From assembly GCA_964017185.1 (NCBI GenBank), contig OZ024876.1:28612278-28676277 (forward strand): a stretch of 64,000 bases of DNA. Direction: 5' to 3'. Below the pieces are notes generated by a model that saw only the letters and a program-made list of their open reading frames with translations, made no database searches and was not told where the DNA came from. Made by a program: the position numbers and the translations under genes. Source of the DNA: Rugalucina vietnamica (lineage: Eukaryota > Mollusca > Bivalvia > Lucinida > Lucinidae). Of the stretch, positions 1-64,000 are shown piece after piece; positions within the stretch are counted from its first letter, which is position 1; each line of letters starts with the position of its first letter.

Positions 1-1420
1 AAGTAGATCTACATCCCATTACGTCCAGGGGCCAGTTGTTCAAAACTGTGCTAGCTTCAAAACGTCATCGTTAAGGCATGATCTGGTTAAGTACATGCCA
101 ACTATATAGGCAAATACATTGTTATTTTTTTCTTGAAATTGACCGTGAAACCATGATGTAAACATACCAAATTGCAATTGGCCCAATTGCCTGGCTTTCA
201 TCGCCAGTTTGGACTCTGGTAGGATACTATAGCCGAAATTGTACAATGTGACCGATCTTCTCCATTTGATGCTTCCAAAGGATCTTACATTTTATTAGAC
301 ATAGTTCTGAATAATCGTGGTATGGGAGTACATATAAGTCTTCACGTCGACACTGATTATTGTCGACGACATCTATAACGAAGTAATGATCATGGATCGC
401 ACTTCAGGCAACATTATTCCATAGCGAAAAGGCTGAAACAGTGATCGAAGTACAAACGACACATGCTTTGATCATAGTGATATATTCGAATCTGTCATAA
501 ATATCAGTGCAATTGGTGTGACTTTATGAAATTAAACCCAGGCTCCATAACTGTCATTATCAGTTCAAACAAATACGAATCGGTGGTTATCGGTTTCCAC
601 CATCTTGGATTCGGAGAAAATAATAGCCAAAGCTAGTCGTGCGGAATGAGCCGCTATTACGACTCTTGAAAAGAGACAGATTTTATATCTTGATTTCATC
701 CCAATGTGGTTGAAAATAAAACACAGCCAGGATTAATATTCTATATCATTTTTGAAAAGCACAGACTGGCATTATTCTTTTCACCGGGGAATTCCAGTAA
801 AACAGCACAAACCGGAAATATACTGACTTAATGTATTCTCACGCTAAATGTGTTCTCACGGCAAGTAGTATTTTGTGAATAAACGCACCACTATGACCAC
901 AATTTGCTGCATTTCCAGATGAATACATCACTGTAATATCAACCTTTCATTGACCAAAAGTTTATCAAACATATCTTATTTTCAGGTGAATGATAGTTAA
1001 ATAAACAAATTGATATGAAAATCAATTAAATTTCCTTAGACCTGTAATACCCCTAATTTCTCATCCAAAACGAAAGAAGTGCATCTCATTTTGATACATT
1101 TGGACTGTCAACTAATTGCTTTAAATAGTTTGGCATGTTTTGATGACATGACTTGAACACATTTTTTTTTCCTCCACAAGAAAACACAAATAACGTGGAA
1201 ATACATTACTCTGAATCCAAGACGGCCGATTTATGCAGGGTTTGTTTACCAAGTTAGTGAAAAGTCAGAAATCAATGGATCTTCTTGATTCTTTGTCAGA
1301 ATGAAGTAGGATATTCAAGGATTAGAAACAGTACAAAAGTTTCCTGCTTTTCAGTTTATATTTTAGCAACTTTCAGTTTTACTGTTAAGTAGTGTGAGAA
1401 TACATTCATCCGGGCTATAA
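1..1420. other. No gene recognised
   Basis: AT-rich sequence with no open frame, exon or repeat that I can name. The short frame on the minus strand near 40-246 has no family resemblance. A 12-base inverted pair (ATGTATTCTCAC near 830, its complement near 1393) may be the ends of a worn MITE but is too short to call. Confidence 0.5.
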
Positions 1421-1950
1421 TCACCCTGGTCCGTCATTACGTACAGGAAATTAAAGCAACGTATAGGTTACTAAAGCGCAACGTATAGTTTCTTAAAAAC
1501 ATGGCGGCTTTTGGTGGACACGAATCGGAGAGTAAGATTTGTTTATTGATTCTGATGTTCCTTTTTTGTTTATCTTAATCAAACACACCTTACGGACCAG
1601 CAAAACTATTGTGTTATTTGCCTCGATCGGTACATTCTGCAGGAAATCACCTATTTAAGTATAATGTTCGACACCCTTAGACAGCTGATTGCCAAATCGT
1701 GTGTTTTGAACTTCTCCGAGAAGAAAACCTTATATTGTGGTCAAAGTTCGATGGTAAATGGGTTGATTTTTGATGTCGAACATAGATACTGACCTAATAA
1801 GACGATCTGGCCAAAAATAATTTTCAAATGTCCTTTGATAGCGAAATTATTAATGATTTTTCATTACAACGCATTCGACACCTAAAACGGTACAACGAAA
1901 AAACAACTAAAACGTTCTAATTTGGGTAAAATAAACCTTATTACGATACT
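1421..1950 (+). repeat. Left long terminal inverted arm
   Basis: Pairs base for base with 5894-6422, with only scattered differences and a few 1-base indels. The arm holds an ATGGCGG start context at 1501. It ends at 'ttacgatact'. Confidence 0.9.
1501..1531 (+). promoter_or_regulatory. Start codon plus splice-donor-like site inside the arm
   Basis: AACATGGCGGC is a strong start context and also fits a YY1-type core promoter word. It opens a short frame reading MAAFGGHES, followed within 31 bases by GTAAGA. The opposite arm carries the same mini-exon at 6316-6342 on the minus strand, reading MADFGGHES and ending in a consensus GTGAGT donor. The element may start its own transcript from each arm, or the arms may have captured a host first exon. 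This is inference; no downstream exon was identified. Confidence 0.35.
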
Positions 1951-2084
1951 GTATGTAACATTCTTTGTTACTATAGCGTTTTATTTCATCCAAAGTTTTC
2001 ATTTGTATACTTTTATCTCAAGATTTGCTGATATAGCTCACAGGTTAAACCCTAAAACATTAAAATAGGCATCAAAACCATCAT

Positions 2085-2755
2085 ATGAAGCCAAACTCGA
2101 GTTTTATGGCGACTTGATGTTTAAATTTAAGAAAATTTTGGATGAGAGTAATGAAAAGACAAAATCTGATCATTTTGCTGTTAAATTTAAAAAAAGATAG
2201 TCAATCGATATCGAAGAATCGATTGAATTTAATGCAATATACTGCATGCTTAGTTTTTAAACCAGATACTGTAAAAAACTTTACTTTCCTCTTTAAGTGC
2301 ACGCCGGTGGGTGCATGGGCCCTCAGACTCAATGACGGTACAGAACTAAAGCTGTCTTACAGATGGGAGGGACCTGACAACAAGTTAAGGTTACGGGATA
2401 AACATATGTCTCTGGTCGGGTCCACCAAGGTTGAAATAGTTGTTTTCTTTTGCTCCCGGCGGTTTTTCAGTGTCGGCGTTACTGTTGAGTCCTCGTTTTT
2501 GTTTCATCACAGTGTTTACATTTGTTTTCTGTGATGCTTCATTGACGAGCTAGGACGCTTCTATGAGAACCGAACATTGTTTGTTATTGAATCACAGTAG
2601 ACTATGGGCGAGGTTTGGCGCCAGTAAAACCGGTTTAAGCCCTCCAGTAAAATTTCTTTTGCTGACCATTCCAAGGCCAGCACTGTGATTCTTTATGTTG
2701 TATGTTTGACATGTCAGCTTCTGTTGTATACGCTTAATTTGTATTTAGTTGAAGG
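2085..2755 (+). mobile_element. 3' fragment of YLDD-type (possibly Penelope-like) retroelement
   Basis: Translated pieces EFYGDLM and ACLVFKPDTV..FKCTPVG match the downstream half of the protein in the better copy at 26775-28315. The tail that follows (ccagtaaa..accattccaag) is the same 3' repeat seen there. Only the 3' part of the element is present, and it is an old broken copy. It ends where the LINE at 2783 begins. Confidence 0.7.
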
Positions 2756-2782
2756 AAGCCGGATGGCTACCTTCCTTGAATA

Positions 2783-4131
2783 CAGAATACAGAATACAAA
2801 TTTTATTTATAGTCGGACATTTTAACAATAAACATTAGCTATGTATAGCTATTAACCGACTTAACATTTATATCAATACATACAATACATGTAATAAAGT
2901 CAATACATACAATACATGTAATAAAGTATAAGATGAAAGCACATTTGAATCATAAGAAAATACAAACCTTAAAAAGTCATAATCGTTGCAAGCAACATAG
3001 TAAATATATATTAAACTGATAATTAATATATTATTTATTAAATTGCATCATCATTTGCATTTCTTTAATACCTTTAAATAAAGAAATAGATAGTTAAATA
3101 CACCTATATAGTAATTTGAGTTTCAATTAAGCTATTACTTAAAACAATATTACATTGACTATTTAAAACAAAGTTAGATAAATAATCCATAGAACCTTAA
3201 AACATCATATGAGTTGTAAATTTTGACAAAGGGGGTTCTTAAAACATTAAACAAACAGACCAATGAACAAAATTTAACAGTTTGAACAAAACGAGCATGA
3301 GCAGGTCCCTCCGCACCATGTGCCAATTTGAGCCTTGAAATTTTCAAACTTTGATATGTCCCTGAAGCTTTGAGGCAGGGAATTCCACAATTTAGCAGCA
3401 TCAGAGAGGAAGGATCTGACACCATAAGCGTTTGTCCTCACCTGTGGTACTTTTACTGTATTTGTGTACCTAAAACAATAAGAATGAGATTTATATGATA
3501 AAAGGTCATTTAAATATAAAGGTGTTTGATTGTTTAAAATTTTAAAAGCTTCCAGTGCTATTGCCCTCTGTCGTCTGACTTTCAGTGAAGGTAACCGAGA
3601 TCTTTCTAGTAAAGTGTCATAGTTAGAATTGTAGTCCTGATAAATAAATCTAAGGGCTCTTTCCTGAATTTTCTCAATTTTCTTAGTATTAACTTCTCCA
3701 CAAAAATGCCAGACAAGAGGACAATAGTTGAAATTTGACATAATAAATGAATAGTAAACATTTAGTTTCCCCAGTCTGCATAAATTCCTACCTATCCTTT
3801 TCAACACATTGAGCTGCCTAGATGCCTTTTTACATACATTGGATATATGAAGATTAAAATTCAGTTTAAAATCAATAGTAACACCCAAAAGTTTAACATG
3901 TTCCTCACAATTTATAACATTGTTTTCAAGATTGAATGTTATATTTTCATCCATAGTATGTTTGCCGACAGCTAAGGCTTGAAATTTGTCCGGGTTTGCT
4001 TTCATATGATTTTCAGCAAACCATTTAATCAGTCGCAAACTGTCCTCCACAAGGTTGGAAACCAGTTTGGACAGATCATGGTCTGCAGCAGACACAGTAT
4101 TGTCATCTGCATAGTTGTACAATTTGCAGTT
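2783..4131 (-). mobile_element. 5'-truncated LINE, last half of reverse transcriptase
   Basis: The minus-strand frame 4122-3274 (282 codons) starts inside the reverse transcriptase at the catalytic YADD box (residues 4-7) and runs through thumb-like and C-terminal sequence (KYLGV-type motif as KLLGVTID, LWNSLPQSFRDI) to a Cys-rich end (CGGTCSCSFCSNC) and a stop. This ending is usual for CR1/L2/Jockey-like LINEs. The frame is uninterrupted over this stretch. The 3' UTR contains AATAAA and finishes in three TGTATTC units (2783-2803 on the plus strand), a tail type usual for these clades. The 5' side is lost, as in incomplete reverse transcription. Confidence 0.88.
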
Positions 4132-4837
4132 TTTAATGAAAAGAGCTAGTCATCTTGCTCTTCATGTGTGTTGTCACATTTCATGTTCAGGCATCCTGAA
4201 CCTTCTGTTGATCTATTATGTTTGTTCTTGTTAAGTCTATATCTTTCCCGCTTGGTGTCTGGGTTTGGATTTTAAATTTAATTGTGTCAATTCCTGGGCT
4301 ATATTTTCTACTTTATCTAGCGTATGATAATTTAAACCTAAATTGATTTTTTTTTTTGCTGTATTTCAGGCCAGAATGTGTCAGTGATGCTGATGAATTA
4401 CCGACTGAGACGTTAAGCCAAGTGACACAAACTAACTAACCAGCGCCCAAAGAGAAGTTCCTGTTGCGACGTTGTTCCTGTCCTATCCTTTCTGTGTAAA
4501 TACAAAGTTATCAACTCGTTCAAGAATTTTAACGTTAATACGTTTTTGCCTGAGCGCTGTGATATAAAGGGAAAAATCCACATATACTTAAACCGTCTAT
4601 AATTTGCATGTACATGTACTTGTTTCGGTATATACACAATATAGAATGTGTGTGTACATCAGATCCACCTCATGTCAACCTGGGTTAGAATTCGGGTAGA
4701 GGCATGTCGGAGGACCACAGACCATTAGCATCTGCGCCATCAAGAAATACGTTCATTGTGTATTCGCATTTTAAGTTATATATATAATTAGGCTTGTACC
4801 TTTGATAGACTCCTAAGTCTGATTTGAAATTGGCATA

Positions 4838-4842
<5 letters not shown>
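4132..4842. other. No gene recognised
   Basis: AT-rich interior of the long-arm element, between the LINE and the SINE. I see no named repeat or exon here. Confidence 0.4.
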
Positions 4843-4875
<33 letters not shown>

Positions 4876-5072
4876 CTCTTTTTCAAATCATTTCATATCC
4901 ATTTTGAAGTTTACAAACACTAGGTGGGTGGTAAACGGTAGTGCCATGACCAAAAGAAGGGTGACAGACACATAAGCAGAAATTGGTCCACCCATTTGTG
5001 ACGAGAGCGAGGCTCGAGCCTTCAGCGATTAGACGATCGAATTATGTAATCCATATCTGAAACATTCGGCCA
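4843..5072 (-). mobile_element. tRNA-derived SINE, worn copy
   Basis: Read on the minus strand, the head CCACCGTGGCCGAAT resembles the A-box of a Ser/Leu-type tRNA, and GGCTCGAGCCT is a B-box. The other end is a run of AAAG units, seen as CTTT at 4843-4874. It has the same layout as the SINE at 26573-26764 but is more diverged. The acceptor-stem partner is missing, so it is not a functional tRNA gene. Confidence 0.65.
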
Positions 5073-5097
5073 CGGTGGCTTCGGTGAACCTTCGTGG

Positions 5098-5286
5098 AGA
5101 AGCTATTTTCCCAATAGGTGGCCACTCAGTTACCTTAACTTAATTCAAAATATGAAAACATACATAAGGCGCCAACAGCACAAAAAATTTTAAACACCAA
5201 GACATAAAACAAAAATAACCACCACAGAAGTATCGCCTTGGAACGATCAGTAACACAAAGTTACTGGCGGGCTTAAACCGGTTTTA
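5098..5286 (-). repeat. 3'-end repeat of the YLDD element, reverse orientation
   Basis: Complement of 28125-28312 and nearly the same as 45450-45645 (agctattttcccaataggtg ... ttactggcgggcttaaaccg). It is detached from any coding part. Its orientation is opposite to the fragment at 2085-2755. Confidence 0.8.
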
Positions 5287-5694
5287 GAAGCTGATCAGCT
5301 CCGTTTTTTTTAATTTATAGACAGAGGAATCCCTTATTTTCTCCAAATAAAATATGCGAGTTCTCTAATTGTACAACACGTTTGTATTTGATCTGGTCGA
5401 GAACCCCGAAGACAGAATGTGGAAGTCAGTTTTGACCACCTCTTAAAGTGTTCTCTACATGCATGACCATATAAGGTAAACCACTAAAAGTCAATGACAA
5501 AAGACAATGTACAGATAGTTATCTTATTCACATACATAAAATGTATGCCATGTAGTGAACCAGAACATTCAAGGTCAAAATCCATAAATTAAGGGGGGTG
5601 GTCCGGTAGTTTCTGATTGAAAAAATGGGTCGAGCTGACATAGCCGAGACTTTCTTGGACAAGAAAATTTGGATCGAGGTGACTCGGAACCCAT

Positions 5695-5696
<2 letters not shown>

Positions 5697-5760
<64 letters not shown>
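5697..5760. repeat. (ATT)n microsatellite
   Basis: About twenty uninterrupted ATT units. Apparent poly-Ile or poly-Tyr frames across it are artefacts. Confidence 0.97.
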
Positions 5761-5761
<1 letters not shown>

Positions 5762-5893
5762 TGCCTATGCAATTGTAAAGTTTTTTTTCTCACCTGTAAA
5801 ACAATGATTTTCAGTTATAATTCTGATATTTTTTTTAATTTTGCACAATAAATAGATTGTGGGCAGACATTAAGAGGATCTAACTGAGTCCAT

Positions 5894-6422
5894 AGTATCG
5901 TAATAAGGTTTATTTTACCCAAATTAGAACGTTTTAGTTGTTTTTTCGTTGTACCGTTTTAGGTGTCGAATGCGTTGTAATGAAAAATCATTAATAATTT
6001 CGCTATCAAAGGACATTTGAAATTTTTTTTGGCCAGATCGTCTTATTAGGTCAGTATCTATGTTCGACATCAAAAATCAACCCATTTACCATCGAACTTT
6101 GACCACAATATAAGGTTTTCTTCTCGGAAAAGTTCAAAACACACGATTTGGCAATCAGCTGTCTAAGGGTGTCGAACATTATACTTAAATGGGTGATTTC
6201 CTGCAGAATGTACCGATCGAGGCAAATAACACAATAGTTTTGCTGGTCCGTAAGGTGTGTTTGATTAAGATAAACAAAAAAGGAACACCAGAACCAATAA
6301 ACAAATCTTACTCACCGATTCGTGTCCACCAAAATCCGCCATTTTTTAAAGAAACTATACGTTGCGCTTTAGTAACCTATACGTTGCTTTAATTTCCTGT
6401 ACGTAATGACGGACCAGGGTGA
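5894..6422 (-). repeat. Right long terminal inverted arm
   Basis: Complement of 1421-1950. It differs at a small number of positions, including the splice-donor-like site, which is GTGAGT here. Confidence 0.9.
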
Positions 6423-6429
6423 TAATCCG

Positions 6430-7190
6430 GTGAAAGCTTATCCATTTAAGATTAAAAGGTACACGATTATGTACCTAAAATTATTAATTTGCCTTCTTAT
6501 TTTTGCCCGTTTTTTCTGGCTCTTCAAAATATTTGAAGGTTTGTGCGTTTCTTCAATTGTAAGCATGAACGTGCGGATCAGCCTTACTTTCTCTACCATT
6601 CGAGTAAATATTTATTTTGATAATTAGAAATCGAGAGTGGTTCAATAAAAATCATTTTGCATATGCTCATTTGTTAATTGATCACAGGCCAATTTCTTTC
6701 TGAACACTGGAAGTCAACTGCCTGCCAATCAAAAACGTGATAACTTGCATTGTATTGCCGTAGCTGATTAGTTCAAATGTTTACTTTCACTTTCTATGAT
6801 AAAAAGACGGTTATTCTAACAAATTACAGGTCACGTGCATTTTATTCCCCAGTTCTTTCATTTTTCATTGACAACAATAAAGTTTGCTAGCTACAAAAAT
6901 GTAACATTTTATAGCGCACGTCCATGAACGACTGTGTTTTATTTTGAATCGTGTCAGTGTCTCGTTTAATTAAGACAATCGCATTCTTTATTTGTCAAGT
7001 AATTATGAAGATCGATTTTGTCTTTATGTTTTCTACTTGTTAGAAAATGTGGTACATGTACGTGGGTAGCTGTAGAATATTAGTAAAAATTACAAATATT
7101 GTCAGCACGGTAGTACAAAATTAAATGTTTTGCTTAAAGGACAAACATAGTGCGGTCACCGTGTTGTGTCCTTGAGCACCTAGAGTACTG
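6430..7190. other. No gene recognised
   Basis: AT-rich spacer between two DNA transposons, with no supported feature. Confidence 0.4.
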
Positions 7191-7201
7191 GTTAAAATAT
7201 A

Positions 7202-8134
7202 CACATGGAAATAAGTTAGGGAACACCTGCAATAATGTGACTACCACCTTTGGACTGTATATATCCTCCTTTGTAAGAATCATAAAGAATAATTTTACAA
7301 CTTCACAGAATCTGTAGTATCCAAAGTTGTTTCTATGTGAAAATGGTAAGCATCAAACATAAACTGAGGCGGACAGCGGCCATCCTTGATTCAGAAATTT
7401 TTCGCTAAATTTACGAAACGCGCTGATATTTTTTGCGATAACTTCATTCTGTAAACTCGCATTGTGATCAATTTTCTTAAGCATCAAGCTGAGACATTGC
7501 TTGTGGATTGGTTATCATTAATTCTTTATTTTCTGACCGACTGTCGGCGGTAGATCCATACTTTTCCGGGGGTAGGTTTTATGATCACGTTTTGTTCTTT
7601 GGCTATACATTTTGCAGGTTGTAAACGTTGTGCCAGATATTCGATATGACCCTTTAGGAATTTAAACATGCACGATCTGGTCACAGCGCCATAGCGGAAT
7701 TATTCTTTTAAGACTTTATTTGCAAAAATTCCACAAATTTTGATTTCCATAGAACTCAATGCAAACTGCAGATTTTGTATGCTCAGTTGGTTTGGAGATG
7801 AAACATGAATTTTTAGATCCGAAGTCGTTTATTCATTAAGAACAATCAGATGCAACATTCTATTCCAGTTTCGCATTCAAAAGTTGAGTTTTGCGGAGTG
7901 CAGAAGCAAAAAGGCAAACTCTAATTCAGCAAAAGTGGAGTTTTTCATACATGACACATTGTGTCCTCCGTAGTACGTAGAAAAAATCTTGTGAATGTCC
8001 ATAAATTGGCCTGTAGCTAGGCCAAGGTATGAAATACATGTGATAAAAATTTCAGTATCGCCAGAAAATAGGAAATGGATTTTTTTCAAACTTTTCCCAA
8101 GAGCTAAAAGTGTTCCCTAACTTATTTCCATGTG
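7202..8134. mobile_element. Tc1/mariner-type non-autonomous element
   Basis: Perfect terminal inverted repeats, CACATGGAAATAAGTTAGGG onward (25 bases, or 29 counting the flanking TATA), face each other 933 bases apart. TATA lies outside both ends, so a TA target duplication is satisfied; this is the hallmark of IS630/Tc1/mariner elements. No transposase frame of useful length is present; the longest interior frame (minus strand, 7877-8089) resembles nothing. The perfect terminal match points to a young insertion or recent selection on the ends. Confidence 0.85.
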
Positions 8135-8372
8135 TATATGTAGGAAGCCGTGGCTCCGTCCCGACATGACTGATTAAGTAAGATCGTCATAAACTAGCAG
8201 TCAGTCGTTACAATGTCTAACGAGAAAAACTATTTTTATTTCTTGAATATTAGTCTATCATGTGTAATGGTGAGTTCTTTGATCGCGGCTACAAACCAAG
8301 ATTCATGGAAATCGATCAATCGGTTTCAGTAAAGTTTATTTTAATTTATATCACAAAGTAGCCCGCTCTTGG

Positions 8373-9075
8373 GTTTGATTTATCCGGCGGCAACCTGTCG
8401 TGCAGTGTAGGTGGTTTTATCTGGCGGCAACATGTCATACAGTATAGTTGGTTTCATCCGGCGATAACCTGTCATGCAGTATACGGTTGGTTTTATCCGG
8501 CGGCAACCTGTCATGCAGTATAGTTGGTTTAACAGGCAGCAACCTGTCGTGCAGTATAGTTGATTTTATCCGGCGTTAATCTGTCATGCAGTATGGTTGG
8601 TTTGATCCGGCTGCAACCTGTCATACAGTATAGTTGGGTTTATCCGGGGACAACCTGTCATGCAGTATAGTTGGTTTGATCCGGCTGCAACCTGTCATGC
8701 AGTATAGTCGGTTTGATCCGGCTGCAACCTGTCATACAGTATAGTTGGTTTTATCCGGGAACAACCTGTCATGCAGTATAGTTGGTTTGATCCGGCTGCA
8801 ACCTGTCATGCAGTATAGTTGGTTTGATACGGCTGCAACCTGTCATACAATATAGTTGGTTTAATCCGGGGACAACCTGTCATGCAGTATAGCTGGTTTG
8901 ATCCGGCTGCAACCTGTGTACAGTATAGTTGGTTTTATCCGGCTGCAACCTGTCATGCAGTATAGTTGGTTTGATCCGGCTGCAACCTGTCATACAGTAT
9001 AGTTGGTTTTATCAGGGGACAACCTGTCATGCAGTATAGTTGGTTTTATCAGGCGACAACCTGTCATGCAGTATA
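8373..9075 (+). repeat. Minisatellite, ~37-bp unit, 19 copies
   Basis: The unit is of the form atccggctgcaacctgtcat followed by gcagtatagttggttt. Counting the 'cctgtc' word or its variants gives 19 units. From about the seventh unit the variants cycle in threes (ctgcaacc+catacag, then ggacaacc+catgcag, then ctgcaacc+catgcag), so a ~110-bp trimer is the recent unit of amplification. Spacerless tandem structure rules out a CRISPR array. Confidence 0.93.
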
Positions 9076-9429
9076 TCTATTCAACGCCGATGCGAAAATC
9101 TTGAAATCACTGCTTTCTCAAGTGGTTTCATATACTGTAAAGTGCCAAATGTAATAGCTTTGCATTTTTAATTTCTTTTGATTGACTTATTACGAGTAAA
9201 TCGCTTCACCGAAAATATATCTGAATATTTTCGAGTAGAATTGTGGTGCTCTCTTGACATCGTGTTAAGTGAGGAAATAAAAATTATGAGATATTGCACA
9301 AAGACTGGCATAAGAATGAATTATGACAGTTTTATGAAATATTTCATAACCGGAAATTCACATTCTTCACTAACTTCAGAGCGGGAATACCTCTTAAGCG
9401 CGACTCAGAAGCACTGCTAATATATGACA

Positions 9430-9642
9430 TGGGTCGCGACGCGAGAAAACCAGTCTTCGGGGTTTTCGATCAGGTCCAACATGACTCGGACTGTGCAGTC
9501 ACAGAAGGCTAGATACTTGATTTTTCGTATACAAGTAGAAGAGAACTGCACTGGCGAAAACAAATGCGCTTATCAGTCGTGCAACAACTGACCTGCGCCT
9601 TTGTTTTCGCATATGCAGAAATCATATTCATGAAATGGCACA
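9430..9642 (+). mobile_element. MITE family A, diverged copy
   Basis: Recognised by the order of 'cttcggggttt', 'cagtcacagaaggctag', 'gcgaaaacaaa', a degenerate palindrome and 'gcctttgttttcgcatatgc'. Both ends are worn (GGGTCGCGAC instead of GAGCCGCGAC). One of the oldest-looking copies. Confidence 0.75.
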
Positions 9643-9902
9643 AATCATAGGAGAAACATGCAAGATGGACGCACTTCCTTGAAACACAAAGCGGGAGGTT
9701 TAAACAACAAACAACAAATCTGCACACAAAAAAATGTTAAGGTTATATTGTAATAAACATGATAAATGCTACAACTTTGTGTTGTTCTCTTGCTTTTGAG
9801 TAAATCAGTTTCTTGCAGTCATAACATACAGTGCATTTTAAGGGTTCACACATGGTTCACTACAATCAGTGTCACTTTCACATATTGTGCTAAATGAAAT
9901 TT

Positions 9903-10122
9903 GAACCGCCCCATGGGAAAACCAACAATCTGCATATGCGAAAACAAAGACGCAGATCAGCTTCGCGGTAACCGCGAAGCTGATCAGCGCCTTTGTTTTC
10001 GCTACTTCCTCTTCTACTTAATACGAAATTTCAAGCTTCTAGCTCTTTTCTGTGCTTGTACAGGCCGGTTTGTGTCGGACCTGTTCGGAAACCACATTGT
10101 TGGTTTTCCCACGAGGCGGCTC
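9903..10122 (-). mobile_element. MITE family A copy
   Basis: Family A elements run 5' GAGCC..TGRGAAAACC, a body with 'gtccgacacaaaccgg' and 'gcttgaaatttcgg', then a central palindrome flanked by 'cgaaaacaaaggcgctgat' and its complement, then GGTTTTCYCATGANGCGGCTC. This copy is in reverse orientation, with the TTCGCGG/CCGCGAA palindrome type intact. No coding capacity. Confidence 0.9.
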
Positions 10123-10190
10123 AATTATTGTGCTAAATGAAAGTTACTGGATCATACTTGTATGAGCACCCTAAAATGAATCTTGCCTTA

Positions 10191-10804
10191 AGCCCGTCTC
10201 ACACAGAACACACGGTTTACACGGTTGGTCACCCGTGTAAACCGTACATACAACCGAATAAACCGTGGCCTTATCCGACTTGCACTCGGGCCATTCGAGT
10301 GTATCCGTGTAAGCCGTGTATGATTTTTAAAATTTTTAAAAAACTAGCACGGGTGCGATGTCCGTGTATAATCGTATAAGCGATCGTACAAGACCGTGAG
10401 AGACCGTGTGAGCCCGTACGAGACCGTATATACAACCGTACATGAAGCACAAAGCACGAGTAAGCTCAACCGTGTCAAAATCGTATATAAATCGTATGGA
10501 ATCGACCGTATATAAACCCTGTAAACGTCGTGTTTAATCGTACTAGGCCGTAACAGATCGAACTAGACCGTACTTGGAACCGTAAAACAATCGTATGAAA
10601 ATCGTTGGCAAATCGTGTTCAAACCGTGACAAACATTGCTTGATCGAGTATACCCGTGCTTTGATCGTACTCACTCTTGCTACATTCGAGTCTAAATCGT
10701 ACCTCAGGCACGGTTGAAGCTCAATACTCGTACCATTTAATCCGTGTATAACCGAGTAAACCGTATTGGAACCGTGTGCCCAACCGTGTTCTGTGTGAGA
10801 CGGC
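10191..10804. mobile_element. 614-bp element made of CCGT/TCGTA words with inverted ends
   Basis: The ends GCCCGTCTCACACAGAACAC and (complement of right end) GCCGTCTCACACAGAACACG form terminal inverted repeats, and the similarity continues inward as ACACGGTT blocks. The interior carries more than twenty CCGT words and over ten TCGTA words on the same strand, spaced roughly 10-25 bases apart, with little else conserved. It has no credible open frame (the short frame at 10137-10379 just reads through the words). The layout suggests a non-autonomous DNA transposon whose body is an array of protein-binding words. I do not recognise the family, and no clear target duplication is visible. Confidence 0.7.
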
Positions 10805-11274
10805 CATTACGACTAAACAATAGTACCATATTCTACTCTATAGACAATGGTCCAAAACCTTATTCTGCCAAGTTTAATTATAAGAAAACAGGAAGAAAAT
10901 CTACAGACTATTTTGTAGCCCAGAAATCAAAGGGCAAGTAGACATATCAGAACCACTTATAGACAATTTAACCTTTGATCTGTCAAAACGTGACATGTTT
11001 ATCATTTCGTTTCGTAGACGGACATTTTGATTTTATCACCCGTCTACGTTTGCTGTATTCAACAACATTTAACATACATTCGATTGTTTTAATTTCATTT
11101 AATTGGATACCTTTGATATGGAATAGAAAAACCAGCATGAAGCAGACAATTCCGAGAAATGCCGAATGTTTGTGGCGAAAATACTTCTTTCCTCTTCTGG
11201 TGGTGGCGGGAGGTTTAATGAAGACTGACGTTTAATTTCAATCCTTCCCAGAATTCGTTGCGCTTTTAATATTT

Positions 11275-11508
11275 GAGCATGTGCATGAGAAAACCAACAA
11301 TTTGGGTTCCGACCAGGTCCGACACAAACCAGGCTGTACAGTCACACAAGATGGCCAGAGGCTGGAAATTTTGGATTTAGAAAGTAGAGGAATTGTACTA
11401 TCCGTGTAGCGAAAACAAAGGCGCTGATCAGCTTCGCGGTTACCGCGAAGCTGATCTGCGCCTTTGTTTTCGTCCAAGCATTTTGTTGGTTTTCCCATGC
11501 GGCGGCTC
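11275..11508 (+). mobile_element. MITE family A, full-length copy with ATTT duplication
   Basis: Exactly 234 bases between two ATTT (11271-11274 and 11509-11512). The palindrome is the TTCGCGG/CCGCGAA type and perfect. The right inner end is 'catttttg..ttggttttccc'. This is one of the copies that define the element ends. Confidence 0.93.
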
Positions 11509-11514
11509 ATTTGA

Positions 11515-12640
11515 TATTAAGACTTTAGTACAAAAGATTTTATCATTTACAGGCAAAATTTATTTTATCAGTTATAATACCAAACATCTTATATATCATC
11601 AGAGTCGCCAAACTAATTTATGGTGTATATTTTATCACATTAAAATATTTAAATAGTGCCACATGGCTGTGGGGATTATGAAGAAACTTGCATTCATATT
11701 TTTTCTACCCTACAACAGTGTTGCCTCCCAGTTGTTCCACTGTATGAGACTCGTGTGTGCCCTTCTTTCGTATTATAAGGCCTTTCAATACCTATGTGTA
11801 TCTGCATATCACTTAATTTTTGAGCTTTCAAAGAAAAATGTTCCACTTTCACTATGTAAACATCTCCTGTACTGGTGATGTCACTGTGCAAAGACTGGCA
11901 CACTGGTAGAAAGTGGCTAATCAAAATGTCAGATTTTCTGCAACTAGCCAATTCTTTGAACTTTCGTTATCGTTCGATAACCAATGCTCGTGGCATGTCT
12001 GTCAGCAAAACAGACCAATCATAATTAGCCTAACGGTAAACGGTTTGACATTCGGCACGTGTCGGGGTCACGTGACCTTAATTAGAACATGGCCATAACG
12101 GACCTCTCGTGCTATACCGGTGCAAGTTTCAATGCGAAAGGCCAGGAAAGGTCAGGGAATTCTGGCAGTTGCAAGACATTCGATAAAGCTGAAACTGGCA
12201 TTAGATGTATATTTGTATAGAATATACCGCTGTTGATTTAGTATATTGGCAAAGTATCGAAGACCGAATTTGTATCGTTACTGTGGGGCTATGTACCGTT
12301 ATCTTGCCTTATCTTTAGATTGTTTATAGATGCTGTCAAGATAAGTAAATGCCATTCCAACGGACCCGATAGCTAAAAGCACCGAAACTCTCTGCCAGAA
12401 TTATACATAGAGTCGTACCGTGAATACACTGTTTTTGCTATTGCGGCTGCGGGCAAAGCATCATACAAGTCTTCTATGGACATTGTCCATGTTTGTTTCC
12501 CCATTCGAAAGCGATTTTAAATGAAATTAGATTTTATGGTTGATGACTGAGTAACTGACAAGACGATTTTTTTTAAATAATTGCTGGTCAGACAAACACG
12601 GGTGACGGACTCTAGATCATTACTATACTGACATGTATAC
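11515..12640. other. No gene recognised
   Basis: Mixed-composition single-copy sequence. Short frames on both strands overlap and resemble no family. Confidence 0.4.
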
Positions 12641-12642
12641 GC

Positions 12643-12692
12643 CATGTCGGACCTCTTCGGAAACCACATTGATTGTTTTATCATGACGCGGC
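12643..12692 (-). mobile_element. MITE family A, terminal fragment
   Basis: Only the 5' end of the element is left, in reverse orientation ('gtcggacctcttcggaaacc' to 'atgacgcggctt'). Confidence 0.75.
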
Positions 12693-13104
12693 TTATAAGA
12701 TGTGAGCTTCTGGTAGTCTTTCGACCTTCCGTGGAAGCACCTGTCACGTAACGATAACCCTTCAATTGACTTCAAAGCATCTAACAGATTCAGAACACAA
12801 TGCAGACTTATTTGTTTCACCTTTTGCGATAAAAGTAAAACCAGAAGCCACTTTTCCACTCGAAGTGTCGTATTCAGCAGAGATATTCTCGAGGGAAAGA
12901 GGTGTGATTGCAAAAGGTGTGATTCAGTTATCAGCCAGCAGTTTCCGAAAGTGCTTGTGCGTTTCATCGTCGACAAAAGCTCAGTTACATGAACATCACG
13001 AGCTGATTAGCTCTAAAACCCGTGATTACAGTTTCCGACTTTCCTGTTGAAAGTTGCAAAATTACAGTATTTCACCTTTTGGCTCCATTTTGCCAAATCT
13101 AATG
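12693..13104. other. Unassigned stretch with overlapping short frames
   Basis: Two frames, plus 12766-13050 and minus 12976-12623, overlap on opposite strands. Neither resembles a known domain. A host exon cannot be excluded, but nothing supports one. Confidence 0.3.
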
Positions 13105-13329
13105 GGTCACTGAAGAGGCTTAAGTAGGACTTATACTTCATACTCCTTGTCCCGAATATCTGTACACAATGGAAAGGCACAGTGTTACACCTCAGTTCAG
13201 CTCAACTTAGCTCAAGTAGCCGAAACTGCGGTATGGCCCATCCCTTTTCTCATTAATATGCTCACTGCTCTTAAAGGATCTCAGTTATATTTTTATTCTT
13301 TTTGGTTGAATATATGCTGTCACAGTGAA

Positions 13330-13330
<1 letters not shown>
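13105..13330 (+). repeat. Interspersed repeat K, copy 1
   Basis: Shares 'cactgaagagg', 'gtagccgaaactgcggtatg', 'gctcactgctcttaaagga' and 'ctcagt..atttttatt' with the complement of 36300-36482. The copy carries extra sequence after 'aagaggctta' and is followed at 13328-13372 by about eleven AAAT units, which could be a retroposon tail. Confidence 0.7.
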
Positions 13331-13366
<36 letters not shown>

Positions 13367-13372
13367 AGGTTC
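13328..13372. repeat. (AAAT)n microsatellite
   Basis: Tandem AAAT units directly following repeat K. Confidence 0.95.
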
Positions 13373-13481
13373 AGTGAACCATTTTTGTGTTTTCGATTCT
13401 TACCTGAACTTTTGAAATTTGATTTGTAGAGATTCTCTCTTAGATCTTTCACTGCACATGTCTATATTCTTCAATCCACTT

Positions 13482-13628
13482 GAGCCGCGTCGTGAGAAAA
13501 CCAAAAGTGTGGTTTTCGAACAGATCCGACACAGGTTCGCTACACGTCTTCTACATAAATTTCAAGCTTCTATCCATCTTCTGTGCTTGCACAGTTAGGT
13601 TTGTGTCGGATCTGTTTGAAGCTCCACT
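13482..13628. mobile_element. MITE family A, fold-back chimera
   Basis: The left part is the 5' end of family A in plus orientation (GAGCCGCGTCGTGAG to 'atccgacacagg'). It then switches to the body of a reverse-oriented copy ('ttcgctacacg', 'aatttcaagcttc', 'ggtttgtgtcggatctg'). Both termini therefore derive from the same element end, and the palindromic core is absent. Confidence 0.75.
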
Positions 13629-13835
13629 GTCTATGTAGCCGATGCAATTGGTGATACCAATTCAAGATATAGAATGTACATGTCTCGAGTTCGGAACATT
13701 TCTTTCGAGCATGTTTTATTATGAAAAAAATTCTATGAAAGAAATGTGCACTAAATATGTATACACTGCACCAGGAAGGCCTGCCAATGAACAATTAACT
13801 ACCCCGACGGGCTTAGCTGTTACAGATACATGTAC

Positions 13836-14042
13836 CATTACCAAACTTGCCCTTGCAATATATAGAGTTTTTTTTTCACCGATATTTTACTTATTTTTGC
13901 TCAAAACATAGATCGTGGGTACACGTTAGAACCGCCTCGCCGAACTATGATTTGGATCCAAAATAAGAAAAAAAGGTGTATACCCCTATTTTTTCCATAT
14001 TAAAGTGGGGTATAAGGGGGTATTCGATATACAAACATGATG
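13836..14042 (-). mobile_element. MITE family B, copy 1
   Basis: Family B read on its plus strand is CATCAGGAAAACATGTCCGTG, a 'cccacttttatatag..gtgggg' stem, 'ttattttgctccaaaacata', a central palindrome around 'accgcctcggcgaggcggt', then 'atctctgtatattgcatggg' and CAAGTTTTCGTAATG. This copy is reversed. It has lost one half of the central palindrome and part of its distal end. Confidence 0.8.
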
Positions 14043-14110
14043 ACTGTAACTATGGACATGAATCTATGCATGTTAACCAATCAATGTACTTGGTGTATAC
14101 TTATATATTT

Positions 14111-14344
14111 GAGCCACCTCGTGGGAAACCCAACAATGTGGTTTCCGAACTGGTCTGACACAAATCAGGCTGCACAGTCACAGAAGCAGGCTAGACGCTT
14201 GAAATTTCGGATTTAAGAAGAAGAAGGATTGTACTATATGTTCAGCGAAAACAAAGGCGCTGATCAGCTGTGCAGTTACTGCACAGCTGATCTGCGGCTT
14301 TGTTTTCGTATATGCAAATTGTTGGTTTTCCCATGAGGAGGCTC
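14111..14344 (+). mobile_element. MITE family A, full-length copy with ATTT duplication
   Basis: 234 bases between ATTT at 14107-14110 and 14345-14348. The palindrome is of the second type, TGTGCAG/CTGCACA, with both arms matching each other. Confidence 0.93.
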
Positions 14345-14600
14345 ATTTAGTACTCTACTGGTGATACATCATATGATGGTTAGCGAATCATAAATCTTTT
14401 TAGCAAAAAATCAACAAATAAATATCATGTTATAGTCGAAAATCTTCGTCAACGGGCAACGACGACAGCAAAAGGTGCGAAGAAAAATGTGGTAAACGTC
14501 CGTTTGCGTATGTCGACTATTTTTAGAAGATTTATTAATCTGGTGAAGAGAATGTTCGTCTTTTGAATGTTCTCTCCAGCTATTCTTTGCTATTTTACAA

Positions 14601-15025
14601 GAGCCGCATCAAGAGAAAACAGGTCTTCGGGATTTCCGACCAGGTCTATTTTATGGAGCTGGATAGTTTTCAGAAGTTTTTCTGGATTCTGACTAATGAA
14701 AACTCTGATATACTTCACAAACTTGGTCAGTATCTGTATGAACATTTGGATTAATACATTGTTTTATTGGGTGTTATATATGATTGTTTTTAGTTTGTGT
14801 TTTCTCATCTCTGATTTGGATTTCCTCTCTTATTCTCTGTACAACATCTTTGTATGCCCTTGCTGGGTCCAAAATTGGTCAAATAAAGTCTTGTATCTTG
14901 TATCTTATATACAGTCACAGCAGTAGGATACAAGCTTTGGAGGAAGGTGGTTAAGGCTATCCAGCACAGCTGATATGCGCCTTTGATTTGCATAGGCAAA
15001 ACTTGTTTTCTCATTACGAGGCTGA
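14601..15025 (+). mobile_element. MITE family A copy split by a LINE
   Basis: The first part, 14601-14647, runs from GAGCCGCATC to 'gaccaggtct'. The element resumes at about 14910 ('tacagtcacag') and runs to the worn end 'cattacgaggctgat'. Half of the palindrome is lost. The missing middle is replaced by the LINE tail at 14648-14908, so the MITE is the older of the two. Confidence 0.78.
14648..14908 (+). mobile_element. LINE 3' end inserted into a family A MITE
   Basis: The open frame ends in a C-terminal segment ELDSFQKFFWILTNENSDIL, followed by HKLGQYLYEHLD and a stop at 14754. This WILTNE ending is usual for reverse transcriptases of Jockey/CR1-like LINEs. A ~150-base 3' UTR follows, ending in AATAAA and repeated TTGTATC units. 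The insertion is strongly 5'-truncated, only ~260 bases long. Confidence 0.82.
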
Positions 15026-15217
15026 TATAGCTTTTGGGATCGTGACAGAATGCGAAGCCATACTTAAATGCTGCGTGGTCAGTGTCCAAAAGACCATTCG
15101 AGAAACTGATCATTAAGTTATAGATCCTAATCGCAACGGCTCAATTCAGGAATTCCATATACCATATAATTGTACATAATTGTGAACTGGATAGGACAAA
15201 TATGGTAAAACACAGTT

Positions 15218-15498
15218 TATTGCGAAAACTTGCCCATGTAATATACAGAGATTTTTTTCAGCTGTAAAAAAAATCTAAAACTTCATTAGATTTTTTTGTA
15301 TATTTTTCTTATTTTTGCTCAAAACATAGATTGTGGGTACTCGTTAGAACCGCCTCGCCGAGGCGGTTCTAACGAGTACCCACAATCTATGTTTTGGAGC
15401 AAAAATAAGAAAATGGGTATACCCCTGCATACCCATTTTTTTTCTATATAAAAGTGGGGTTTAAGGGGTATATATTGCACGGACATGTTTTCCTGATG
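15218..15498 (-). mobile_element. MITE family B, copy 2, full length
   Basis: 281 bases, the same size as the copy at 57685. The central palindrome 'gaaccgcctcgccgaggcggttc' with its 'cccacaatctatgttttg' extension is complete. Confidence 0.88.
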
Positions 15499-15832
15499 TA
15501 GACGTTGCACTACAGAAAAGAATACCAACGTGCATGTATACATGATGTTATTTCATAATGACATATGTGATATGTCTTTTCGATAACTTTTCTAGTTCGT
15601 TCTAATTTATCTATTTCACTTTTTCTGGTTGTTTTTGTACAAGCTTTGTGACAGGTAACTCGTGTCAAACCTAACGATTAAAACAGATCATAAATTTCAT
15701 CGTCTTAAAAATCTAGTTTTTTTTTTGTCGAAAGTAAGAATATAAAGTCCATCAATTGATGCCTTTGAAAATTCCCGTTTTTAAAGGACACTACGCGGGT
15801 AAGAGTAGGACGATACTCTAGATATTCCATTT

Positions 15833-16068
15833 GAGCCGCGACGCCCGGAAACCGCACCTCGGGGTTTCCTACCAAGTTCGACATGAACCGGCCTGTACAG
15901 TATCGAGAAAAGGCTAGGAGCTTGAAATTTTGTATTTAGCAAGAGGAGATATTGTACTATACGTGGAGCGAAAACAAAGACGCTGATCAGCTGTGCAGTT
16001 ACTGCACAGCTGATCTGCGCATTTGTTTTCGCATTGGCAAAAATCCGGGCTTCTCGTGACGCGACAAG
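15833..16068 (+). mobile_element. MITE family A copy
   Basis: Carries the alternative 'cctcggggtttcc' left end paired with 'aaaatccgggctt' at the right end. The core is TGTGCAG/CTGCACA. The last bases are worn (GCGACAAGG), so no target duplication can be read. Confidence 0.87.
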
Positions 16069-16618
16069 GTGTTCAGCTCTTTTCCAGCAACGTGGCTATC
16101 CAGTTTTCATCGACAAAAATAAAAATGGCGAGCACAGCAGAGTGGAAGACATAATAAACAAACACTATAGAGACAAATATCAACAGAGCCGCCTTGGAAC
16201 GTAAGGAAATTAATTACTAAAGGACGATGTGCATGTTCGTTTTCAGATTTTTTCCGGGAACAATGACATTCTACAATAACGAGATTTTCCTCGAATATGG
16301 CACTAATATTCTATTAAAATACAGAAGATTCTGATTGGGTTAATGTGCTAAATAATTATAGCCTGACTTAAACGAATTACAATAAGTCCCGAGAGTTTAA
16401 GAAACACAGCTAAAATCATATTATGAAAACAAGAAATCACTTGTAAATAACACCATAAAGTGCCCATCACAGCGAAGATGATTTCATTTACACCTCCTTT
16501 GAAGACTTGACTTATGGAAGTGTTACTCTGTGATTATGCTACTGAAACGAACCCTGGGACGTCCGACCAGATAATGACTTGAAATGGACTTCTGTTCTTC
16601 CTGGGTTTTTATGATGAT
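16069..16618. other. No gene recognised
   Basis: Single-copy-looking sequence. An AAAATGGCGAGC start context at 16123 opens only an eight-codon frame (MASTAEWK, then a stop). Confidence 0.4.
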
Positions 16619-17850
16619 TTTTTTTTTCATTCATGCGTAGTGGTTCTATCTCCGTATAGAACGTTATTGGTCGTTCGTCTCTCCCTAATGAGAAAGACCA
16701 TCATTATTTCTTGAATGGGTTCGTGTGTGTTGGTGAGTTTTTTATGGCTGACTAGGTCAATTCTAGCTCTAAACTGTCGGTTGCAAGGAGAGCAAGTCAG
16801 TGTCATGGAATCAGCTGGTGACTCTTTGGTATTGGCTTTGCGTTCTCTGCGCTTTCTATTCTCTTTTTTTTTCATACAGAGCTGCTCCTTTGTTGATGAG
16901 ACCTCGCCACTTTGATCGCTCATGTGCAGTATGTTCCCAAGACCCAATTGGTATGTCGAAATTCTTCAGAGAGGCTTTGAGGGTGTCTTTGTAGCGTTTT
17001 TTCTGGCCACATTGAGAGCGCTTTCCCTCTTGTAGTTCTCCATAGAAGACTTTCTTTGGAAGTCGCTCATCAGGCATTCTTATAACATGGCCAGTCCACC
17101 TTACCTGTGCTAGCTTTAAGACAGTATGCATGATTTGCATCCCTGCTTTCTTCAGGACCTCCGTGTCTGGAATCTTGTCTTGCCACTTGATTTTTAAGAG
17201 CTTTCTCAAACAGCTTAAGTGGAAATGGATTAGTCTCTTGGCATGACGCTGGTATACTGTCCAGGTCTCACATGCATACAATAGGGTTGGCAGTACCACA
17301 GCCTTGTAGACTTTCAGCTTGGTGTCAAGCTTGATTCCATTTCGCTCCCAGACATTTGCACGGAGTCTTCCAAATGCCACACTGGCTTTTGCAATTCAGG
17401 CAGTGACCTCATCATCAATGTGCACTGCTCTGGAAAGAGTGCTTCCCATGTAGGTGAATTTATCAACAACTTCCAGTTTTTGTCCATTCACAGTGATGGT
17501 TGGTTCATCGTACGGTTTTCCAGGTGCTGGTTGGTGTGCAACCTCTGCATTTTTGTGCTGATTGTGAGATCATAGTTATCACATGACTGTGAGACTTGAT
17601 CCATGGCTCTTTGCATTTTTGCCTCTGAGCTGGCATTCTTATCCATATCATCTGCATAGAGGAGCTCATCTAGCACATCAGTCTGCACCCTAGTTTTGGC
17701 TTGCAACCTTCTAAGGTTGAATATATTGCCATCAAAACAGAACCTGATAGGAAACCCAGTGTCACTGTCATGAGCATGGCAGAAAACATCATGCTGAACA
17801 GTGTTGGTGCCATAACACAGCCCTGTTTGACCCCATTCGTTACCTCAAAG
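16619..17850 (-). mobile_element. LINE with C-terminal zinc finger, broken copy
   Basis: Minus-strand pieces, in order, give GVKQGCVMAPTLF (reverse transcriptase, near 17830), DVLDELLYADDM (catalytic box, near 17660), the 174-codon frame 17380-16856 (LLYACETWTVYQRHAKRL, IKWQDKIPDTEVLKKAG, RWTGHVIRMPD), and a C2H2-like end LTCSPCNRQFRARIDLVSHK. The 3' end has a poly-A run (16619-16628 as T). Several frame changes separate the pieces. It belongs to the same family as 45870-47850, at high identity. The clade is uncertain (RTE-like or I-group) because the endonuclease part is absent. Confidence 0.85.
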
Positions 17851-18595
17851 GGTTCTAACTTCAGAGAACGTTATTACTATGTTATAGAAACGATTAAAAG
17901 TGTCAATAAACTAATCAATATCAAATACGTAAATACCAGCATCCTAAAGCAGCGTTGTCACGTTCGGATGCACTATTGGAGCAAAATGTTTGAAACAAAA
18001 TAATAATTGTGTATTGAAGTTTTTTATTATTTTTTTTATTTTTTTCCATATTTTCGGTGTTTTTTTTTTTTTTTTTTTTTTTTTAAATCCACCGATTATC
18101 AATATAAAATCATACAATACGACAAAACGCGAATAAAATCTCAATAAAATTATGACAGTGGTGGGTAGCGGACCATAGTAATTGAGGTGTAACAATCTTT
18201 GATAGAGTTATCAAAAAACCTCAACAAAGGTAGTTTAGTATCATAAACCATGTTAGTACCGGGGCCTCAGCCCTATTAAAGGGAGATAACATCGGAATGT
18301 GACAAACTCGAATAGATCTATTGATTAACTTCATATACAGACACAATTTTAGATTAAAATTTGATTTTAATTTATTTTACGGTGCCTGCATGCCGTGCTG
18401 GTTTTTGGTATTATGTTATTTCAAGGGATGTAGGGATTAGTTTTAGTGCAATAAATTTTAAATAAAAATAAAATTATACTCGCCCAGAGCTCAGTAAAAT
18501 TATCAAGATACAGCTATGCTGACGAGATTTGAAAAAAAAAACAAAAAAACAAAACAAAAAAAAAAAAAAACAGCGCTACAACATAGGTCATTTAT
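17851..18595. other. A/T-rich spacer with homopolymers
   Basis: Contains a 24-base T run (18061-18084) and an A-rich run (18530-18570). No gene seen. 'TTAAAGGGAGATAAC' at 18277 is a word common at MITE ends, but no partner was found. Confidence 0.45.
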
Positions 18596-20165
18596 TATAT
18601 CTGAATCTGAATCTGAATAGTTTACTGGTGACACGCCAAATGACATTATTTCACCAGGGGGTTCGGATGGGGGGGAAATTAGTCCCTTGAACGCACGAGT
18701 GAAGCGAACTTGGACACACAGTCATCAGACATTTCAGCAGAGGAGACAAGTGAATCAGGGAGGTCATTCCAGTCCCTGATAGTCTGTGGAAAGAAACTAC
18801 TTTTGTACGCTTCTTTGCTAGCTGAAGGTATCTGAAAAGCCAAAGAGTGTTGATTTCTACAACGCCTATTCTTTGGGATAAGGTCATCTGTGGGTATTCT
18901 GGCTTTACCCTTTAGACCTTTGTATAGCAATATAAGTCTACTATCCTTCCTCCTTTTCTTAAGAGATTCCCATTTCAGTTGACCTAAAATGCCAGTCATG
19001 CTCCCAGTTTCAAAAACATAATTTCCCGTCACAAACCTTGCCGCACGATTTTGGACCTTTTCCAGTTCTTCCTGGAGGCCATGAGTGTGAGGGTTCCAAA
19101 CTGAGCTTCCATATTCCAAGACCGGCCGCACCAGTCCTTTATAAGCTGCTTCTTTCACATCTGGGGGACAAGAATACAAATTTCTCCTCAAGAATCCGAG
19201 AGTTCTGTTAGCCTTTGTACAAACATTGGAAATACGAGTATTCCATTTCAAATCATTTGTGATAGTTACACCCAGGTATTTTATGCTTTCAACGTTTTCC
19301 AGTAAAGTGCCCTCAAGGGTGTAGTTAGCCTGTATCTTACTAGACCGTTTATTTGTCAGCTGCATCATGTTGCATTTGACGGGTTGAAATCTCATTCCCC
19401 ATTTTCTAGCCCAACTGCCTAGGCGATCAATGTCTCTTTGAAGTTTCAATGTATCCTCTTCATTCTTGATTTCACGATAGCAAACACAATCATCAGCAAA
19501 GAGTCTTATTTCAGACTCGATGTCTGCTGAGATGTCATTTATATACAAGGAAAACAGCAAGGGGCCGAGAACGGTGCCCTGAGGGACACCCGACACAACT
19601 GGAGCCCAATCCGATTTAATACCATTAACCACTACCCTTTGTTGTCTGAAACAAAGGAAAGCATTTATCCAATTCAGTGTTGTTCCACCTATTCCATAGC
19701 TGAACAATTTGCTTTTAAGGAGTTCATGGGGAGGAGTATCGAAAGCCTTTTCAAAATCGAGTATAAAAGTGTCGACCTGGCCTTTTTTGTCTAAGATTTT
19801 GGCCCAGTCATTTATCACTGTAGTCAACTGAGTTTCACAGCTATGCCATTTCCTAAATGCGTGTTGCCTGTCCGACAGGAGTTCATGTTCATCAAGATGG
19901 GCCATAATATTTGAGCATACAATATGTTCAAGAAGCTTACAAGGAATGCATGTCAAAGAAACAGGGCGGTAATTGCGGGCAAGTGACCTGTCGCCCTTCT
20001 TAAACAGGGGGCAAATATTAGCAAGAGACCATTCTTTAGGAATTTCACCTGTATCAATTGACTGCTGGAAGAGATGGGCGAATACCGGCCCTAATTCCAT
20101 AGCCAGTTCCTTTAGGACTCTGGGATGAAGCTCATCAGGCCCTAAGGCTTTAGACGGGTTTAATT
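18596..20165 (-). mobile_element. 5'-truncated Jockey/CR1-like LINE, young-looking
   Basis: Runs from within the reverse transcriptase N-terminus (KALGPDELHPRVLKELA, just upstream of the ORF's first Met) to a 3' tail of repeated TTCAGA units (18596-18618 on the plus strand). The single frame is unbroken over almost all of the insert, indicating a recent copy. No clear target duplication could be read. Confidence 0.9.
18679..20100 (-). CDS. LINE reverse transcriptase, 473 codons, N-terminus missing
   Basis: RNA-directed DNA polymerase of a non-LTR retrotransposon, the enzyme that copies the element into nicked chromosomal DNA. Visible blocks are NYRPVSLT (res ~42), QHAFRKWHSCETQL (~78), TFILDFEKAFDTPPHELL (~111, catalytic Asp motif), SGVPQGTVLGPLLFSLYIND (~168), EIRLFADDC (~196, the A/YxDD box as FADD), CNMMQLTNKR and KYLGVTI (~244-275). 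The C-terminal domain has RPVLEYGSSVWNP (~318) and ends normally (DWNDLPDSLVSS..RSRD, stop). The first Met is internal: the frame is open upstream to about 20160, where the insertion is truncated. Endonuclease and ORF1 are absent, so the copy cannot be autonomous. Confidence 0.9.
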   Translation of the reverse strand: MELGPVFAHLFQQSIDTGEIPKEWSLANICPLFKKGDRSLARNYRPVSLTCIPCKLLEHIVCSNIMAHLDEHELLSDRQHAFRKWHSCETQLTTVINDWAKILDKKGQVDTFILDFEKAFDTPPHELLKSKLFSYGIGGTTLNWINAFLCFRQQRVVVNGIKSDWAPVVSGVPQGTVLGPLLFSLYINDISADIESEIRLFADDCVCYREIKNEEDTLKLQRDIDRLGSWARKWGMRFQPVKCNMMQLTNKRSSKIQANYTLEGTLLENVESIKYLGVTITNDLKWNTRISNVCTKANRTLGFLRRNLYSCPPDVKEAAYKGLVRPVLEYGSSVWNPHTHGLQEELEKVQNRAARFVTGNYVFETGSMTGILGQLKWESLKKRRKDSRLILLYKGLKGKARIPTDDLIPKNRRCRNQHSLAFQIPSASKEAYKSSFFPQTIRDWNDLPDSLVSSAEMSDDCVSKFASLVRSRD

Positions 20166-20546
20166 ATGTTAAAATTCATTGAAATCCCTGAAATTTGGAT
20201 TTCTGGGACAGAATGATTCATTATCGACTATAAGTAATTATTCTTAACGAACCTGGGCATGAATAACTTTGGGCCGGCCACGCGCCACAGTAGGGTCTGC
20301 GGCCCTTAGTCTCGTAGTCCATGTGACATTTGTATCGGTGTTCTGACTTATAATCACATCTCCGTTACCAATAGCAAAAGGATTTTTTTTTCATTCCGCT
20401 TACAGAAACGTGTCACGAAGATGACGTTGACGGATGGCGTTTTATTTTATACTTTACAGTGAAAACCAATGTTTATCAAAACTTGATAAAATTGGTATTT
20501 TCAATGATATGAAATTTCACTGATATCAAATCTCACTGATGAGTTG

Positions 20547-20583
<37 letters not shown>

Positions 20584-21512
20584 CTCATGCTGCGCACTCG
20601 TGAAAATTCTGATGTTCAACTCACTCGATGAAATATATTTGGTATTCACCTCAAAAAAGCAAATATCCTCTATATCCTGCCTCACGGTAGGTAGATGTGG
20701 CACAGCAAGACGTGACCTATCAGTACACGAACCTGCCACACGTTGTTTCAGACGTGAAAATTAAAGGTAACGCAATGTCACTTTCATTTCAACCAAACTA
20801 CGTGAACCCTGCTTTTATTATTTGCCCTTTGCACTGGTTCAAATAGACACTGTCCTGGCATTTTTTTAAAACATAAATTATTTGTTTTACAACTGGCCCA
20901 TGCATTCAAGGGATATAAATCAGTCAATGACGTGTGGACAACTTGCACGGGATGCACAAAACTTTTGGTATGGTGACGTCGGATGTTTTTGTGCGTATAT
21001 GAGACAGCTATAATAAATATATTTGCGAAAGTTTGGCCGACTACAGTCACGCACTTTTCGGGAAAAAACACAAAATCATGGTGTAGCGTCTTTTAATCTC
21101 GTCAGTATATGTAACTAAAGACCAAGGCCTAACACGAAACACTGTCAAGAGTAATTGCTTCAGCGTTGATGGGGGGAGGGGGGGGGGGGGGCGTTTGGAA
21201 TGAATTATGAGTTAAGATTCAAGCTTATATCGGTGGTACAAGTTCGCAAACTTGTTTAAGTACACGCCCGTAACACAAGAGGCGACACAAATGTCGTAAA
21301 TTTTATACTCAGATTTATTTGAAATAAATTAATTGCTCTATATTTTCAATTTAGAAAATAATATATTAATATGGTTCAGCTATTTAAAGAAATGCGGAGC
21401 CTGAGTTTCAAAGATTAATGTCAGAATGGTAAATGATACAGCACACTGGGTATTAAAGCACTTCATGAGCCCAAAGTCACCGCAGTGCATACAAAATTCC
21501 GCATTTAACATG
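20166..21512. other. No gene recognised
   Basis: Contains a poly-A run (20547-20580) just after 'cactgatgag', and a G run (21173-21191). The 95-codon minus-strand frame at 20784-21071 resembles nothing. Confidence 0.45.
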
Positions 21513-21517
21513 TTTTA

Positions 21518-21733
21518 CTCATTTAAGCCTTGTGTTCTTCTTATGTTATGGGACATAGGCAAACAGCATAGCCCCAGATGTGACGCATCAGAACGCTGCG
21601 TCCCATCTGGGACTATTCTGTTAGCTTAAAGGAAATTTAAAAAAAAAATCCTGATACCCCTAAAATGACAATGGGCTCGATCAAATGATAACGCCGGGAA
21701 CCCGGATGAGAAAGCCTATTCGTCGCTTATGGG
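21518..21733 (-). mobile_element. piggyBac-like MITE (family F), copy 1
   Basis: Ends CTCATTTAAGCC and ..CTTATGGG, followed by TTAA. It has a central hairpin 'cccagatgtgacgc ... gcgtcccatctggg' within 'ggcaaacagcatag' flanks. One side of the TTAA duplication is mutated (TTTA). It shares its arrangement with 25450-25673 and 61145-61356. Confidence 0.7.
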
Positions 21734-22205
21734 TTAATCAATAATAAACCCCTTCTTGAGACCCAAACGAGAAATAGATGAGAGGAGTGCCACAAACAAC
21801 AAAATAATCTGACAATAGGAACATACATGTATCGTAAACTGAAAGACAGCTACACGTACATGTACTGATAATTCAAAGATGCATGATAATAAGGCTATAC
21901 CATTTTTCGCACGAACAGGTAAATAACGGTAAATAAATGCAATCTGTAGAGGCGAACGATAGCGTTGCACATTGAAAAAAGCAATAATATCTAAAGGTTT
22001 GCAGTAAATACGTCTTATACCTTATGACTACGTAACTAATGGGAAGTTATTTTCCAAACCTGTAAACCCTAAAACGCGGGTGAGTCGATATTGTTTGTTA
22101 ATAACGGTTTCCTTAGATCTGTAAACGATTTATACCGTAACAAAATAAAATATCTTCATATTAAAATATCTAAATATCGGCAATAAACTAAAGGAGCAGC
22201 GGATC

Positions 22206-22240
<35 letters not shown>

Positions 22241-22838
22241 TTTTCCATTTAATAATGCATTCTTGTTGTAGACTTAAATTAGTTTAAGGTGCTCGTATGA
22301 CAAGAAACAAGTAATGTCTGGTTTCAAAAGAGCGGAGAGCATTTTACCACTGTGACGGCATTGCTAAGTCTAATGCTCACCTATAATTGACAGGTTGAAA
22401 TGTTCGAAATGCTTCTTGATGTCATATGTCTTGTAGTGTCATAAATTTACATGTTCTAAACCTGATATAAGAACAACCTTGTTTGGAAATTAAGGCGACT
22501 GGATGTCTCTTGCAATTTTTTGCAGGACTGTAATGTCTTTTCCAGGTTTTTGATAACACATTTTAAAAGTCTGTGTCTGTATTGAATTGACTTATCTGTC
22601 GTGAAATTTCATCCTTGCGCCCATTTTTATTTGGCAATTGTGACACGTGTAACGTGTTCTCGAAACATCTTTGGCACTGATTAAATGCCGCAAGTGCACA
22701 TCTACAGCCTAGAAACTGAGCAGAGATTGGCGCGACGTGTACCAAGGTCTCTCTATACACAGGTATATAGACAGACTAGTGTATAGGCAGACCTTGCGTG
22801 TACGAATGTGAAGACTTGACCTTGATATTGGCATTGGC
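21734..22838. other. No gene recognised; (TTTA)n at 22207-22243
   Basis: Single-copy-looking sequence with one TTTA microsatellite. The frames at 21734-21970 and 22563-22760 are unsupported. Confidence 0.45.
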
Positions 22839-22942
22839 CTTCAAAAATAGCGTCTGTCTGTGGATTGTACATTACGTAATGGTAATATGCCTTCAAAAAT
22901 AGCGTCTGTCTGTGGATTGTACACTAAGTAATGGTAATATGT
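22839..22942 (+). repeat. 52-bp perfect-register tandem duplication
   Basis: Two 52-base units starting 'ccttcaaaaatagcgtctgt' differ at only a few positions (attacgtaa against actaagtaa). Confidence 0.92.
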
Positions 22943-23069
22943 CTTTGAGACGTTCGCCCACGCACTGTCTTGGAACTACATGCATGTATGACGTCAGCTC
23001 ATGACCGTGGAGGTTAACGGTCATATCCTAAGGTTTTGATATTGTAAAACTGAAGTAGACATTTATTAA

Positions 23070-23514
23070 AGGAACTGATTGCAGAAAACCTCGCCAAATT
23101 ATCATCACTGGTTCCGGAGATAGCATGATTTGAAATTTAGCATTTTATCTCATGAATGTTCATTAGTTCCACTATGACGTCATAGAAGAATATAGAAAAT
23201 TTGGAATATCGTCAAGACAAACAACTAAAACAAATAATTTATCATTTGAAAACAATTTTAAATCATTTATATAACTTCTTGTATCAAATTTCAAAACTTC
23301 TTAGGAACATTTAAGTGAATTATTTTGTTTTTTAATTTTTTCACCAAGGGAGACTACTCTCACATGAAAATAATACTGTTATTTACATATGGTCCCATAT
23401 CTTTTGAGCCGATGGGAATATTTGGGTTTAGATTTCAATAAACAAGTCCAAAGAACAAATGGAATCAGCAGAAAAAGAATTAAAAGTGTCTAGAAGAACT
23501 TTCATATGTTCCCT
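23070..23514. mobile_element. TTAA-flanked MITE
   Basis: AGGAAC at the left and GTTCCCT at the right face each other, and each end is bordered by TTAA (23066-23069 and 23515-23518). TTAA duplications are the mark of piggyBac-type transposition. The inverted ends are short (about 6-7 bases) and the interior is non-coding, so this is a moderate call. Confidence 0.5.
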
Positions 23515-23519
23515 TTAAT

Positions 23520-24845
23520 GAAGCATCAACATATACAAAAAATGACTTGGGATTTTCTCTTCACGACTCCCCAATAATGGCCAATCGCAAGTCATCCAAC
23601 CGAAAGGTCACAGAAAACAATCCTCTCCATCTATCATAATCCTTTGCAATTCTATCCAAAATGTCGTCTGCAGAATTCCCCTGGAGATGTCTCGCCTATT
23701 AACGTTATTCGCGACATCGCGCGAGGATTGACATCATACTCGGATTACCTTGGCTATTATCGTATAATAACGCCTAAGCTGCTGGCTTTATGGTCCCGAA
23801 GGCCCGAGAAATTTTGAGATCTGTTGAATATTTTACAAGCTTACGCGTTTAGGAGGAGGAAATAGTGGCATCTTGTAAAATAATGCGTATTATGTTCACT
23901 TAAAATGTCATCAATTGTCATTTTACCAGCTAAGATTTCTAATTGAAATAGGATTCCGCGCCTGATTTCGAGAAAAACAAACTCGTTGAACCGTTATTAC
24001 AAGACCTTGATAAATTACAATCTTCAGGATTCTTGAAATCTCGACCGTCTTGGGATTAAGCATGAAAATGACAACTTGTAAGGAAATAAACAAAGAAGGT
24101 TGGCACTATATTTTGTGCGAGGAGCGCGCTACTTAAAATAACCAAGACATTAAAGGATGCTCGCTGCCAACATTCGACATTTTCGACATATGAACTTCCG
24201 GTTTTTATTTTGTTGAATAACTCTAAAACGCGGCTGCAGATATTTTCCTAATATTTTGTATTTGAATACATACAGCTGTATTGTAGGTATACATACAAAC
24301 ATCGGACATATTATGAAAATTATCAGTCACAAGGCTTATGAACTTCATCTTTTTTCACCAAATTTTCTGAAATTTTTTGTTGTCAGTAGAAATTAGGGGG
24401 AGGGGTAAATCAATCTTGAATATAATATAACACAAGTCGTATTAAACGCTCTGATTCAATACTTATTTTAGCACCAGTAGATATGCAATCTGTAGTTTTA
24501 AAAAATGCACACTATCCCTAGTATTTTTGCTTTCAAATGTCTTCTTTTATACGAAGCTAAAAAAGTTGGTAGAAAAAAAGAAAAACCTTTCATTGGCAGA
24601 GAACATCCTTAATAATAATGATAATAATAATATTAATATTAATAATAAGCATCATCATCATCATCATCATCATAATCAAATAAATTTTGCGACCAAAATT
24701 ATTTCTCATTATTCTTTTTGCCCGGACGCAAAAAGTATATCTTCAGATCGTACCAGAGATTTCAAATTATGATTTTGCTTCAACTGAGGAAACTTGACTG
24801 AAATGTTCTGGTACGAACGACGCTAGAACACGCTGAGAATGGTAT
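23520..24845. other. No gene recognised; short (CAT)n near 24650
   Basis: AT-rich. The 81-codon frame at 24527-24772 is driven by AAT and CAT triplet runs and is not a gene. Confidence 0.45.
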
Positions 24846-24847
24846 AT

Positions 24848-24938
24848 GAGCCTTCGTATGAGAAAACCAACAATGTGTGTTTCCGACCAGTTCACCCACA
24901 AACCGGTCTGTACAGTCACAGGAGCTGGCTATCCGTGT

Positions 24939-24980
<42 letters not shown>

Positions 24981-25026
24981 GCTGATCGCATATATGCAGA
25001 TTGATGGTTTCGGGGAACGGGCCGAG
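24848..25026 (+). mobile_element. MITE family A, core replaced by a poly-A run
   Basis: The left end and body ('gtttccgaccagttcacc', 'acagtcacaggagctggct') are present. At 'cgtgtagc' the 'gaaaacaaa' stretch is a ~37-base A run, followed by 'ggcgctgatcgcatatatgc'. Most of the palindrome is missing and the right end is worn. Confidence 0.8.
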
Positions 25027-25445
25027 AAAGCAACATTAAGCTTATTACTCTAGTATTTGAGAAACTTCTTCTAAAATTCTCTTCTTCATTTATTGCAACC
25101 CGATCCGTTCAATAGCCATATAGTATCATAAAGCTCCAATTTGTCTCATCAATTTATCTTTTGTTTTACAGCTCGATGCTTGTAATCAAAATCCAAAACA
25201 AAACGAGCGGACCGGAAGTCAAGTGTCTCTATCATCTGACGTCGCCAAGCGCATGCTAGCTGCTGCATATCAAGCGCCACAAAATGAAACACTGAGATGC
25301 CTAGCAGAATTCTGATCAAATGTCCACGTGTACGCTTTGCGAGCGCGCTAACGGCACAATTTATTTTTCTTTTTCCTTCCATTGTACAACACGTGACTTT
25401 TCAGGTGGGTGCCATGCTGGTCACAGTCCGTCATCATGAGATTCA
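25027..25445. other. No gene recognised
   Basis: Higher GC than its neighbours around 25150-25390. The 77-codon minus frame there has no family resemblance. Confidence 0.35.
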
Positions 25446-25449
25446 TTAA

Positions 25450-25673
25450 CCCATATCTGACGAATGGATTCTCCCATCATTATCAATTGGGTGAGTCCAC
25501 TTACATTTTTAGGGGTATTATGTGTGAATTTTATTTTTTGTTTATCTCATTTTTCGATGAAATTTCTCTGTGCAAATAGGATAGCCCCAGATGTGACGCC
25601 GCGTTCTGTGGCGTCACATCTGGTGCTATTCTGTTTGCCTATGTCCCACAAAAGGACGCCAGGCTTAAATGAG
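25450..25673 (+). mobile_element. piggyBac-like MITE (family F), best copy
   Basis: TTAA borders both ends (25446-25449 and 25674-25677). The inner ends are CCCATATCTGACG and the complement of CTCATTTAAGCC. The hairpin 'agatgtgacgcc .. ggcgtcacatct' lies off-centre, within 'atagccc' and 'gctattctgtttgcc'. Confidence 0.72.
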
Positions 25674-25986
25674 TTAACACACAATGAATGAAGCAATTGC
25701 TACCAGAATGCGCAAAGACATTTTTTTATGTTTTTTTTCTAAGTTTTTTTTTGTTTCCGTTTTTAACGAGTCAACTGAAGTGTCCTGATTGTAAATTAAA
25801 ATAATTATGATAATAACAAATAAAATAAATCGGTCATGAAAGTTAGAGCTGCTGAATTGGTCTGGCAAAATACAAGTTTTCATGAACATGAGCTCAGTTG
25901 AAAATGATCTTGACAAATATCAACAAAGTCTGTAAAAATCCGATTTAGAAGGGTCATCAAACGTAAAATCAAGTCTCCTACAATAC

Positions 25987-26018
25987 GTTACCATAGCAAC
26001 CCCGCCATTACCGGAAGT
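25987..26018 (+). promoter_or_regulatory. RFX X-box followed by an ETS-type site
   Basis: GTTACCATAGCAAC (25987-26000) is a full 14-base palindromic X-box of the GTNRCC..RGYAAC type bound by RFX factors, which drive ciliary genes in animals. ACCGGAAGT at 26010-26018 is a good ETS-family site. This pairing ~130-200 bases ahead of an open frame looks like a TATA-less promoter. Function is inferred from sequence only. Confidence 0.5.
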
Positions 26019-26134
26019 TATTTTCTCACACACGAATTTTTACGCGAGATGTTAATTTCATTCTGTCACGCGGATACTCCATTTTCTTCTCGGCACAGAG
26101 AAGTCGCTGTCTAGAAACAAAGTAAAACCGACAT

Positions 26135-26416
26135 GTGTCGTTGATAGCGCGTGGAACCGAGAGAAAAGGCCGGAAGCGAAGTTCGGTCCGCCACATGCCC
26201 ATGTCATGGAAGAGCTACATCAGTTATAGTTCAACTCACTCGGATTGTAAAATACAGTCTACATGTGTTCAAGATATTTACCGAGAAATGTATGGTGAGC
26301 CCGAGCTCGCCAATTTATTGTTGCCCGTTTTGGAAGATACTCCCGTTATTTACATCATTCATGCTGAACTGCTCATTCTACATGTTGAATCAAACAACTT
26401 GTGTGACTACTTGTAG
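26135..26416 (+). CDS. Candidate first exon, unknown protein
   Basis: An open frame of 93 codons lies downstream of the X-box. A later in-frame start gives MPMSWKSYISYSSTHS, then CVQDIYREMY. A consensus donor ATG|GTGAGC lies at 26294/26295 inside the frame, so the coding part may end there and the rest (to the stop at 26416) be intron. I recognise no domain. A shifted frame of similar length overlaps it. The promoter context is the main reason to list it; chance is a real alternative. Confidence 0.25.
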   Translation: MSLIARGTERKGRKRSSVRHMPMSWKSYISYSSTHSDCKIQSTCVQDIYREMYGEPELANLLLPVLEDTPVIYIIHAELLILHVESNNLCDYL

Positions 26417-26572
26417 CTGAAGAAGAAGATGAATCAAAAATTGGTTGATTTTATAATTTGATTATCTCGCACTTGTGATATCTTTAGAAGCCTTTTCATA
26501 CTTTCCTAGAACTACGAAATATCCAGGTTGACCTGAATCGTCTTGAAAGGGAGAGCTTACGTTGCATGAAGC

Positions 26573-26764
26573 ATTTTCTTTCTTTCTTTCTTTTTTTTTA
26601 TTTCTCGGGGAGAACCCCGAGAAAAAACACCTGACACACCCGCGAGCAGAATTTGCCTTGTCGCACATGTGGCCAGAGCGGGGCTCGAACCCACACCAGA
26701 CACAGCGGTGAGATGATCGAGTGATTAAGATACAGCGCTCTTAACCGCTCGGTCACGGGGGCTT
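26573..26764 (-). mobile_element. tRNA-derived SINE
   Basis: On the minus strand the head GCCCCCGTGACCGAGCGGTT carries an A-box of the Ser/Leu tRNA class, and GGTTCGAGCCCC is a perfect B-box ~75 bases later. There follows a body with the stem 'tctcggggttctccccgaga' and a tail of AAAG units. There is no matching 3' acceptor strand, so this is a Pol III-type retroposon, not a tRNA gene. Confidence 0.82.
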
Positions 26765-26774
26765 GAAGATCGGT

Positions 26775-28315
26775 TGACAAATGAAAAGGTTCTTTCTGCT
26801 ACGAAAGAGATTTCATGGATTCTCTAAACCATGATAATCAAGCTGATGTTATCGAGGCTTTTAATTCCACTTCTAGGTACCTCGATGACTTTTTGAACAT
26901 TGACAACCCTTATTTTGAAGGTATGGTCAATCAAATTTATCCATCTGAACTACAGTTGAACAAAGCCAATATCTCGGATACTGAAGCCCCCTTTTTAGAT
27001 CTACATCTTTCTGTTGCAAATGGATTTGTTTCTTCTAAAATTTATGATAAGCGCGATGACTTTGATTTTGATCTAGTAAATTTTCCGTATTTGGATGGTG
27101 ACGTTCCTCGTCGTGCTTCTTATAGTGTATACATTTCGCAACTTATTAGGTTTGCTAGAGTCTGCAATCATGTTACAGACTTCAACGCTCGAAATAGATG
27201 TTTAACGACCAAACTTCTCCAACAGGGCTAACGGTATCATAAACTTCGAAAAACTTTTTCTAAATTTTATCGTAGACACTATGAATTGATTTCCAAATAT
27301 AATGTTGGGTTAAAGACGCTTTTAAGTGAGGGCCTTTCGGAACCAGAATTTTATGGTGACTTGGTTTACAAATTTTAGAAACTTATAGGAAGTAATGATT
27401 TTTCTTTTCAGTTCAGAAAAATCATAACACGTTACAGACGTATAGGTTATAACTTGAATGTTATGCGACAGTCTGCATGCTTAGTTTTTAACCCAATCAT
27501 GGTTGATAACTATGCTGCCTTCTTTAATTGCACGCCGGTGGGTCGGGTGTCAGACTCTATGATGGCCCCGACTCAAAGCTATTCATTTTAGTTGGTTGGG
27601 GCCGGAGCTTCTTGTCTGTTGCTTGGCCCACCGGGGTCCAACTGGTGTTTTTCTTTTGCTCCGGAGTTAGTAGGTTATTCGGCGCCCAGGGATCTCCATC
27701 GTCGGGCAGCTTACTCAATCTGTGAGTCCTTGTTTTTGATTCATCAGGATGTTTATCATGATTTATTTGTTTGTTCTTGGTGATTCATTGACTAGTTAGA
27801 GATTCACCACGAGGACCGAAGAACTTACTAAATGTTATGAACCACTGCAGAAGCTGAGGGTGAGGTTAGGATCCTGTAAAACTGATGTTTTTCTTTTGCT
27901 CCGGAGTTTGTAAGTTATTCGGCGCCAAGGGATCTCCATCGTCGGGCAGATTACTGAATCTGTGAGTCCTGAATTTTGATTCATCGGGATCATGATTTAT
28001 TTGTTTGTTCTTGATGATTCATTGACTAGTTAGAGATTCACCACGAGGACCGAAGAACTAACTTAATGTTATGAACCACTGCAGAAGCTGAGGGTGAGGT
28101 TATGGCCATGTAAAATCGATTTAAACCCGCCAGTAACTTTGTGTTACTGATCGTTCCAAGTCGATACTTGTGTGGTGGTTCTTTTTGTTTTATGTTTTGG
28201 TGTTTAAAATATTTTTGTGCTGTTGGCGCCTTATGTATGTTTTCATATTTTAGTTATTAGTTAAGGTAACTGAGTGGCCACCCATTGGGAAAATAGCTGC
28301 TCATTCCTTATTTAA
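26775..28315 (+). mobile_element. YLDD-type reverse-transcriptase element, possibly Penelope-like
   Basis: The frame 26815-27231 reads NSTSRYLDDFLNIDNPYFEG, with the YLDD catalytic box, then EAPFLDLHLSVANGFVSSKI, YDKRDDFDFDLVNFP and SQLIRFARVC. Matching protein continues past it (YHKLRKTFSKFYRRHYEL, EPEFYGDLVYKF, RRIGYNLNVMRQSACL, CTPVG). FLD followed by a YDKRDD block resembles the layout of Penelope-like enzymes, but the clade is my inference; no GIY-YIG nuclease is seen. The 5' part of the enzyme is missing and the copy is broken in a few places. The long 3' region ends in the repeat shared with 5098-5286 and 45450-45645. Confidence 0.75.
27645..28118 (+). repeat. 240-bp tandem duplication in the element's 3' region
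   Basis: 'tttttcttttgctccggag', 'ccatcgtcgggcag', 'tgactagttagagattcacc' and 'ccactgcagaagctgagggt' recur in the same order exactly 240 bases apart. The second unit is slightly shorter. Confidence 0.9.
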
Positions 28316-29215
28316 AATTTATTTTGGCCATTTAAACTTTATCTGCTGACCCATTTTCAAAATTTTCAAAAGGTCCCCTTAGGAAAAAATGACATAAAAT
28401 AACTTTTATATCGTCCTCAACACAAAAGTTTTCTGCGAAAAACCGTTTTGAAGTACTGGATGGGGGGTCCTGGTATTCACTAATCACTAAAAATTTAGCC
28501 ATTTATTCACCATCATTAAAATTTTGGCTTATTCATTAAAATTAGCTCGATTATTCATCAAAATATGATAATTACTAGTCACGCATTCTTCACCTAGCTA
28601 ATATCCATAAGCAAATAGGTGTTCCCCACATAAGGCATCCCTTATCTCAAGCCACAAGGACTAGTTCTGTAATATTAAATTGTAGACTGCTGAGTGCAAC
28701 CTTGATATTAAATCTTGAGAGAAGCATATATACTCTGCTAGACCACAAAGCCTCATATAAACTTTCCGAAATAGTATACCGATTGTTTTAGCAAATCCCC
28801 TTTTAAATCTGTTCGCCCTGTGTTACACTGAATCTTTCTCTTCAAATATGAATACCAAAGTTTAGTTAAGAAAAATTGTAACTTTAGGGGTAAAAGTTAT
28901 AAAAAAAAAAAATGCTGTTGTTTAGTTAGTATGGAATTACTATGTGATGCATGGCTTTTGTGCTTGTGCCTGATTGTACAATACATTTTATTAATGTCTT
29001 AAATACCGAGCGAGCGAAACGAGCGAGGAAAAAAATTATGTAGCGCCATATAAATTGCCAGATATATTTGCATTAGTGCTGCCTTGTTTCTGATTGCAAA
29101 AGACACTATAACTAGAATTTGTTTTCTATGTGAAAACTGATGTCTCCCCCTTTCTACGTGCATGTCCAAAATATGCAAGCAAGCGTTATAGTTCTTGTGC
29201 ATCACATATCCTGTC
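28316..29215. other. ATTCATTA-rich sequence, no gene
   Basis: 28470-28580 consists of degenerate ATTCACTA/ATTCATTA words. The same words return at 30690-30880, so the tandem array between them probably inserted into, or belongs to, one larger repeat. Confidence 0.5.
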
Positions 29216-30225
29216 ATTCTGTTTTATAAGTGTACCAAGTTTCATTGAAATATCTCTTACGGTTTTCAAGTTATAGAGTGGGCACGAAATTGTATGGAAA
29301 ATAATCAAAGGGAAATAACTCCAAAGATATGAAAGCAATAGTAATGATTCTTGTGCATGACACATCGTCTCATCATGCTTTATAAGTGAACCATGTTTCA
29401 TTGAAAAATCTCTAAGGGTTTTTGAGTAATAGAGCAGACACAAAATTGTATGAAAAAATCAAAGGGAAATAACTCCAAAAATATGCAAGCAAGAGTTATG
29501 TTTCTTAAGCATGACACATAATCTCATCGTGCTTTATAAGTGTACCAAGTTTCATTGAAATATTTCTTATTGTTTTCAAGTTATAGAGTGGACATGAAAT
29601 TGTATGGGAAAATAATCAAAGGGAAATAACTCCAACGATATGAAAGCAAGAGTTATAGTTCTTGTGCATGACACATTGTCTCATAGTGCTTTATAAGTGT
29701 ACCAAGTTTCACTGAAATTTCTCTTACGGTTTTCAAGCTATAGAGTGGACACGAAATTGTATGGAAAATAATCAAAGGGAAATCAGTCCAAAGATATGCA
29801 AGCAAGAGTTATGGTTCTTTTGCAAGAAACATCATCTCATCTTGCTTTATAAGTGTACCAAGATTCATTGAAATATCTCATACGGTTTTCGAGTTAAAGA
29901 GCGGACACGAAATTGTATGGAAAATAATCAAAGGGAAATAACTCATAAAATACTAAAGCCAGAGTTATGGTTCTTGTGCATAACACATTGTCTGATCATG
30001 CTTAATAAGTGTACCAAGTTTTATTGAAAAATCTTAAATGGTTTTCAAGTTATAGTGCGGACACGAAATTGTATCGAAAATAATTAAAGGAAAATAACTC
30101 CAAAAATACTCAAGCTAGAGTTATGGTTCTTAGGCATGACACATTGTCTCATCGTGGTTTACAAGTGTACCAAGTTTCATTGAAAAATCTCTTACGGTTT
30201 TCAAGTTATAGAGCGGACACGATTT
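29216..30225 (+). repeat. Tandem array, ~156-bp unit, seven copies
   Basis: The words 'aagtgtaccaagtttcattg', 'acggttttcaagttatagag', 'cgaaattgtatggaaaataa', 'tcaaagggaaataactcc' and 'agagttatggttcttgtgca' recur in order. The 'ataagtg' word starts near 29224, 29381, 29534, 29693, 29846, 30004 and 30162. Copies are ~80-90% alike by eye. After the last unit the array dissolves into GGACAGAC-type simple sequence (30230-30270). Confidence 0.92.
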
Positions 30226-30863
30226 GTAACGGACAGACGGACGGAAGGACAGACGGACGGATAGACATAATTATGTTCTGTCATATAAAAAGCAAGATGA
30301 TGTCCATCCATAGAAAAGATGTCAAAGATTATCATTATTGGATTGGTACATACATAATAAGAAAGTGGGGCAACAGAATGAAAAGAAAATACATAATAAA
30401 TTATATATACACAAGCAAACAAAACATAGAAATAGTATCTGGCTCAGTAAACATCCAGAATGATTTAATTTATTTTTCTCTGCCTTCAAATGACACATTT
30501 CTTTTTCATCTGGATCATGAGGTGAGCCCCTACATGCTTGGCTTCCAGACATATGGCTTTCCAAACATTCAAGGATTTCTGAAATATGAATACAACATTT
30601 GAACTAATTTGGGTCTGTGGGCGTCCAGATCCCAGAAAAAAATGAAATTCTGGAATGTCAGGGAGGCCCTCTAAGACAATACCATAGCCAAATTTTAGCA
30701 TATTCATTATTCTTTAAAATGTTATTATTCACTATTCATTATATTACTGTGCTATTTATCATTAAAAATTTACATCTATTCATTATTTTTTAGGACCTCA
30801 TTATTCACTAATCATTAAATTTTTTGCTCTTTATTCACTCTCATTAAAAATATTATACATTTA

Positions 30864-31027
30864 TTGACTATTGAGTCATTGAATATGATGTGATATCCAA
30901 CAGAGACTACCAATATTGACCGAGGCGAAATCCAACAGAGACTACCAATATTGACCGAGGCTTCGCCTCGGTCAATATTGGTAGTCTCTGTTGGATATCA
31001 CATCATATTCAATGACTCAATAGTCAA
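30864..31027. repeat. Long palindrome with one arm internally duplicated
   Basis: 'ttgactattgagtcattgaa' at 30864 through 'gaccgaggc' pairs without mismatch with 30965-31027. Between the arms, 30929-30960 repeats the inner ~31 bases of the left arm (atccaacagagactaccaat..gaccgagg). The tip is 'cgaggcttcgcctcg'. A long hairpin or cruciform is expected. Confidence 0.93.
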
Positions 31028-31762
31028 CAATTGTTTTATTGTATAACACTTTCTTTTAATACATAACTTTTAAAAAGAATGAGCAGAAAAAATATTTTTC
31101 ATTTGAAAATGGATTGTTTTCAAGAGCGTACATGTATATAGTCTCAGCATGACTGAAAAAATGTTCATTCGGACATAAAGTCATAATTCAAATAAATCAA
31201 ACAGTAGTAAATAGTTGATCAACAGGACTGCAAGACATTTCCATGATAGATACAGTGTTCTAAATTTAGCAACATATATTTAATGGGAAAAACCCCAAGT
31301 AATAGAATATGACAAAATATGCAATGGTCTGAAAGCATTGTCTGAAATACTGTCTATTTATAGTTATATAATAATAATCATTATACCCCATCAAGACCCT
31401 CCGTTATCAGAGGCAAGTTTTAAACTTAAATAATTTTGGATCCGAGGTTGTAGAGGGCAACGCCTTGGCGATGATAGGAATATACCGTCCTTTACCACAA
31501 AAGTATAAAACATGCCCACGATGACCTGCAAAAGAATGTGTACATGGATGAATCTAACCATTGTCCGTAGTTCACATGTTCTCAGTGGTCATAATTCGCC
31601 CCTTTTTGGCCTTGTCCGACATGGACTTGAATGTTAATTGCGATGTTCAACACCTCTAATATACCATATCTTGAAATTTCGATGTTATCATTGTGAAGAT
31701 GTTACTGATACATCCCTGCTAAATTCCTGATAGTTAACTTCAACCCGCCGGGCTGATTGATT
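31028..31762. other. No gene recognised
   Basis: AT-rich sequence with no supported exon or repeat. Confidence 0.4.
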
Positions 31763-32124
31763 AATTCATATCTAACTGTACATGGCGATAACTAGTTTCG
31801 CTAACCTTTGTTGTCGGTGCGCTTCTTTCATTCTGGATTTTCAGGCGGAGTCGTTGATTAAATGTGTCCCGTATACGTACGTCTCAGAGATTTTTAACAA
31901 CGTATAACGATACATGAATTTCGGAAACAAAGAAACACATCTCACTGATAATCACCCGATGAACCGTATTCTTTGCTAATTCATATCTAACTGTACGTAC
32001 ATGGCGATAACTAGTTTTGCTAACCTTTATTGTCGGTGCGCTTCTTTCATTCTGGATTTTCAGGCGAAGTCGTTGATGAAACATCTCACTGATAATCACC
32101 CGATGAACCATATTCATTGCTAAA
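31763..32124 (+). repeat. Tandem duplication of ~150 bp, one copy enlarged
   Basis: 'ttcatatctaactgta', 'atggcgataactagtt', 'tcggtgcgcttctttcattc', 'ttttcaggcg' and 'acatctcactgataatcacc' occur twice in order. The first copy has ~75 extra bases between 'gtcgttgat' and 'acatctcactg'. Confidence 0.9.
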
Positions 32125-33101
32125 CTTATCACTTGGTAACTTTGGACGATTTTTATTTCTGTAAACGTTTGGGGTTAACAGCTCATGTTATATCGGGGTG
32201 GTCACTTGTCAGGCCCACACTTTCACTGAAAAGACCACTGATTCTCTCGGAGACCGACCACCAGTACCAGTGTGCATTTGGTTATCCATTACTAATAATT
32301 TGCTAGATAGAGGAAGAACATGATTGCTTGTTTCTAATGATCTCATTTTCCCCATGATCGTCAGAACAATACGCACACGGTACATGTACCAACCGAGCTA
32401 CCATGCACAGTGTATACTGTTCCTCCTTTAATCAATTTATTTTTAGAATACAATTTATTATTTTTCTGCCCCAGGGACACAGTCGTAACGGCAAGCTATC
32501 ATTAGGCGACGTAACAATTGTCACAAACAATCATCTTGTTAACATAGAGAAACGTCATCGTGCCGAACGATCAACGTCACTCAAACGCTTATAACGAGAC
32601 GATAATTTACAGACATTTCGTCTAATCGACGCGCTTTTATTGATTCTTAGGTGTGGGTGGGGCAATAAAACTTACAACTGAACATCAATTAACGGTTATT
32701 TTAACAGTTTTAATGTCACTGCGCTATCTGACAACAACAATGATCTTATGAATCACCTTTACAAGATTGGGCCGTGTCGAGAATTGGTTGTCTCGAGCAG
32801 AAGAGAGGCTTTGTTGTCGATTGATACTGAAGTACCTTTTACACCTTTATTAAGGGTGTTAATGAAATTAAAAACAATTTGCAGAACCGAAACCGGCTTC
32901 TCGAAGGTTGAGCTAAGTTTGCGGCATTGCAGTCTGGAAAGTATATTTTCTTCCTATACGATGCGACTATGCTCATGGTTGGGCCCAGCTCTTTCTTGGT
33001 AAAAGAAGAAGAAGAAGAAGAAGAAGAAGAAGAAGAAGAAGATGATGATGATGATGAAATAATAAGTAAATTGGTGTGATGCAGTTGTAGACATTCGGTA
33101 T
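32125..33101. other. No gene recognised; (AAG)n and (ATG)n at 33003-33058
   Basis: Contains a trinucleotide run that changes from AAG to ATG units. The short frames are unsupported. Confidence 0.45.
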
Positions 33102-33305
33102 CATCAGGATTGTCCGTGAAATGTTTACCCCCAACCCACTTTTGTATAATTAAACTGGGATTTACAAGGGTTTACCTGTTTTTTTTTTTTTTTTTTTTTT
33201 TTTATTTTTGATCCAAATAATAGATTATGAGTACTCGTCAGAACTGCCTCACCGAGGCGGTTCTGACGTGTACCCACAATCAAGATTTTGAGCAAAAATA
33301 TTAAC

Positions 33306-34397
33306 TAGAGGACCAATGGTCCTGTAAACGCTCACCTGAGATCTGGGATATACCAATAAACTTGTTGGACTATTATGGTAATGGGCGACCTATATTGAAC
33401 TTGTCGTAAAATAGGTCAAGGTCATCACAGCCTCATAAATTATGTATACATTTTAGTATTCTAGTCCACAATGCTACATGCCAAGTTTTGTTGAAATTGG
33501 TCCGCCGGTTCCGGAAGAAGATTTTTGAAGGGTTTTTACCATATATGGACATGGCGGGCATCTTGGTGACTTGGATTATTTATGTTTATTTGTTTGTTTG
33601 GGTTTAACGTCGCTTTCAACATTATCTGTCATATCACGACGGTGTCTAGTTGTGACAGGGGGCTCAATGCTCACTTTTATAGTGCTGCCTCACTGTGGTA
33701 TCAGATCCCAGACACTTTTACCTGATACCATCTCCAGTCACATTATACTGACACTGGAGCGACCAGTCCTAGCCCTACCCCGAAAATCCGAGTGCCAAGC
33801 GAGGAGCAACTGGTACCATTGTTAACGACTTTGGAATGTCGCGGCCCGGGATCGAACCCGGTACCTCCCGATCGGATTATTTATGTATACATTGGTTCCC
33901 CTTCATATAGATGTTCCATATCAAATTTGGCTTTGATTGGCCAAGCGCGGTTTCAGAGAAGATCTTTGAATATTATGGTGATATAAATGTGTATTGCCAC
34001 GGGGTGGGGGCAGACCAGCCCCTGGGGTCCAATTTTTTCAGAATCATAAATTTTCAGTCCATTTGTCAATCTCCTTTAAGTTTTCCCCTTCAAATGACAT
34101 TTTGACAATTTCCCCATTCAGATGCATGGGCGACATATTTTGACCTTGCCATACAATAGATCAAGGTCATCCCAGGTTCATGATTGATATAAACTTTGTA
34201 GAGCTCTTCATCCTGATGCTTTAAAGGTTTTTGCTATTTATGGCCATGGCGACCATCTTGGTCATGTGACCTGAACCATTTATATAAACTTTCGTTCCCC
34301 CCTTCCTAAGAATGCTCCACATGATTTTTGGCTTTGATTGAAGACCATGGCCATCATATAAGCTCACCTTGTGAGCCTTCGGCTCAGGCGAGTTAAA
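33306..34397 (+). mobile_element. Family C element inserted in family B
   Basis: Starts 'agaggaccaatggtcctgta' and ends 'gtgagccttcggctcaggcg' followed by AGTTAAAA. The ends are loosely inverted (CGCTCACCTGAG near the left, CTCGCCTGAG on the complement of the right). A 13-base SINE duplication lies inside. A second copy is at 42818-43687. The hairpin GAGCCTTCGGCTC just before the 3' end could also fit a Helitron-like terminus; the class is unsettled. No coding frame. Confidence 0.78.
33586..33873 (-). mobile_element. SINE with 13-bp target duplication
   Basis: GGATTATTTATGT stands on both sides (33573-33585 and 33874-33886). On the minus strand the element begins near a B-box, GGGTTCGATCCC, with no A-box before it, so its head is truncated. 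It ends 'gacgttaaacccaaacaaac' plus CAAA/TAAA units, the 3' end type common in molluscan SINEs. The 13-base duplication shows LINE-type integration. Confidence 0.9.
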
Positions 34398-34444
34398 ATA
34401 TCAACATTTTTTCCAGTTCAATTTTCAATTTTTAAAGCAGAAAA

Positions 34445-34479
<35 letters not shown>

Positions 34480-34569
34480 ATAGATAAATGAACCACTATT
34501 TATTGTATGAGCAAGTTTTCGTAATGTCATTTCAACTTACAATGCTCTCTGGGAATCTCCGAAAGTTAA

Positions 34570-34887
34570 CACCAGGAAAACATGTCCGTGTAGTGTATAC
34601 CCCCTTGAACCCCACTTTTATATAGCAAAACTGGGGTATGCAGGGGTATACCTATTATTTTTGCTCCAAAACATAGATTGTGTGTACTCGTTAGAACCGC
34701 CTCGGCGAGGCGGTTGTAATGTGTACCCACAATCTTTGTTTTGGAGCAGAGAGGCGGTTCTAACGTGTACCCACAATCTATCATTTGAGCAAAAATAAGA
34801 AAAATATCAAAATTTTTCAGCTGAAAATTTTAAATTTTTAAAGCACAAAAATCTGTGTTTATTGCATGGGCAAATTTTCGTAAAATG
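34570..34887 (+). mobile_element. MITE family B, copy 4, with doubled right arm
   Basis: Complete ends CACCAGGAAAACATG and CAAATTTTCGTAAAATG. Longer than the 281-base standard because the right half of the palindrome (gaggcggtt..gtacccacaatc) occurs twice. Confidence 0.87.
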
Positions 34888-34889
34888 GT

Positions 34890-35445
34890 TGTCCAAGAAC
34901 ACAATTACAACTCAGGCTAATAGACAATCTGGCAAATATGACAATCGTTGTGCTGGCTCGTACCGACTTGGCGCAGAAATGTGGCATATCTTAGTTCAAG
35001 AGAGTAAACAAAACACCAGAAGAATCATTTATACAGATGTAAATTCTTATTTAAAAATACAAACTCGGTGTGTGTCCTGATGCACTGTTTGTTTATCATG
35101 GCGTGCTTCATCGTCATAAAAAAACATCCATACAACCCCAGTAGAAGTTAAACCGGTTTGGCTCTGTGTATTCAATAAAATATACAGTAAAAGTTTGATC
35201 CTTTGGAATCAGTGAACATGTACAAAGGGAGGTAGTATGGGGAATATTGCGCAATTTCGGGTATTGAACCCTCATCAGTGACCCCTTTTAAACCGTCGAC
35301 GATAGACAGATAAATATACTGACGTCAATAAAAAAACGCCTCATCGAAAATGTTGCATAACTGGGTCATTTAGGCAATATGAACGAAAATTGCGTTTTCC
35401 TTATTTTTACGTCCTCTCTCATGGTATATGGTATAGCAGTACATC
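34890..35445. other. No gene recognised
   Basis: AT-rich spacer between two family B elements. The frame at 34862-35080 starts within the MITE and is not supported. Confidence 0.4.
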
Positions 35446-35466
35446 GAAATTGGTTAAGATGCTTAT

Positions 35467-35745
35467 CATCAGGAAAACATGTCCGTGAAACCAATACCCC
35501 CTTATACCCCACTTTTATATAGTAAAAGTGGGGTATGCAGGGGTATACCTATTTTTCTTATTTTTGCTCCAAAACATAGATTGTGGGTACTCGTTAGAAC
35601 CGCCTCGGCGAGGCGGTTCTAACGTTTACCCACAATCTATGTTTTGAGCAAAAATAAGAAAAATATCAAACATTTTCTGCTGAAAATTTTCATTTTCTAT
35701 AGCTATAAAAATCTCTGTATATTGCATGGGCAAGTTTTCGTAATG
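35467..35745 (+). mobile_element. MITE family B, copy 5, flanked by 20-bp direct repeats
   Basis: Near-standard length with a complete palindrome. The flanks read AAATTGGTTAAGATGCTTAT on the left (35447-35466) and AATTTGGTTAAGATGCTTAT on the right (35746-35765), with one mismatch. Other family B copies do not show such a long duplication. Confidence 0.9.
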
Positions 35746-35769
35746 AATTTGGTTAAGATGCTTATTTTC

Positions 35770-36295
35770 TCAAAACTCATGTGGGTGCATCGTTTTCAAA
35801 ATTGCATCCTGACGTCATAATACAGGCATTTTTGGCGTCAAAATTCTTCACAGCCCTGCAAAGTCGTTTTAAAAACTGAAGAACATCACGATTCTGAAAC
35901 GTAATATTACTGGACTAAAGGAAGCTGAAATACTGAAAATAACTTAGGGACTTTTCACAAGAAAAGAAACAGACGGAACGAAAAAATGATATTGCTCGGT
36001 TTCTGGAGTCCGAAGCGACTCCCATAGTCCGGGGGCCATCGTTCGCTTCGGTATAAGATTCCTTCTATCGATTTGTGTTACCTTAGCGCTTTCGCTGACT
36101 CACGGCTGCAGCAAAATGTTTTTGACGTCGACGTCTTTAACACTTACGAGTTCCGAGTTATGAATAAACATTTCTGAAGCGATGCCGTTATATTCGGATG
36201 CACGCCTTGAGTCTTTTTACAAAACATAGTCACATTATTTCAGTTGAATAGCCGAGAAAGGAGCATTGGTATTTTGACGCTTATGCCCTTAGACG
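35770..36295. other. No gene recognised
   Basis: No supported frame or repeat. Confidence 0.4.
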
Positions 36296-36299
36296 TCAA

Positions 36300-36482
36300 A
36301 AACATGTTATCCGTAAGCACGCTCGTTTCACGTTGAAAGGCAGGGAAAGTAACAATAGGAAATAAAAATAGAAACTGAGGTCCTTTAAGAGCAGTGAACA
36401 TATTATTGACGGAAAGGGTATGGGCCCTATCGCGGTTTCGGCTACTTTAACCTCTTCAGTAACCATAGAGATTTGGCAACAT
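36300..36482 (-). repeat. Interspersed repeat K, copy 2
   Basis: Complement carries 'ccaaatctctatggttactg', 'aaagtagccgaaaccgcg', 'tcactgctcttaaaggacct' and 'cagtttctatttttatttcc', matching 13105-13330. Confidence 0.75.
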
Positions 36483-36496
36483 TGAGTCAGATAATT

Positions 36497-36620
36497 ACTA
36501 CAAGTACAAGTACAATAAACTTTATTAATCTCAGGCCAATATATGACATAAGAGATACAGTAAATGTACAAACATATATTCAAAAAGGCATGATACATAG
36601 TGCAAACTGGCTGAAGATGT
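36497..36620 (-). mobile_element. Probable LINE 3' terminus
   Basis: On the minus strand 'ggcctgagattaataaagtt' carries AATAAA and is followed by TTGTACTTGTACTTGTA, a short tandem tail like those of the LINEs at 2783, 14648 and 18596. Confidence 0.55.
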
Positions 36621-36718
36621 AGAAAATTTAATGGTATATAGTTTTAAAATTATAAGGATAGTTATAAGGATAGTGAGGCGGGGGGGGGGCGAGTTTGTCT
36701 GCAAGATGTCTGCAAACA

Positions 36719-37057
36719 TTAGAAGTGTTGGCGATACAGCACAGACAGCGCCTTGAACTCTTCTTTAGATATTTTGCAAACTGTTTCTGATTCAGATATA
36801 GGTTCAAAAGTCCCACCTGTGGATTTACGAAGCCGTTTATTTCTATTAACGACATGCCATGCCCCGCCACTTTCGTCGCCATTATCGCCACGTACACCAC
36901 ATGCGCCTCCGGGAACATTTTTGGAATTTTCGCCTGGTCCCATGATTTTCATCGAAATTCGTACACAGTTCCACAGAGGCAGTCCCAATATAATCACACA
37001 AACCAAAAAGTTTCCAAAATGTCCAGCCAAATTCATCAAAAACAATTTTAATTTCAC
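36719..37057 (-). CDS. Hypothetical 112-codon frame, possible LINE ORF1 remnant
   Basis: The protein starts MKLKLFLMNLAGHFGNF with a hydrophobic stretch (residues ~4-30), then a Gly-rich linker (GGACGVRGDNGDESGG), a basic block NRNKRLRKSTGGTF and an acidic/mixed end (KEEFKALSVLYRQHF). The W..V.R.KR.R..TGGT block reminds me of the N-terminal region of LINE ORF1 proteins, and a LINE-like 3' tail lies 100 bases downstream on the same strand. An internally deleted LINE is the likeliest reading; a small host membrane protein is the alternative. No ribosomal or splicing evidence decides between them. Confidence 0.35.
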   Translation of the reverse strand: MKLKLFLMNLAGHFGNFLVCVIILGLPLWNCVRISMKIMGPGENSKNVPGGACGVRGDNGDESGGAWHVVNRNKRLRKSTGGTFEPISESETVCKISKEEFKALSVLYRQHF

Positions 37058-37099
37058 AGCGATGTTTTACACGTCTACACTATGCCATGTCCGATAACT

Positions 37100-38150
37100 C
37101 TATACTGTAATTTTGCATTTCAACAGGGTAGTCGATACAAAGACTAGTATAATCCAAAATGGGCCAATTACATGTATATTAATCGTTGGTTAGAAAATGA
37201 ATCTAAACCGATCATAATTTTCTGATTTTTTAAGAATATCCTCGCTGATCTCAAAGGACCAAAGAAAATAAATTATGTTGTGGCTTTTTATCAAGTTGCA
37301 TTTAGGTTGTTTGCCCAGTATATTTACAGTACACATTTCTTTCTGCGAATAATGTCGTGATTGAATGACTAAAATGTCGAAATGTAAAAGAAGAAGAAAA
37401 AAAGTTGAACTTCTTTTTAGCGGCACAAAACCAAAACTCTTGGACGGAATATTTCCATCGGTATTCCGTTAGACCTTTCCATACGGGAGAGGAGCGAGGT
37501 CACGAAGTGTATCGGAGTGCAGGTTAGCCAGCTGATCTACAAAACTCTGAGAAACAATAAAAAGTTTTTTTTACTTGAAATATCAAATATAATAAATGTC
37601 AAAAGGAAACTGTCCAGATTCAGTCCCGCCTTCGACAGAGCATACATCTTAACACAAATCAACTTCAATTCTGCCTCTGACACTGACTGCGCACCTGAAA
37701 AACTTGTCATAAACATGAAATCGACACAAAAACAGACGGTTTATAAGTAACAAGATGGCGCCCTGTCAAACGTGGACAACCCAACAGAAAAGACATGTCA
37801 CATGACAGTAAAGGTTATGGCGTGCGAAAGCAAAAAAGTAGGGAAAGTGCGCCCTTCATTAACTGGTCGCTTTCTGTCACTTCTTTCTCATATTATTTTA
37901 GATTTTTTTTTATATTTTCAAAATAAGCACTAGGGCATATCTTTATTTAACTTCATGGACTATTTTAAGTACTTTAACGCACATACATGTAAGTATATAG
38001 ATACTAGTATCATACATGATATTAGAATATGCATAGAAGCGGAGGACACAATCCATTCTTAAATCAATTTCTATTTCTTTTGAATGCTTCCACATGATGG
38101 TCCATAGTGCTCGTAGACGATCTCCCTTTTGATAACTAATACGTATACAT
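37100..38150. other. No gene recognised
   Basis: AT-rich sequence. The 77-codon frame at 37517-37750 is unassigned. AAGATGGCGCC at 37752 is a start-like word without a following frame. Confidence 0.4.
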
Positions 38151-38160
38151 GCCAGAATAG

Positions 38161-38499
38161 TTTTTTTGTTTGAGTTGGTGCTTTCCGTTGCAGTCAACGC
38201 CTACGGTCATGTCGGGACGATGCCTCCATTTTTTGGGGGACTTCTACCCAACATGGGTATGCCATGACACCAGAAATGTGCTTTGAAGGTAACCACCTAA
38301 GTAAAAAATAAGGCTCGTATGCCAGTCTAAATGGTTTGACTAAACCACTTTTCTCAGAAGGGTCTGAGCGGTTAACCAGAAATCAGGCGGTCGATCACTT
38401 CAGTGAAAAGCTTTGTCTCGAGGCACAAACAGCTCAACTATTTCTCACGGCACCAATGGATGGGTGACCAAATTCCCAACCGGCTAACATTCAAGACTT
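38161..38499 (-). mobile_element. Short retroposon (family S), copy 1
   Basis: The complement aligns along its length with 40145-40451: 'tggttaaccgctcag', 'aaaagtggtt', 'aaaatggaggc', 'acatgaccgta', then a tail of CAAA/A. The flanks GCCAGAATAG and GCTAGTATAG are an imperfect 10-base duplication. No clear Pol III boxes in the sense orientation. Confidence 0.75.
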
Positions 38500-38662
38500 G
38501 CTAGTATAGCGCCCGAGTTTATCATCTGTCATTGTTGTCCTGGCAGAAATACGTCACTGACCTACCTTAATCAGTCGAGATAATACCGATGTGACTGCTT
38601 ATTTATTGTCCCAGCTTCTTTCCGATCGATTTGGACAATGGAAGCATGTTCAACAACGCTAG

Positions 38663-38712
38663 AACCGGAAGCACGTGTTTGTTAAGCGAAGCAATCACGT
38701 GACAAAACATGG
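38663..38712 (+). promoter_or_regulatory. ETS / E-box cluster before an ATGGCG
   Basis: ACCGGAAG, then CACGTG at 38672-38677, then TCACGTGAC at 38695-38703 (the full USF/TFE-type palindrome), then AACATGGCG at 38706-38714. This resembles a TATA-less promoter. The frame from the ATG is only 13 codons long (MASRHQESMRSID) with no clear donor, so a gene is not shown. Confidence 0.25.
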
Positions 38713-38719
38713 CGTCAAG

Positions 38720-39330
38720 GCATCAGGAATCGATGCGTTCGATAGATTAGCCCTTTATGTCAGAATGTATCATCAATAGGTTTCCGATTCGTTTTCAAAC
38801 CAAAAGAATAAATACACAATGGTGTTTATTCGTTCTTCCGGCACACGGGCTCGAACTCGCTTGACCTTGACGCTCCAACGAATGTTGGTTTCCCGAATAT
38901 TGTCGCTTGAGTTATGGACAAAAGAAAAAAGAGGAAATAATGAAGAAAGGACTGCGTCCGTTGAGTGTCAGGCATGCGAGTGAAATATTAATTAAACAAA
39001 TAAAAGAAGCTTATACGCGGCACTCCGCTCGATCACAGTCCTATATGCCATTCAACGAATGCTCTTGTTTTTAGTCTTCAGCATTCAGTATTATTTCGAC
39101 TATATTCTCAGACGATGCCGGATACCCCAAGATGAGATTCCGCATACTACATATTTCAGCCGCTCCATTCACATAAGGTGCACCTCTGTTATTCTTTATT
39201 GTTTCCTTTTGTTTTGCTATTAATTCTTATATGTGCAAATATATTATATATATTTAAAAAAAATATATATATTGACAAAAAGAAAGTAGTAAGAACAAAC
39301 AAAACGTATCAGCTGAATCATTTTGTTAAT

Positions 39331-39376
<46 letters not shown>

Positions 39377-39760
39377 TTTGATAAGCCAACCCATCCTTGT
39401 ATCTTCTAAAAAAGTAAAACTGGGCCTGTGAAAAATAATATGGCACAAACAAGATTTTTCGTTTTTAAAAAATGATGAATGTTTATTCAAACTTACATCA
39501 ATATTTACAACCGGAAGTCGACATATTGATTCGGATACCTTCGTATCGGTCGTCAATGTCATCTCGAATAGACCACTTCCGGTCGCTGAATGCTGGTATA
39601 GATCAACTGTTTAAAGATTTTACCAATATCAGAATGACGAATCAATTCTTTCATTTTTATTTCGTGCCTTTTGTTTTTGCAGTGACACAAGTTTTGCCAG
39701 TAATTGTTCAAATGTTTACCTCTAGTATTGACAAATCTATCCATCTTTGTTCTGTATCAC
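38720..39760. other. No gene recognised; 42-base T run at 39332-39373
   Basis: AT-rich. The T run makes the frames crossing it meaningless. The 101-codon frame at 39472-39777 overlaps a 61-codon frame on the other strand, and neither is recognised. Confidence 0.45.
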
Positions 39761-39763
39761 TAG

Positions 39764-40001
39764 GAGTCGCGAGGTGAGAAAGCCGGACTTCGAGGTTTCC
39801 GACCAGGTCCCACACATTGTCACCAGGCTGTACAGTCACAGAAAATAGTTAGCAACTTGAAATTTTGGATTTAAGAAGAAAATGAATTGTATTATCCGTG
39901 AAGCGAAAACAAAGGCAATGATCAGCTGTGCAGTTATTGCACAACAGATCTACGCCTTTGCTTTCGCACAGATAAAGTCCAATTTTCCATGACGCGGCTC
40001 A
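39764..40001 (+). mobile_element. MITE family A, diverged copy
   Basis: Ends GAGTCGCGAGGTGAG and GACGCGGCTCA. The palindrome has decayed (TGTGCAG against TTGCACA, with 'aacagatc'). Confidence 0.85.
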
Positions 40002-40144
40002 CTACGACGTTTGACAGTAAAAACGATAGTGGATCAAGGTAATCATTGATTCTTGTCTTCATCAGCCTTGTTCAGTCTTATTCCAGAAGCTGGTGCATGA
40101 AAGTGGCATGAACTTGATGCTGCGTGCAATCACAATTCAGCCAA

Positions 40145-40451
40145 GGACCCCGCCCATTGGGGCCTAAAGAAATAGATAAGCTGCTTGTGTCTCCAGGCAT
40201 AGCTTCTACGCTACAGACTGACCATGTGCTTACTGGTTAACCGCTCAGGTCTGAGCCTACCCAGGAAAAGTGGTTCATGTCAAACCAGCCATACATATAA
40301 GCCTTATTGGTTTAGTTGGGTGGTTATATTTGAAGCACTTGTTGGATGCCATGGCATCCTGATTTTGGATAAGAGTCCCTAAAATGGAGGCAACGTCCTG
40401 ACATGACCGTAGATGTTGCCTGGAACTTAAAGCATCAATTCAAACAAACAA
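40145..40451 (+). mobile_element. Short retroposon (family S), copy 2, with 13-bp duplication
   Basis: ACAATTCAGCCAA occurs at 40132-40144 and again at 40452-40464, directly bordering the element. It ends 'aaagcatcaattcaaacaaa' plus CAAA units. It has the same body as 38161-38499 in the opposite orientation. The integration marks are those of LINE machinery. Confidence 0.88.
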
Positions 40452-40477
40452 ACAATTCAGCCAAAATATTCGTAGAC

Positions 40478-40619
40478 GAGGCGGTTCTAACGTGTACCCA
40501 CAATCAATGTTTTGAGCCAAAATATTAAAAACTATATCAAATTTTTTCCAATGAAATTTTCATATTTTTTTTTCTTCTGAAAAAATCTTTGTATATACTA
40601 TGGGCAAGTTTTCGCAATG
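40478..40619 (+). mobile_element. MITE family B, right half only
   Basis: Begins in the palindrome at 'gaggcggttctaacgtgtac' and runs to 'gggcaagttttcgcaatg'. The left half is missing. Confidence 0.8.
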
Positions 40620-40911
40620 GTATGTAGAAACTTCATCTGAAACCACATAGCCTGAAGGTATTCTAGCTTTCCAATGCCGGGAGTACCACGAGAACCACTG
40701 ATCGAATGTTCCGTTATGTTCTGTTCTCTTTAATTGCTCTAATGAGAATAAGCACATGTAACAGCATATGTCATTTTGATTAATATGTCAATATTTTATT
40801 GATAATTTTATCATTGGAAGTTTCTGCCAATAATAACCTCGCTGATGTATCACCGATTTGCAGCACAATTTTATCTAAGCTGGGTTCTTGGATCATGAGA
40901 ACACCGGAGTT

Positions 40912-40999
40912 TTGACTATGCGAAAACAAAGGCGCAGATCAGCTGTGCAGTAACTGCACAGCTGATCAGCGCCTTTGTTTTCGCTACACGGATAGTCTC
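40912..40999 (-). mobile_element. MITE family A, core only
   Basis: A perfect palindrome of the TGTGCAG type with its 'cgaaaacaaaggcgcagatc' shoulders and the adjacent 'gctacacggatagt'. Both ends are gone. Confidence 0.85.
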
Positions 41000-41515
41000 T
41001 TGTTAAACCCTTCTCGCGTTGAAGTTCATGTGTCCAGCAGGTCCATTCTTGCTCAGCAGTCTCAAGTTGGTTAAGCCCTACATTGAGTCATGTGATTTTT
41101 TTTTGACATCACTGGACCTTTCATTTAAAGATTTTGTGTTAAATGTTGTTTTACGCATTTATTTGAAAACCAACATAACATGCAAATGATGAGGTTACAT
41201 CTAAAGTTATAACAGTGACGTCAATAAGTATTTCCCAAAAGTGATAATCCCCGAACCTGATTTAAGAACGTATCAAAATACAGGCAGGAAATCGTTTTAT
41301 AGAAGATTCACGTAGAAAAACGTTCCGGAGGATCATATTGTGGTCGCTAAACACAGGAAATCGCTAAAGACAGGTGGTCGCTAGGCCGGTCTAGACTGTA
41401 TACTTGACGAAACTCTTGGGATTGTACGCATGTTGGACTCCCACTCGGCACGGTGAAGGTGTTGGAGTCACTGTCCAATTAACTAGGTAAGTCATCAACA
41501 CACGGTACAAGCATC
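41000..41515. other. No gene recognised
   Basis: No supported frame or repeat. Confidence 0.4.
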
Positions 41516-41581
41516 GAAACCACCGTTGCAGTAACTGCGACTGACCTGTGATATGCAAAGTGTTTCCCATGAGGCGGCTCA
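41516..41581 (+). mobile_element. MITE family A, right-end fragment
   Basis: 'gttgcagtaactgcga' and 'gatatgcaaagtgtttcccatgaggcggctc' in order (each word short); the rest is absent. Confidence 0.6.
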
Positions 41582-41584
41582 TTA

Positions 41585-42265
41585 GGCAATTTGAATTGTT
41601 GAAGTTGGCAGTGATGATGTCGAACAATCGAAAACCAAGGCCTACGAATAAATGATTATGAATGTGAATGTCTTTTGTGTAAATTTGTTAATAAATTCTT
41701 CAAATACCCATTTCTTACGTTTCTATAAGCCCCGAGACCCAGGATCAAAGCATACCGCCTGATACCTAGCTGCAGCACCACAATACACATCCCCATAAAT
41801 TACCAGCACTTTTTATGATATACATCACTCTAATGCCACAATAATGCCGTGATAATCTTCCCACATCCCCATTTATCCCTTTAACGGTAAATCTTAATCT
41901 CGTCTTGAATGAGAATACAGGGAAAGCACGTGACAATAAACGAGATTTTGATGGATGTTAATCATTACAACGGCTTTCTGAAGTGTCTACGCGCTTATCA
42001 GTAAGTGGAAACGAAGTTTGAAATACATTTTCTTTTCGAGATACGTTTTCTTTGTGGGTTATGATAGAATGTTTGCGCAATCCCCGGATTAAACGGCTTA
42101 TAACGGCGATGATGATAAAGCGGAATCATAATTGACGAGTTTTCCAACGTTTCTCGTGTGTTCTGATTTGCGTTAGCTGCACATAGCGTTTACCGTTTGC
42201 GATTGAAGGTGACCCACATTTGATGCGGCCACATCGTCAAAAGTTGTGAAGGCATCATCCTGCAT
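41585..42265. other. No gene recognised
   Basis: Single-copy-looking sequence without a supported frame. Confidence 0.4.
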
Positions 42266-42267
42266 CT

Positions 42268-42498
42268 GAGCTACGTCGTAAGAAAACAAACAATTTGCAT
42301 ATGCGACTGAAAACAAAGGCGCAGACCAGCTTTGCAGTAGCTGCGAAGATGATCAGCGCCTTTGTTTTCGCTACACGAACTCTCCAGCCTCTAGTCATCT
42401 TCAATGCTTGTACAGCCCGGTTTGTGTCGGACCTGCGAAGCTGATCTGCGCCTTTGTTTTCGAATGGGCAAAAATCCGGTTTTCTCACGATGCGTCTC
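42268..42498. mobile_element. MITE family A, chimeric copy with two palindrome arms of different origin
   Basis: Begins as a reverse copy with palindrome CTTTGCAG/CTGCGAAG. After 'ggtttgtgtcggacct' it switches to 'gcgaagctgatctgcgcctt' and the right end of a forward copy (ACGATGCGTCTC). Both outer ends therefore come from the same element side. Confidence 0.8.
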
Positions 42499-42817
42499 AA
42501 ATAATCTTCCCAGATTCTAGACGTCCACGACAGCCAAACCACGACCACGACAGCAAAACCACGGCAGCCAAATCCCGGAAGCCAAACTGGATGCCATACA
42601 GTGAGAGAAAATCCACCCAATACCCCAATACAGTTTTGGTTTGGCGAAAACCAAGAAGTGTGCAAATGGACATAGATGTGAAACGCTAGATTGCACTGCC
42701 TATGATCAGATTTAAACCCTTTTATGCAGGTTGTTTTACTCGGGCCACCGGGTTTCTCCATCATGTAAGACAAAGCGTTCATACCTTCCGCATGAGCTTT
42801 CTGTCGTATTGAAGAAA

Positions 42818-43687
42818 AAGAGGACCAATGGTCTTGTAAACGCTCGCCTGTGATCTTGGCTATATACAAATAAACATGGCCTTGCCGCTTGCCGTGAAGT
42901 AGGTCAAGATCATCACAGGGTCATAATTTATGTACATATTGTAGCACTCTAGTTCATAATGCTACATGCCAAGTTTTGTTGAAATTGGTCCACCGGTTCC
43001 GGAGAAAATTTTTGAAGGGGTTTTACAATATATAGACATGCGGTCATCTTGGTCATGAGACCTGAATTATTTATGTAAACATTGGTTCCCCCTTCCTATA
43101 GATACTTCATATCAAATTCCTATAGATACTTCATATCAAAGGCTTTGAATGGCCAAGCAGTTTCAGAGAAGAATATTTGAATATTATGATAAAATACATG
43201 AAAATTGTCCCCGGTTGGGGGCAGATCAGCCCCTGGAAGTCCATTTTTTTCAGAATCACAAATCTTCATTTCATTTTGACAGTTTTCCCCATTCAAATGA
43301 CTGGGCGAAATATGTTGACCTAGCCGTCAAATAAGTCAATATCATCTCAAGGTCATGATTTATATCAACTTTGTAGAGCTCCACTCCTTGATGCTTCATG
43401 CCAAGTTTCAAAATCATAGGCCTTCTGGTTTTGGAGAAGAAGATTTTAAAAGCTGTTTTGCTACTTATAGCCATGGCGGCCATCTTGGTTATGTGTCCCT
43501 GACCATTTATTTAAACTTTCGTTTCCTCTTCCTAAGAATGCTCCGCATGAAGTTTGGCTTCAGCAGTTTCAGAGGAGATCTTTGAAATTGTGGACGACTA
43601 CGGACGACGACGACGACGGACGGATGCCGGAGCATGGCCATCCTATAAGCTCACCTTGTGAGCCTTCGGATCAGGTGAGCTAAAAAT
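42818..43687 (+). mobile_element. Family C element, copy 2
   Basis: Starts 'agaggaccaatggtcttgta' and ends 'gagccttcggatcaggtgag'. It lacks the SINE found in the first copy and has a 22-base local duplication ('tcctatagatacttcatatc' twice near 43101-43140). Near the 3' end it carries CGACGACGG simple sequence. Confidence 0.8.
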
Positions 43688-43689
43688 GA

Positions 43690-44226
43690 ATATGCGTTGA
43701 ATACTTTAGGCTTCAAGCTAGTGTTTTCAGTGAGGTGTACCGCTCGACCTTCTAGGGTTAACATCCAACATTTCTTTTCCCGAACCTTGGTTCCATTATC
43801 TAAGTATTACAAATATCCTCACAATAATGCGGCAGAGAAAGAAACTATCATATTCCCTCTGTAATTTGTAATAAAACCTAATTCTTGTAGACATCACCAC
43901 ATCGCCTCCCACAAAACCGTTGCTTTCTACCCATAAAACAATAGAAGAGTACCTAAATATACATTAAGCAATATACTGGCGTGTTTCGAAAATGCAACAC
44001 CGAGAACCAAATACGTTTGTATGGAGGTTATTGCCGTTTTATGACATTGCGGCCAATATTTTGGCTTTGTGGTAATTAACGTTCATTGTCAGCCATAATG
44101 AAATAATAAACAACGTTGTTTAGAAATACCAATTCCGAGAAGAACTGTAATTAATAGACAATATAAATAATAAAATGGCCATATTATTCATAGCCTAACA
44201 ATAAGGACTCAGTCGGCCTAGAATTG
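43690..44226. other. No gene recognised
   Basis: No supported frame or repeat. Confidence 0.4.
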
Positions 44227-44470
44227 TCCAAATAGCCTTCCGCGCTGTGGAGAGGTTAAAAATCAGATTCTGGAACCAAGAGGCAAATCACTTGCTTTCA
44301 TGTACATAAGACAACCCAGTCTGCAAGCCGAAAATGTCATAGAACATATCTTATCTTATGACTAAGACTAGTCATATAGCAGTTATATGTCCAAATAGCC
44401 TTCGCTGCTGAGAGGTTAAAAACTCAGGCGCTGGAACCAATGGCCAAATCACTTACTTTCATTTGACTTT
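44227..44470 (+). repeat. ~85-bp direct repeat, two copies 162 bp apart
   Basis: 'gtccaaatagccttc', 'gagaggttaaaaa', 'ctggaaccaa', 'gcaaatcactt' and 'ctttcat' occur in order at 44227-44310 and 44390-44465, with small indels. Confidence 0.85.
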
Positions 44471-44474
44471 TAGG

Positions 44475-45320
44475 TCACTTGAGATATTCTGTTTTATTCT
44501 ACTCTTGCTGGTGTAAGACATGAGTTAGGTGACGAATCGTTCAAATGACGTAATTTCAATACATTAGAATACCAAAAGCAAACGCCAGTTCACTTTTGTT
44601 TTCAAAAGTATACCATGGCCGTTAAATCTGTGGTTAAAAGTATAGGATCCTGAGAAACGTTTTCGTAAAAAGTACTGCCAAAAACAAATATGAGATCTGA
44701 CCTAAAACTCTGCTCGAATGGTATTTCAAATTCTAGAAAAATATGATGAAATAACATGATATAAAATCTGCAGACAAAAATCAAGTTCCATAATTTCTTG
44801 CAACAATATTTGACTGTCAATGACACGTATTGACACAATACAATAGAGGAAACCATGCCCTAGTGCAGAGGGGGCAATATTTTGTCATATTAAGCAGATA
44901 TTGAGGATGATATTATTTATAGTAGATATTTAATCTTTATATTTTTACAAGCTATATAACGGATAAGCACGCTTAATTAGGCAATCAGGACTAGCCTGGA
45001 ATTCTACAATTGCTTGTTGAGACGGCTATTCAAATAAAGACATGTGGTCAAATACAGAAAATAAACAAGATCATTATATTTTGTATGGGTATGAAAATAT
45101 TTTGTCGGAATCTTTGTTAAGGCCGAATCGTCTTTGTGCGAAAAGAGACGGATTATGTACATTGTTTTGGTTTGGTGTTTCTTCGGTGTTTAAAATGTTA
45201 CACTTGGGAAAATCTTAACCGTAGAAAATATTTTGGCATGATCCTTAATGAAAATTATTTTCATAACCAACTACCGATACGGGTGTCTCCATGGTTGAAT
45301 TGAGTGTTTGCCAATGAAAA
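44475..45320. other. No gene recognised
   Basis: AT-rich. The 84-codon minus-strand frame at 44602-44856 is unassigned. Confidence 0.4.
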
Positions 45321-45425
45321 GGTACAAGTAGGCAAAGATCAGGAAAAGGCGCAATCAGAAAAAGATTCCCACTCCAAAAACCGAGGTGGGAAAAAACCAA
45401 ACTAACAATCAGGTTCTTATACCAT
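45321..45425 (+). repeat. Interspersed repeat I, copy 1
   Basis: 'ggtacaagtaggcaaagatc', 'cccactccaaaaaccgaggt' and 'caatcaggttcttata' match 59350-59443 in order. Confidence 0.7.
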
Positions 45426-45449
45426 GAAACATATCGTAAGCCGAATGAG

Positions 45450-45645
45450 CAGCTATTTTCCCAATAGGTGGCCACTCAGTTACCTTAACTTAACTAAAAA
45501 TATGAAAACATACATAAGGCGCCAACAGCACAAAAAAAATTAAACACCAAGACATAAAACAAAAAGAACCACTACAGAAGTATCGACTTGGAACGATCAG
45601 TAACACAAAGTTACTGGCGGGCTTAAACCGGTTTTACAGAAGCAA
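45450..45645 (-). repeat. 3'-end repeat of the YLDD element, reverse orientation
   Basis: Over 90% like 5098-5286 by eye, with the same limits ('agctattttcccaatagg' to 'gcttaaaccggtttta'). Two detached copies ending at the same points suggest this 3' piece moves or is retained on its own. Confidence 0.82.
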
Positions 45646-45869
45646 CTGCAGAAAACGAGTTTGCCCACAATGCCTAGAGTCTATAATAATAGACTGGTAA
45701 CAGACTGGTGTAGCAAACTTCAATGGCAAGTAAGTAGCCGAAATTGGAATCCTTCCTTTCCCACATATTAACATCAAGCCTTTCAAACAATGTAGATTAT
45801 GTGGTGGCCTGCATGTCTACATGTATGTTAAACACAGTAATATCAAAATAGCGTTTAGCACTGGCTTAA

Positions 45870-47850
45870 ACTGTATGTATGAGGAAGAAAACAGAAGAAA
45901 TTCAGTCTTTAGCGGACATAAAGGACATGAAGAAATTTCATGATGCACTGAAAAGAGTTCTGTAGCCACCACATTGCTCAGTGCAGATGGAAGCACTCTT
46001 CTCACAGATAAAGAGGATATCTTGAAAAGGTGGGCAGAACATTTCAATAGTGTGCTGAATCGACCATCAAGCATCAATGAGGATGCAATTGACAGACTTC
46101 CACAGATAGAGTGCAATGTTCTGTTAGATGAATTTCCCACCGTCATGGAAACAAGAAAAGCAGTTCAACAACTGTCATCTGGTAAAGCTCGAGGTGCAGA
46201 TGCAATTCCTGCCGAGGTTTATAAGGCCGGGGAGCTACCCATGGCAGAGAAACTGACAGAGTTGTTTCACTGTATGTGGAGGAAGGAGGCTATCCCACAA
46301 GAATTTAAGGATGCATCCATAATCCACCTATACAAGCGGAAAGGAAATTCACAAGTCTGTCACAACCACAGAGGCATCTCCCTCCTATGCATAGCTGGGA
46401 CGATACAGGCAAAAATTCTGTTGAACCGCCTGAATGTTCATCTAGATCAGAAGGGACTTATCCCAGAAAGTCAATGTGGATTCAGAAAAGACAGAGGGAC
46501 AATAGTCATGATCTTCACAGCAAGACAGCTTCAGAAGAAATGCCAAGAACAGCATGTAGATCTATACATGACGTTTGTCGACCTCACCAAAGCTTTTGAC
46601 ACAGTTAGTCGTGATGGACTCTGGAAAATCATGGCCAAGTTTGGCCTTTGAGGTAAAGAATGGGGTCAAATAGGGCTGTATTATGGCACCAATACTGTTC
46701 GGCATGATGTTTTCTGCCATGCATATGGATGCTTTTCAGGACAGTGACACTGGTTTTCCAATCAGGTACCGTTTTGATAGCAATGCATTCAATCTTAGAA
46801 GGTTGCAAGCCAAAACAAAGGTGCAGACTGATGTGCTAGATGAGCTCCTCTATGCAGATGATATGTATAAGAAAGCCAGCTCAGAGGCAAAAATGCAAAT
46901 AGCCATGGATCTTGTCTCACAGTCATGTGATAACTATGATCTATCTCACAATCAGCACAAAAAAGACAGAGGTTATACACCAACCAGCACCTGGAAAACC
47001 GTACAATGAACCAAACATCACTGTGAAAGGACAACAACTGAAAGTTGTTGATAAATTCACCTACCTGGGAAGCACTCTTTTCAGAGCAGTGCACATTAAT
47101 GATGAGGTCAATCAATGCCAGAATTGCAAAAGCCAGTGTGGCATTTGGAAGACTCCGTGCAAATGTCTGGAAGCGAAATAGAATCAAGCTTGACACCAAG
47201 CTGAAAGTCTACAAGGCTGTGGTACGGCCAACCCTCTTGTATGCATGTGAGACCTGGACAGTATACCAGCGTCATGCCAAGAGACTAAACCATTTCCACT
47301 TAAGCTGTTTAAGAAAGCTGATAAAAATCAAGTGGCAAGACAAGATTCCAGACACGGAGGTCCTGAAGAAAGTAGGGATGCAAAGTATGCATACTAACTT
47401 AAAGATAGCACAGCTAAGGTGGACTGGCCATATTATAAGAATGCCTGATGTGCGACCTCCAAAGAAAGTTTTCTATGGAGAACTAAAAGAGGGAAAGCGC
47501 TCTCAAGGTGGCCAGAAGAAACGCTACAAAGACACCCTCAAAGCCTCTCTGAAGGATTTAGACATACCAATTGGGTCTTGTGAACAGACTGCAAAGTGGC
47601 GAGGTCTCATCAACAAAGGAGCAGCTCTCTATGAAAAAAAAGAGAGAATCTGTGAAGCTGAAAGAAAACGCAGAGAACGCAAAGCCAATGCCAATGGGCC
47701 ACCAGCTGATTCCATGACATTGACTTGCTCTACTTGCAACCGACAGTTTAGAGCTAGAATTGGCCTAGTCAGCACCAACACACACGAACCTATTCAAGAA
47801 ATAACGATGGTGTTTCTCATTAGTGAGAGACGAACGACCAAACTGTATGT
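45870..47850 (+). mobile_element. LINE with C-terminal zinc finger, larger copy
   Basis: Starts within the region before the reverse transcriptase (DMKKFHDALKRV). The frame 45974-46651 carries FNSVLNRPSS, LSSGKARGADAIPAEVYKAG, HRGISLLCIAGTIQAKILLN, GFRKDRGTI and TFVDLTKAFDTVSRDGLWK (catalytic Asp block). About 40 residues normally found between KIMAKFG and the GVKQGC block are deleted at ~46650, and GVKQGC has a stop for its Gln. The remainder (DVLDELLYADDMYKKA; frame 47045-47872 with LLYACETWTVYQRHAKRLNH, IKWQDKIPDTEVL, RWTGHIIRMPD) ends in CSTCNRQFRARIGL without the usual distal His pair. Two further frame changes lie at ~46960 and ~47110. Same family as 16619-17850. Confidence 0.88.
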
Positions 47851-48070
47851 ATGGACACTGTTCCTTGCGTAGTCAGCGTTAAATATGTTTTCTCCGTCAG
47901 CTCACAGGAAATTTCTCTAGGGGCTTCAGCCAGGGCTTGGCTATGGTATCTTCACAGTACCTATATTCATAACTTCTGGAATCCATACTGTTCCTAAATA
48001 ATATTCGATATCGGGGATGTGCAACTTAGTGCATCTTATGAGTGAAAATGCTCTTTTAATCAGATAATTT

Positions 48071-48306
48071 GAGCCGCGTCATGAGAAAACCAGCATTTTG
48101 CACATGCCAAAACAAAGTTGGAGATCAGCTTCGCAGTTGAATTGCGAGGCTGATCAGCGCCATTGTTCTCGCTACGCGGATAGTACCATTCCTCTACTTT
48201 CTAAATCCAAAATTTCCAGCCTATAGCCATCTTCTGAGCTTGTACAGCTCGGCTTGTGTCGGACCTGTTCGGAAACCACATTGTTGGTTGTCCCATGATG
48301 CGATTC
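48071..48306 (-). mobile_element. MITE family A copy with ATTT duplication
   Basis: ATTT at 48067-48070 and 48307-48310. The palindrome is damaged at its tip (TTCGCAGTTGAATTGCGAG). The right terminus is GATTC instead of GGCTC. Confidence 0.9.
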
Positions 48307-48309
48307 ATT

Positions 48310-49270
48310 TGTATGAACAATGTTACTGGACAGACTACAGAAGCGTCACATTCCAACGGTATGTTCTGTTTGTTACATACGGTCATTCATTTCCAAAGTA
48401 GGGATTCCAAAATATTTCCTTATTCTAATCCAGTGTATCTTTATTTAATAGCTTTGAAATCTTCATAAGTGTCTACTTGATCCCGTGATGTTTTGGTTTA
48501 GAATTATACGTTTGGCAAATATATCAAAATCGGGAGAGATTTGACCAATGTTTGACCATTGCAGACCAAAGCAAAGTTGTGGGACGTGTTTGAGCTGCGA
48601 AATGTGTAATCCTGCCCGTTGTAGGATTTGTGAGAACAAACTCTCTGAACGGCAAACCTGCAACTGATTACATCGATGCACTTGGTATTGGTTTACCTCT
48701 TTTTACCTCAGCTTTTTACTTGACTCATTTTGATTGAACTCTTTTCCAAAGCCTGTTGCGTTTCTCTTAAGTCTTGTTGTCCCTTTGTGTAAGCCCCGAC
48801 ACGGACACGGCTCATTTTGAAAGACAGCACCTGTGTTTCCCTAGCAGATTATAACATCCAGTCAAAATAGATTTTTCGATTTTTTTTTCTGTTGTGGAAA
48901 TTTTCAGATCAAAACGCTTAACGGGGTAAATTTCGCATATAAGCGTTGCGTCATCATAATATTGCATCGACAGACGACAGAATACCGCGCTCAGTAAGTC
49001 CCAATAAATGAAATGGTCTACATTGGCAATGCATTGGCACCACTGTTACACGTCTTGTAACGATTTAGACTAATTATAAGATCGAACCATAGTTTTGTAT
49101 GCGGAGAAAAATACCTCACATATCAGTGAAACACTTCGACAACGCTTTGGGCAGTTTTATTACGAGTTTTTGATCATTGAAATGACTTGAAAAACTCATC
49201 ATTGGTCCACATATGGCTTCTTCCATCAATGCTCATAACCTCTGTGTTACGCAAATGTTACTGCAATTGC
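48310..49270. other. No gene recognised
   Basis: Mixed-composition single-copy-looking sequence. Confidence 0.4.
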
Positions 49271-49275
49271 GATAT

Positions 49276-49510
49276 GAGCCGCATCATGAGAAAACCGGAT
49301 TTTTGCCTAGGCGAAAACAAAGGCGCAGATCAGCTTCGCGGTAACCGCGAAGCTGATCAGCGCCTTTGTTTTCGCTACTCGGATAGTACAATTCCTCTTC
49401 TTCTTAAACCCGAAATTTCAAGCTTCTAGCCCGTTTCTGTGACTGTACAGGTCGGTTTGTGTCGGACCTGGTCGGAAACCCCGAAGACCGATTTTCTCGC
49501 GTCACGGCTC
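49276..49510 (-). mobile_element. MITE family A, near-intact copy
   Basis: The TTCGCGG/CCGCGAA palindrome is perfect. One end carries 'aaaaccggatttttgcc' and the other 'cccgaagaccgattttctcg', the second terminal subtype. Flanks ATAT and AATT do not match. Confidence 0.92.
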
Positions 49511-49514
49511 AATT

Positions 49515-49904
49515 ATAATGGATGTATTGTTTTTCAATTAATGCGATGAAACTCGACAAAGAAGTGTGACATATTTTCTGCCCGAGGGGACAGCACGTCT
49601 CGGCACGAGAAGAGCGTGTTTTCTGGAGAGGCACTTGTCGGGACCGCAGAAACCAGCACACGAACGCTCCATGGTCGCGGCGACTACAATTTAACAATAA
49701 TTAGGTTGTAATTATGGCGTTTTGAAAGGATGCAAACGCATGCACCTCAAGAGGCCCTACGTGATTTTCTAAAACCAATCAAGGGCCTTTTAATAACTAT
49801 TAAAAAGTTATTTAAACGACTGCGTGAAGGGGGACACTGAATATGTGGTTCAATTTCTTTAAAAATGTAACACACAAATTCAAGTCAAATTTCAACTCCA
49901 ACTG

Positions 49905-49938
<34 letters not shown>

Positions 49939-50160
49939 ATGAATTTTGAAAGTACTCACATGTGCCTGTTAAAGCCAATGTCTGCAAATGCGTACAATAC
50001 TATTTATTTCTCCAGTTTCCCATCGATCAATCTTTATCAATATTATAACAATATTGTTTGTAAATTAGCCAGGGGTTCAGTAATCAAGCCCCAGGGTGCC
50101 CTCATCTGTATTTGTGTATCCAGTCTGTTTAGAAAGATGGACATCTGTGTGGATTTTTCA
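49515..50160. other. No gene recognised; poly-A 49903-49935
   Basis: Single-copy-looking sequence with a 33-base A run. Confidence 0.45.
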
Positions 50161-50162
50161 GC

Positions 50163-50441
50163 CATTACGAAAACTTGCCCATGCAATATATAGGGATTTT
50201 TTTCAGTACCAAAAATTGAAAATTTCACCAGAAAAATATTGATATTTTTCTTATTTTTGCTCAAAACATAGATTGTGGGTACACGTTAGAACCGCCTCGC
50301 CGAGGCGGTTCTAATGAGTACCCACAATCTATGTTTTGGAGCAAAAATAAGAAAAATAAGTATACCCCTGTATACCCCAGTTTTACTATATAAAAGTGGG
50401 GTTTAAGGGGGTATTCATTGCACGGACATGTTTTCCTGATG
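50163..50441 (-). mobile_element. MITE family B, copy 6
   Basis: Complete, with CATTACGAAAACTTGCCC and GTTTTCCTGATG ends. CAGC stands on both sides (50159-50162 and 50442-50445), a possible 4-bp duplication. Confidence 0.88.
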
Positions 50442-50466
50442 CAGCTCGTGAGGTACTGATAATAAT

Positions 50467-50698
50467 GAGACAAATATGAAAAACCAACAATGTGGTTTAC
50501 AAACAGGTTTGACACAAACCAAGCTGTATATGCACAGAAGATGGCTAGAGGCTGGAAATTTTGGATTTAGAAAGGAGAGGAATTGTACTATCCGTATAGC
50601 GAAAACAAAGGCGCTAATCAGCTTCGCAGTTACTGCGAATCTGATCTGCGCCTTTGGTTTCGCATATGAAGATTGTTGGTTTTCTCATGATGCGGCTC
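50467..50698 (+). mobile_element. MITE family A copy
   Basis: Left terminus worn (GAGACAAATATG). The palindrome has one unpaired change (CTTCGCAG/CTGCGAAT). The body is unusually close to the copy at 11275, sharing 'aggctggaaattttggattt'. Confidence 0.87.
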
Positions 50699-50769
50699 AA
50701 TTGTTAAGATTTTGCTTTGCGCTTTATTAGATTTTAGTACCTTTGATTTTGACAGGACATATTCCTAGC

Positions 50770-50816
<47 letters not shown>

Positions 50817-50836
50817 TGATGATGATGATGATGATG
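50770..50836. repeat. (AAT)n followed by (ATG)n microsatellite
   Basis: Fifteen or more AAT units, then six GAT/ATG units. Confidence 0.95.
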
Positions 50837-50946
50837 AAAAAGCCGCTTCAGCATTTTACTGCCCCAACCAAATTGAACGTCATATACGGGCCTTGTATAT
50901 AGACTGTGGACCACGAACAAAGACACCCATCACACGCCAAATATAG

Positions 50947-51062
50947 AAATGTTTGTTTGAATTGATGTTTTACGTTCCAGTTAACAGAAATGGTCATGTC
51001 GGGGCATTTTCTCAATTTTATGGGCCTTTTATCCAACGTTAGGATGTACTGACACTCAAAAT
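50947..51062 (-). mobile_element. Short retroposon (family S), 3' fragment
   Basis: The complement has 'gttggataaaaggccc', 'ccccgacatgacca' and 'aaaacatcaattcaaacaaa', matching the 3' third of 40145-40451. A CAA microsatellite follows at 51111-51143. Confidence 0.7.
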
Positions 51063-51107
51063 GTGCAAATATGGAGACCAAAATAAAATGTGAGAAGTCA
51101 TTACTTG

Positions 51108-51146
<39 letters not shown>

Positions 51147-51599
51147 AAACATAAAAAAGCATGGATTGACGGGTAAACAACAACCCACCTTGAGTGAGCA
51201 CATTGGGCATAACGCTAAATATGGTACACAGAAACATTGCATTTTTAAAAAAATCTTGCATTTTACATTTTCATTCAGTCAAAATGGAAAATAAATTGTG
51301 GTCGCATGATACAAATCTAAATAAATGACACTTTAATCCAAGTGTCACAAAAACATCCATAATTCCGTGCCTATATGTAATATTTTCTTTAGAATAATTC
51401 TCTTCCGGTTCCAGGGGAAACTATTTTTATCAATATTGGTCAAGTTTTGTCCAAATATTTTTATTCCTTTATCCTTTGAATAAACAATGTATATATCGAA
51501 CCATTTTTTTCAAATGGACAAAGAAAAGAATAAAGGACGATTTGACCGCAATGATTTTTGAAAATCGGTGACATCTTTCTGTTGTGTTTGATCGCATAT

Positions 51600-51830
51600 G
51601 AGCCACAGCATGAAAACAAAGTCTGGGTGTCTGACCTGGTCCGACAAAAACCAGGCTGTATATGCACAGAAAATAGCTAGAAGCTTGAAATTTCAGATTT
51701 GGAAAGAATAAGTATTGTACTATCTATGGAGCGAATACAAAGGCGCTGATCAGCTGTGCAGTAACTGCACAGTTTAGCTGCGCCTTTGTGTTCTCCTATG
51801 CATGTCGTTGGATTTCTTGTGCGGCGGCTC
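51600..51830 (+). mobile_element. MITE family A copy with ATAT duplication
   Basis: ATAT at 51596-51599 and 51831-51834. The palindrome is TGTGCAG/CTGCACA with decay on the distal arm (gtttagctg). Confidence 0.9.
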
Positions 51831-51834
51831 ATAT

Positions 51835-52270
51835 CTACATGGTTGGGAGACAAGATTTAGGTCCCGATAATTCTAAATTGTTGGCTTTTGACAGAGACTT
51901 GATTTTCGACAACTTAATTTGTTTTACAATGCATACTCAGTAGTTCCTAATTTAAGGTCTACGGCCTTATGGTAAGCTCGAGGCTGATTGTCTTTGAACG
52001 AGCTTTCTGTTTAAATCGGTAGGTCATCGTGTACAAAGTACATAATCAGTGTCTGATCAGTTCATTAGATGTATGTATATATTTACAATATAAACATATC
52101 TAAGATAACATATATGTTATACATATTTCCCACTGGGCTAACAAGCTATGTTATATAATTCGCCCATTAGCAGAGAATTAACGGTAATGCTACATGGCTA
52201 GTATTTCATTAAATCACGTGCCTTGGTCAGGCTGTTTGTTTTGGTCTGTTTGTGATGGAAGAACCGTTGT
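51835..52270. other. No gene recognised
   Basis: AT-rich spacer between family A copies. Confidence 0.4.
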
Positions 52271-52272
52271 TT

Positions 52273-52413
52273 GAGCCGCGCGTATGCAAAAACCAAGGCG
52301 CAGATCAGCTTTTAGCCACTTTTCAGCCACTAGCCATCTTCGCTCATTGTACAGCTCGGTTTGTGTCGGACCTGTTCGGAAACCACATTGTTGGTTTTCT
52401 CATGACGCGGCTC
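52273..52413 (-). mobile_element. MITE family A, internally deleted
   Basis: 141 bases. Both termini are present (GAGCCGCGCGTATG, ATGACGCGGCTC), but the palindrome and part of the body are missing after 'ggcgcagatcagctttt'. Confidence 0.85.
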
Positions 52414-52787
52414 ATTTCTTGTCTCGATGTCATATCGAGACATAAGATTCCAGTCTTGTTTTCGCGATGCTTTTACGAAGCCTGCATTTCAATGACGTCA
52501 ATAATTTAGAATATCTGTATACATAACGACAAACATACTTTGCTCAAGTCGAATATTCACTAAACCAATGATGCTGAAATCTACCAGTAAGAGCCTAGGC
52601 AGTTTCAGGCATGCTAAAAGCAATTTTACAGAATGTAGTGAAAAATTAAACCATAATGCACACCTAACGCATTTCCTGCAATGTTTTATATCATTGATAA
52701 TTGCTCTTCAATTTTTCATAACTCGCGTCATATTTTTCGCGGTTTTCTAATAAAAACTAGGAGTTTTCATAATGAACATTGACATAC

Positions 52788-53024
52788 GTGCTGCGTCATG
52801 AGAAATCCAGATTTTTGCCTATGAGAAAACAAAGGAGCAGATCAGCTGTGCAGTAACTGCACAGCTGATCAGCGCCTTTCTTTTCGCTACATAATAGTGT
52901 ATTAATTTTCCTCCTCTACTTATACACAAACTTTCAAGATTCTAGCTTTCTTCTGTGACTGTACAGACTGGCTTATGTCGGACCTGGACGGAACCCCCGA
53001 AGACCGGTTTTCTCGAGTCGCGGC
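52788..53024 (-). mobile_element. MITE family A copy
   Basis: The TGTGCAG palindrome is perfect. The left end is worn (GTGCTGCGTCATGAG). The right part is the 'cccgaagaccggttttctcg' subtype. Confidence 0.88.
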
Positions 53025-53029
53025 TATTA

Positions 53030-54050
53030 CGTAATGAGAACAGCCCCTACCTTCAGGCTAAAACTGATCTAAGGTAATGCCAAACTGACATGGCGCAGGT
53101 CAGACACACTCCAATTTCTGCACAGGCTTGTCTTAATCGAAATGCGTGGATGGTACAATTATACACCTTTTTAAAAGCTTCATCATGACCATCAAACCAG
53201 TGTAATTGATCGGTAAGGCAGAGGGGTTTTGAGCAGAGCGGAGAAACCATGTAGGCTTGTGACATATAGAATGAGGTAACGGACACAAGAACGTGCTCCA
53301 ATAGTAACCAGACTCATCTAGTATTCCTCGTAACGCCCATATCTCACGCTATAAGGTGATTGGTGAAGATATTGGAAATCTTTGGCACCATGTCTTGTAG
53401 TTCTGTCTGCAAGATTCAGAGGCTTGATTAAAATCGATGAAGAAACTGCGTCTTAGATAGCAAACGTTTTATGCTTACGAAACTTTGTCCAGTCACCAAG
53501 ATGTTGGCCAAACACAAACATGATATCAAAAAACTTTCAAAGAAATCTTCTCTGGGACCACCAAATGGCGTCGTAACTGCGGGGTCTTGGGTCAGTCAGT
53601 TTGTTTATATGAGAATTGACCTCAACACATTTAGTTATGGTCACAATGCACTGTGTTTTGGACCAGGGCCGCTTTGTGAAAAAAATAATGTTTGATTAAT
53701 TTTAAAACCTTGTAACAAAATATTCCCAAATAAACAGCCACATGATCACGGTGACGAATGGACTTTCCCATCGTTTTCATTTTAGGTGGATCGAAAGTGA
53801 TTTTCAAATTTTATTATGACTCAAAGCTCTTCCCTCCATAACGTTATTCAAGATGCCATTATGTTTTGGAAAAGTCTTATAGATATGCGTCCGAGGGACA
53901 AAATAGTCCGTTTTTGAAAGACTGTTTATTTGTCGAAATTATTATGTTTGGAAATAACATCATAACCATGTTCATGAAAATCAGTTGTTTAGTCAATTGT
54001 GCCACTTGACAATTTGAATGATATTAAAGTTGTGAATTGAATAGTGAGTT
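53030..54050. other. No gene recognised
   Basis: The 82-codon minus frame 53053-53301 (Cys- and His-bearing) and the 74-codon plus frame 53471-53695 were considered; neither shows a domain or splice context. Confidence 0.35.
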
Positions 54051-54053
54051 TAT

Positions 54054-54616
54054 TGTCTACGCGCCAGCGCGTAGACTACTCTAAAAGTTTGAGACTGACC
54101 TACTTACATTATTAAATAACAAGACAACTCATACACCTCTCTACAACTGCAACTGCACGTTTCAGTCTAGTGGTTTGACCATCGTGTTAGTAGGATTCCG
54201 GGTCGTTTCGCCAAGGACCGTGTAAACACCCAAAACACCCATGCAAACCTCCCTTTGGTTGGTAACATTTGTATCAATGGTGCAGTAGGTACCAAAAAAT
54301 GGGGCAAATTGTTAAATTCGTGGAACTGGTGCATGATTGCATTCTATCTAAGCGACAACGGAATGAAATGAACCGACGGTATTGTGACGCTATATGGTCA
54401 GGTATGAAAGCTTTGACCGCGCCCCACCTGCCGTGTAGCCAGTCACATTCTATCCAAGCCACAACGGAATGAAATGAACCGACTGTATTGTGACGGTCGA
54501 TTGTCAGGTATGAATGCTTTGACCGCGCAGCGTTTTATTTCTGTCAGTCAAATGAACCACGATGAAATGGGAGTACGGTCAGATTCTTTGACATTCTAGT
54601 TTATACATGCGAAGCG
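54054..54616. mobile_element. Probable MITE with GTCTACGC ends
   Basis: The left end is a perfect 10-bp stem, GTCTACGCGCCAGCGCGTAGAC in two halves around CA. The right end reads GCGAAGCGTAGAC, so GTCTACGC is terminal in inverted orientation on both sides. The interior holds a ~107-bp spaced direct repeat ('caacggaatgaaatgaaccg' at 54357 and 54462). Confidence 0.5.
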
Positions 54617-54619
54617 TAG

Positions 54620-55110
54620 ACCAAACTTTTTGTTAAAGCTTATACTTGTTGGTCATAATGAGTAAATCGTCCAGCCATTTTAGTTCGCGGTCTTTGGGAG
54701 ACTTATATTTTTCGCCCCCAAATATTTAGATACAGATTGTTGTTTTGCTTTCTGAAGTATAATTACAGAATGCCCAAAACATTATGTTTTAGCTACTTAT
54801 CTGTTTATTCGTGAGAATGATTATACATTATGGTTTGTAGTTGGCTTTATTAATTTGTCCTTTTGTGATAATCTTTATTTTATATTGGTTCGAAACGACT
54901 CGATGCTATGTTTTAGTACAGATTTGCGAATTAGTCGATTTCTATTTTTAAGACGAGGAATCATGCGTTCATATTTATTTTTAGATTATTACGTCACGGT
55001 TATCGATAAAAACCATAACCGGGCCAAATTTTCGGAAAGTACCTAACATATTAGCGGCATCTAGAGTGCATCAATAATATCAATTCCTGGACCTTCTATT
55101 CTAACTTTAC
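54620..55110. other. No gene recognised
   Basis: AT-rich sequence, no supported feature. Confidence 0.4.
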
Positions 55111-55114
55111 ATAT

Positions 55115-55337
55115 GAGCCGCCTCGTGGGAAAACCAACAATGTGGTTTCCGAACAGGTCTGACACAAACTGGGCTGTACAAGCACAGAAGATGGCTAGAG
55201 GCTTGAAATTTCGTTATTAAGTAGAAGAGGGATTGCACTACCCGTGTAGCGAAAACAAAGGCGCTGATCAGCTGTGCAGTTGATCTGCGGCTTTGTTTTC
55301 GCCTATGCAAATTGTTGGTTTTCTCATAAAGTGGCTC
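55115..55337 (+). mobile_element. MITE family A, half-palindrome copy
   Basis: Left flank ATAT and right flank ATAC, one mismatch from a 4-bp duplication. The palindrome has collapsed to a single arm ('gctgtgcagttgatctgcgg'). Confidence 0.88.
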
Positions 55338-55437
55338 ATACATGTTGTCATTATTTCTGAATATTTCAAAGAAATTGTTGGTAAAAGCGGGGGTTTGTGG
55401 TAAAAAGGCTATTTCTGAAGCTCTTCTGAGAGTAATT

Positions 55438-55622
55438 GAGCCTTCGCATGAAAAAAAAAAAAAAAACAAACAAAAACAAAAACAAACAAAAAAAAAAAAA
55501 AAAAAACAAAAAAAAAAAAAAAAAAAAAAAAAAACAATTTGTGCTTCCGACCAGTCCAACACAAACCGGCCTGCACAATCACAGAAGCAGGCTAGAAGCT
55601 TGAAATTTTGAATTTAAGAAGA
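55438..55622 (+). mobile_element. MITE family A, truncated, with expanded A tract
   Basis: The short A tract of the 'gagaaaacc' end has become ~90 bases of A with scattered C (55448-55535). The body resumes at 'caatttgtgcttccgacc' and breaks off at 'aatttaagaag'. No palindrome remains. Confidence 0.78.
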
Positions 55623-55629
55623 ATAATTA

Positions 55630-56310
55630 CTTTTCTATTGTGCTTATGTATATGGGTAAAGGGGTGCGAAACAGAATTACATTATCGTGTTTTAGGAAGA
55701 TACCCATCCCATTTAATAGCATTTCTAATGTTGGGGTGTCCTCATGATATCGCCAGGCACACATTAGAAACATAACTTTGGATATACGTTCCCTAATGAA
55801 GTCGGCATATATTTTAGGGGTACACAATTATGCCAAAACGGTATGCTCACCTACTGGAACAACCAATACAGTGTGTTCGGATACACGTCCTCATGGTATT
55901 GGTACACATTAGGAGGGGGCACATGTGCAGGTAGACAAGAAAAACTGGCACACATTTCATGTTTACGGCATTTATTTGTTTGATAATTTAAATAATAAAT
56001 AAATCTGAAATTTATCATATATTACAAACTTTCATTCATACTGTTATTCACATGTAAACCGAAATAATACATTTATAACGTGAACAACAGATCTTGACAG
56101 ATACATGAAGACAAATACAGAAGTCTGTTAAGTGTATGATAGGTATATTCTGAAGAATGAGACTTTTGTGGAAAGCTGTTTTGTAGAAAGCTGTTATGCG
56201 GAAAGCTGATTTGCTTTATCGAAGTTTTGTGTAAGGATCGAGGTTTTAAGAGATAAAATTGTTTTACAAAATACGTAACTGAAAGCAGCCATATATAAAT
56301 CACAAATACA
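55630..56310. other. No gene recognised
   Basis: AT-rich. Short minus frames near 55627 and 56073 are unassigned. Confidence 0.4.
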
Positions 56311-56313
56311 TAT

Positions 56314-56404
56314 GAGCTGCATCATGAGAAAACAAACATTTTGCATTGCGAAATCAAAGGCGCAGATTAGCATCATTGTAACTGCAGAAGCCTTTGTTTC
56401 ACAA
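56314..56404 (-). mobile_element. MITE family A, one-third fragment
   Basis: GAGCTGCATCATGAGAAAAC, 'gcgaaatcaaaggcgcag' and a decayed palindrome; the body is missing. Confidence 0.75.
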
Positions 56405-57052
56405 AATGATTCTTTACGGTTTCAAACACCAACTGATGTAACTGCAGTGCAATTACAAATAATGAATGAGGCCTTAACATATAGCACGTTAGCACTATTA
56501 AGATTTTGATTCAGACATCACGTGCACACAAGCATACAAATATATACTGTGAAGATATGTATAAACACACTGAAGAATGATTTGTCACGACCGCCGATCT
56601 AACGTCCTTACGAAGGCAAATTGATTGGTGGCCGTGCTCTATATGAAAATGCCATTGTGGTATAAAATGTCCTCGTATCAGACAATTGTCATCTCTATTG
56701 AGCATACATTAAGGATTTTCTCTACATTGCAGACTTCCAAGTATTTTCTCTGCACACAGTTATTCGAGTTGCTATGTTTTCAGCTTGAATTTCTAAAAAT
56801 GTCACAAGGAGATATACCATTTTTAGCAAACAAAGTAAATTATGAAAAAGTATTTTAGGTGTTCAACTTTTCAGCTGTTCAGATATAGATCTAATCCATG
56901 TTTTGCCGTTAAATGTTGTTCAGATTACAAGTCCGCCGTATACGCCAACACTACGCCATTCAAACTGTGAATTGTTTGTGTTAACCGTTGGCAACGCAGG
57001 GCCTTTTGGGTGTGTCCATTCAGTTGTAAGTAGATTGGTCCTAAGCACTATT

Positions 57053-57208
57053 TCATTGGCTCATGGGGCTGGATAAGTCCGACGGTGTTTCGGCATAGTC
57101 CGAGTTCACAGAGCCCGGGGCTGGGTAATCATCCGGCGCTCCCCATGTGTAATAGGATCCCCCGTGGGGTGGCGAGTCATCGGAGTCCATGTGATCGAAA
57201 GAATTCAT
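57053..57208 (-). CDS. isl: Islet LIM-homeodomain factor, terminal coding exon
   Basis: The last 51 residues and stop: MNSFDHMDSDDSPPHGG.., SYYTWGAPDDYPAPG.., ETPSDLSSPMSQ. The exon is preceded on the minus strand by a pyrimidine-rich acceptor ending TTTCAG at 57209-57210 and starts in phase 0. It joins the exon at 58711-58893 without a frame change, giving ..PPFQQL|MNSF.., where vertebrate ISL1 has ..AFQQL|VNF... The composition (Ser/Pro/Asp-rich, ending DTP/ETP..SP) matches the known Islet tail in kind, though not in detail. Base composition is clearly more GC-rich than the surroundings. The 3' UTR must lie below 57053; I could not identify its poly-A signal with confidence. Confidence 0.88.
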   Translation of the reverse strand: MNSFDHMDSDDSPPHGGSYYTWGAPDDYPAPGSVNSDYAETPSDLSSPMSQ

Positions 57209-57210
57209 CT

Positions 57211-58708
57211 GAAATAGATATTGCATAATGGTTACAAACTTGGCTGCAACGGCCTTGAATTAACTTGAATTAAGTCTCGTCAGAAAACATGCTGTCTTCA
57301 ATTTATTGACATTCTGGGAACGTTTAGTGAAAGAAGAAAATCAAGAAGCCCCTTTAAAGCTTCATAATGAACACTCTTTATCAAGCCCATGTATGTACAC
57401 ATGGTGTAAATGGCAAAGAACCAGTTATAAACATTGATGAGAGTTCACTTTTGAACAAAGATTTTGTTTTCAAATCTGGAATATTCTTGGTTCACCATTT
57501 GCAATGAACTTTCTTGTATAGCAATTTGATAAATGTAAAATACAATGAAACAAAATGAAAACAACAAGGACAATAAACATGCAAATAAAGAAACTGACAA
57601 AACAAAACCAAACACAACTCAAAGAAAGTAGATGGCGGTAGGCTGGTGAAGACAAATAGGATACGTATTTGAGGAAACTTTTGTCATCAGGAAAACATGT
57701 CCATGAAATGTGTACCCCCTCAAACCCCACTTTTATATAGCAAAACTGGGGTATGCAGGGGTATACCTATTTTTCTTATTTTTGCTCCAAAACATAGATT
57801 GTGGGTACTCGTTAGAACCGCCTCGGTGAGGCGGTTCTAACGTGTACCCACAATCTATGTTTTGAGCAAAAATAAGAAAACTATCAAAAATTTTGTGCTG
57901 AAAATTTTCATTTTTTTACAACTTTAAAAATCTCTGTATATTGCATGGGCAAGTTTTCGTAATGTAACATTCTTTATTTCTCCATAACACCTTTATTATG
58001 GAGAACTTATGAATGATTTTATGGTTATCAACAAATCCGTACCAAATTTGTTTATAATTTGGGGGTATATTTGACCTTCAATTCTTGCTTTCTACGCATA
58101 TCTGCTATGCTTTTCTGAACAAAAATGGTAACGTAAATTATATTGCAACGTAAATGATATGGTAACGTAAATTACAACAAAAAGTAAGCAACTGAACCAT
58201 GCACAATAAGATAGATATCTTTGCATCTGTTAAAATTAAAGACTTCACATCTTTAATGGGTGTCATTAGGATAATTTAATTTTGACCATTAATGGTTAGA
58301 AGTGTTATATATAAAAGGTAAAAATATATAGAGGCATGCTTAAAATTATGGAAAAGTAACATCCTTCAAATTGCATCATAAAGAAAAATACACGTAAGAA
58401 CTCTGCAGAAAAAAGTATATCGTCTTGTGTGTTGAGAGTAAATGTAAAGTCCGACTTGTGACTGTGCATTTCAATAAATACGTAAAGCTCTACTGGCACC
58501 AAATGGCACCATTGCCTTGATAGCCTAGCGGAAATATTCTAGTGTTAATCTAAATATAGCATAGCAAGATACACAATTGCGAAAGCAAGATGGTTTACCG
58601 TTCATTCGAGTTGTGATTGGATGATTGTCAATTGTTTATCGGGAATCGTCATAACAAACGACCATGTCGTCATCATCTTCGTCAGCACTGACGTCACAAA
58701 AAGCGCTC
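57211..58708 (-). other. isl: Islet intron between the last two coding exons
   Basis: About 1.5 kb, with GT donor (complement of 58709-58710) and AG acceptor (complement of 57209-57210). It contains a full-length family B MITE (57685-57965), otherwise AT-rich sequence. The weak minus frame 57470-57730 is not supported. Confidence 0.8.
57685..57965 (+). mobile_element. MITE family B, copy 7, inside the Islet intron
   Basis: 281 bases with complete ends CATCAGGAAAACATG and CAAGTTTTCGTAATG. Palindrome 'gaaccgcctcggtgaggcggttc' has one G:T-type change. Antisense to the gene. Confidence 0.9.
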
Positions 58709-58710
58709 AC

Positions 58711-58893
58711 CAGTTGTTGAAAAGGCGGGTGTTGGTCCAGCTCGCTCTGCATGGCGAAGTCGCTCAATGCCTTCCAGGGCGGTTGGTATGCCTGCACTTC
58801 GACTGGGTTCGCCTGCATTGGGCTCTCGTGGCGCACTGGGCTTGATGCTACCATGGGGACGCCTTGTAGAGGTCCGTGGAGTCGATTGCCATT
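58711..58893 (-). CDS. isl: Islet LIM-homeodomain factor, penultimate coding exon
   Basis: Encodes 61 residues, [20 protein letters not shown], then [20 protein letters not shown], then [20 protein letters not shown] and L. This is unmistakably the conserved block after the homeodomain of Islet proteins (human ISL1: ..TPMVAASPERHDGGLQANP.., YQPPWKVLSDFALQSDIDQ..). Acceptor TCTTCAG at 58894-58900 and donor CTG|GTGAGC at 58711/58710 are both consensus, and the exon is a whole number of codons. Islet factors act in the nucleus, binding DNA through the homeodomain and LDB cofactors through the LIM domains, and specify motor neurons and other neuronal and mesodermal cells. Those upstream domains are not in this window; the preceding intron exceeds 5 kb. 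Confidence 0.95.
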
Positions 58894-58954
58894 CTGAAGA
58901 TAGAAAATGACTTACATTGATTGCATTGTTCGCACAGAAACATGTTTGAAATGT

Positions 58955-59188
58955 GAGCACCCTCGTGGGAAAACCAACAATGTGGTTTCCGAACAGGTCC
59001 GACACAAACCGGCCTGTACAAGAGCAGAAAAGAGCTAGAAGCTTGAAATTTCGGATTTAAGTAGAAGAGGAATTGTACTATCCGAGTAGCGAAAACAAAG
59101 GCGCTGATCAGCTTCGCGGTTACCGCGAAGCTGATCTGCGCCTTTGTTTTCGCATATGCAGATTGTTGGTTTTCCCATGAGGCGGCTC
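58955..59188 (+). mobile_element. MITE family A, full-length, next to the Islet acceptor
   Basis: 234 bases with an ATGT duplication (58951-58954 and 59189-59192). The TTCGCGG palindrome is perfect. Its near end is 61 bases from the Islet exon boundary at 58893, on the intron side. Confidence 0.95.
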
Positions 59189-59349
59189 ATGTATTAAAGT
59201 TTTTAATGCGATAACAGCTTCGCAACTAGGCTGTGCGTCTAATGTCTATTTTTCTTATGTCTTTGTATAACATATATGATTGTTCTATACACTCAGGACA
59301 ATCCCTTGTTGTATAAAAGATAACACATACCTACCTATTCAATATAAAA

Positions 59350-59443
59350 TGTACAAGGAGGCAATGATCTGGAAATGGCACAGAAAGAAAATCCCACTCC
59401 AAAAACCAAGGTGGGAAAACTAAATTGACAATTAGGTACTTAT
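59350..59443 (+). repeat. Interspersed repeat I, copy 2
   Basis: 'tacaaggaggcaatgatc', 'cccactccaaaaaccaagg' and 'gacaattaggtacttata' match 45321-45425. Confidence 0.7.
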
Positions 59444-59444
59444 A

Positions 59445-60465
59445 GGCCTACTAAGTATTACTGGCGACATGAATGTAAATTTAAAGAATGTAGAGAAATT
59501 ACTAGAGTAAGTCATTCAAAATTCATTTCCATGGAAAATACAACAAAAAGATAGGGTCTGGGGTCAGACTACTACAAAGCTGAAAAGATCTATGCTTGGA
59601 GATCCTCTCCACTTTAGCTCCAGGCCAGTGTTCAGCCTTCATGATGAAAACCACAACGACATACACAAGAATGAGACGTCTAGCTATTACAAGCGCGGAA
59701 GTTGTTTCTATTTCAACTTTACAAGGAAATATACAATTTGCACCATTGGTTTGGCCTTATGACAAAACTTTGGGATTTTTCGCACTTTATTACAGAAAAT
59801 ATGATTTATTCTTATTCAAGTATTTTTCTCGACAAAATATTTGGGTGTTTTTATCTGTTCTGCGAAGTTAGGTCGTGAACGCACAAAACGACCAGACTTA
59901 ATTAGTATGTACTGTCAGGCAAACATAATAGAAATAATTTTATATTTTAACGTACAAAAAATACCATTGTTCTAAAATATGGGTGCCAAGACTTAAATTG
60001 TATAAGACAATAAAGTAAAAAATAAATATTATCATAAAAAAATCATCTTCTTAAGATTATCTTTGTTAATCAAGAGGCGTGTTTCGTTGATGCCATAGAG
60101 AAAAAAATAGTTCCTGTTTTCTGCGGAATTCTACAAATGTAACGCACAACAGTGTGAAAATACTTACAAATATTAAAACCTATATTTTGCACGGCATGAT
60201 ATGAGGTCTGTCTGCGCGTAATTAGAACATTAAACCATAAAAAAAACCCATACAGGAATGAAATAACATATCAACACTATTATGAACAGTCTGACAGGAA
60301 ACGGTTTGGAGTTAAATTAGTAATACTCAAAATAAAAAAAAATATAATTTAGCTCGAATTTAAAACAGATCCATCATTTTTAGCTGCTGAGGGTGCAGAG
60401 CCTTTTATCAGTAGTAACATGGTTCTGAGTGATAATATCAAAATTATGATTTATGATGGTACATA
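59445..60465. other. No gene recognised
   Basis: AT-rich intron sequence. The 91-codon plus frame 59596-59871 is unassigned and antisense to Islet. Confidence 0.4.
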
Positions 60466-60469
60466 GTTT

Positions 60470-60703
60470 GAGCCGCCGTGCGATAAAACCGGTCTTCGGA
60501 GTTTCCGACCAGGTCCGGTACAAAACGGTCTGTACTGTCACAGAAGGAGGCTAGAATCTTGGAATTTTTAGTATAAGTAGAGGAGGAATTGTACTATCCG
60601 TGTAGCGAAAACAAAGGCGCTAACAGCTGTGCACTTGCTGCACAGCTGAACTGCGCCTTTGTTTTCGCATAAGCAAAATTCCGGTTTTCTCATGATGCGA
60701 CTC
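60470..60703 (+). mobile_element. MITE family A, full length
   Basis: 234 bases. Flanks GTTT and ATTT differ at one base. The palindrome is the TGTGCA type with an altered tip (gtgcacttgctgcac). The 'gtcttcggagtttccgacc' left end pairs with 'aaaattccggttttc' at the right. Confidence 0.92.
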
Positions 60704-60704
60704 A

Positions 60705-61140
60705 TTTTAAGCAGCTGCATGAAGGAAGATTCCTCTGTGCGCTAGAAAGCAAGTCACCGTTAGATCAGATGCATTGCTGATCATTGTATTGCTGTTCCCT
60801 ACATTGATAGTCAATCTGTACAACTGAGTGCTTCAAGCATCAGCAAGCTCAAGAAGCCGTGATGACTGTTTTTTGTTTTTTTGTGATACTGGTATGAAAC
60901 TCCGAAGACATAGTCACGCCAAGGAGTCACAATTGCTGACAGAACATGTGGAGTCAAATATTGCATAATGATAAGAGTACGCTGCAAGACATTTCTGTTT
61001 TACGTTATCTTGTATTCTAAAACCACCAACGTTTAAGGTTCTAAGGGTACCATAGAGTAAGAGTGGTTTCCTTATAAGACTTGGTCAAAACTCAATTTAA
61101 GAACTGCATTGAAAATGTGATAGCATAGCACAACCACACA
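60705..61140. other. No gene recognised
   Basis: Intron sequence between MITEs, no supported feature. Confidence 0.4.
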
Positions 61141-61144
61141 GTCT

Positions 61145-61356
61145 GTCGTCATTTTTGTGGGACATGGGCAAACAGTATAGTCCCAGATGTGACACCGCAA
61201 AACGCAGCGTCACATCTGGGGCTATTCTGTTTGCGTCTGAAGAGGAGTTTCATCGAAAAATGGAATAAAAATTTAAAATTACTCCTGATGCCCCTAAAAA
61301 TGACAGTGGTATCACCCAAATGATAACAATGGACGAGTCAATTCGTCATATATGGG
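61145..61356 (-). mobile_element. piggyBac-like MITE (family F), copy 3
   Basis: 'gtgggacatgggcaaacagt', the hairpin 'cccagatgtgaca..gcgtcacatctggg' and 'cgtcatatatggg' followed by TTAA. The left terminus is worn, so only one TTAA is readable. Confidence 0.72.
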
Positions 61357-61450
61357 TTAAACAAAGAAAATGCTAAGTATTGATATAACATTGATTCCGT
61401 AAATGTATTAATCACAAAGTGGTGTCGAAATCTGAAATGCGTGAACTATA

Positions 61451-61751
61451 CATTAGGAAAACATGTCCGTGAAATGTATACTATATAGAAAAACCGGGGT
61501 TTACAGGGGTATACCTAATTTTCTTATTTTGGATCCAAAATAAAACCGGGGTTTACAGGGGTATACCTAATTTTCTTATTTTGGATCCAAAATATACATT
61601 GTGGGTACTCGTTAGAGGCGGTTCTAACGTGTACCCACAATGTATGTTTTGAACAAAAATATTTAAAATGTCAATTTTCTTCTGGTGAAATTTTCAATTT
61701 TTACAGCTGAAAAAAAATCTCTGTATATTGCATGGGCATGTTTTCGTAATG
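61451..61751 (+). mobile_element. MITE family B, copy 8, with 55-bp internal doubling
   Basis: Ends CATTAGGAAAACATG and CATGTTTTCGTAATG. The segment 'accggggtttacaggggtat..ttttggatccaaaat' is present twice in tandem, and the central palindrome is shortened to 'cgttagaggcggttctaacg'. Confidence 0.87.
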
Positions 61752-61754
61752 TAT

Positions 61755-62814
61755 TTGAGTGCGTGCAAGTAGCAAACGTCAGGATTTACTGGGGAAACAT
61801 ACCATGCAGACACCATTTTTTTTCGAGTATATTCTATGAAAATTGGTATTTGAGGCTCATTTCTTCTAGAATATTTTGCCTTACAAATCAATGAACAGAT
61901 CATCTAACAGATATTGAAAACACAATCAAACACTAAGCTTCGTGTTTATCATTTCAAAACGTTTATCGTTTCCATCATCTATGCAATTAAACGCAGACTC
62001 TCAGTTGCCATGCGCCATTTTGTCTGGTCGGGTGTTACAAATAACAGACCTGCATAATTTAACGGAAAGAATAAAGCATATTTATACATTTTATTCAAAA
62101 TAAAATTTTTCGAAAAGCAAGTATAGTTGTTTAAAAAGTTAAGCGCATTCTCAGTTAAAACTCGCTTGAACGTGTGATCTTAGTCATGTTAAGGTTGGAC
62201 ACTGTTTTGATATCAAATGCTACCACTGGACAAAAAAAAAAACAACAACAAAAAACAAAAACAAACAAACAAAAACAAACAAACAAAAAATAATAAAGAA
62301 AGAAAAAGAAATAAACCTGTAAATGGTCCAATGAGGCTCAATTATACATCATCTGAAAAGCTGTTTAAACAAAGATTTATTTGAAGTTCGAAATAAGCTG
62401 TAATTCCTCAGATTTTCATGTTAAAGTTTCGATTTTTCATCGACCGACGACAGGAAATAAAGACAGAAACAAGATTGCGAAGATCCAGTGAAGCGGTTTT
62501 CGATTTCGTTTCGCTGGATAAATTGTTCCTGGATTTTTAACAATCCGTAATCCGCTCAAATTACTCGTACAGACATAATTGGTCTAATACGGTAGAAAAT
62601 TGGGGATCAATTTTACGAGTGACTAGATAGCTCTGTAACTTGGTATCTTCAAAGGCAGAGTTCCTATGTGTCCGGACAGAATCACGGTATGGTTCACTAT
62701 CTCCAGAGAAAGACGGATGACAGAATATCGTACATGTAAAGTGCCTCTGAATTTGACGTCACCGTTAGTAAAGTAAGTAAGTCAACGATTGACGATTTGG
62801 TTATATCCTCGTTC

Positions 62815-62846
<32 letters not shown>

Positions 62847-62934
62847 CCGCAATGTGTTACGGGTGAAATCAAGCAAAGGACATCATTATCATTATGAAAA
62901 CACGCCAATGAGATATGGTTTACAGATTTCTTCA
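61755..62934. other. No gene recognised; A-rich 62231-62310 and (GA)n 62816-62845
   Basis: Intron sequence with two simple-sequence tracts. Confidence 0.45.
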
Positions 62935-62937
62935 GCT

Positions 62938-63096
62938 TCAGTTGAAAAATTTTGATACTTTTGATACTTGCTCAAAAACTGATTGTGGTGAGGCGTTACT
63001 AGCGATTACCCACAATCTGTTTTGGAATAGAAATGATTAAAAATGTGTATACATGTACTGTTTACATGTATTTCACGGACATGTTTTCTTGATTGT
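62938..63096 (-). mobile_element. MITE family B, degraded copy
   Basis: 'gctcaaaaactgattgtgg', 'gattacccacaatctgtttt' and the end 'cacggacatgttttcttgat'. The palindrome is much reduced. Confidence 0.65.
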
Positions 63097-63162
63097 AGGG
63101 TGGCTAGTCTATGTGAGCAGTACAAAACAGTGTTCGATTTCATCAGGATAAAATGCCCATAT

Positions 63163-63396
63163 GAGCCTCGACGCGAGAAAACCGGTCTTCGGGGTTTCCG
63201 ACCAGGTCCGACACAAACCGGCCTGTACAAGCTCAGAAAAGAGTAGAAGCTTGAAATTTCGGATTTAAGTAGAAGAGGAATTGTACTATCCGAGTAGCGA
63301 AAACAAAGGCGCTGATCAGCTTCGCGGTTACCGCGAAGCTGATCTGCGCCTTTGTTTTCGCCTAGGCAAAAATCCGGTTTTCTCACGATGCGGCTC
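63163..63396 (+). mobile_element. MITE family A, full length with ATAT duplication
   Basis: 234 bases; ATAT at 63159-63162 and 63397-63400. Perfect TTCGCGG palindrome, with the 'gtcttcggggtttccgacc' left end paired to 'aaaaatccggttttctc'. Confidence 0.95.
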
Positions 63397-63401
63397 ATAT
63401 A

Positions 63402-63606
63402 ATATACATGTATACCCCTTATACCCCACAATTATACAGAAAACGTAAACCTATTTTTTTCTTATTTTAAATCGAAAACATACATTGTGGGTAGTGGGTA
63501 CTCGTCAGAAACACCTTGAGCATAAATAATAAAGATATCGGAATCTTTACTAAGATATTTTCAATTTTTACAGCTCAAAATGATCTCTGTATATTGCATG
63601 GATGCC
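63402..63606 (+). mobile_element. MITE family B, degraded copy
   Basis: 'tataccccttataccccac', 'acattgtgggta', 'gtgggtactcgtcagaa' and 'atctctgtatattgcatgg'. Both termini and half of the palindrome are missing. Confidence 0.68.
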
Positions 63607-63609
63607 TTA

Positions 63610-64000
63610 CAAAAATCATTATTCATTTCAGAATCAAGATAGTATTTCCTGGCTGCGAACATGCGTCCTGTACTAATGAGCCATAATGAAATATACATGT
63701 TGGTAATTAGATAAGTGGTCTACAACAGATCTGTTTGTATAGCTAAATAGATGGAACGCGCGTGTAAATAGATGGTTACAGTTTCGTTGTAACAAGAATG
63801 CAATACGCTTGTGCCAGAAAATAATTCCGCGTCAAGTCTTTCCAGGCGTCCATTTCGCATTCGAGACTACAGGGCGTTCATTTCGCAATCGAGACAATGA
63901 TATTTTTATACGAAAGTTTAGCAAAAACGCATCGAAAAATCACATGACATGCTCTTCTTTTTTTCTTGTGATTGTATTTGGGTCTTTGATAAATAAATAA
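63610..64000. other. No gene recognised
   Basis: Window end. The 63-codon plus frame from 63809 is open to the edge but resembles nothing. Confidence 0.35.

Follow-up and report, generated by a model that had tools for sequence, protein, structure and literature searches.

Probable founder alleles and one-arm decay in the internal palindrome of an abundant MITE family of Rugalucina vietnamica

INTRODUCTION

MITEs are short, carry terminal inverted repeats and occur in very many copies, all of which is common to the family described here. Unlike MITEs that have terminal inverted repeats only, this family holds a separate near-perfect palindrome inside the element. Between versions of that palindrome both members of a base pair differ while the pairing stays, as in the compensatory covariation of structural RNA; unlike structural RNA, the family has undergone few such events, all at founder level, shows no compensation in resident copies and keeps a near-fixed mismatch in the stem.

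A similar process has been described as template-switch mutation at quasi-palindromes, in which reverse-complement copying makes imperfect arms more alike and sometimes inverts the loop (PMC8794818, PMC3820800). It is known in RNA genes (PMC8794818) and in yeast reversion assays (PMC3820800); the former source describes the mechanism for RNA stems and gives compensatory change with loop inversion as extremely rare. The substrate considered here differs from the cases described in these sources in being one transposon palindrome, whose stem pattern matches at least 82,660 places in a single genome, and in having a T.T mismatch that could serve as the reporter. The element itself recalls the Sola2-type DNA transposons, a superfamily described with AWWT 4-bp target duplications (PMC3627910), in its 4-bp AT-rich duplications ATAT, AAAT and ATTT; the comparison covers the target duplications, and one clean duplication here is ATGT.

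RESULTS

An abundant MITE with an internal palindrome

The element measures 234 bp from GAGCC to GGCTC in the copy at 63153, and about 234 bp in the family as a whole. Its termini, GAGCCGC...GCGGCTC, form inverted repeats (terminal pairing was tabulated), and there is no room for a transposase. A palindrome of 65 nt occupies positions 135-199 of the 234 in the same copy. The stem pattern has at least 82,660 matches across the 1.09 Gb genome, versus none for a control pattern, which agrees with the high copy number that marks MITEs. Within the window, that is, the whole stretch of 64,000 nt analyzed here, identical 4-bp flanks were found by eye at 6 of 19 flank pairs (ATGT, ATAT, ATTT, ATTT, AAAT and ATAT), the remaining 13 being imperfect, decayed or truncated. 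Where intact, the target duplications, another mark of MITEs, are thus 4 bp long and mostly AT-rich, and AWWT fits five of the six perfect ones, ATGT being the exception. The abundant short element is a MITE with an internal palindrome.

No match to the MITE was found in the viral contigs or in the phage sequences searched, and the two matches of 21 nt in bacterial-bin contigs reach no further into the element and seem to be chance hits. Literature searches on MITE covariation, Sola features, arm conversion, quasi-palindromes and MITE template switching gave no paper on the present family among those listed, and full-text searches with peptides and core oligomers returned 0 papers. Peptides read from the MITE may resemble entries among animal protein records. 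The window also contains LINE-type reverse transcriptase reading frames, which suggest DNA of animal type, and ARAGORN reported no tRNA in its 64,000 nt.

Three symmetrical core alleles

We aligned 21 window copies and used 17 for the palindrome counts, omitting remnants without both arms; weak remnants outside the 21 were left out of the counts. Core type I is found in full elements at 58945..59192 (plus strand, ends N/N, palindrome 59089-59153, ATGT on both sides), 63153..63400 (plus, G/G, palindrome 63297-63361, ATAT on both sides), 49267..49519 (minus, G/G, palindrome 49311-49375), 11266..11512 (plus, N/N, palindrome 11409-11473, ATTT on both sides) and 9899..10131 (minus, N/N, palindrome 9938-10002). 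Three of the four copies nearest to the 11266 element by the middle region carry the intermediate core.

Core type II is carried by full elements at 14102..14348 (plus, N/N, palindrome 14245-14309, ATTT on both sides), 15824..16071 (plus, G/G, palindrome 15968-16032), 52784..53035 (minus, G/G, palindrome 52823-52887) and 51591..51834 (plus, palindrome 51731-51795, ATAT on both sides), the last with A as centre base, and it is exact in the right half of an element at 40886..41030 (minus, palindrome 40920-40984). With one-arm changes added, it is seen in the full element at 60461..60707 (plus, G/G, palindrome about 60605-60668) and in the element at 39755..40004 (plus, left end G, palindrome 39903-39967). 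The intermediate core, with private one-arm changes, is present at 50457..50702 (plus, N/N, palindrome 50599-50663), in a full element with a 2-nt loop insertion at 48067..48315 (minus, AAAT on both sides) and in a truncated one at 42264..42437 (minus, palindrome about 42309-42371). The other copies are a full element whose left core arm is type II and whose core is partly deleted (55106..55341, plus, N/N), a decayed element with left end G and a partly deleted core (9420..9645, plus), a remnant with N-like ends and a palindrome largely replaced by an A run (24839..25015, plus), a remnant with left end N and a mostly deleted palindrome (52258..52422, minus), a right-end remnant with a degenerate palindrome (56308..56418, minus) and a left/middle remnant adjoining an A-rich run (55519..55658, plus).

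The palindrome core exists as three inherited symmetrical alleles: I, TTCGCGGT/ACCGCGAA; intermediate, TTCGCAGT/ACTGCGAA; and II, TGTGCAGT/ACTGCACA. Exact sequence on both arms was found in five window copies for CTTCGCGGT/ACCGCGAAG (10 matches, with 0.13 expected) and in five for CTGTGCAGT/ACTGCACAG, while in our reading of the alignment a third type, CTTCGCAGT/ACTGCGAAG, underlies the three copies at 48067, 50457 and 42264. The third type is also the nearest one for 24 of 100 genomic cores listed from contig C1 (0.30-2.85 Mb, forward strand), which, all coming from one contig, are not a random genome sample. It differs from type I at one pair; the TC to GT difference covers two adjacent pairs, and no clean intermediate for it occurs among the 100 listed cores. 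In the 17 window palindromes, pair 26/40 is T:A in 8 and G:C in 8 (one gap), pair 27/39 is T:A in 8, C:G in 7 and C.A in 1 (one gap), and pair 30/36 is A:T in 10 and G:C in 5 (two gapped). Sites with a second base in at least three of these copies number 0 of 48 in the outer stem and 23 of 84 in the middle region, whereas the 6 of 17 in the core are precisely the three pairs. At the subfamily level, then, each variable pair of the core, three in all, shows the change in both arms, as the initial annotation had stated from the window; its division into two types missed the third, and it passed over the one-arm changes and the T.T mismatch described below. Genome-wide, exact counts at pair 30/36 are 29,004 G:C, 16,981 A:T, 891 A.C and 895 G.T, so that the A.C and G.T hybrids make up 1,786 of 47,771 exact cores (3.7%), each being about 3% of type I, which is close to the 2.2% that ordinary decay gives at pair 28.

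Element ends and their linkage to the core

Linkage was assessed in 60 full-length copies, the 73 palindrome-bearing ones less the 13 with at least 30 gapped columns. Left and right end types agree in 50 of the 52 copies typed on both sides, bearing out the earlier remark that they occur together. N-type ends, AACCAACAAT, pair across 10 bp. GG-type ends (left AACCGGTCTTCGGGG; right, as reverse complement, AACCGGATTTTTGCC) pair contiguously only across AACCGG. At positions 22-23 the two types differ on both sides (AA to GG) and the bases pair, and of the five differences in the outer 21 positions one is two-sided and paired, one two-sided and unpaired, and three one-sided. The proposal that pairing has been kept therefore holds for the core and only in part for the ends.

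The core is weakly linked to the ends although the ends are strongly linked to each other: the association V is 0.91 between left and right ends, 0.35 between left end and core and 0.48 between right end and core (n = 49). On a tree of the ends (n = 52) core type requires 18 changes against a shuffled mean of 19.8, whereas left-end type requires 1 against 15.4. Core type and middle region are tied in part, core type requiring 14 changes against 19.6 in shuffles and fewer than in any of the 100. Exchange between fixed sources, which the initial annotation had considered, is thus partly true for whole cores, because of their weak tie to the ends, and does not show for single arms, where hybrids amount to the 3.7% given above. 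The core types behave as founder alleles.

Resident copies decay one arm at a time

Relative to the nearest core type, the 100 listed cores differ by 50 changes confined to one arm, and compensatory changes are absent. The single pair changed on both arms, among 51 changed pairs, is not complementary, and recurrent compensatory changes of the sort expected of conserved structural RNA were found at 0 of these 51. One-arm changes are present at most pairs of the 17 window palindromes, where private changes per cell are.027 in one outer stem arm,.044 in the other and.046 in the middle. A T.T mismatch within the stem, at pair 17/49, is present in 17 of 17 window copies and in 69 of the 73 palindromes (28 of them from loci picked by a core pattern; 52 were aligned, and 21 with gaps or insertions were left out). 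G.T at pair 13/53 is found in 18 of the 73, and a right-arm G>A at position 52, which may be recurrent CpG decay, in 9 of 60 copies. At pair 28, on the type I background, a left-arm G>A is accompanied by the matching right-arm change in 4 of 100 listed of 680 matches, where equal decay of the two arms would give about 2.2% (P = 0.18).

Resident copies decay one arm at a time. The 50:0 excess, the near-fixed T.T and the common one-arm G.T argue that pairing is not maintained in them and that arm-to-arm conversion is not very active. Neither reading of the initial annotation is supported in its strong form, the one holding that pairing has been kept and the folded molecule matters, the other that conversion between the arms is very active, since T.T stands in 69 of 73 palindromes and private one-arm changes are unmirrored. 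Among post-insertion changes in the 100 listed cores, one-arm changes are at least as frequent as double ones, an outcome named beforehand as speaking against those readings.

Footprints of probable template switching at the mismatch

Copies in which the mismatch pair is restored were taken from the matches listed, 100 of 3,388 and 100 of 4,085 rows, which again lie on contig C1 and are no random sample of the genome. By eye, the former have A in 74 rows (40 places), C in 19 and G in 7, and the latter A in 70 rows (39 places), C in 22 and G in 8. After 3 places with a non-family centre were dropped, 76 core-like T:A or A:T copies remained among the matches listed; 58 have intact flanks, of which 56 could be oriented, and the 18 with altered flanks, some of which may reflect mere divergence, were set aside. 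Extrapolated from the listed rows, simple pair-restored copies number about 2,100 (about 1,000 T:A and about 1,100 A:T).

Pair restoration goes with an inverted centre base in resident copies of type I and the intermediate type. Of 31 such copies with T:A or A:T at the usual T.T, 8 have an A centre, compared with 1 of 88 T.T cores (Fisher, P = 7e-5). Among listed rows of T.C or T.G type, 4 of 56 have an A centre (by eye, without filtering for altered flanks). In type II the corresponding figures, 8 of 25 versus 1 of 12, do not differ significantly; both controls were counted by eye among the 100 listed cores. Centre A also occurs in three T.T copies whose core is type II or ambiguous, and together with the non-significant type II comparison this indicates that some T:A or A:T copies may be sublineages. 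T>A is in excess at the mismatch when compared with C plus G (58:56 versus 26:67, P = 0.001) and not significantly so against C alone (P = 0.07). Altered flanks were filtered out of the T:A and A:T copies but not out of the C and G rows.

Some copies record more than one change. Mismatches may have been converted together in two cases: L059 combines T:A at the mismatch with an inverted centre and with A:T where pair 13/53 is usually G.T, and L070 has T:A at the mismatch and, at pair 27/39, a private change that is mirrored. The latter is the only mirrored private change among pair-restored copies, where such changes are nearly absent. Left-arm insertions occur in 5 of the 18 restored copies with altered flanks, and the one in L052 is the reverse complement of the right arm, including the right arm's private base. 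We rejected the notion that all five were templated by the opposite arm, as a 5-nt tandem duplication of GATCA accounts for those in L051, L106 and L121 equally well and that in L066 is ambiguous. Rare template switching between the arms probably leaves a footprint in resident copies.

DISCUSSION

We favor, at a probability of roughly 55%, an account in which two-sided founder changes arose by template switching and were followed by spread, shuffling and one-arm decay. The symmetrical core changes would have arisen in a small number of founder elements and through at least two steps, one at pair 30 alone and one at pairs 26 and 27, when a strand folded back during DNA synthesis and a mutation of one arm was copied into the other. 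Transposition would then have multiplied the founder alleles, core and ends would have been partly reassorted, probably by recombination or gene conversion between elements, and each resident copy would subsequently lose its symmetry one arm at a time. As the founder events are few (two or three), their mechanism is not directly readable from this genome, and one-sided changes, T.T at 17/49 and G.T at 13/53, have spread at the founder level too. Also counting against this account are the near absence of mirrored private changes in pair-restored copies, the non-significant centre comparison in type II, the extreme rarity of compensatory change with loop inversion in PMC8794818 and the partial tie of core type to the middle region.

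Founder selection on the hairpin or on a two-fold protein site is possible. Were the hairpin kept in founders, as an RNA such as a small-RNA precursor or as DNA extruded for transposition, compensated founders would win and residents would decay freely; this we regard as the less likely course, though one of some weight. It agrees with the lack of shared changes at all 48 outer-stem sites despite private changes in the 17 window copies, with the one-arm founder change G.T, which would still pair as G.U, and with the predicted RNA folds of the three alleles, which are alike (-53.2 to -54.7 kcal/mol, z -11.8 to -13.2). Two-sided cells number 34 against a shuffled mean of 12.1, reached in 0 of 500 shuffles (34 distinct palindromes, in a control that ignores relatedness); however, the pairs that show a two-sided change are not unusually many (7 versus 4.7, 32 of 500 shuffles), T.T is near fixation (69 of 73), one-arm changes have spread at right-arm positions 53 and 52, and stem conservation can also stem from the base sequence itself. 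An Rfam scan of the window at gathering thresholds found only SECIS_1, at 27551-27618, outside the listed elements. A palindrome serving as a two-fold site for a homodimeric protein (transposase or host factor), whose half-sites change along with its specificity and need no folding, seems improbable to us: it suits the confinement of shared changes to the 8 innermost pairs, which flank a 1-base spacer symmetrically, and the tolerance of asymmetry further out (T.T), but the protein is putative and half-sites do not predict spacer inversion with pair restoration.

Still harder to sustain is an import of ready-made core alleles from related palindromic MITE families by recombination, with no double substitution within the family. 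The weak linkage of core and ends would fit it, as would the adjacency of the two pairs in TC to GT without a clean intermediate in the 100 listed cores; yet the outer stem, the T.T mismatch and the mostly T centre are common to all three alleles, so that any donor must have been nearly identical, the intermediate is one pair from type I, and the donor would require the same explanation. As for conversion so active in the copies that it homogenizes their arms, the alternative offered by the initial annotation, the footprints of arm-to-arm copying in resident copies are what it would leave behind, but T.T persists in at least 82,660 matches as against about 1,000 simple T:A and about 1,100 simple A:T ones (by extrapolation from the rows listed), and private one-arm changes go unmirrored. 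In its strong form it is contradicted, and we consider it very improbable; a weak form is part of the template-switching account preferred here.

A palindrome with a built-in T.T and an asymmetric spacer base may act as a natural genome-wide recorder of template switching, a proposal to which we give slightly less than even odds. A switch would be marked by T:A or A:T in place of T.T, most of all where the centre is inverted as well, and part of the roughly 2,100 restored copies are surely plain point mutations. If the proposal is true, these copies would suffice to map how the switching rate varies with age and position within a single genome, and the built-in mismatch of the family could measure how frequent template switching is in the genome. 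Covariation is usually read as strong evidence of a functional fold. Here, the types of a MITE differ cleanly on both sides, and individual copies, once many are counted, reveal no compensation; the two-sided differences look like a handful of founder events, each possibly made in one step by template switching. If so, repeats can come to covary with no selection on their structure.

Architecture and genomic setting of the element

Within the 64-kb window (38% GC, part of a 1.09-Gb genome), 21 copies or remnants of the MITE family were aligned, in both orientations, and weaker remnants are also present. The element is approximately 234 bp long, has the termini GAGCCGC...GCGGCTC, and carries a 65-nt palindrome (positions 135-199 within the full copy at 63153..63400) in which 31 complementary pairs surround a centre of one base and a single T.T mismatch is built in at palindrome positions 17/49. 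The stem pattern, with the 17-nt core left free, has 82,660 matches genome-wide (41,432 forward and 41,228 reverse; control, 0). By eye, perfect 4-bp duplications were found at 6 of 19 flank pairs (ATGT, ATAT, ATTT, ATTT, AAAT and ATAT). The element is a MITE by every MITE feature tested. Five of the six perfect duplications fit AWWT, the target duplication given for Sola2 in PMC3627910, and an affiliation with Sola2 is, from target duplications alone, only a lead. The copy at 9899-10131 has a direct repeat of ~16 nt (TTCATTTAGCACAATA) on both sides, offset from the right end, which exceeds the 4-bp duplications of other copies. In the remnants at 24839-25015 and 55350-55540, A-rich stretches have turned into long runs of A or of A/C, in one case at the expected place of the palindrome.

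The window also contains a tandem array of a 37-bp unit (8379-9075, 18.8 copies), which includes a GTTGGT-like stretch similar to the N-type element end (see below), and a second array with a 156-bp unit (29168-30222, 6.8 copies). A SECIS_1 match at 27551-27618 (37.4 bits versus a gathering score of 35) adjoins a 234-bp tandem duplication at 27640-28102.

Two-sided differences between core types

Each of the pairs 26/40, 27/39 and 30/36 occurs in two complementary states among the 17 palindromes of the window. Types I (TTCGCGGT/ACCGCGAA) and II (TGTGCAGT/ACTGCACA), described in the initial annotation as differing on both arms, are real, but a third, intermediate type (TTCGCAGT/ACTGCGAA), with pair 30 as in II and pairs 26-27 as in I, had been overlooked. 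By nearest type, 100 cores among the matches listed, all from one contig and one strand, comprise 64 of type I, 24 intermediate and 12 of type II. With the remaining core fixed, the exact genome-wide counts at pair 30/36 are 29,004 for G:C, 16,981 for A:T, 891 for A.C and 895 for G.T; thus, neither chance nor the small size of the window accounts for the two-sidedness of the core. Grouped by core and end type, copies diverge pairwise by a mean of.06-.10 in I,.12-.18 in the intermediate and.21-.24 in II, and given this highest value, type II looks oldest.

Decay of individual copies

The three symmetrical core alleles are inherited, and copies decay one arm at a time. The initial annotation had taken the concerted changes as a sign that the folded DNA or RNA matters or that gene conversion between arms is very active, a reading that is too strong: the 100 listed cores contain 50 one-arm changes from the nearest type and no complementary double, the only pair altered on both sides being a T.T, in a measure that is blind to double changes identical to another type. 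The left-arm change G28>A in type I has 680 matches, and the mirrored right-arm change accompanies it in 4 of 100 among the matches listed, where equal decay of the two arms would give ~2.2% (P = 0.18). One-sided states have also spread, namely the T.T (69 of 73 palindromes), a G.T at 13/53 (18 of 73) and, in 9 of the 60 full-length copies, G>A at right-arm position 52, the last of which may be recurrent CpG decay.

Among the 17 window copies, a second base is carried by at least three copies at 6 of 17 core sites (the three pairs), 0 of 48 outer stem sites and 23 of 84 middle sites. The two outer stem arms have 1 and 5 two-copy variants, and their rates of private change per cell,.027 and.044, compare with.046 in the middle. 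In 52 aligned palindromes (34 distinct), two-sided cells number 34 versus a shuffled mean of 12.1 (matched by 0 of 500 shuffles) and pairs with a two-sided change number 7 versus 4.7 (matched by 32 of 500), under a shuffle control that ignores the relatedness of copies.

Linkage of ends, middle and core

The outer ends (N, with 10-bp pairing ends, or GG/G) had been reported to behave like the core. Left and right types do go together: of 60 full-length copies, 52 could be typed at both ends, and 50 of these match; with looser typing of 73 palindrome-bearing copies, 53 of 55 match. The discordant ones are L042 and L022. In GG-type ends, however, contiguous pairing stops after AACCGG, and therefore the ends are no full second case of kept pairing; the end-pairing model lacks a column from the left end of the GG type, and its matches at positions 25-26 are out of true register.

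The core is weakly linked to the ends. The association between ends is 0.91 across some 200 bp, and that of each end with the core between them is 0.35 and 0.48 (n = 49). Across 60 copies, left and right subterminal sites have a mean r2 of 0.54 with each other, and the two outer repeats one of 0.22; the values are 0.07-0.10 for ends against core, 0.03-0.08 for ends against middle and 0.05-0.06 for core against middle. For 52 copies, the tree of the ends requires 18 changes of core type (shuffled mean 19.8) and 1 of left-end type (15.4), and the tree of the middle 14 of core type (19.6, and under all 100 shuffles) and 8 of left-end type (15.3); core and left-end type are thus each tied in part to the middle. 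In the 63153 copy, with G/G ends and a type I core, the middle is 1-2% off copies with other ends or another core. Given the weak end-core linkage, the tree fits and such near-identical middles across types, the core, either by itself or together with some of the middle, appears to have been exchanged between elements having different ends. Interior gene conversion would be one route; concordant ends would also be left by poor transposition of unequal-ended elements.

Pair restoration and inversion of the centre

The T.T mismatch provides a test for arm-to-arm copying. Another base at one or other of its positions is present in 3,388 and 4,085 rows, of which the first 100 of either set were inspected; T:A and A:T copies usually match both strands and were each counted once. 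Among the matches listed, on one contig, 76 core-like T:A or A:T copies were retrieved, 18 with altered flanks beside the mismatch and 58 simple.

Pair restoration is associated with inversion of the centre. Considering simple, oriented copies of type I or intermediate among the matches listed, the centre is A in 8 of 31 pair-restored versus 1 of 88 T.T cores (Fisher, 7e-5). For type II, the corresponding fractions among the matches listed, 8 of 25 and 1 of 12, do not differ significantly. Centre A also occurs in three T.T copies whose core is of type II or ambiguous, so this base seems polymorphic within the old subfamily. In T.C- and T.G-type rows among the matches listed, centre A was seen by eye in 4 of 56. 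At the mismatch, counted among the matches listed, simple changes are T>A more often than they are outside the palindrome (58:56 versus 26:67, P = 0.001); against T>C alone the difference is not significant (P = 0.07).

Some individual copies are more complex. L059 combines T:A with A:T at the usual G.T pair 13/53 and an inverted centre, L070 has T:A and, at pair 27/39, a private change mirrored between the arms, and the insertion in L052 matches the reverse complement of the right arm, private base included. The L066 insertion is ambiguous, and for L051, L106 and L121 a tandem duplication of GATCA fits equally well as an arm-templated insertion. Partial arm duplications adjoin the mismatch in L054, L057, L073, L101, L104, L116 and L125, suggesting further rearrangement at the palindrome.

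Extrapolated from the matches listed, simple pair-restored copies would number ~1,000 T:A and 1,100 A:T versus 82,660 T.T matches, and the rate of arm-to-arm switching in the family is low. PMC8794818, which describes template-switch events of this kind, regards a compensatory change with loop inversion as the strongest possible support, and in RNA genes found it to be extremely rare.

A second palindromic MITE family, found at 15289-15427, 50233-50370, 35538-35675, 57756-57893, 34641-34750, 33197-33304, 61556-61675 and 13879-13987, is possibly another recorder of arm-to-arm copying. Its arms are ~55 nt long, and several copies have an A.A mismatch built in (TACACG on the left, CGAGTA on the right), where the 15289 copy has T:A.

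Origin of the symmetrical alleles

Changes in the founders were probably made two-sided by arm-templated copying, and the resulting cores probably passed between elements. It is also possible that selection in the founders favoured a hairpin or a two-fold protein site, which would account for the invariant outer stem as well; the near-fixed T.T and the spread of one-arm changes set a bound on the strictness of any such selection. The family might serve, at somewhat less than even odds (roughly 40%), as a natural recorder of template switching.
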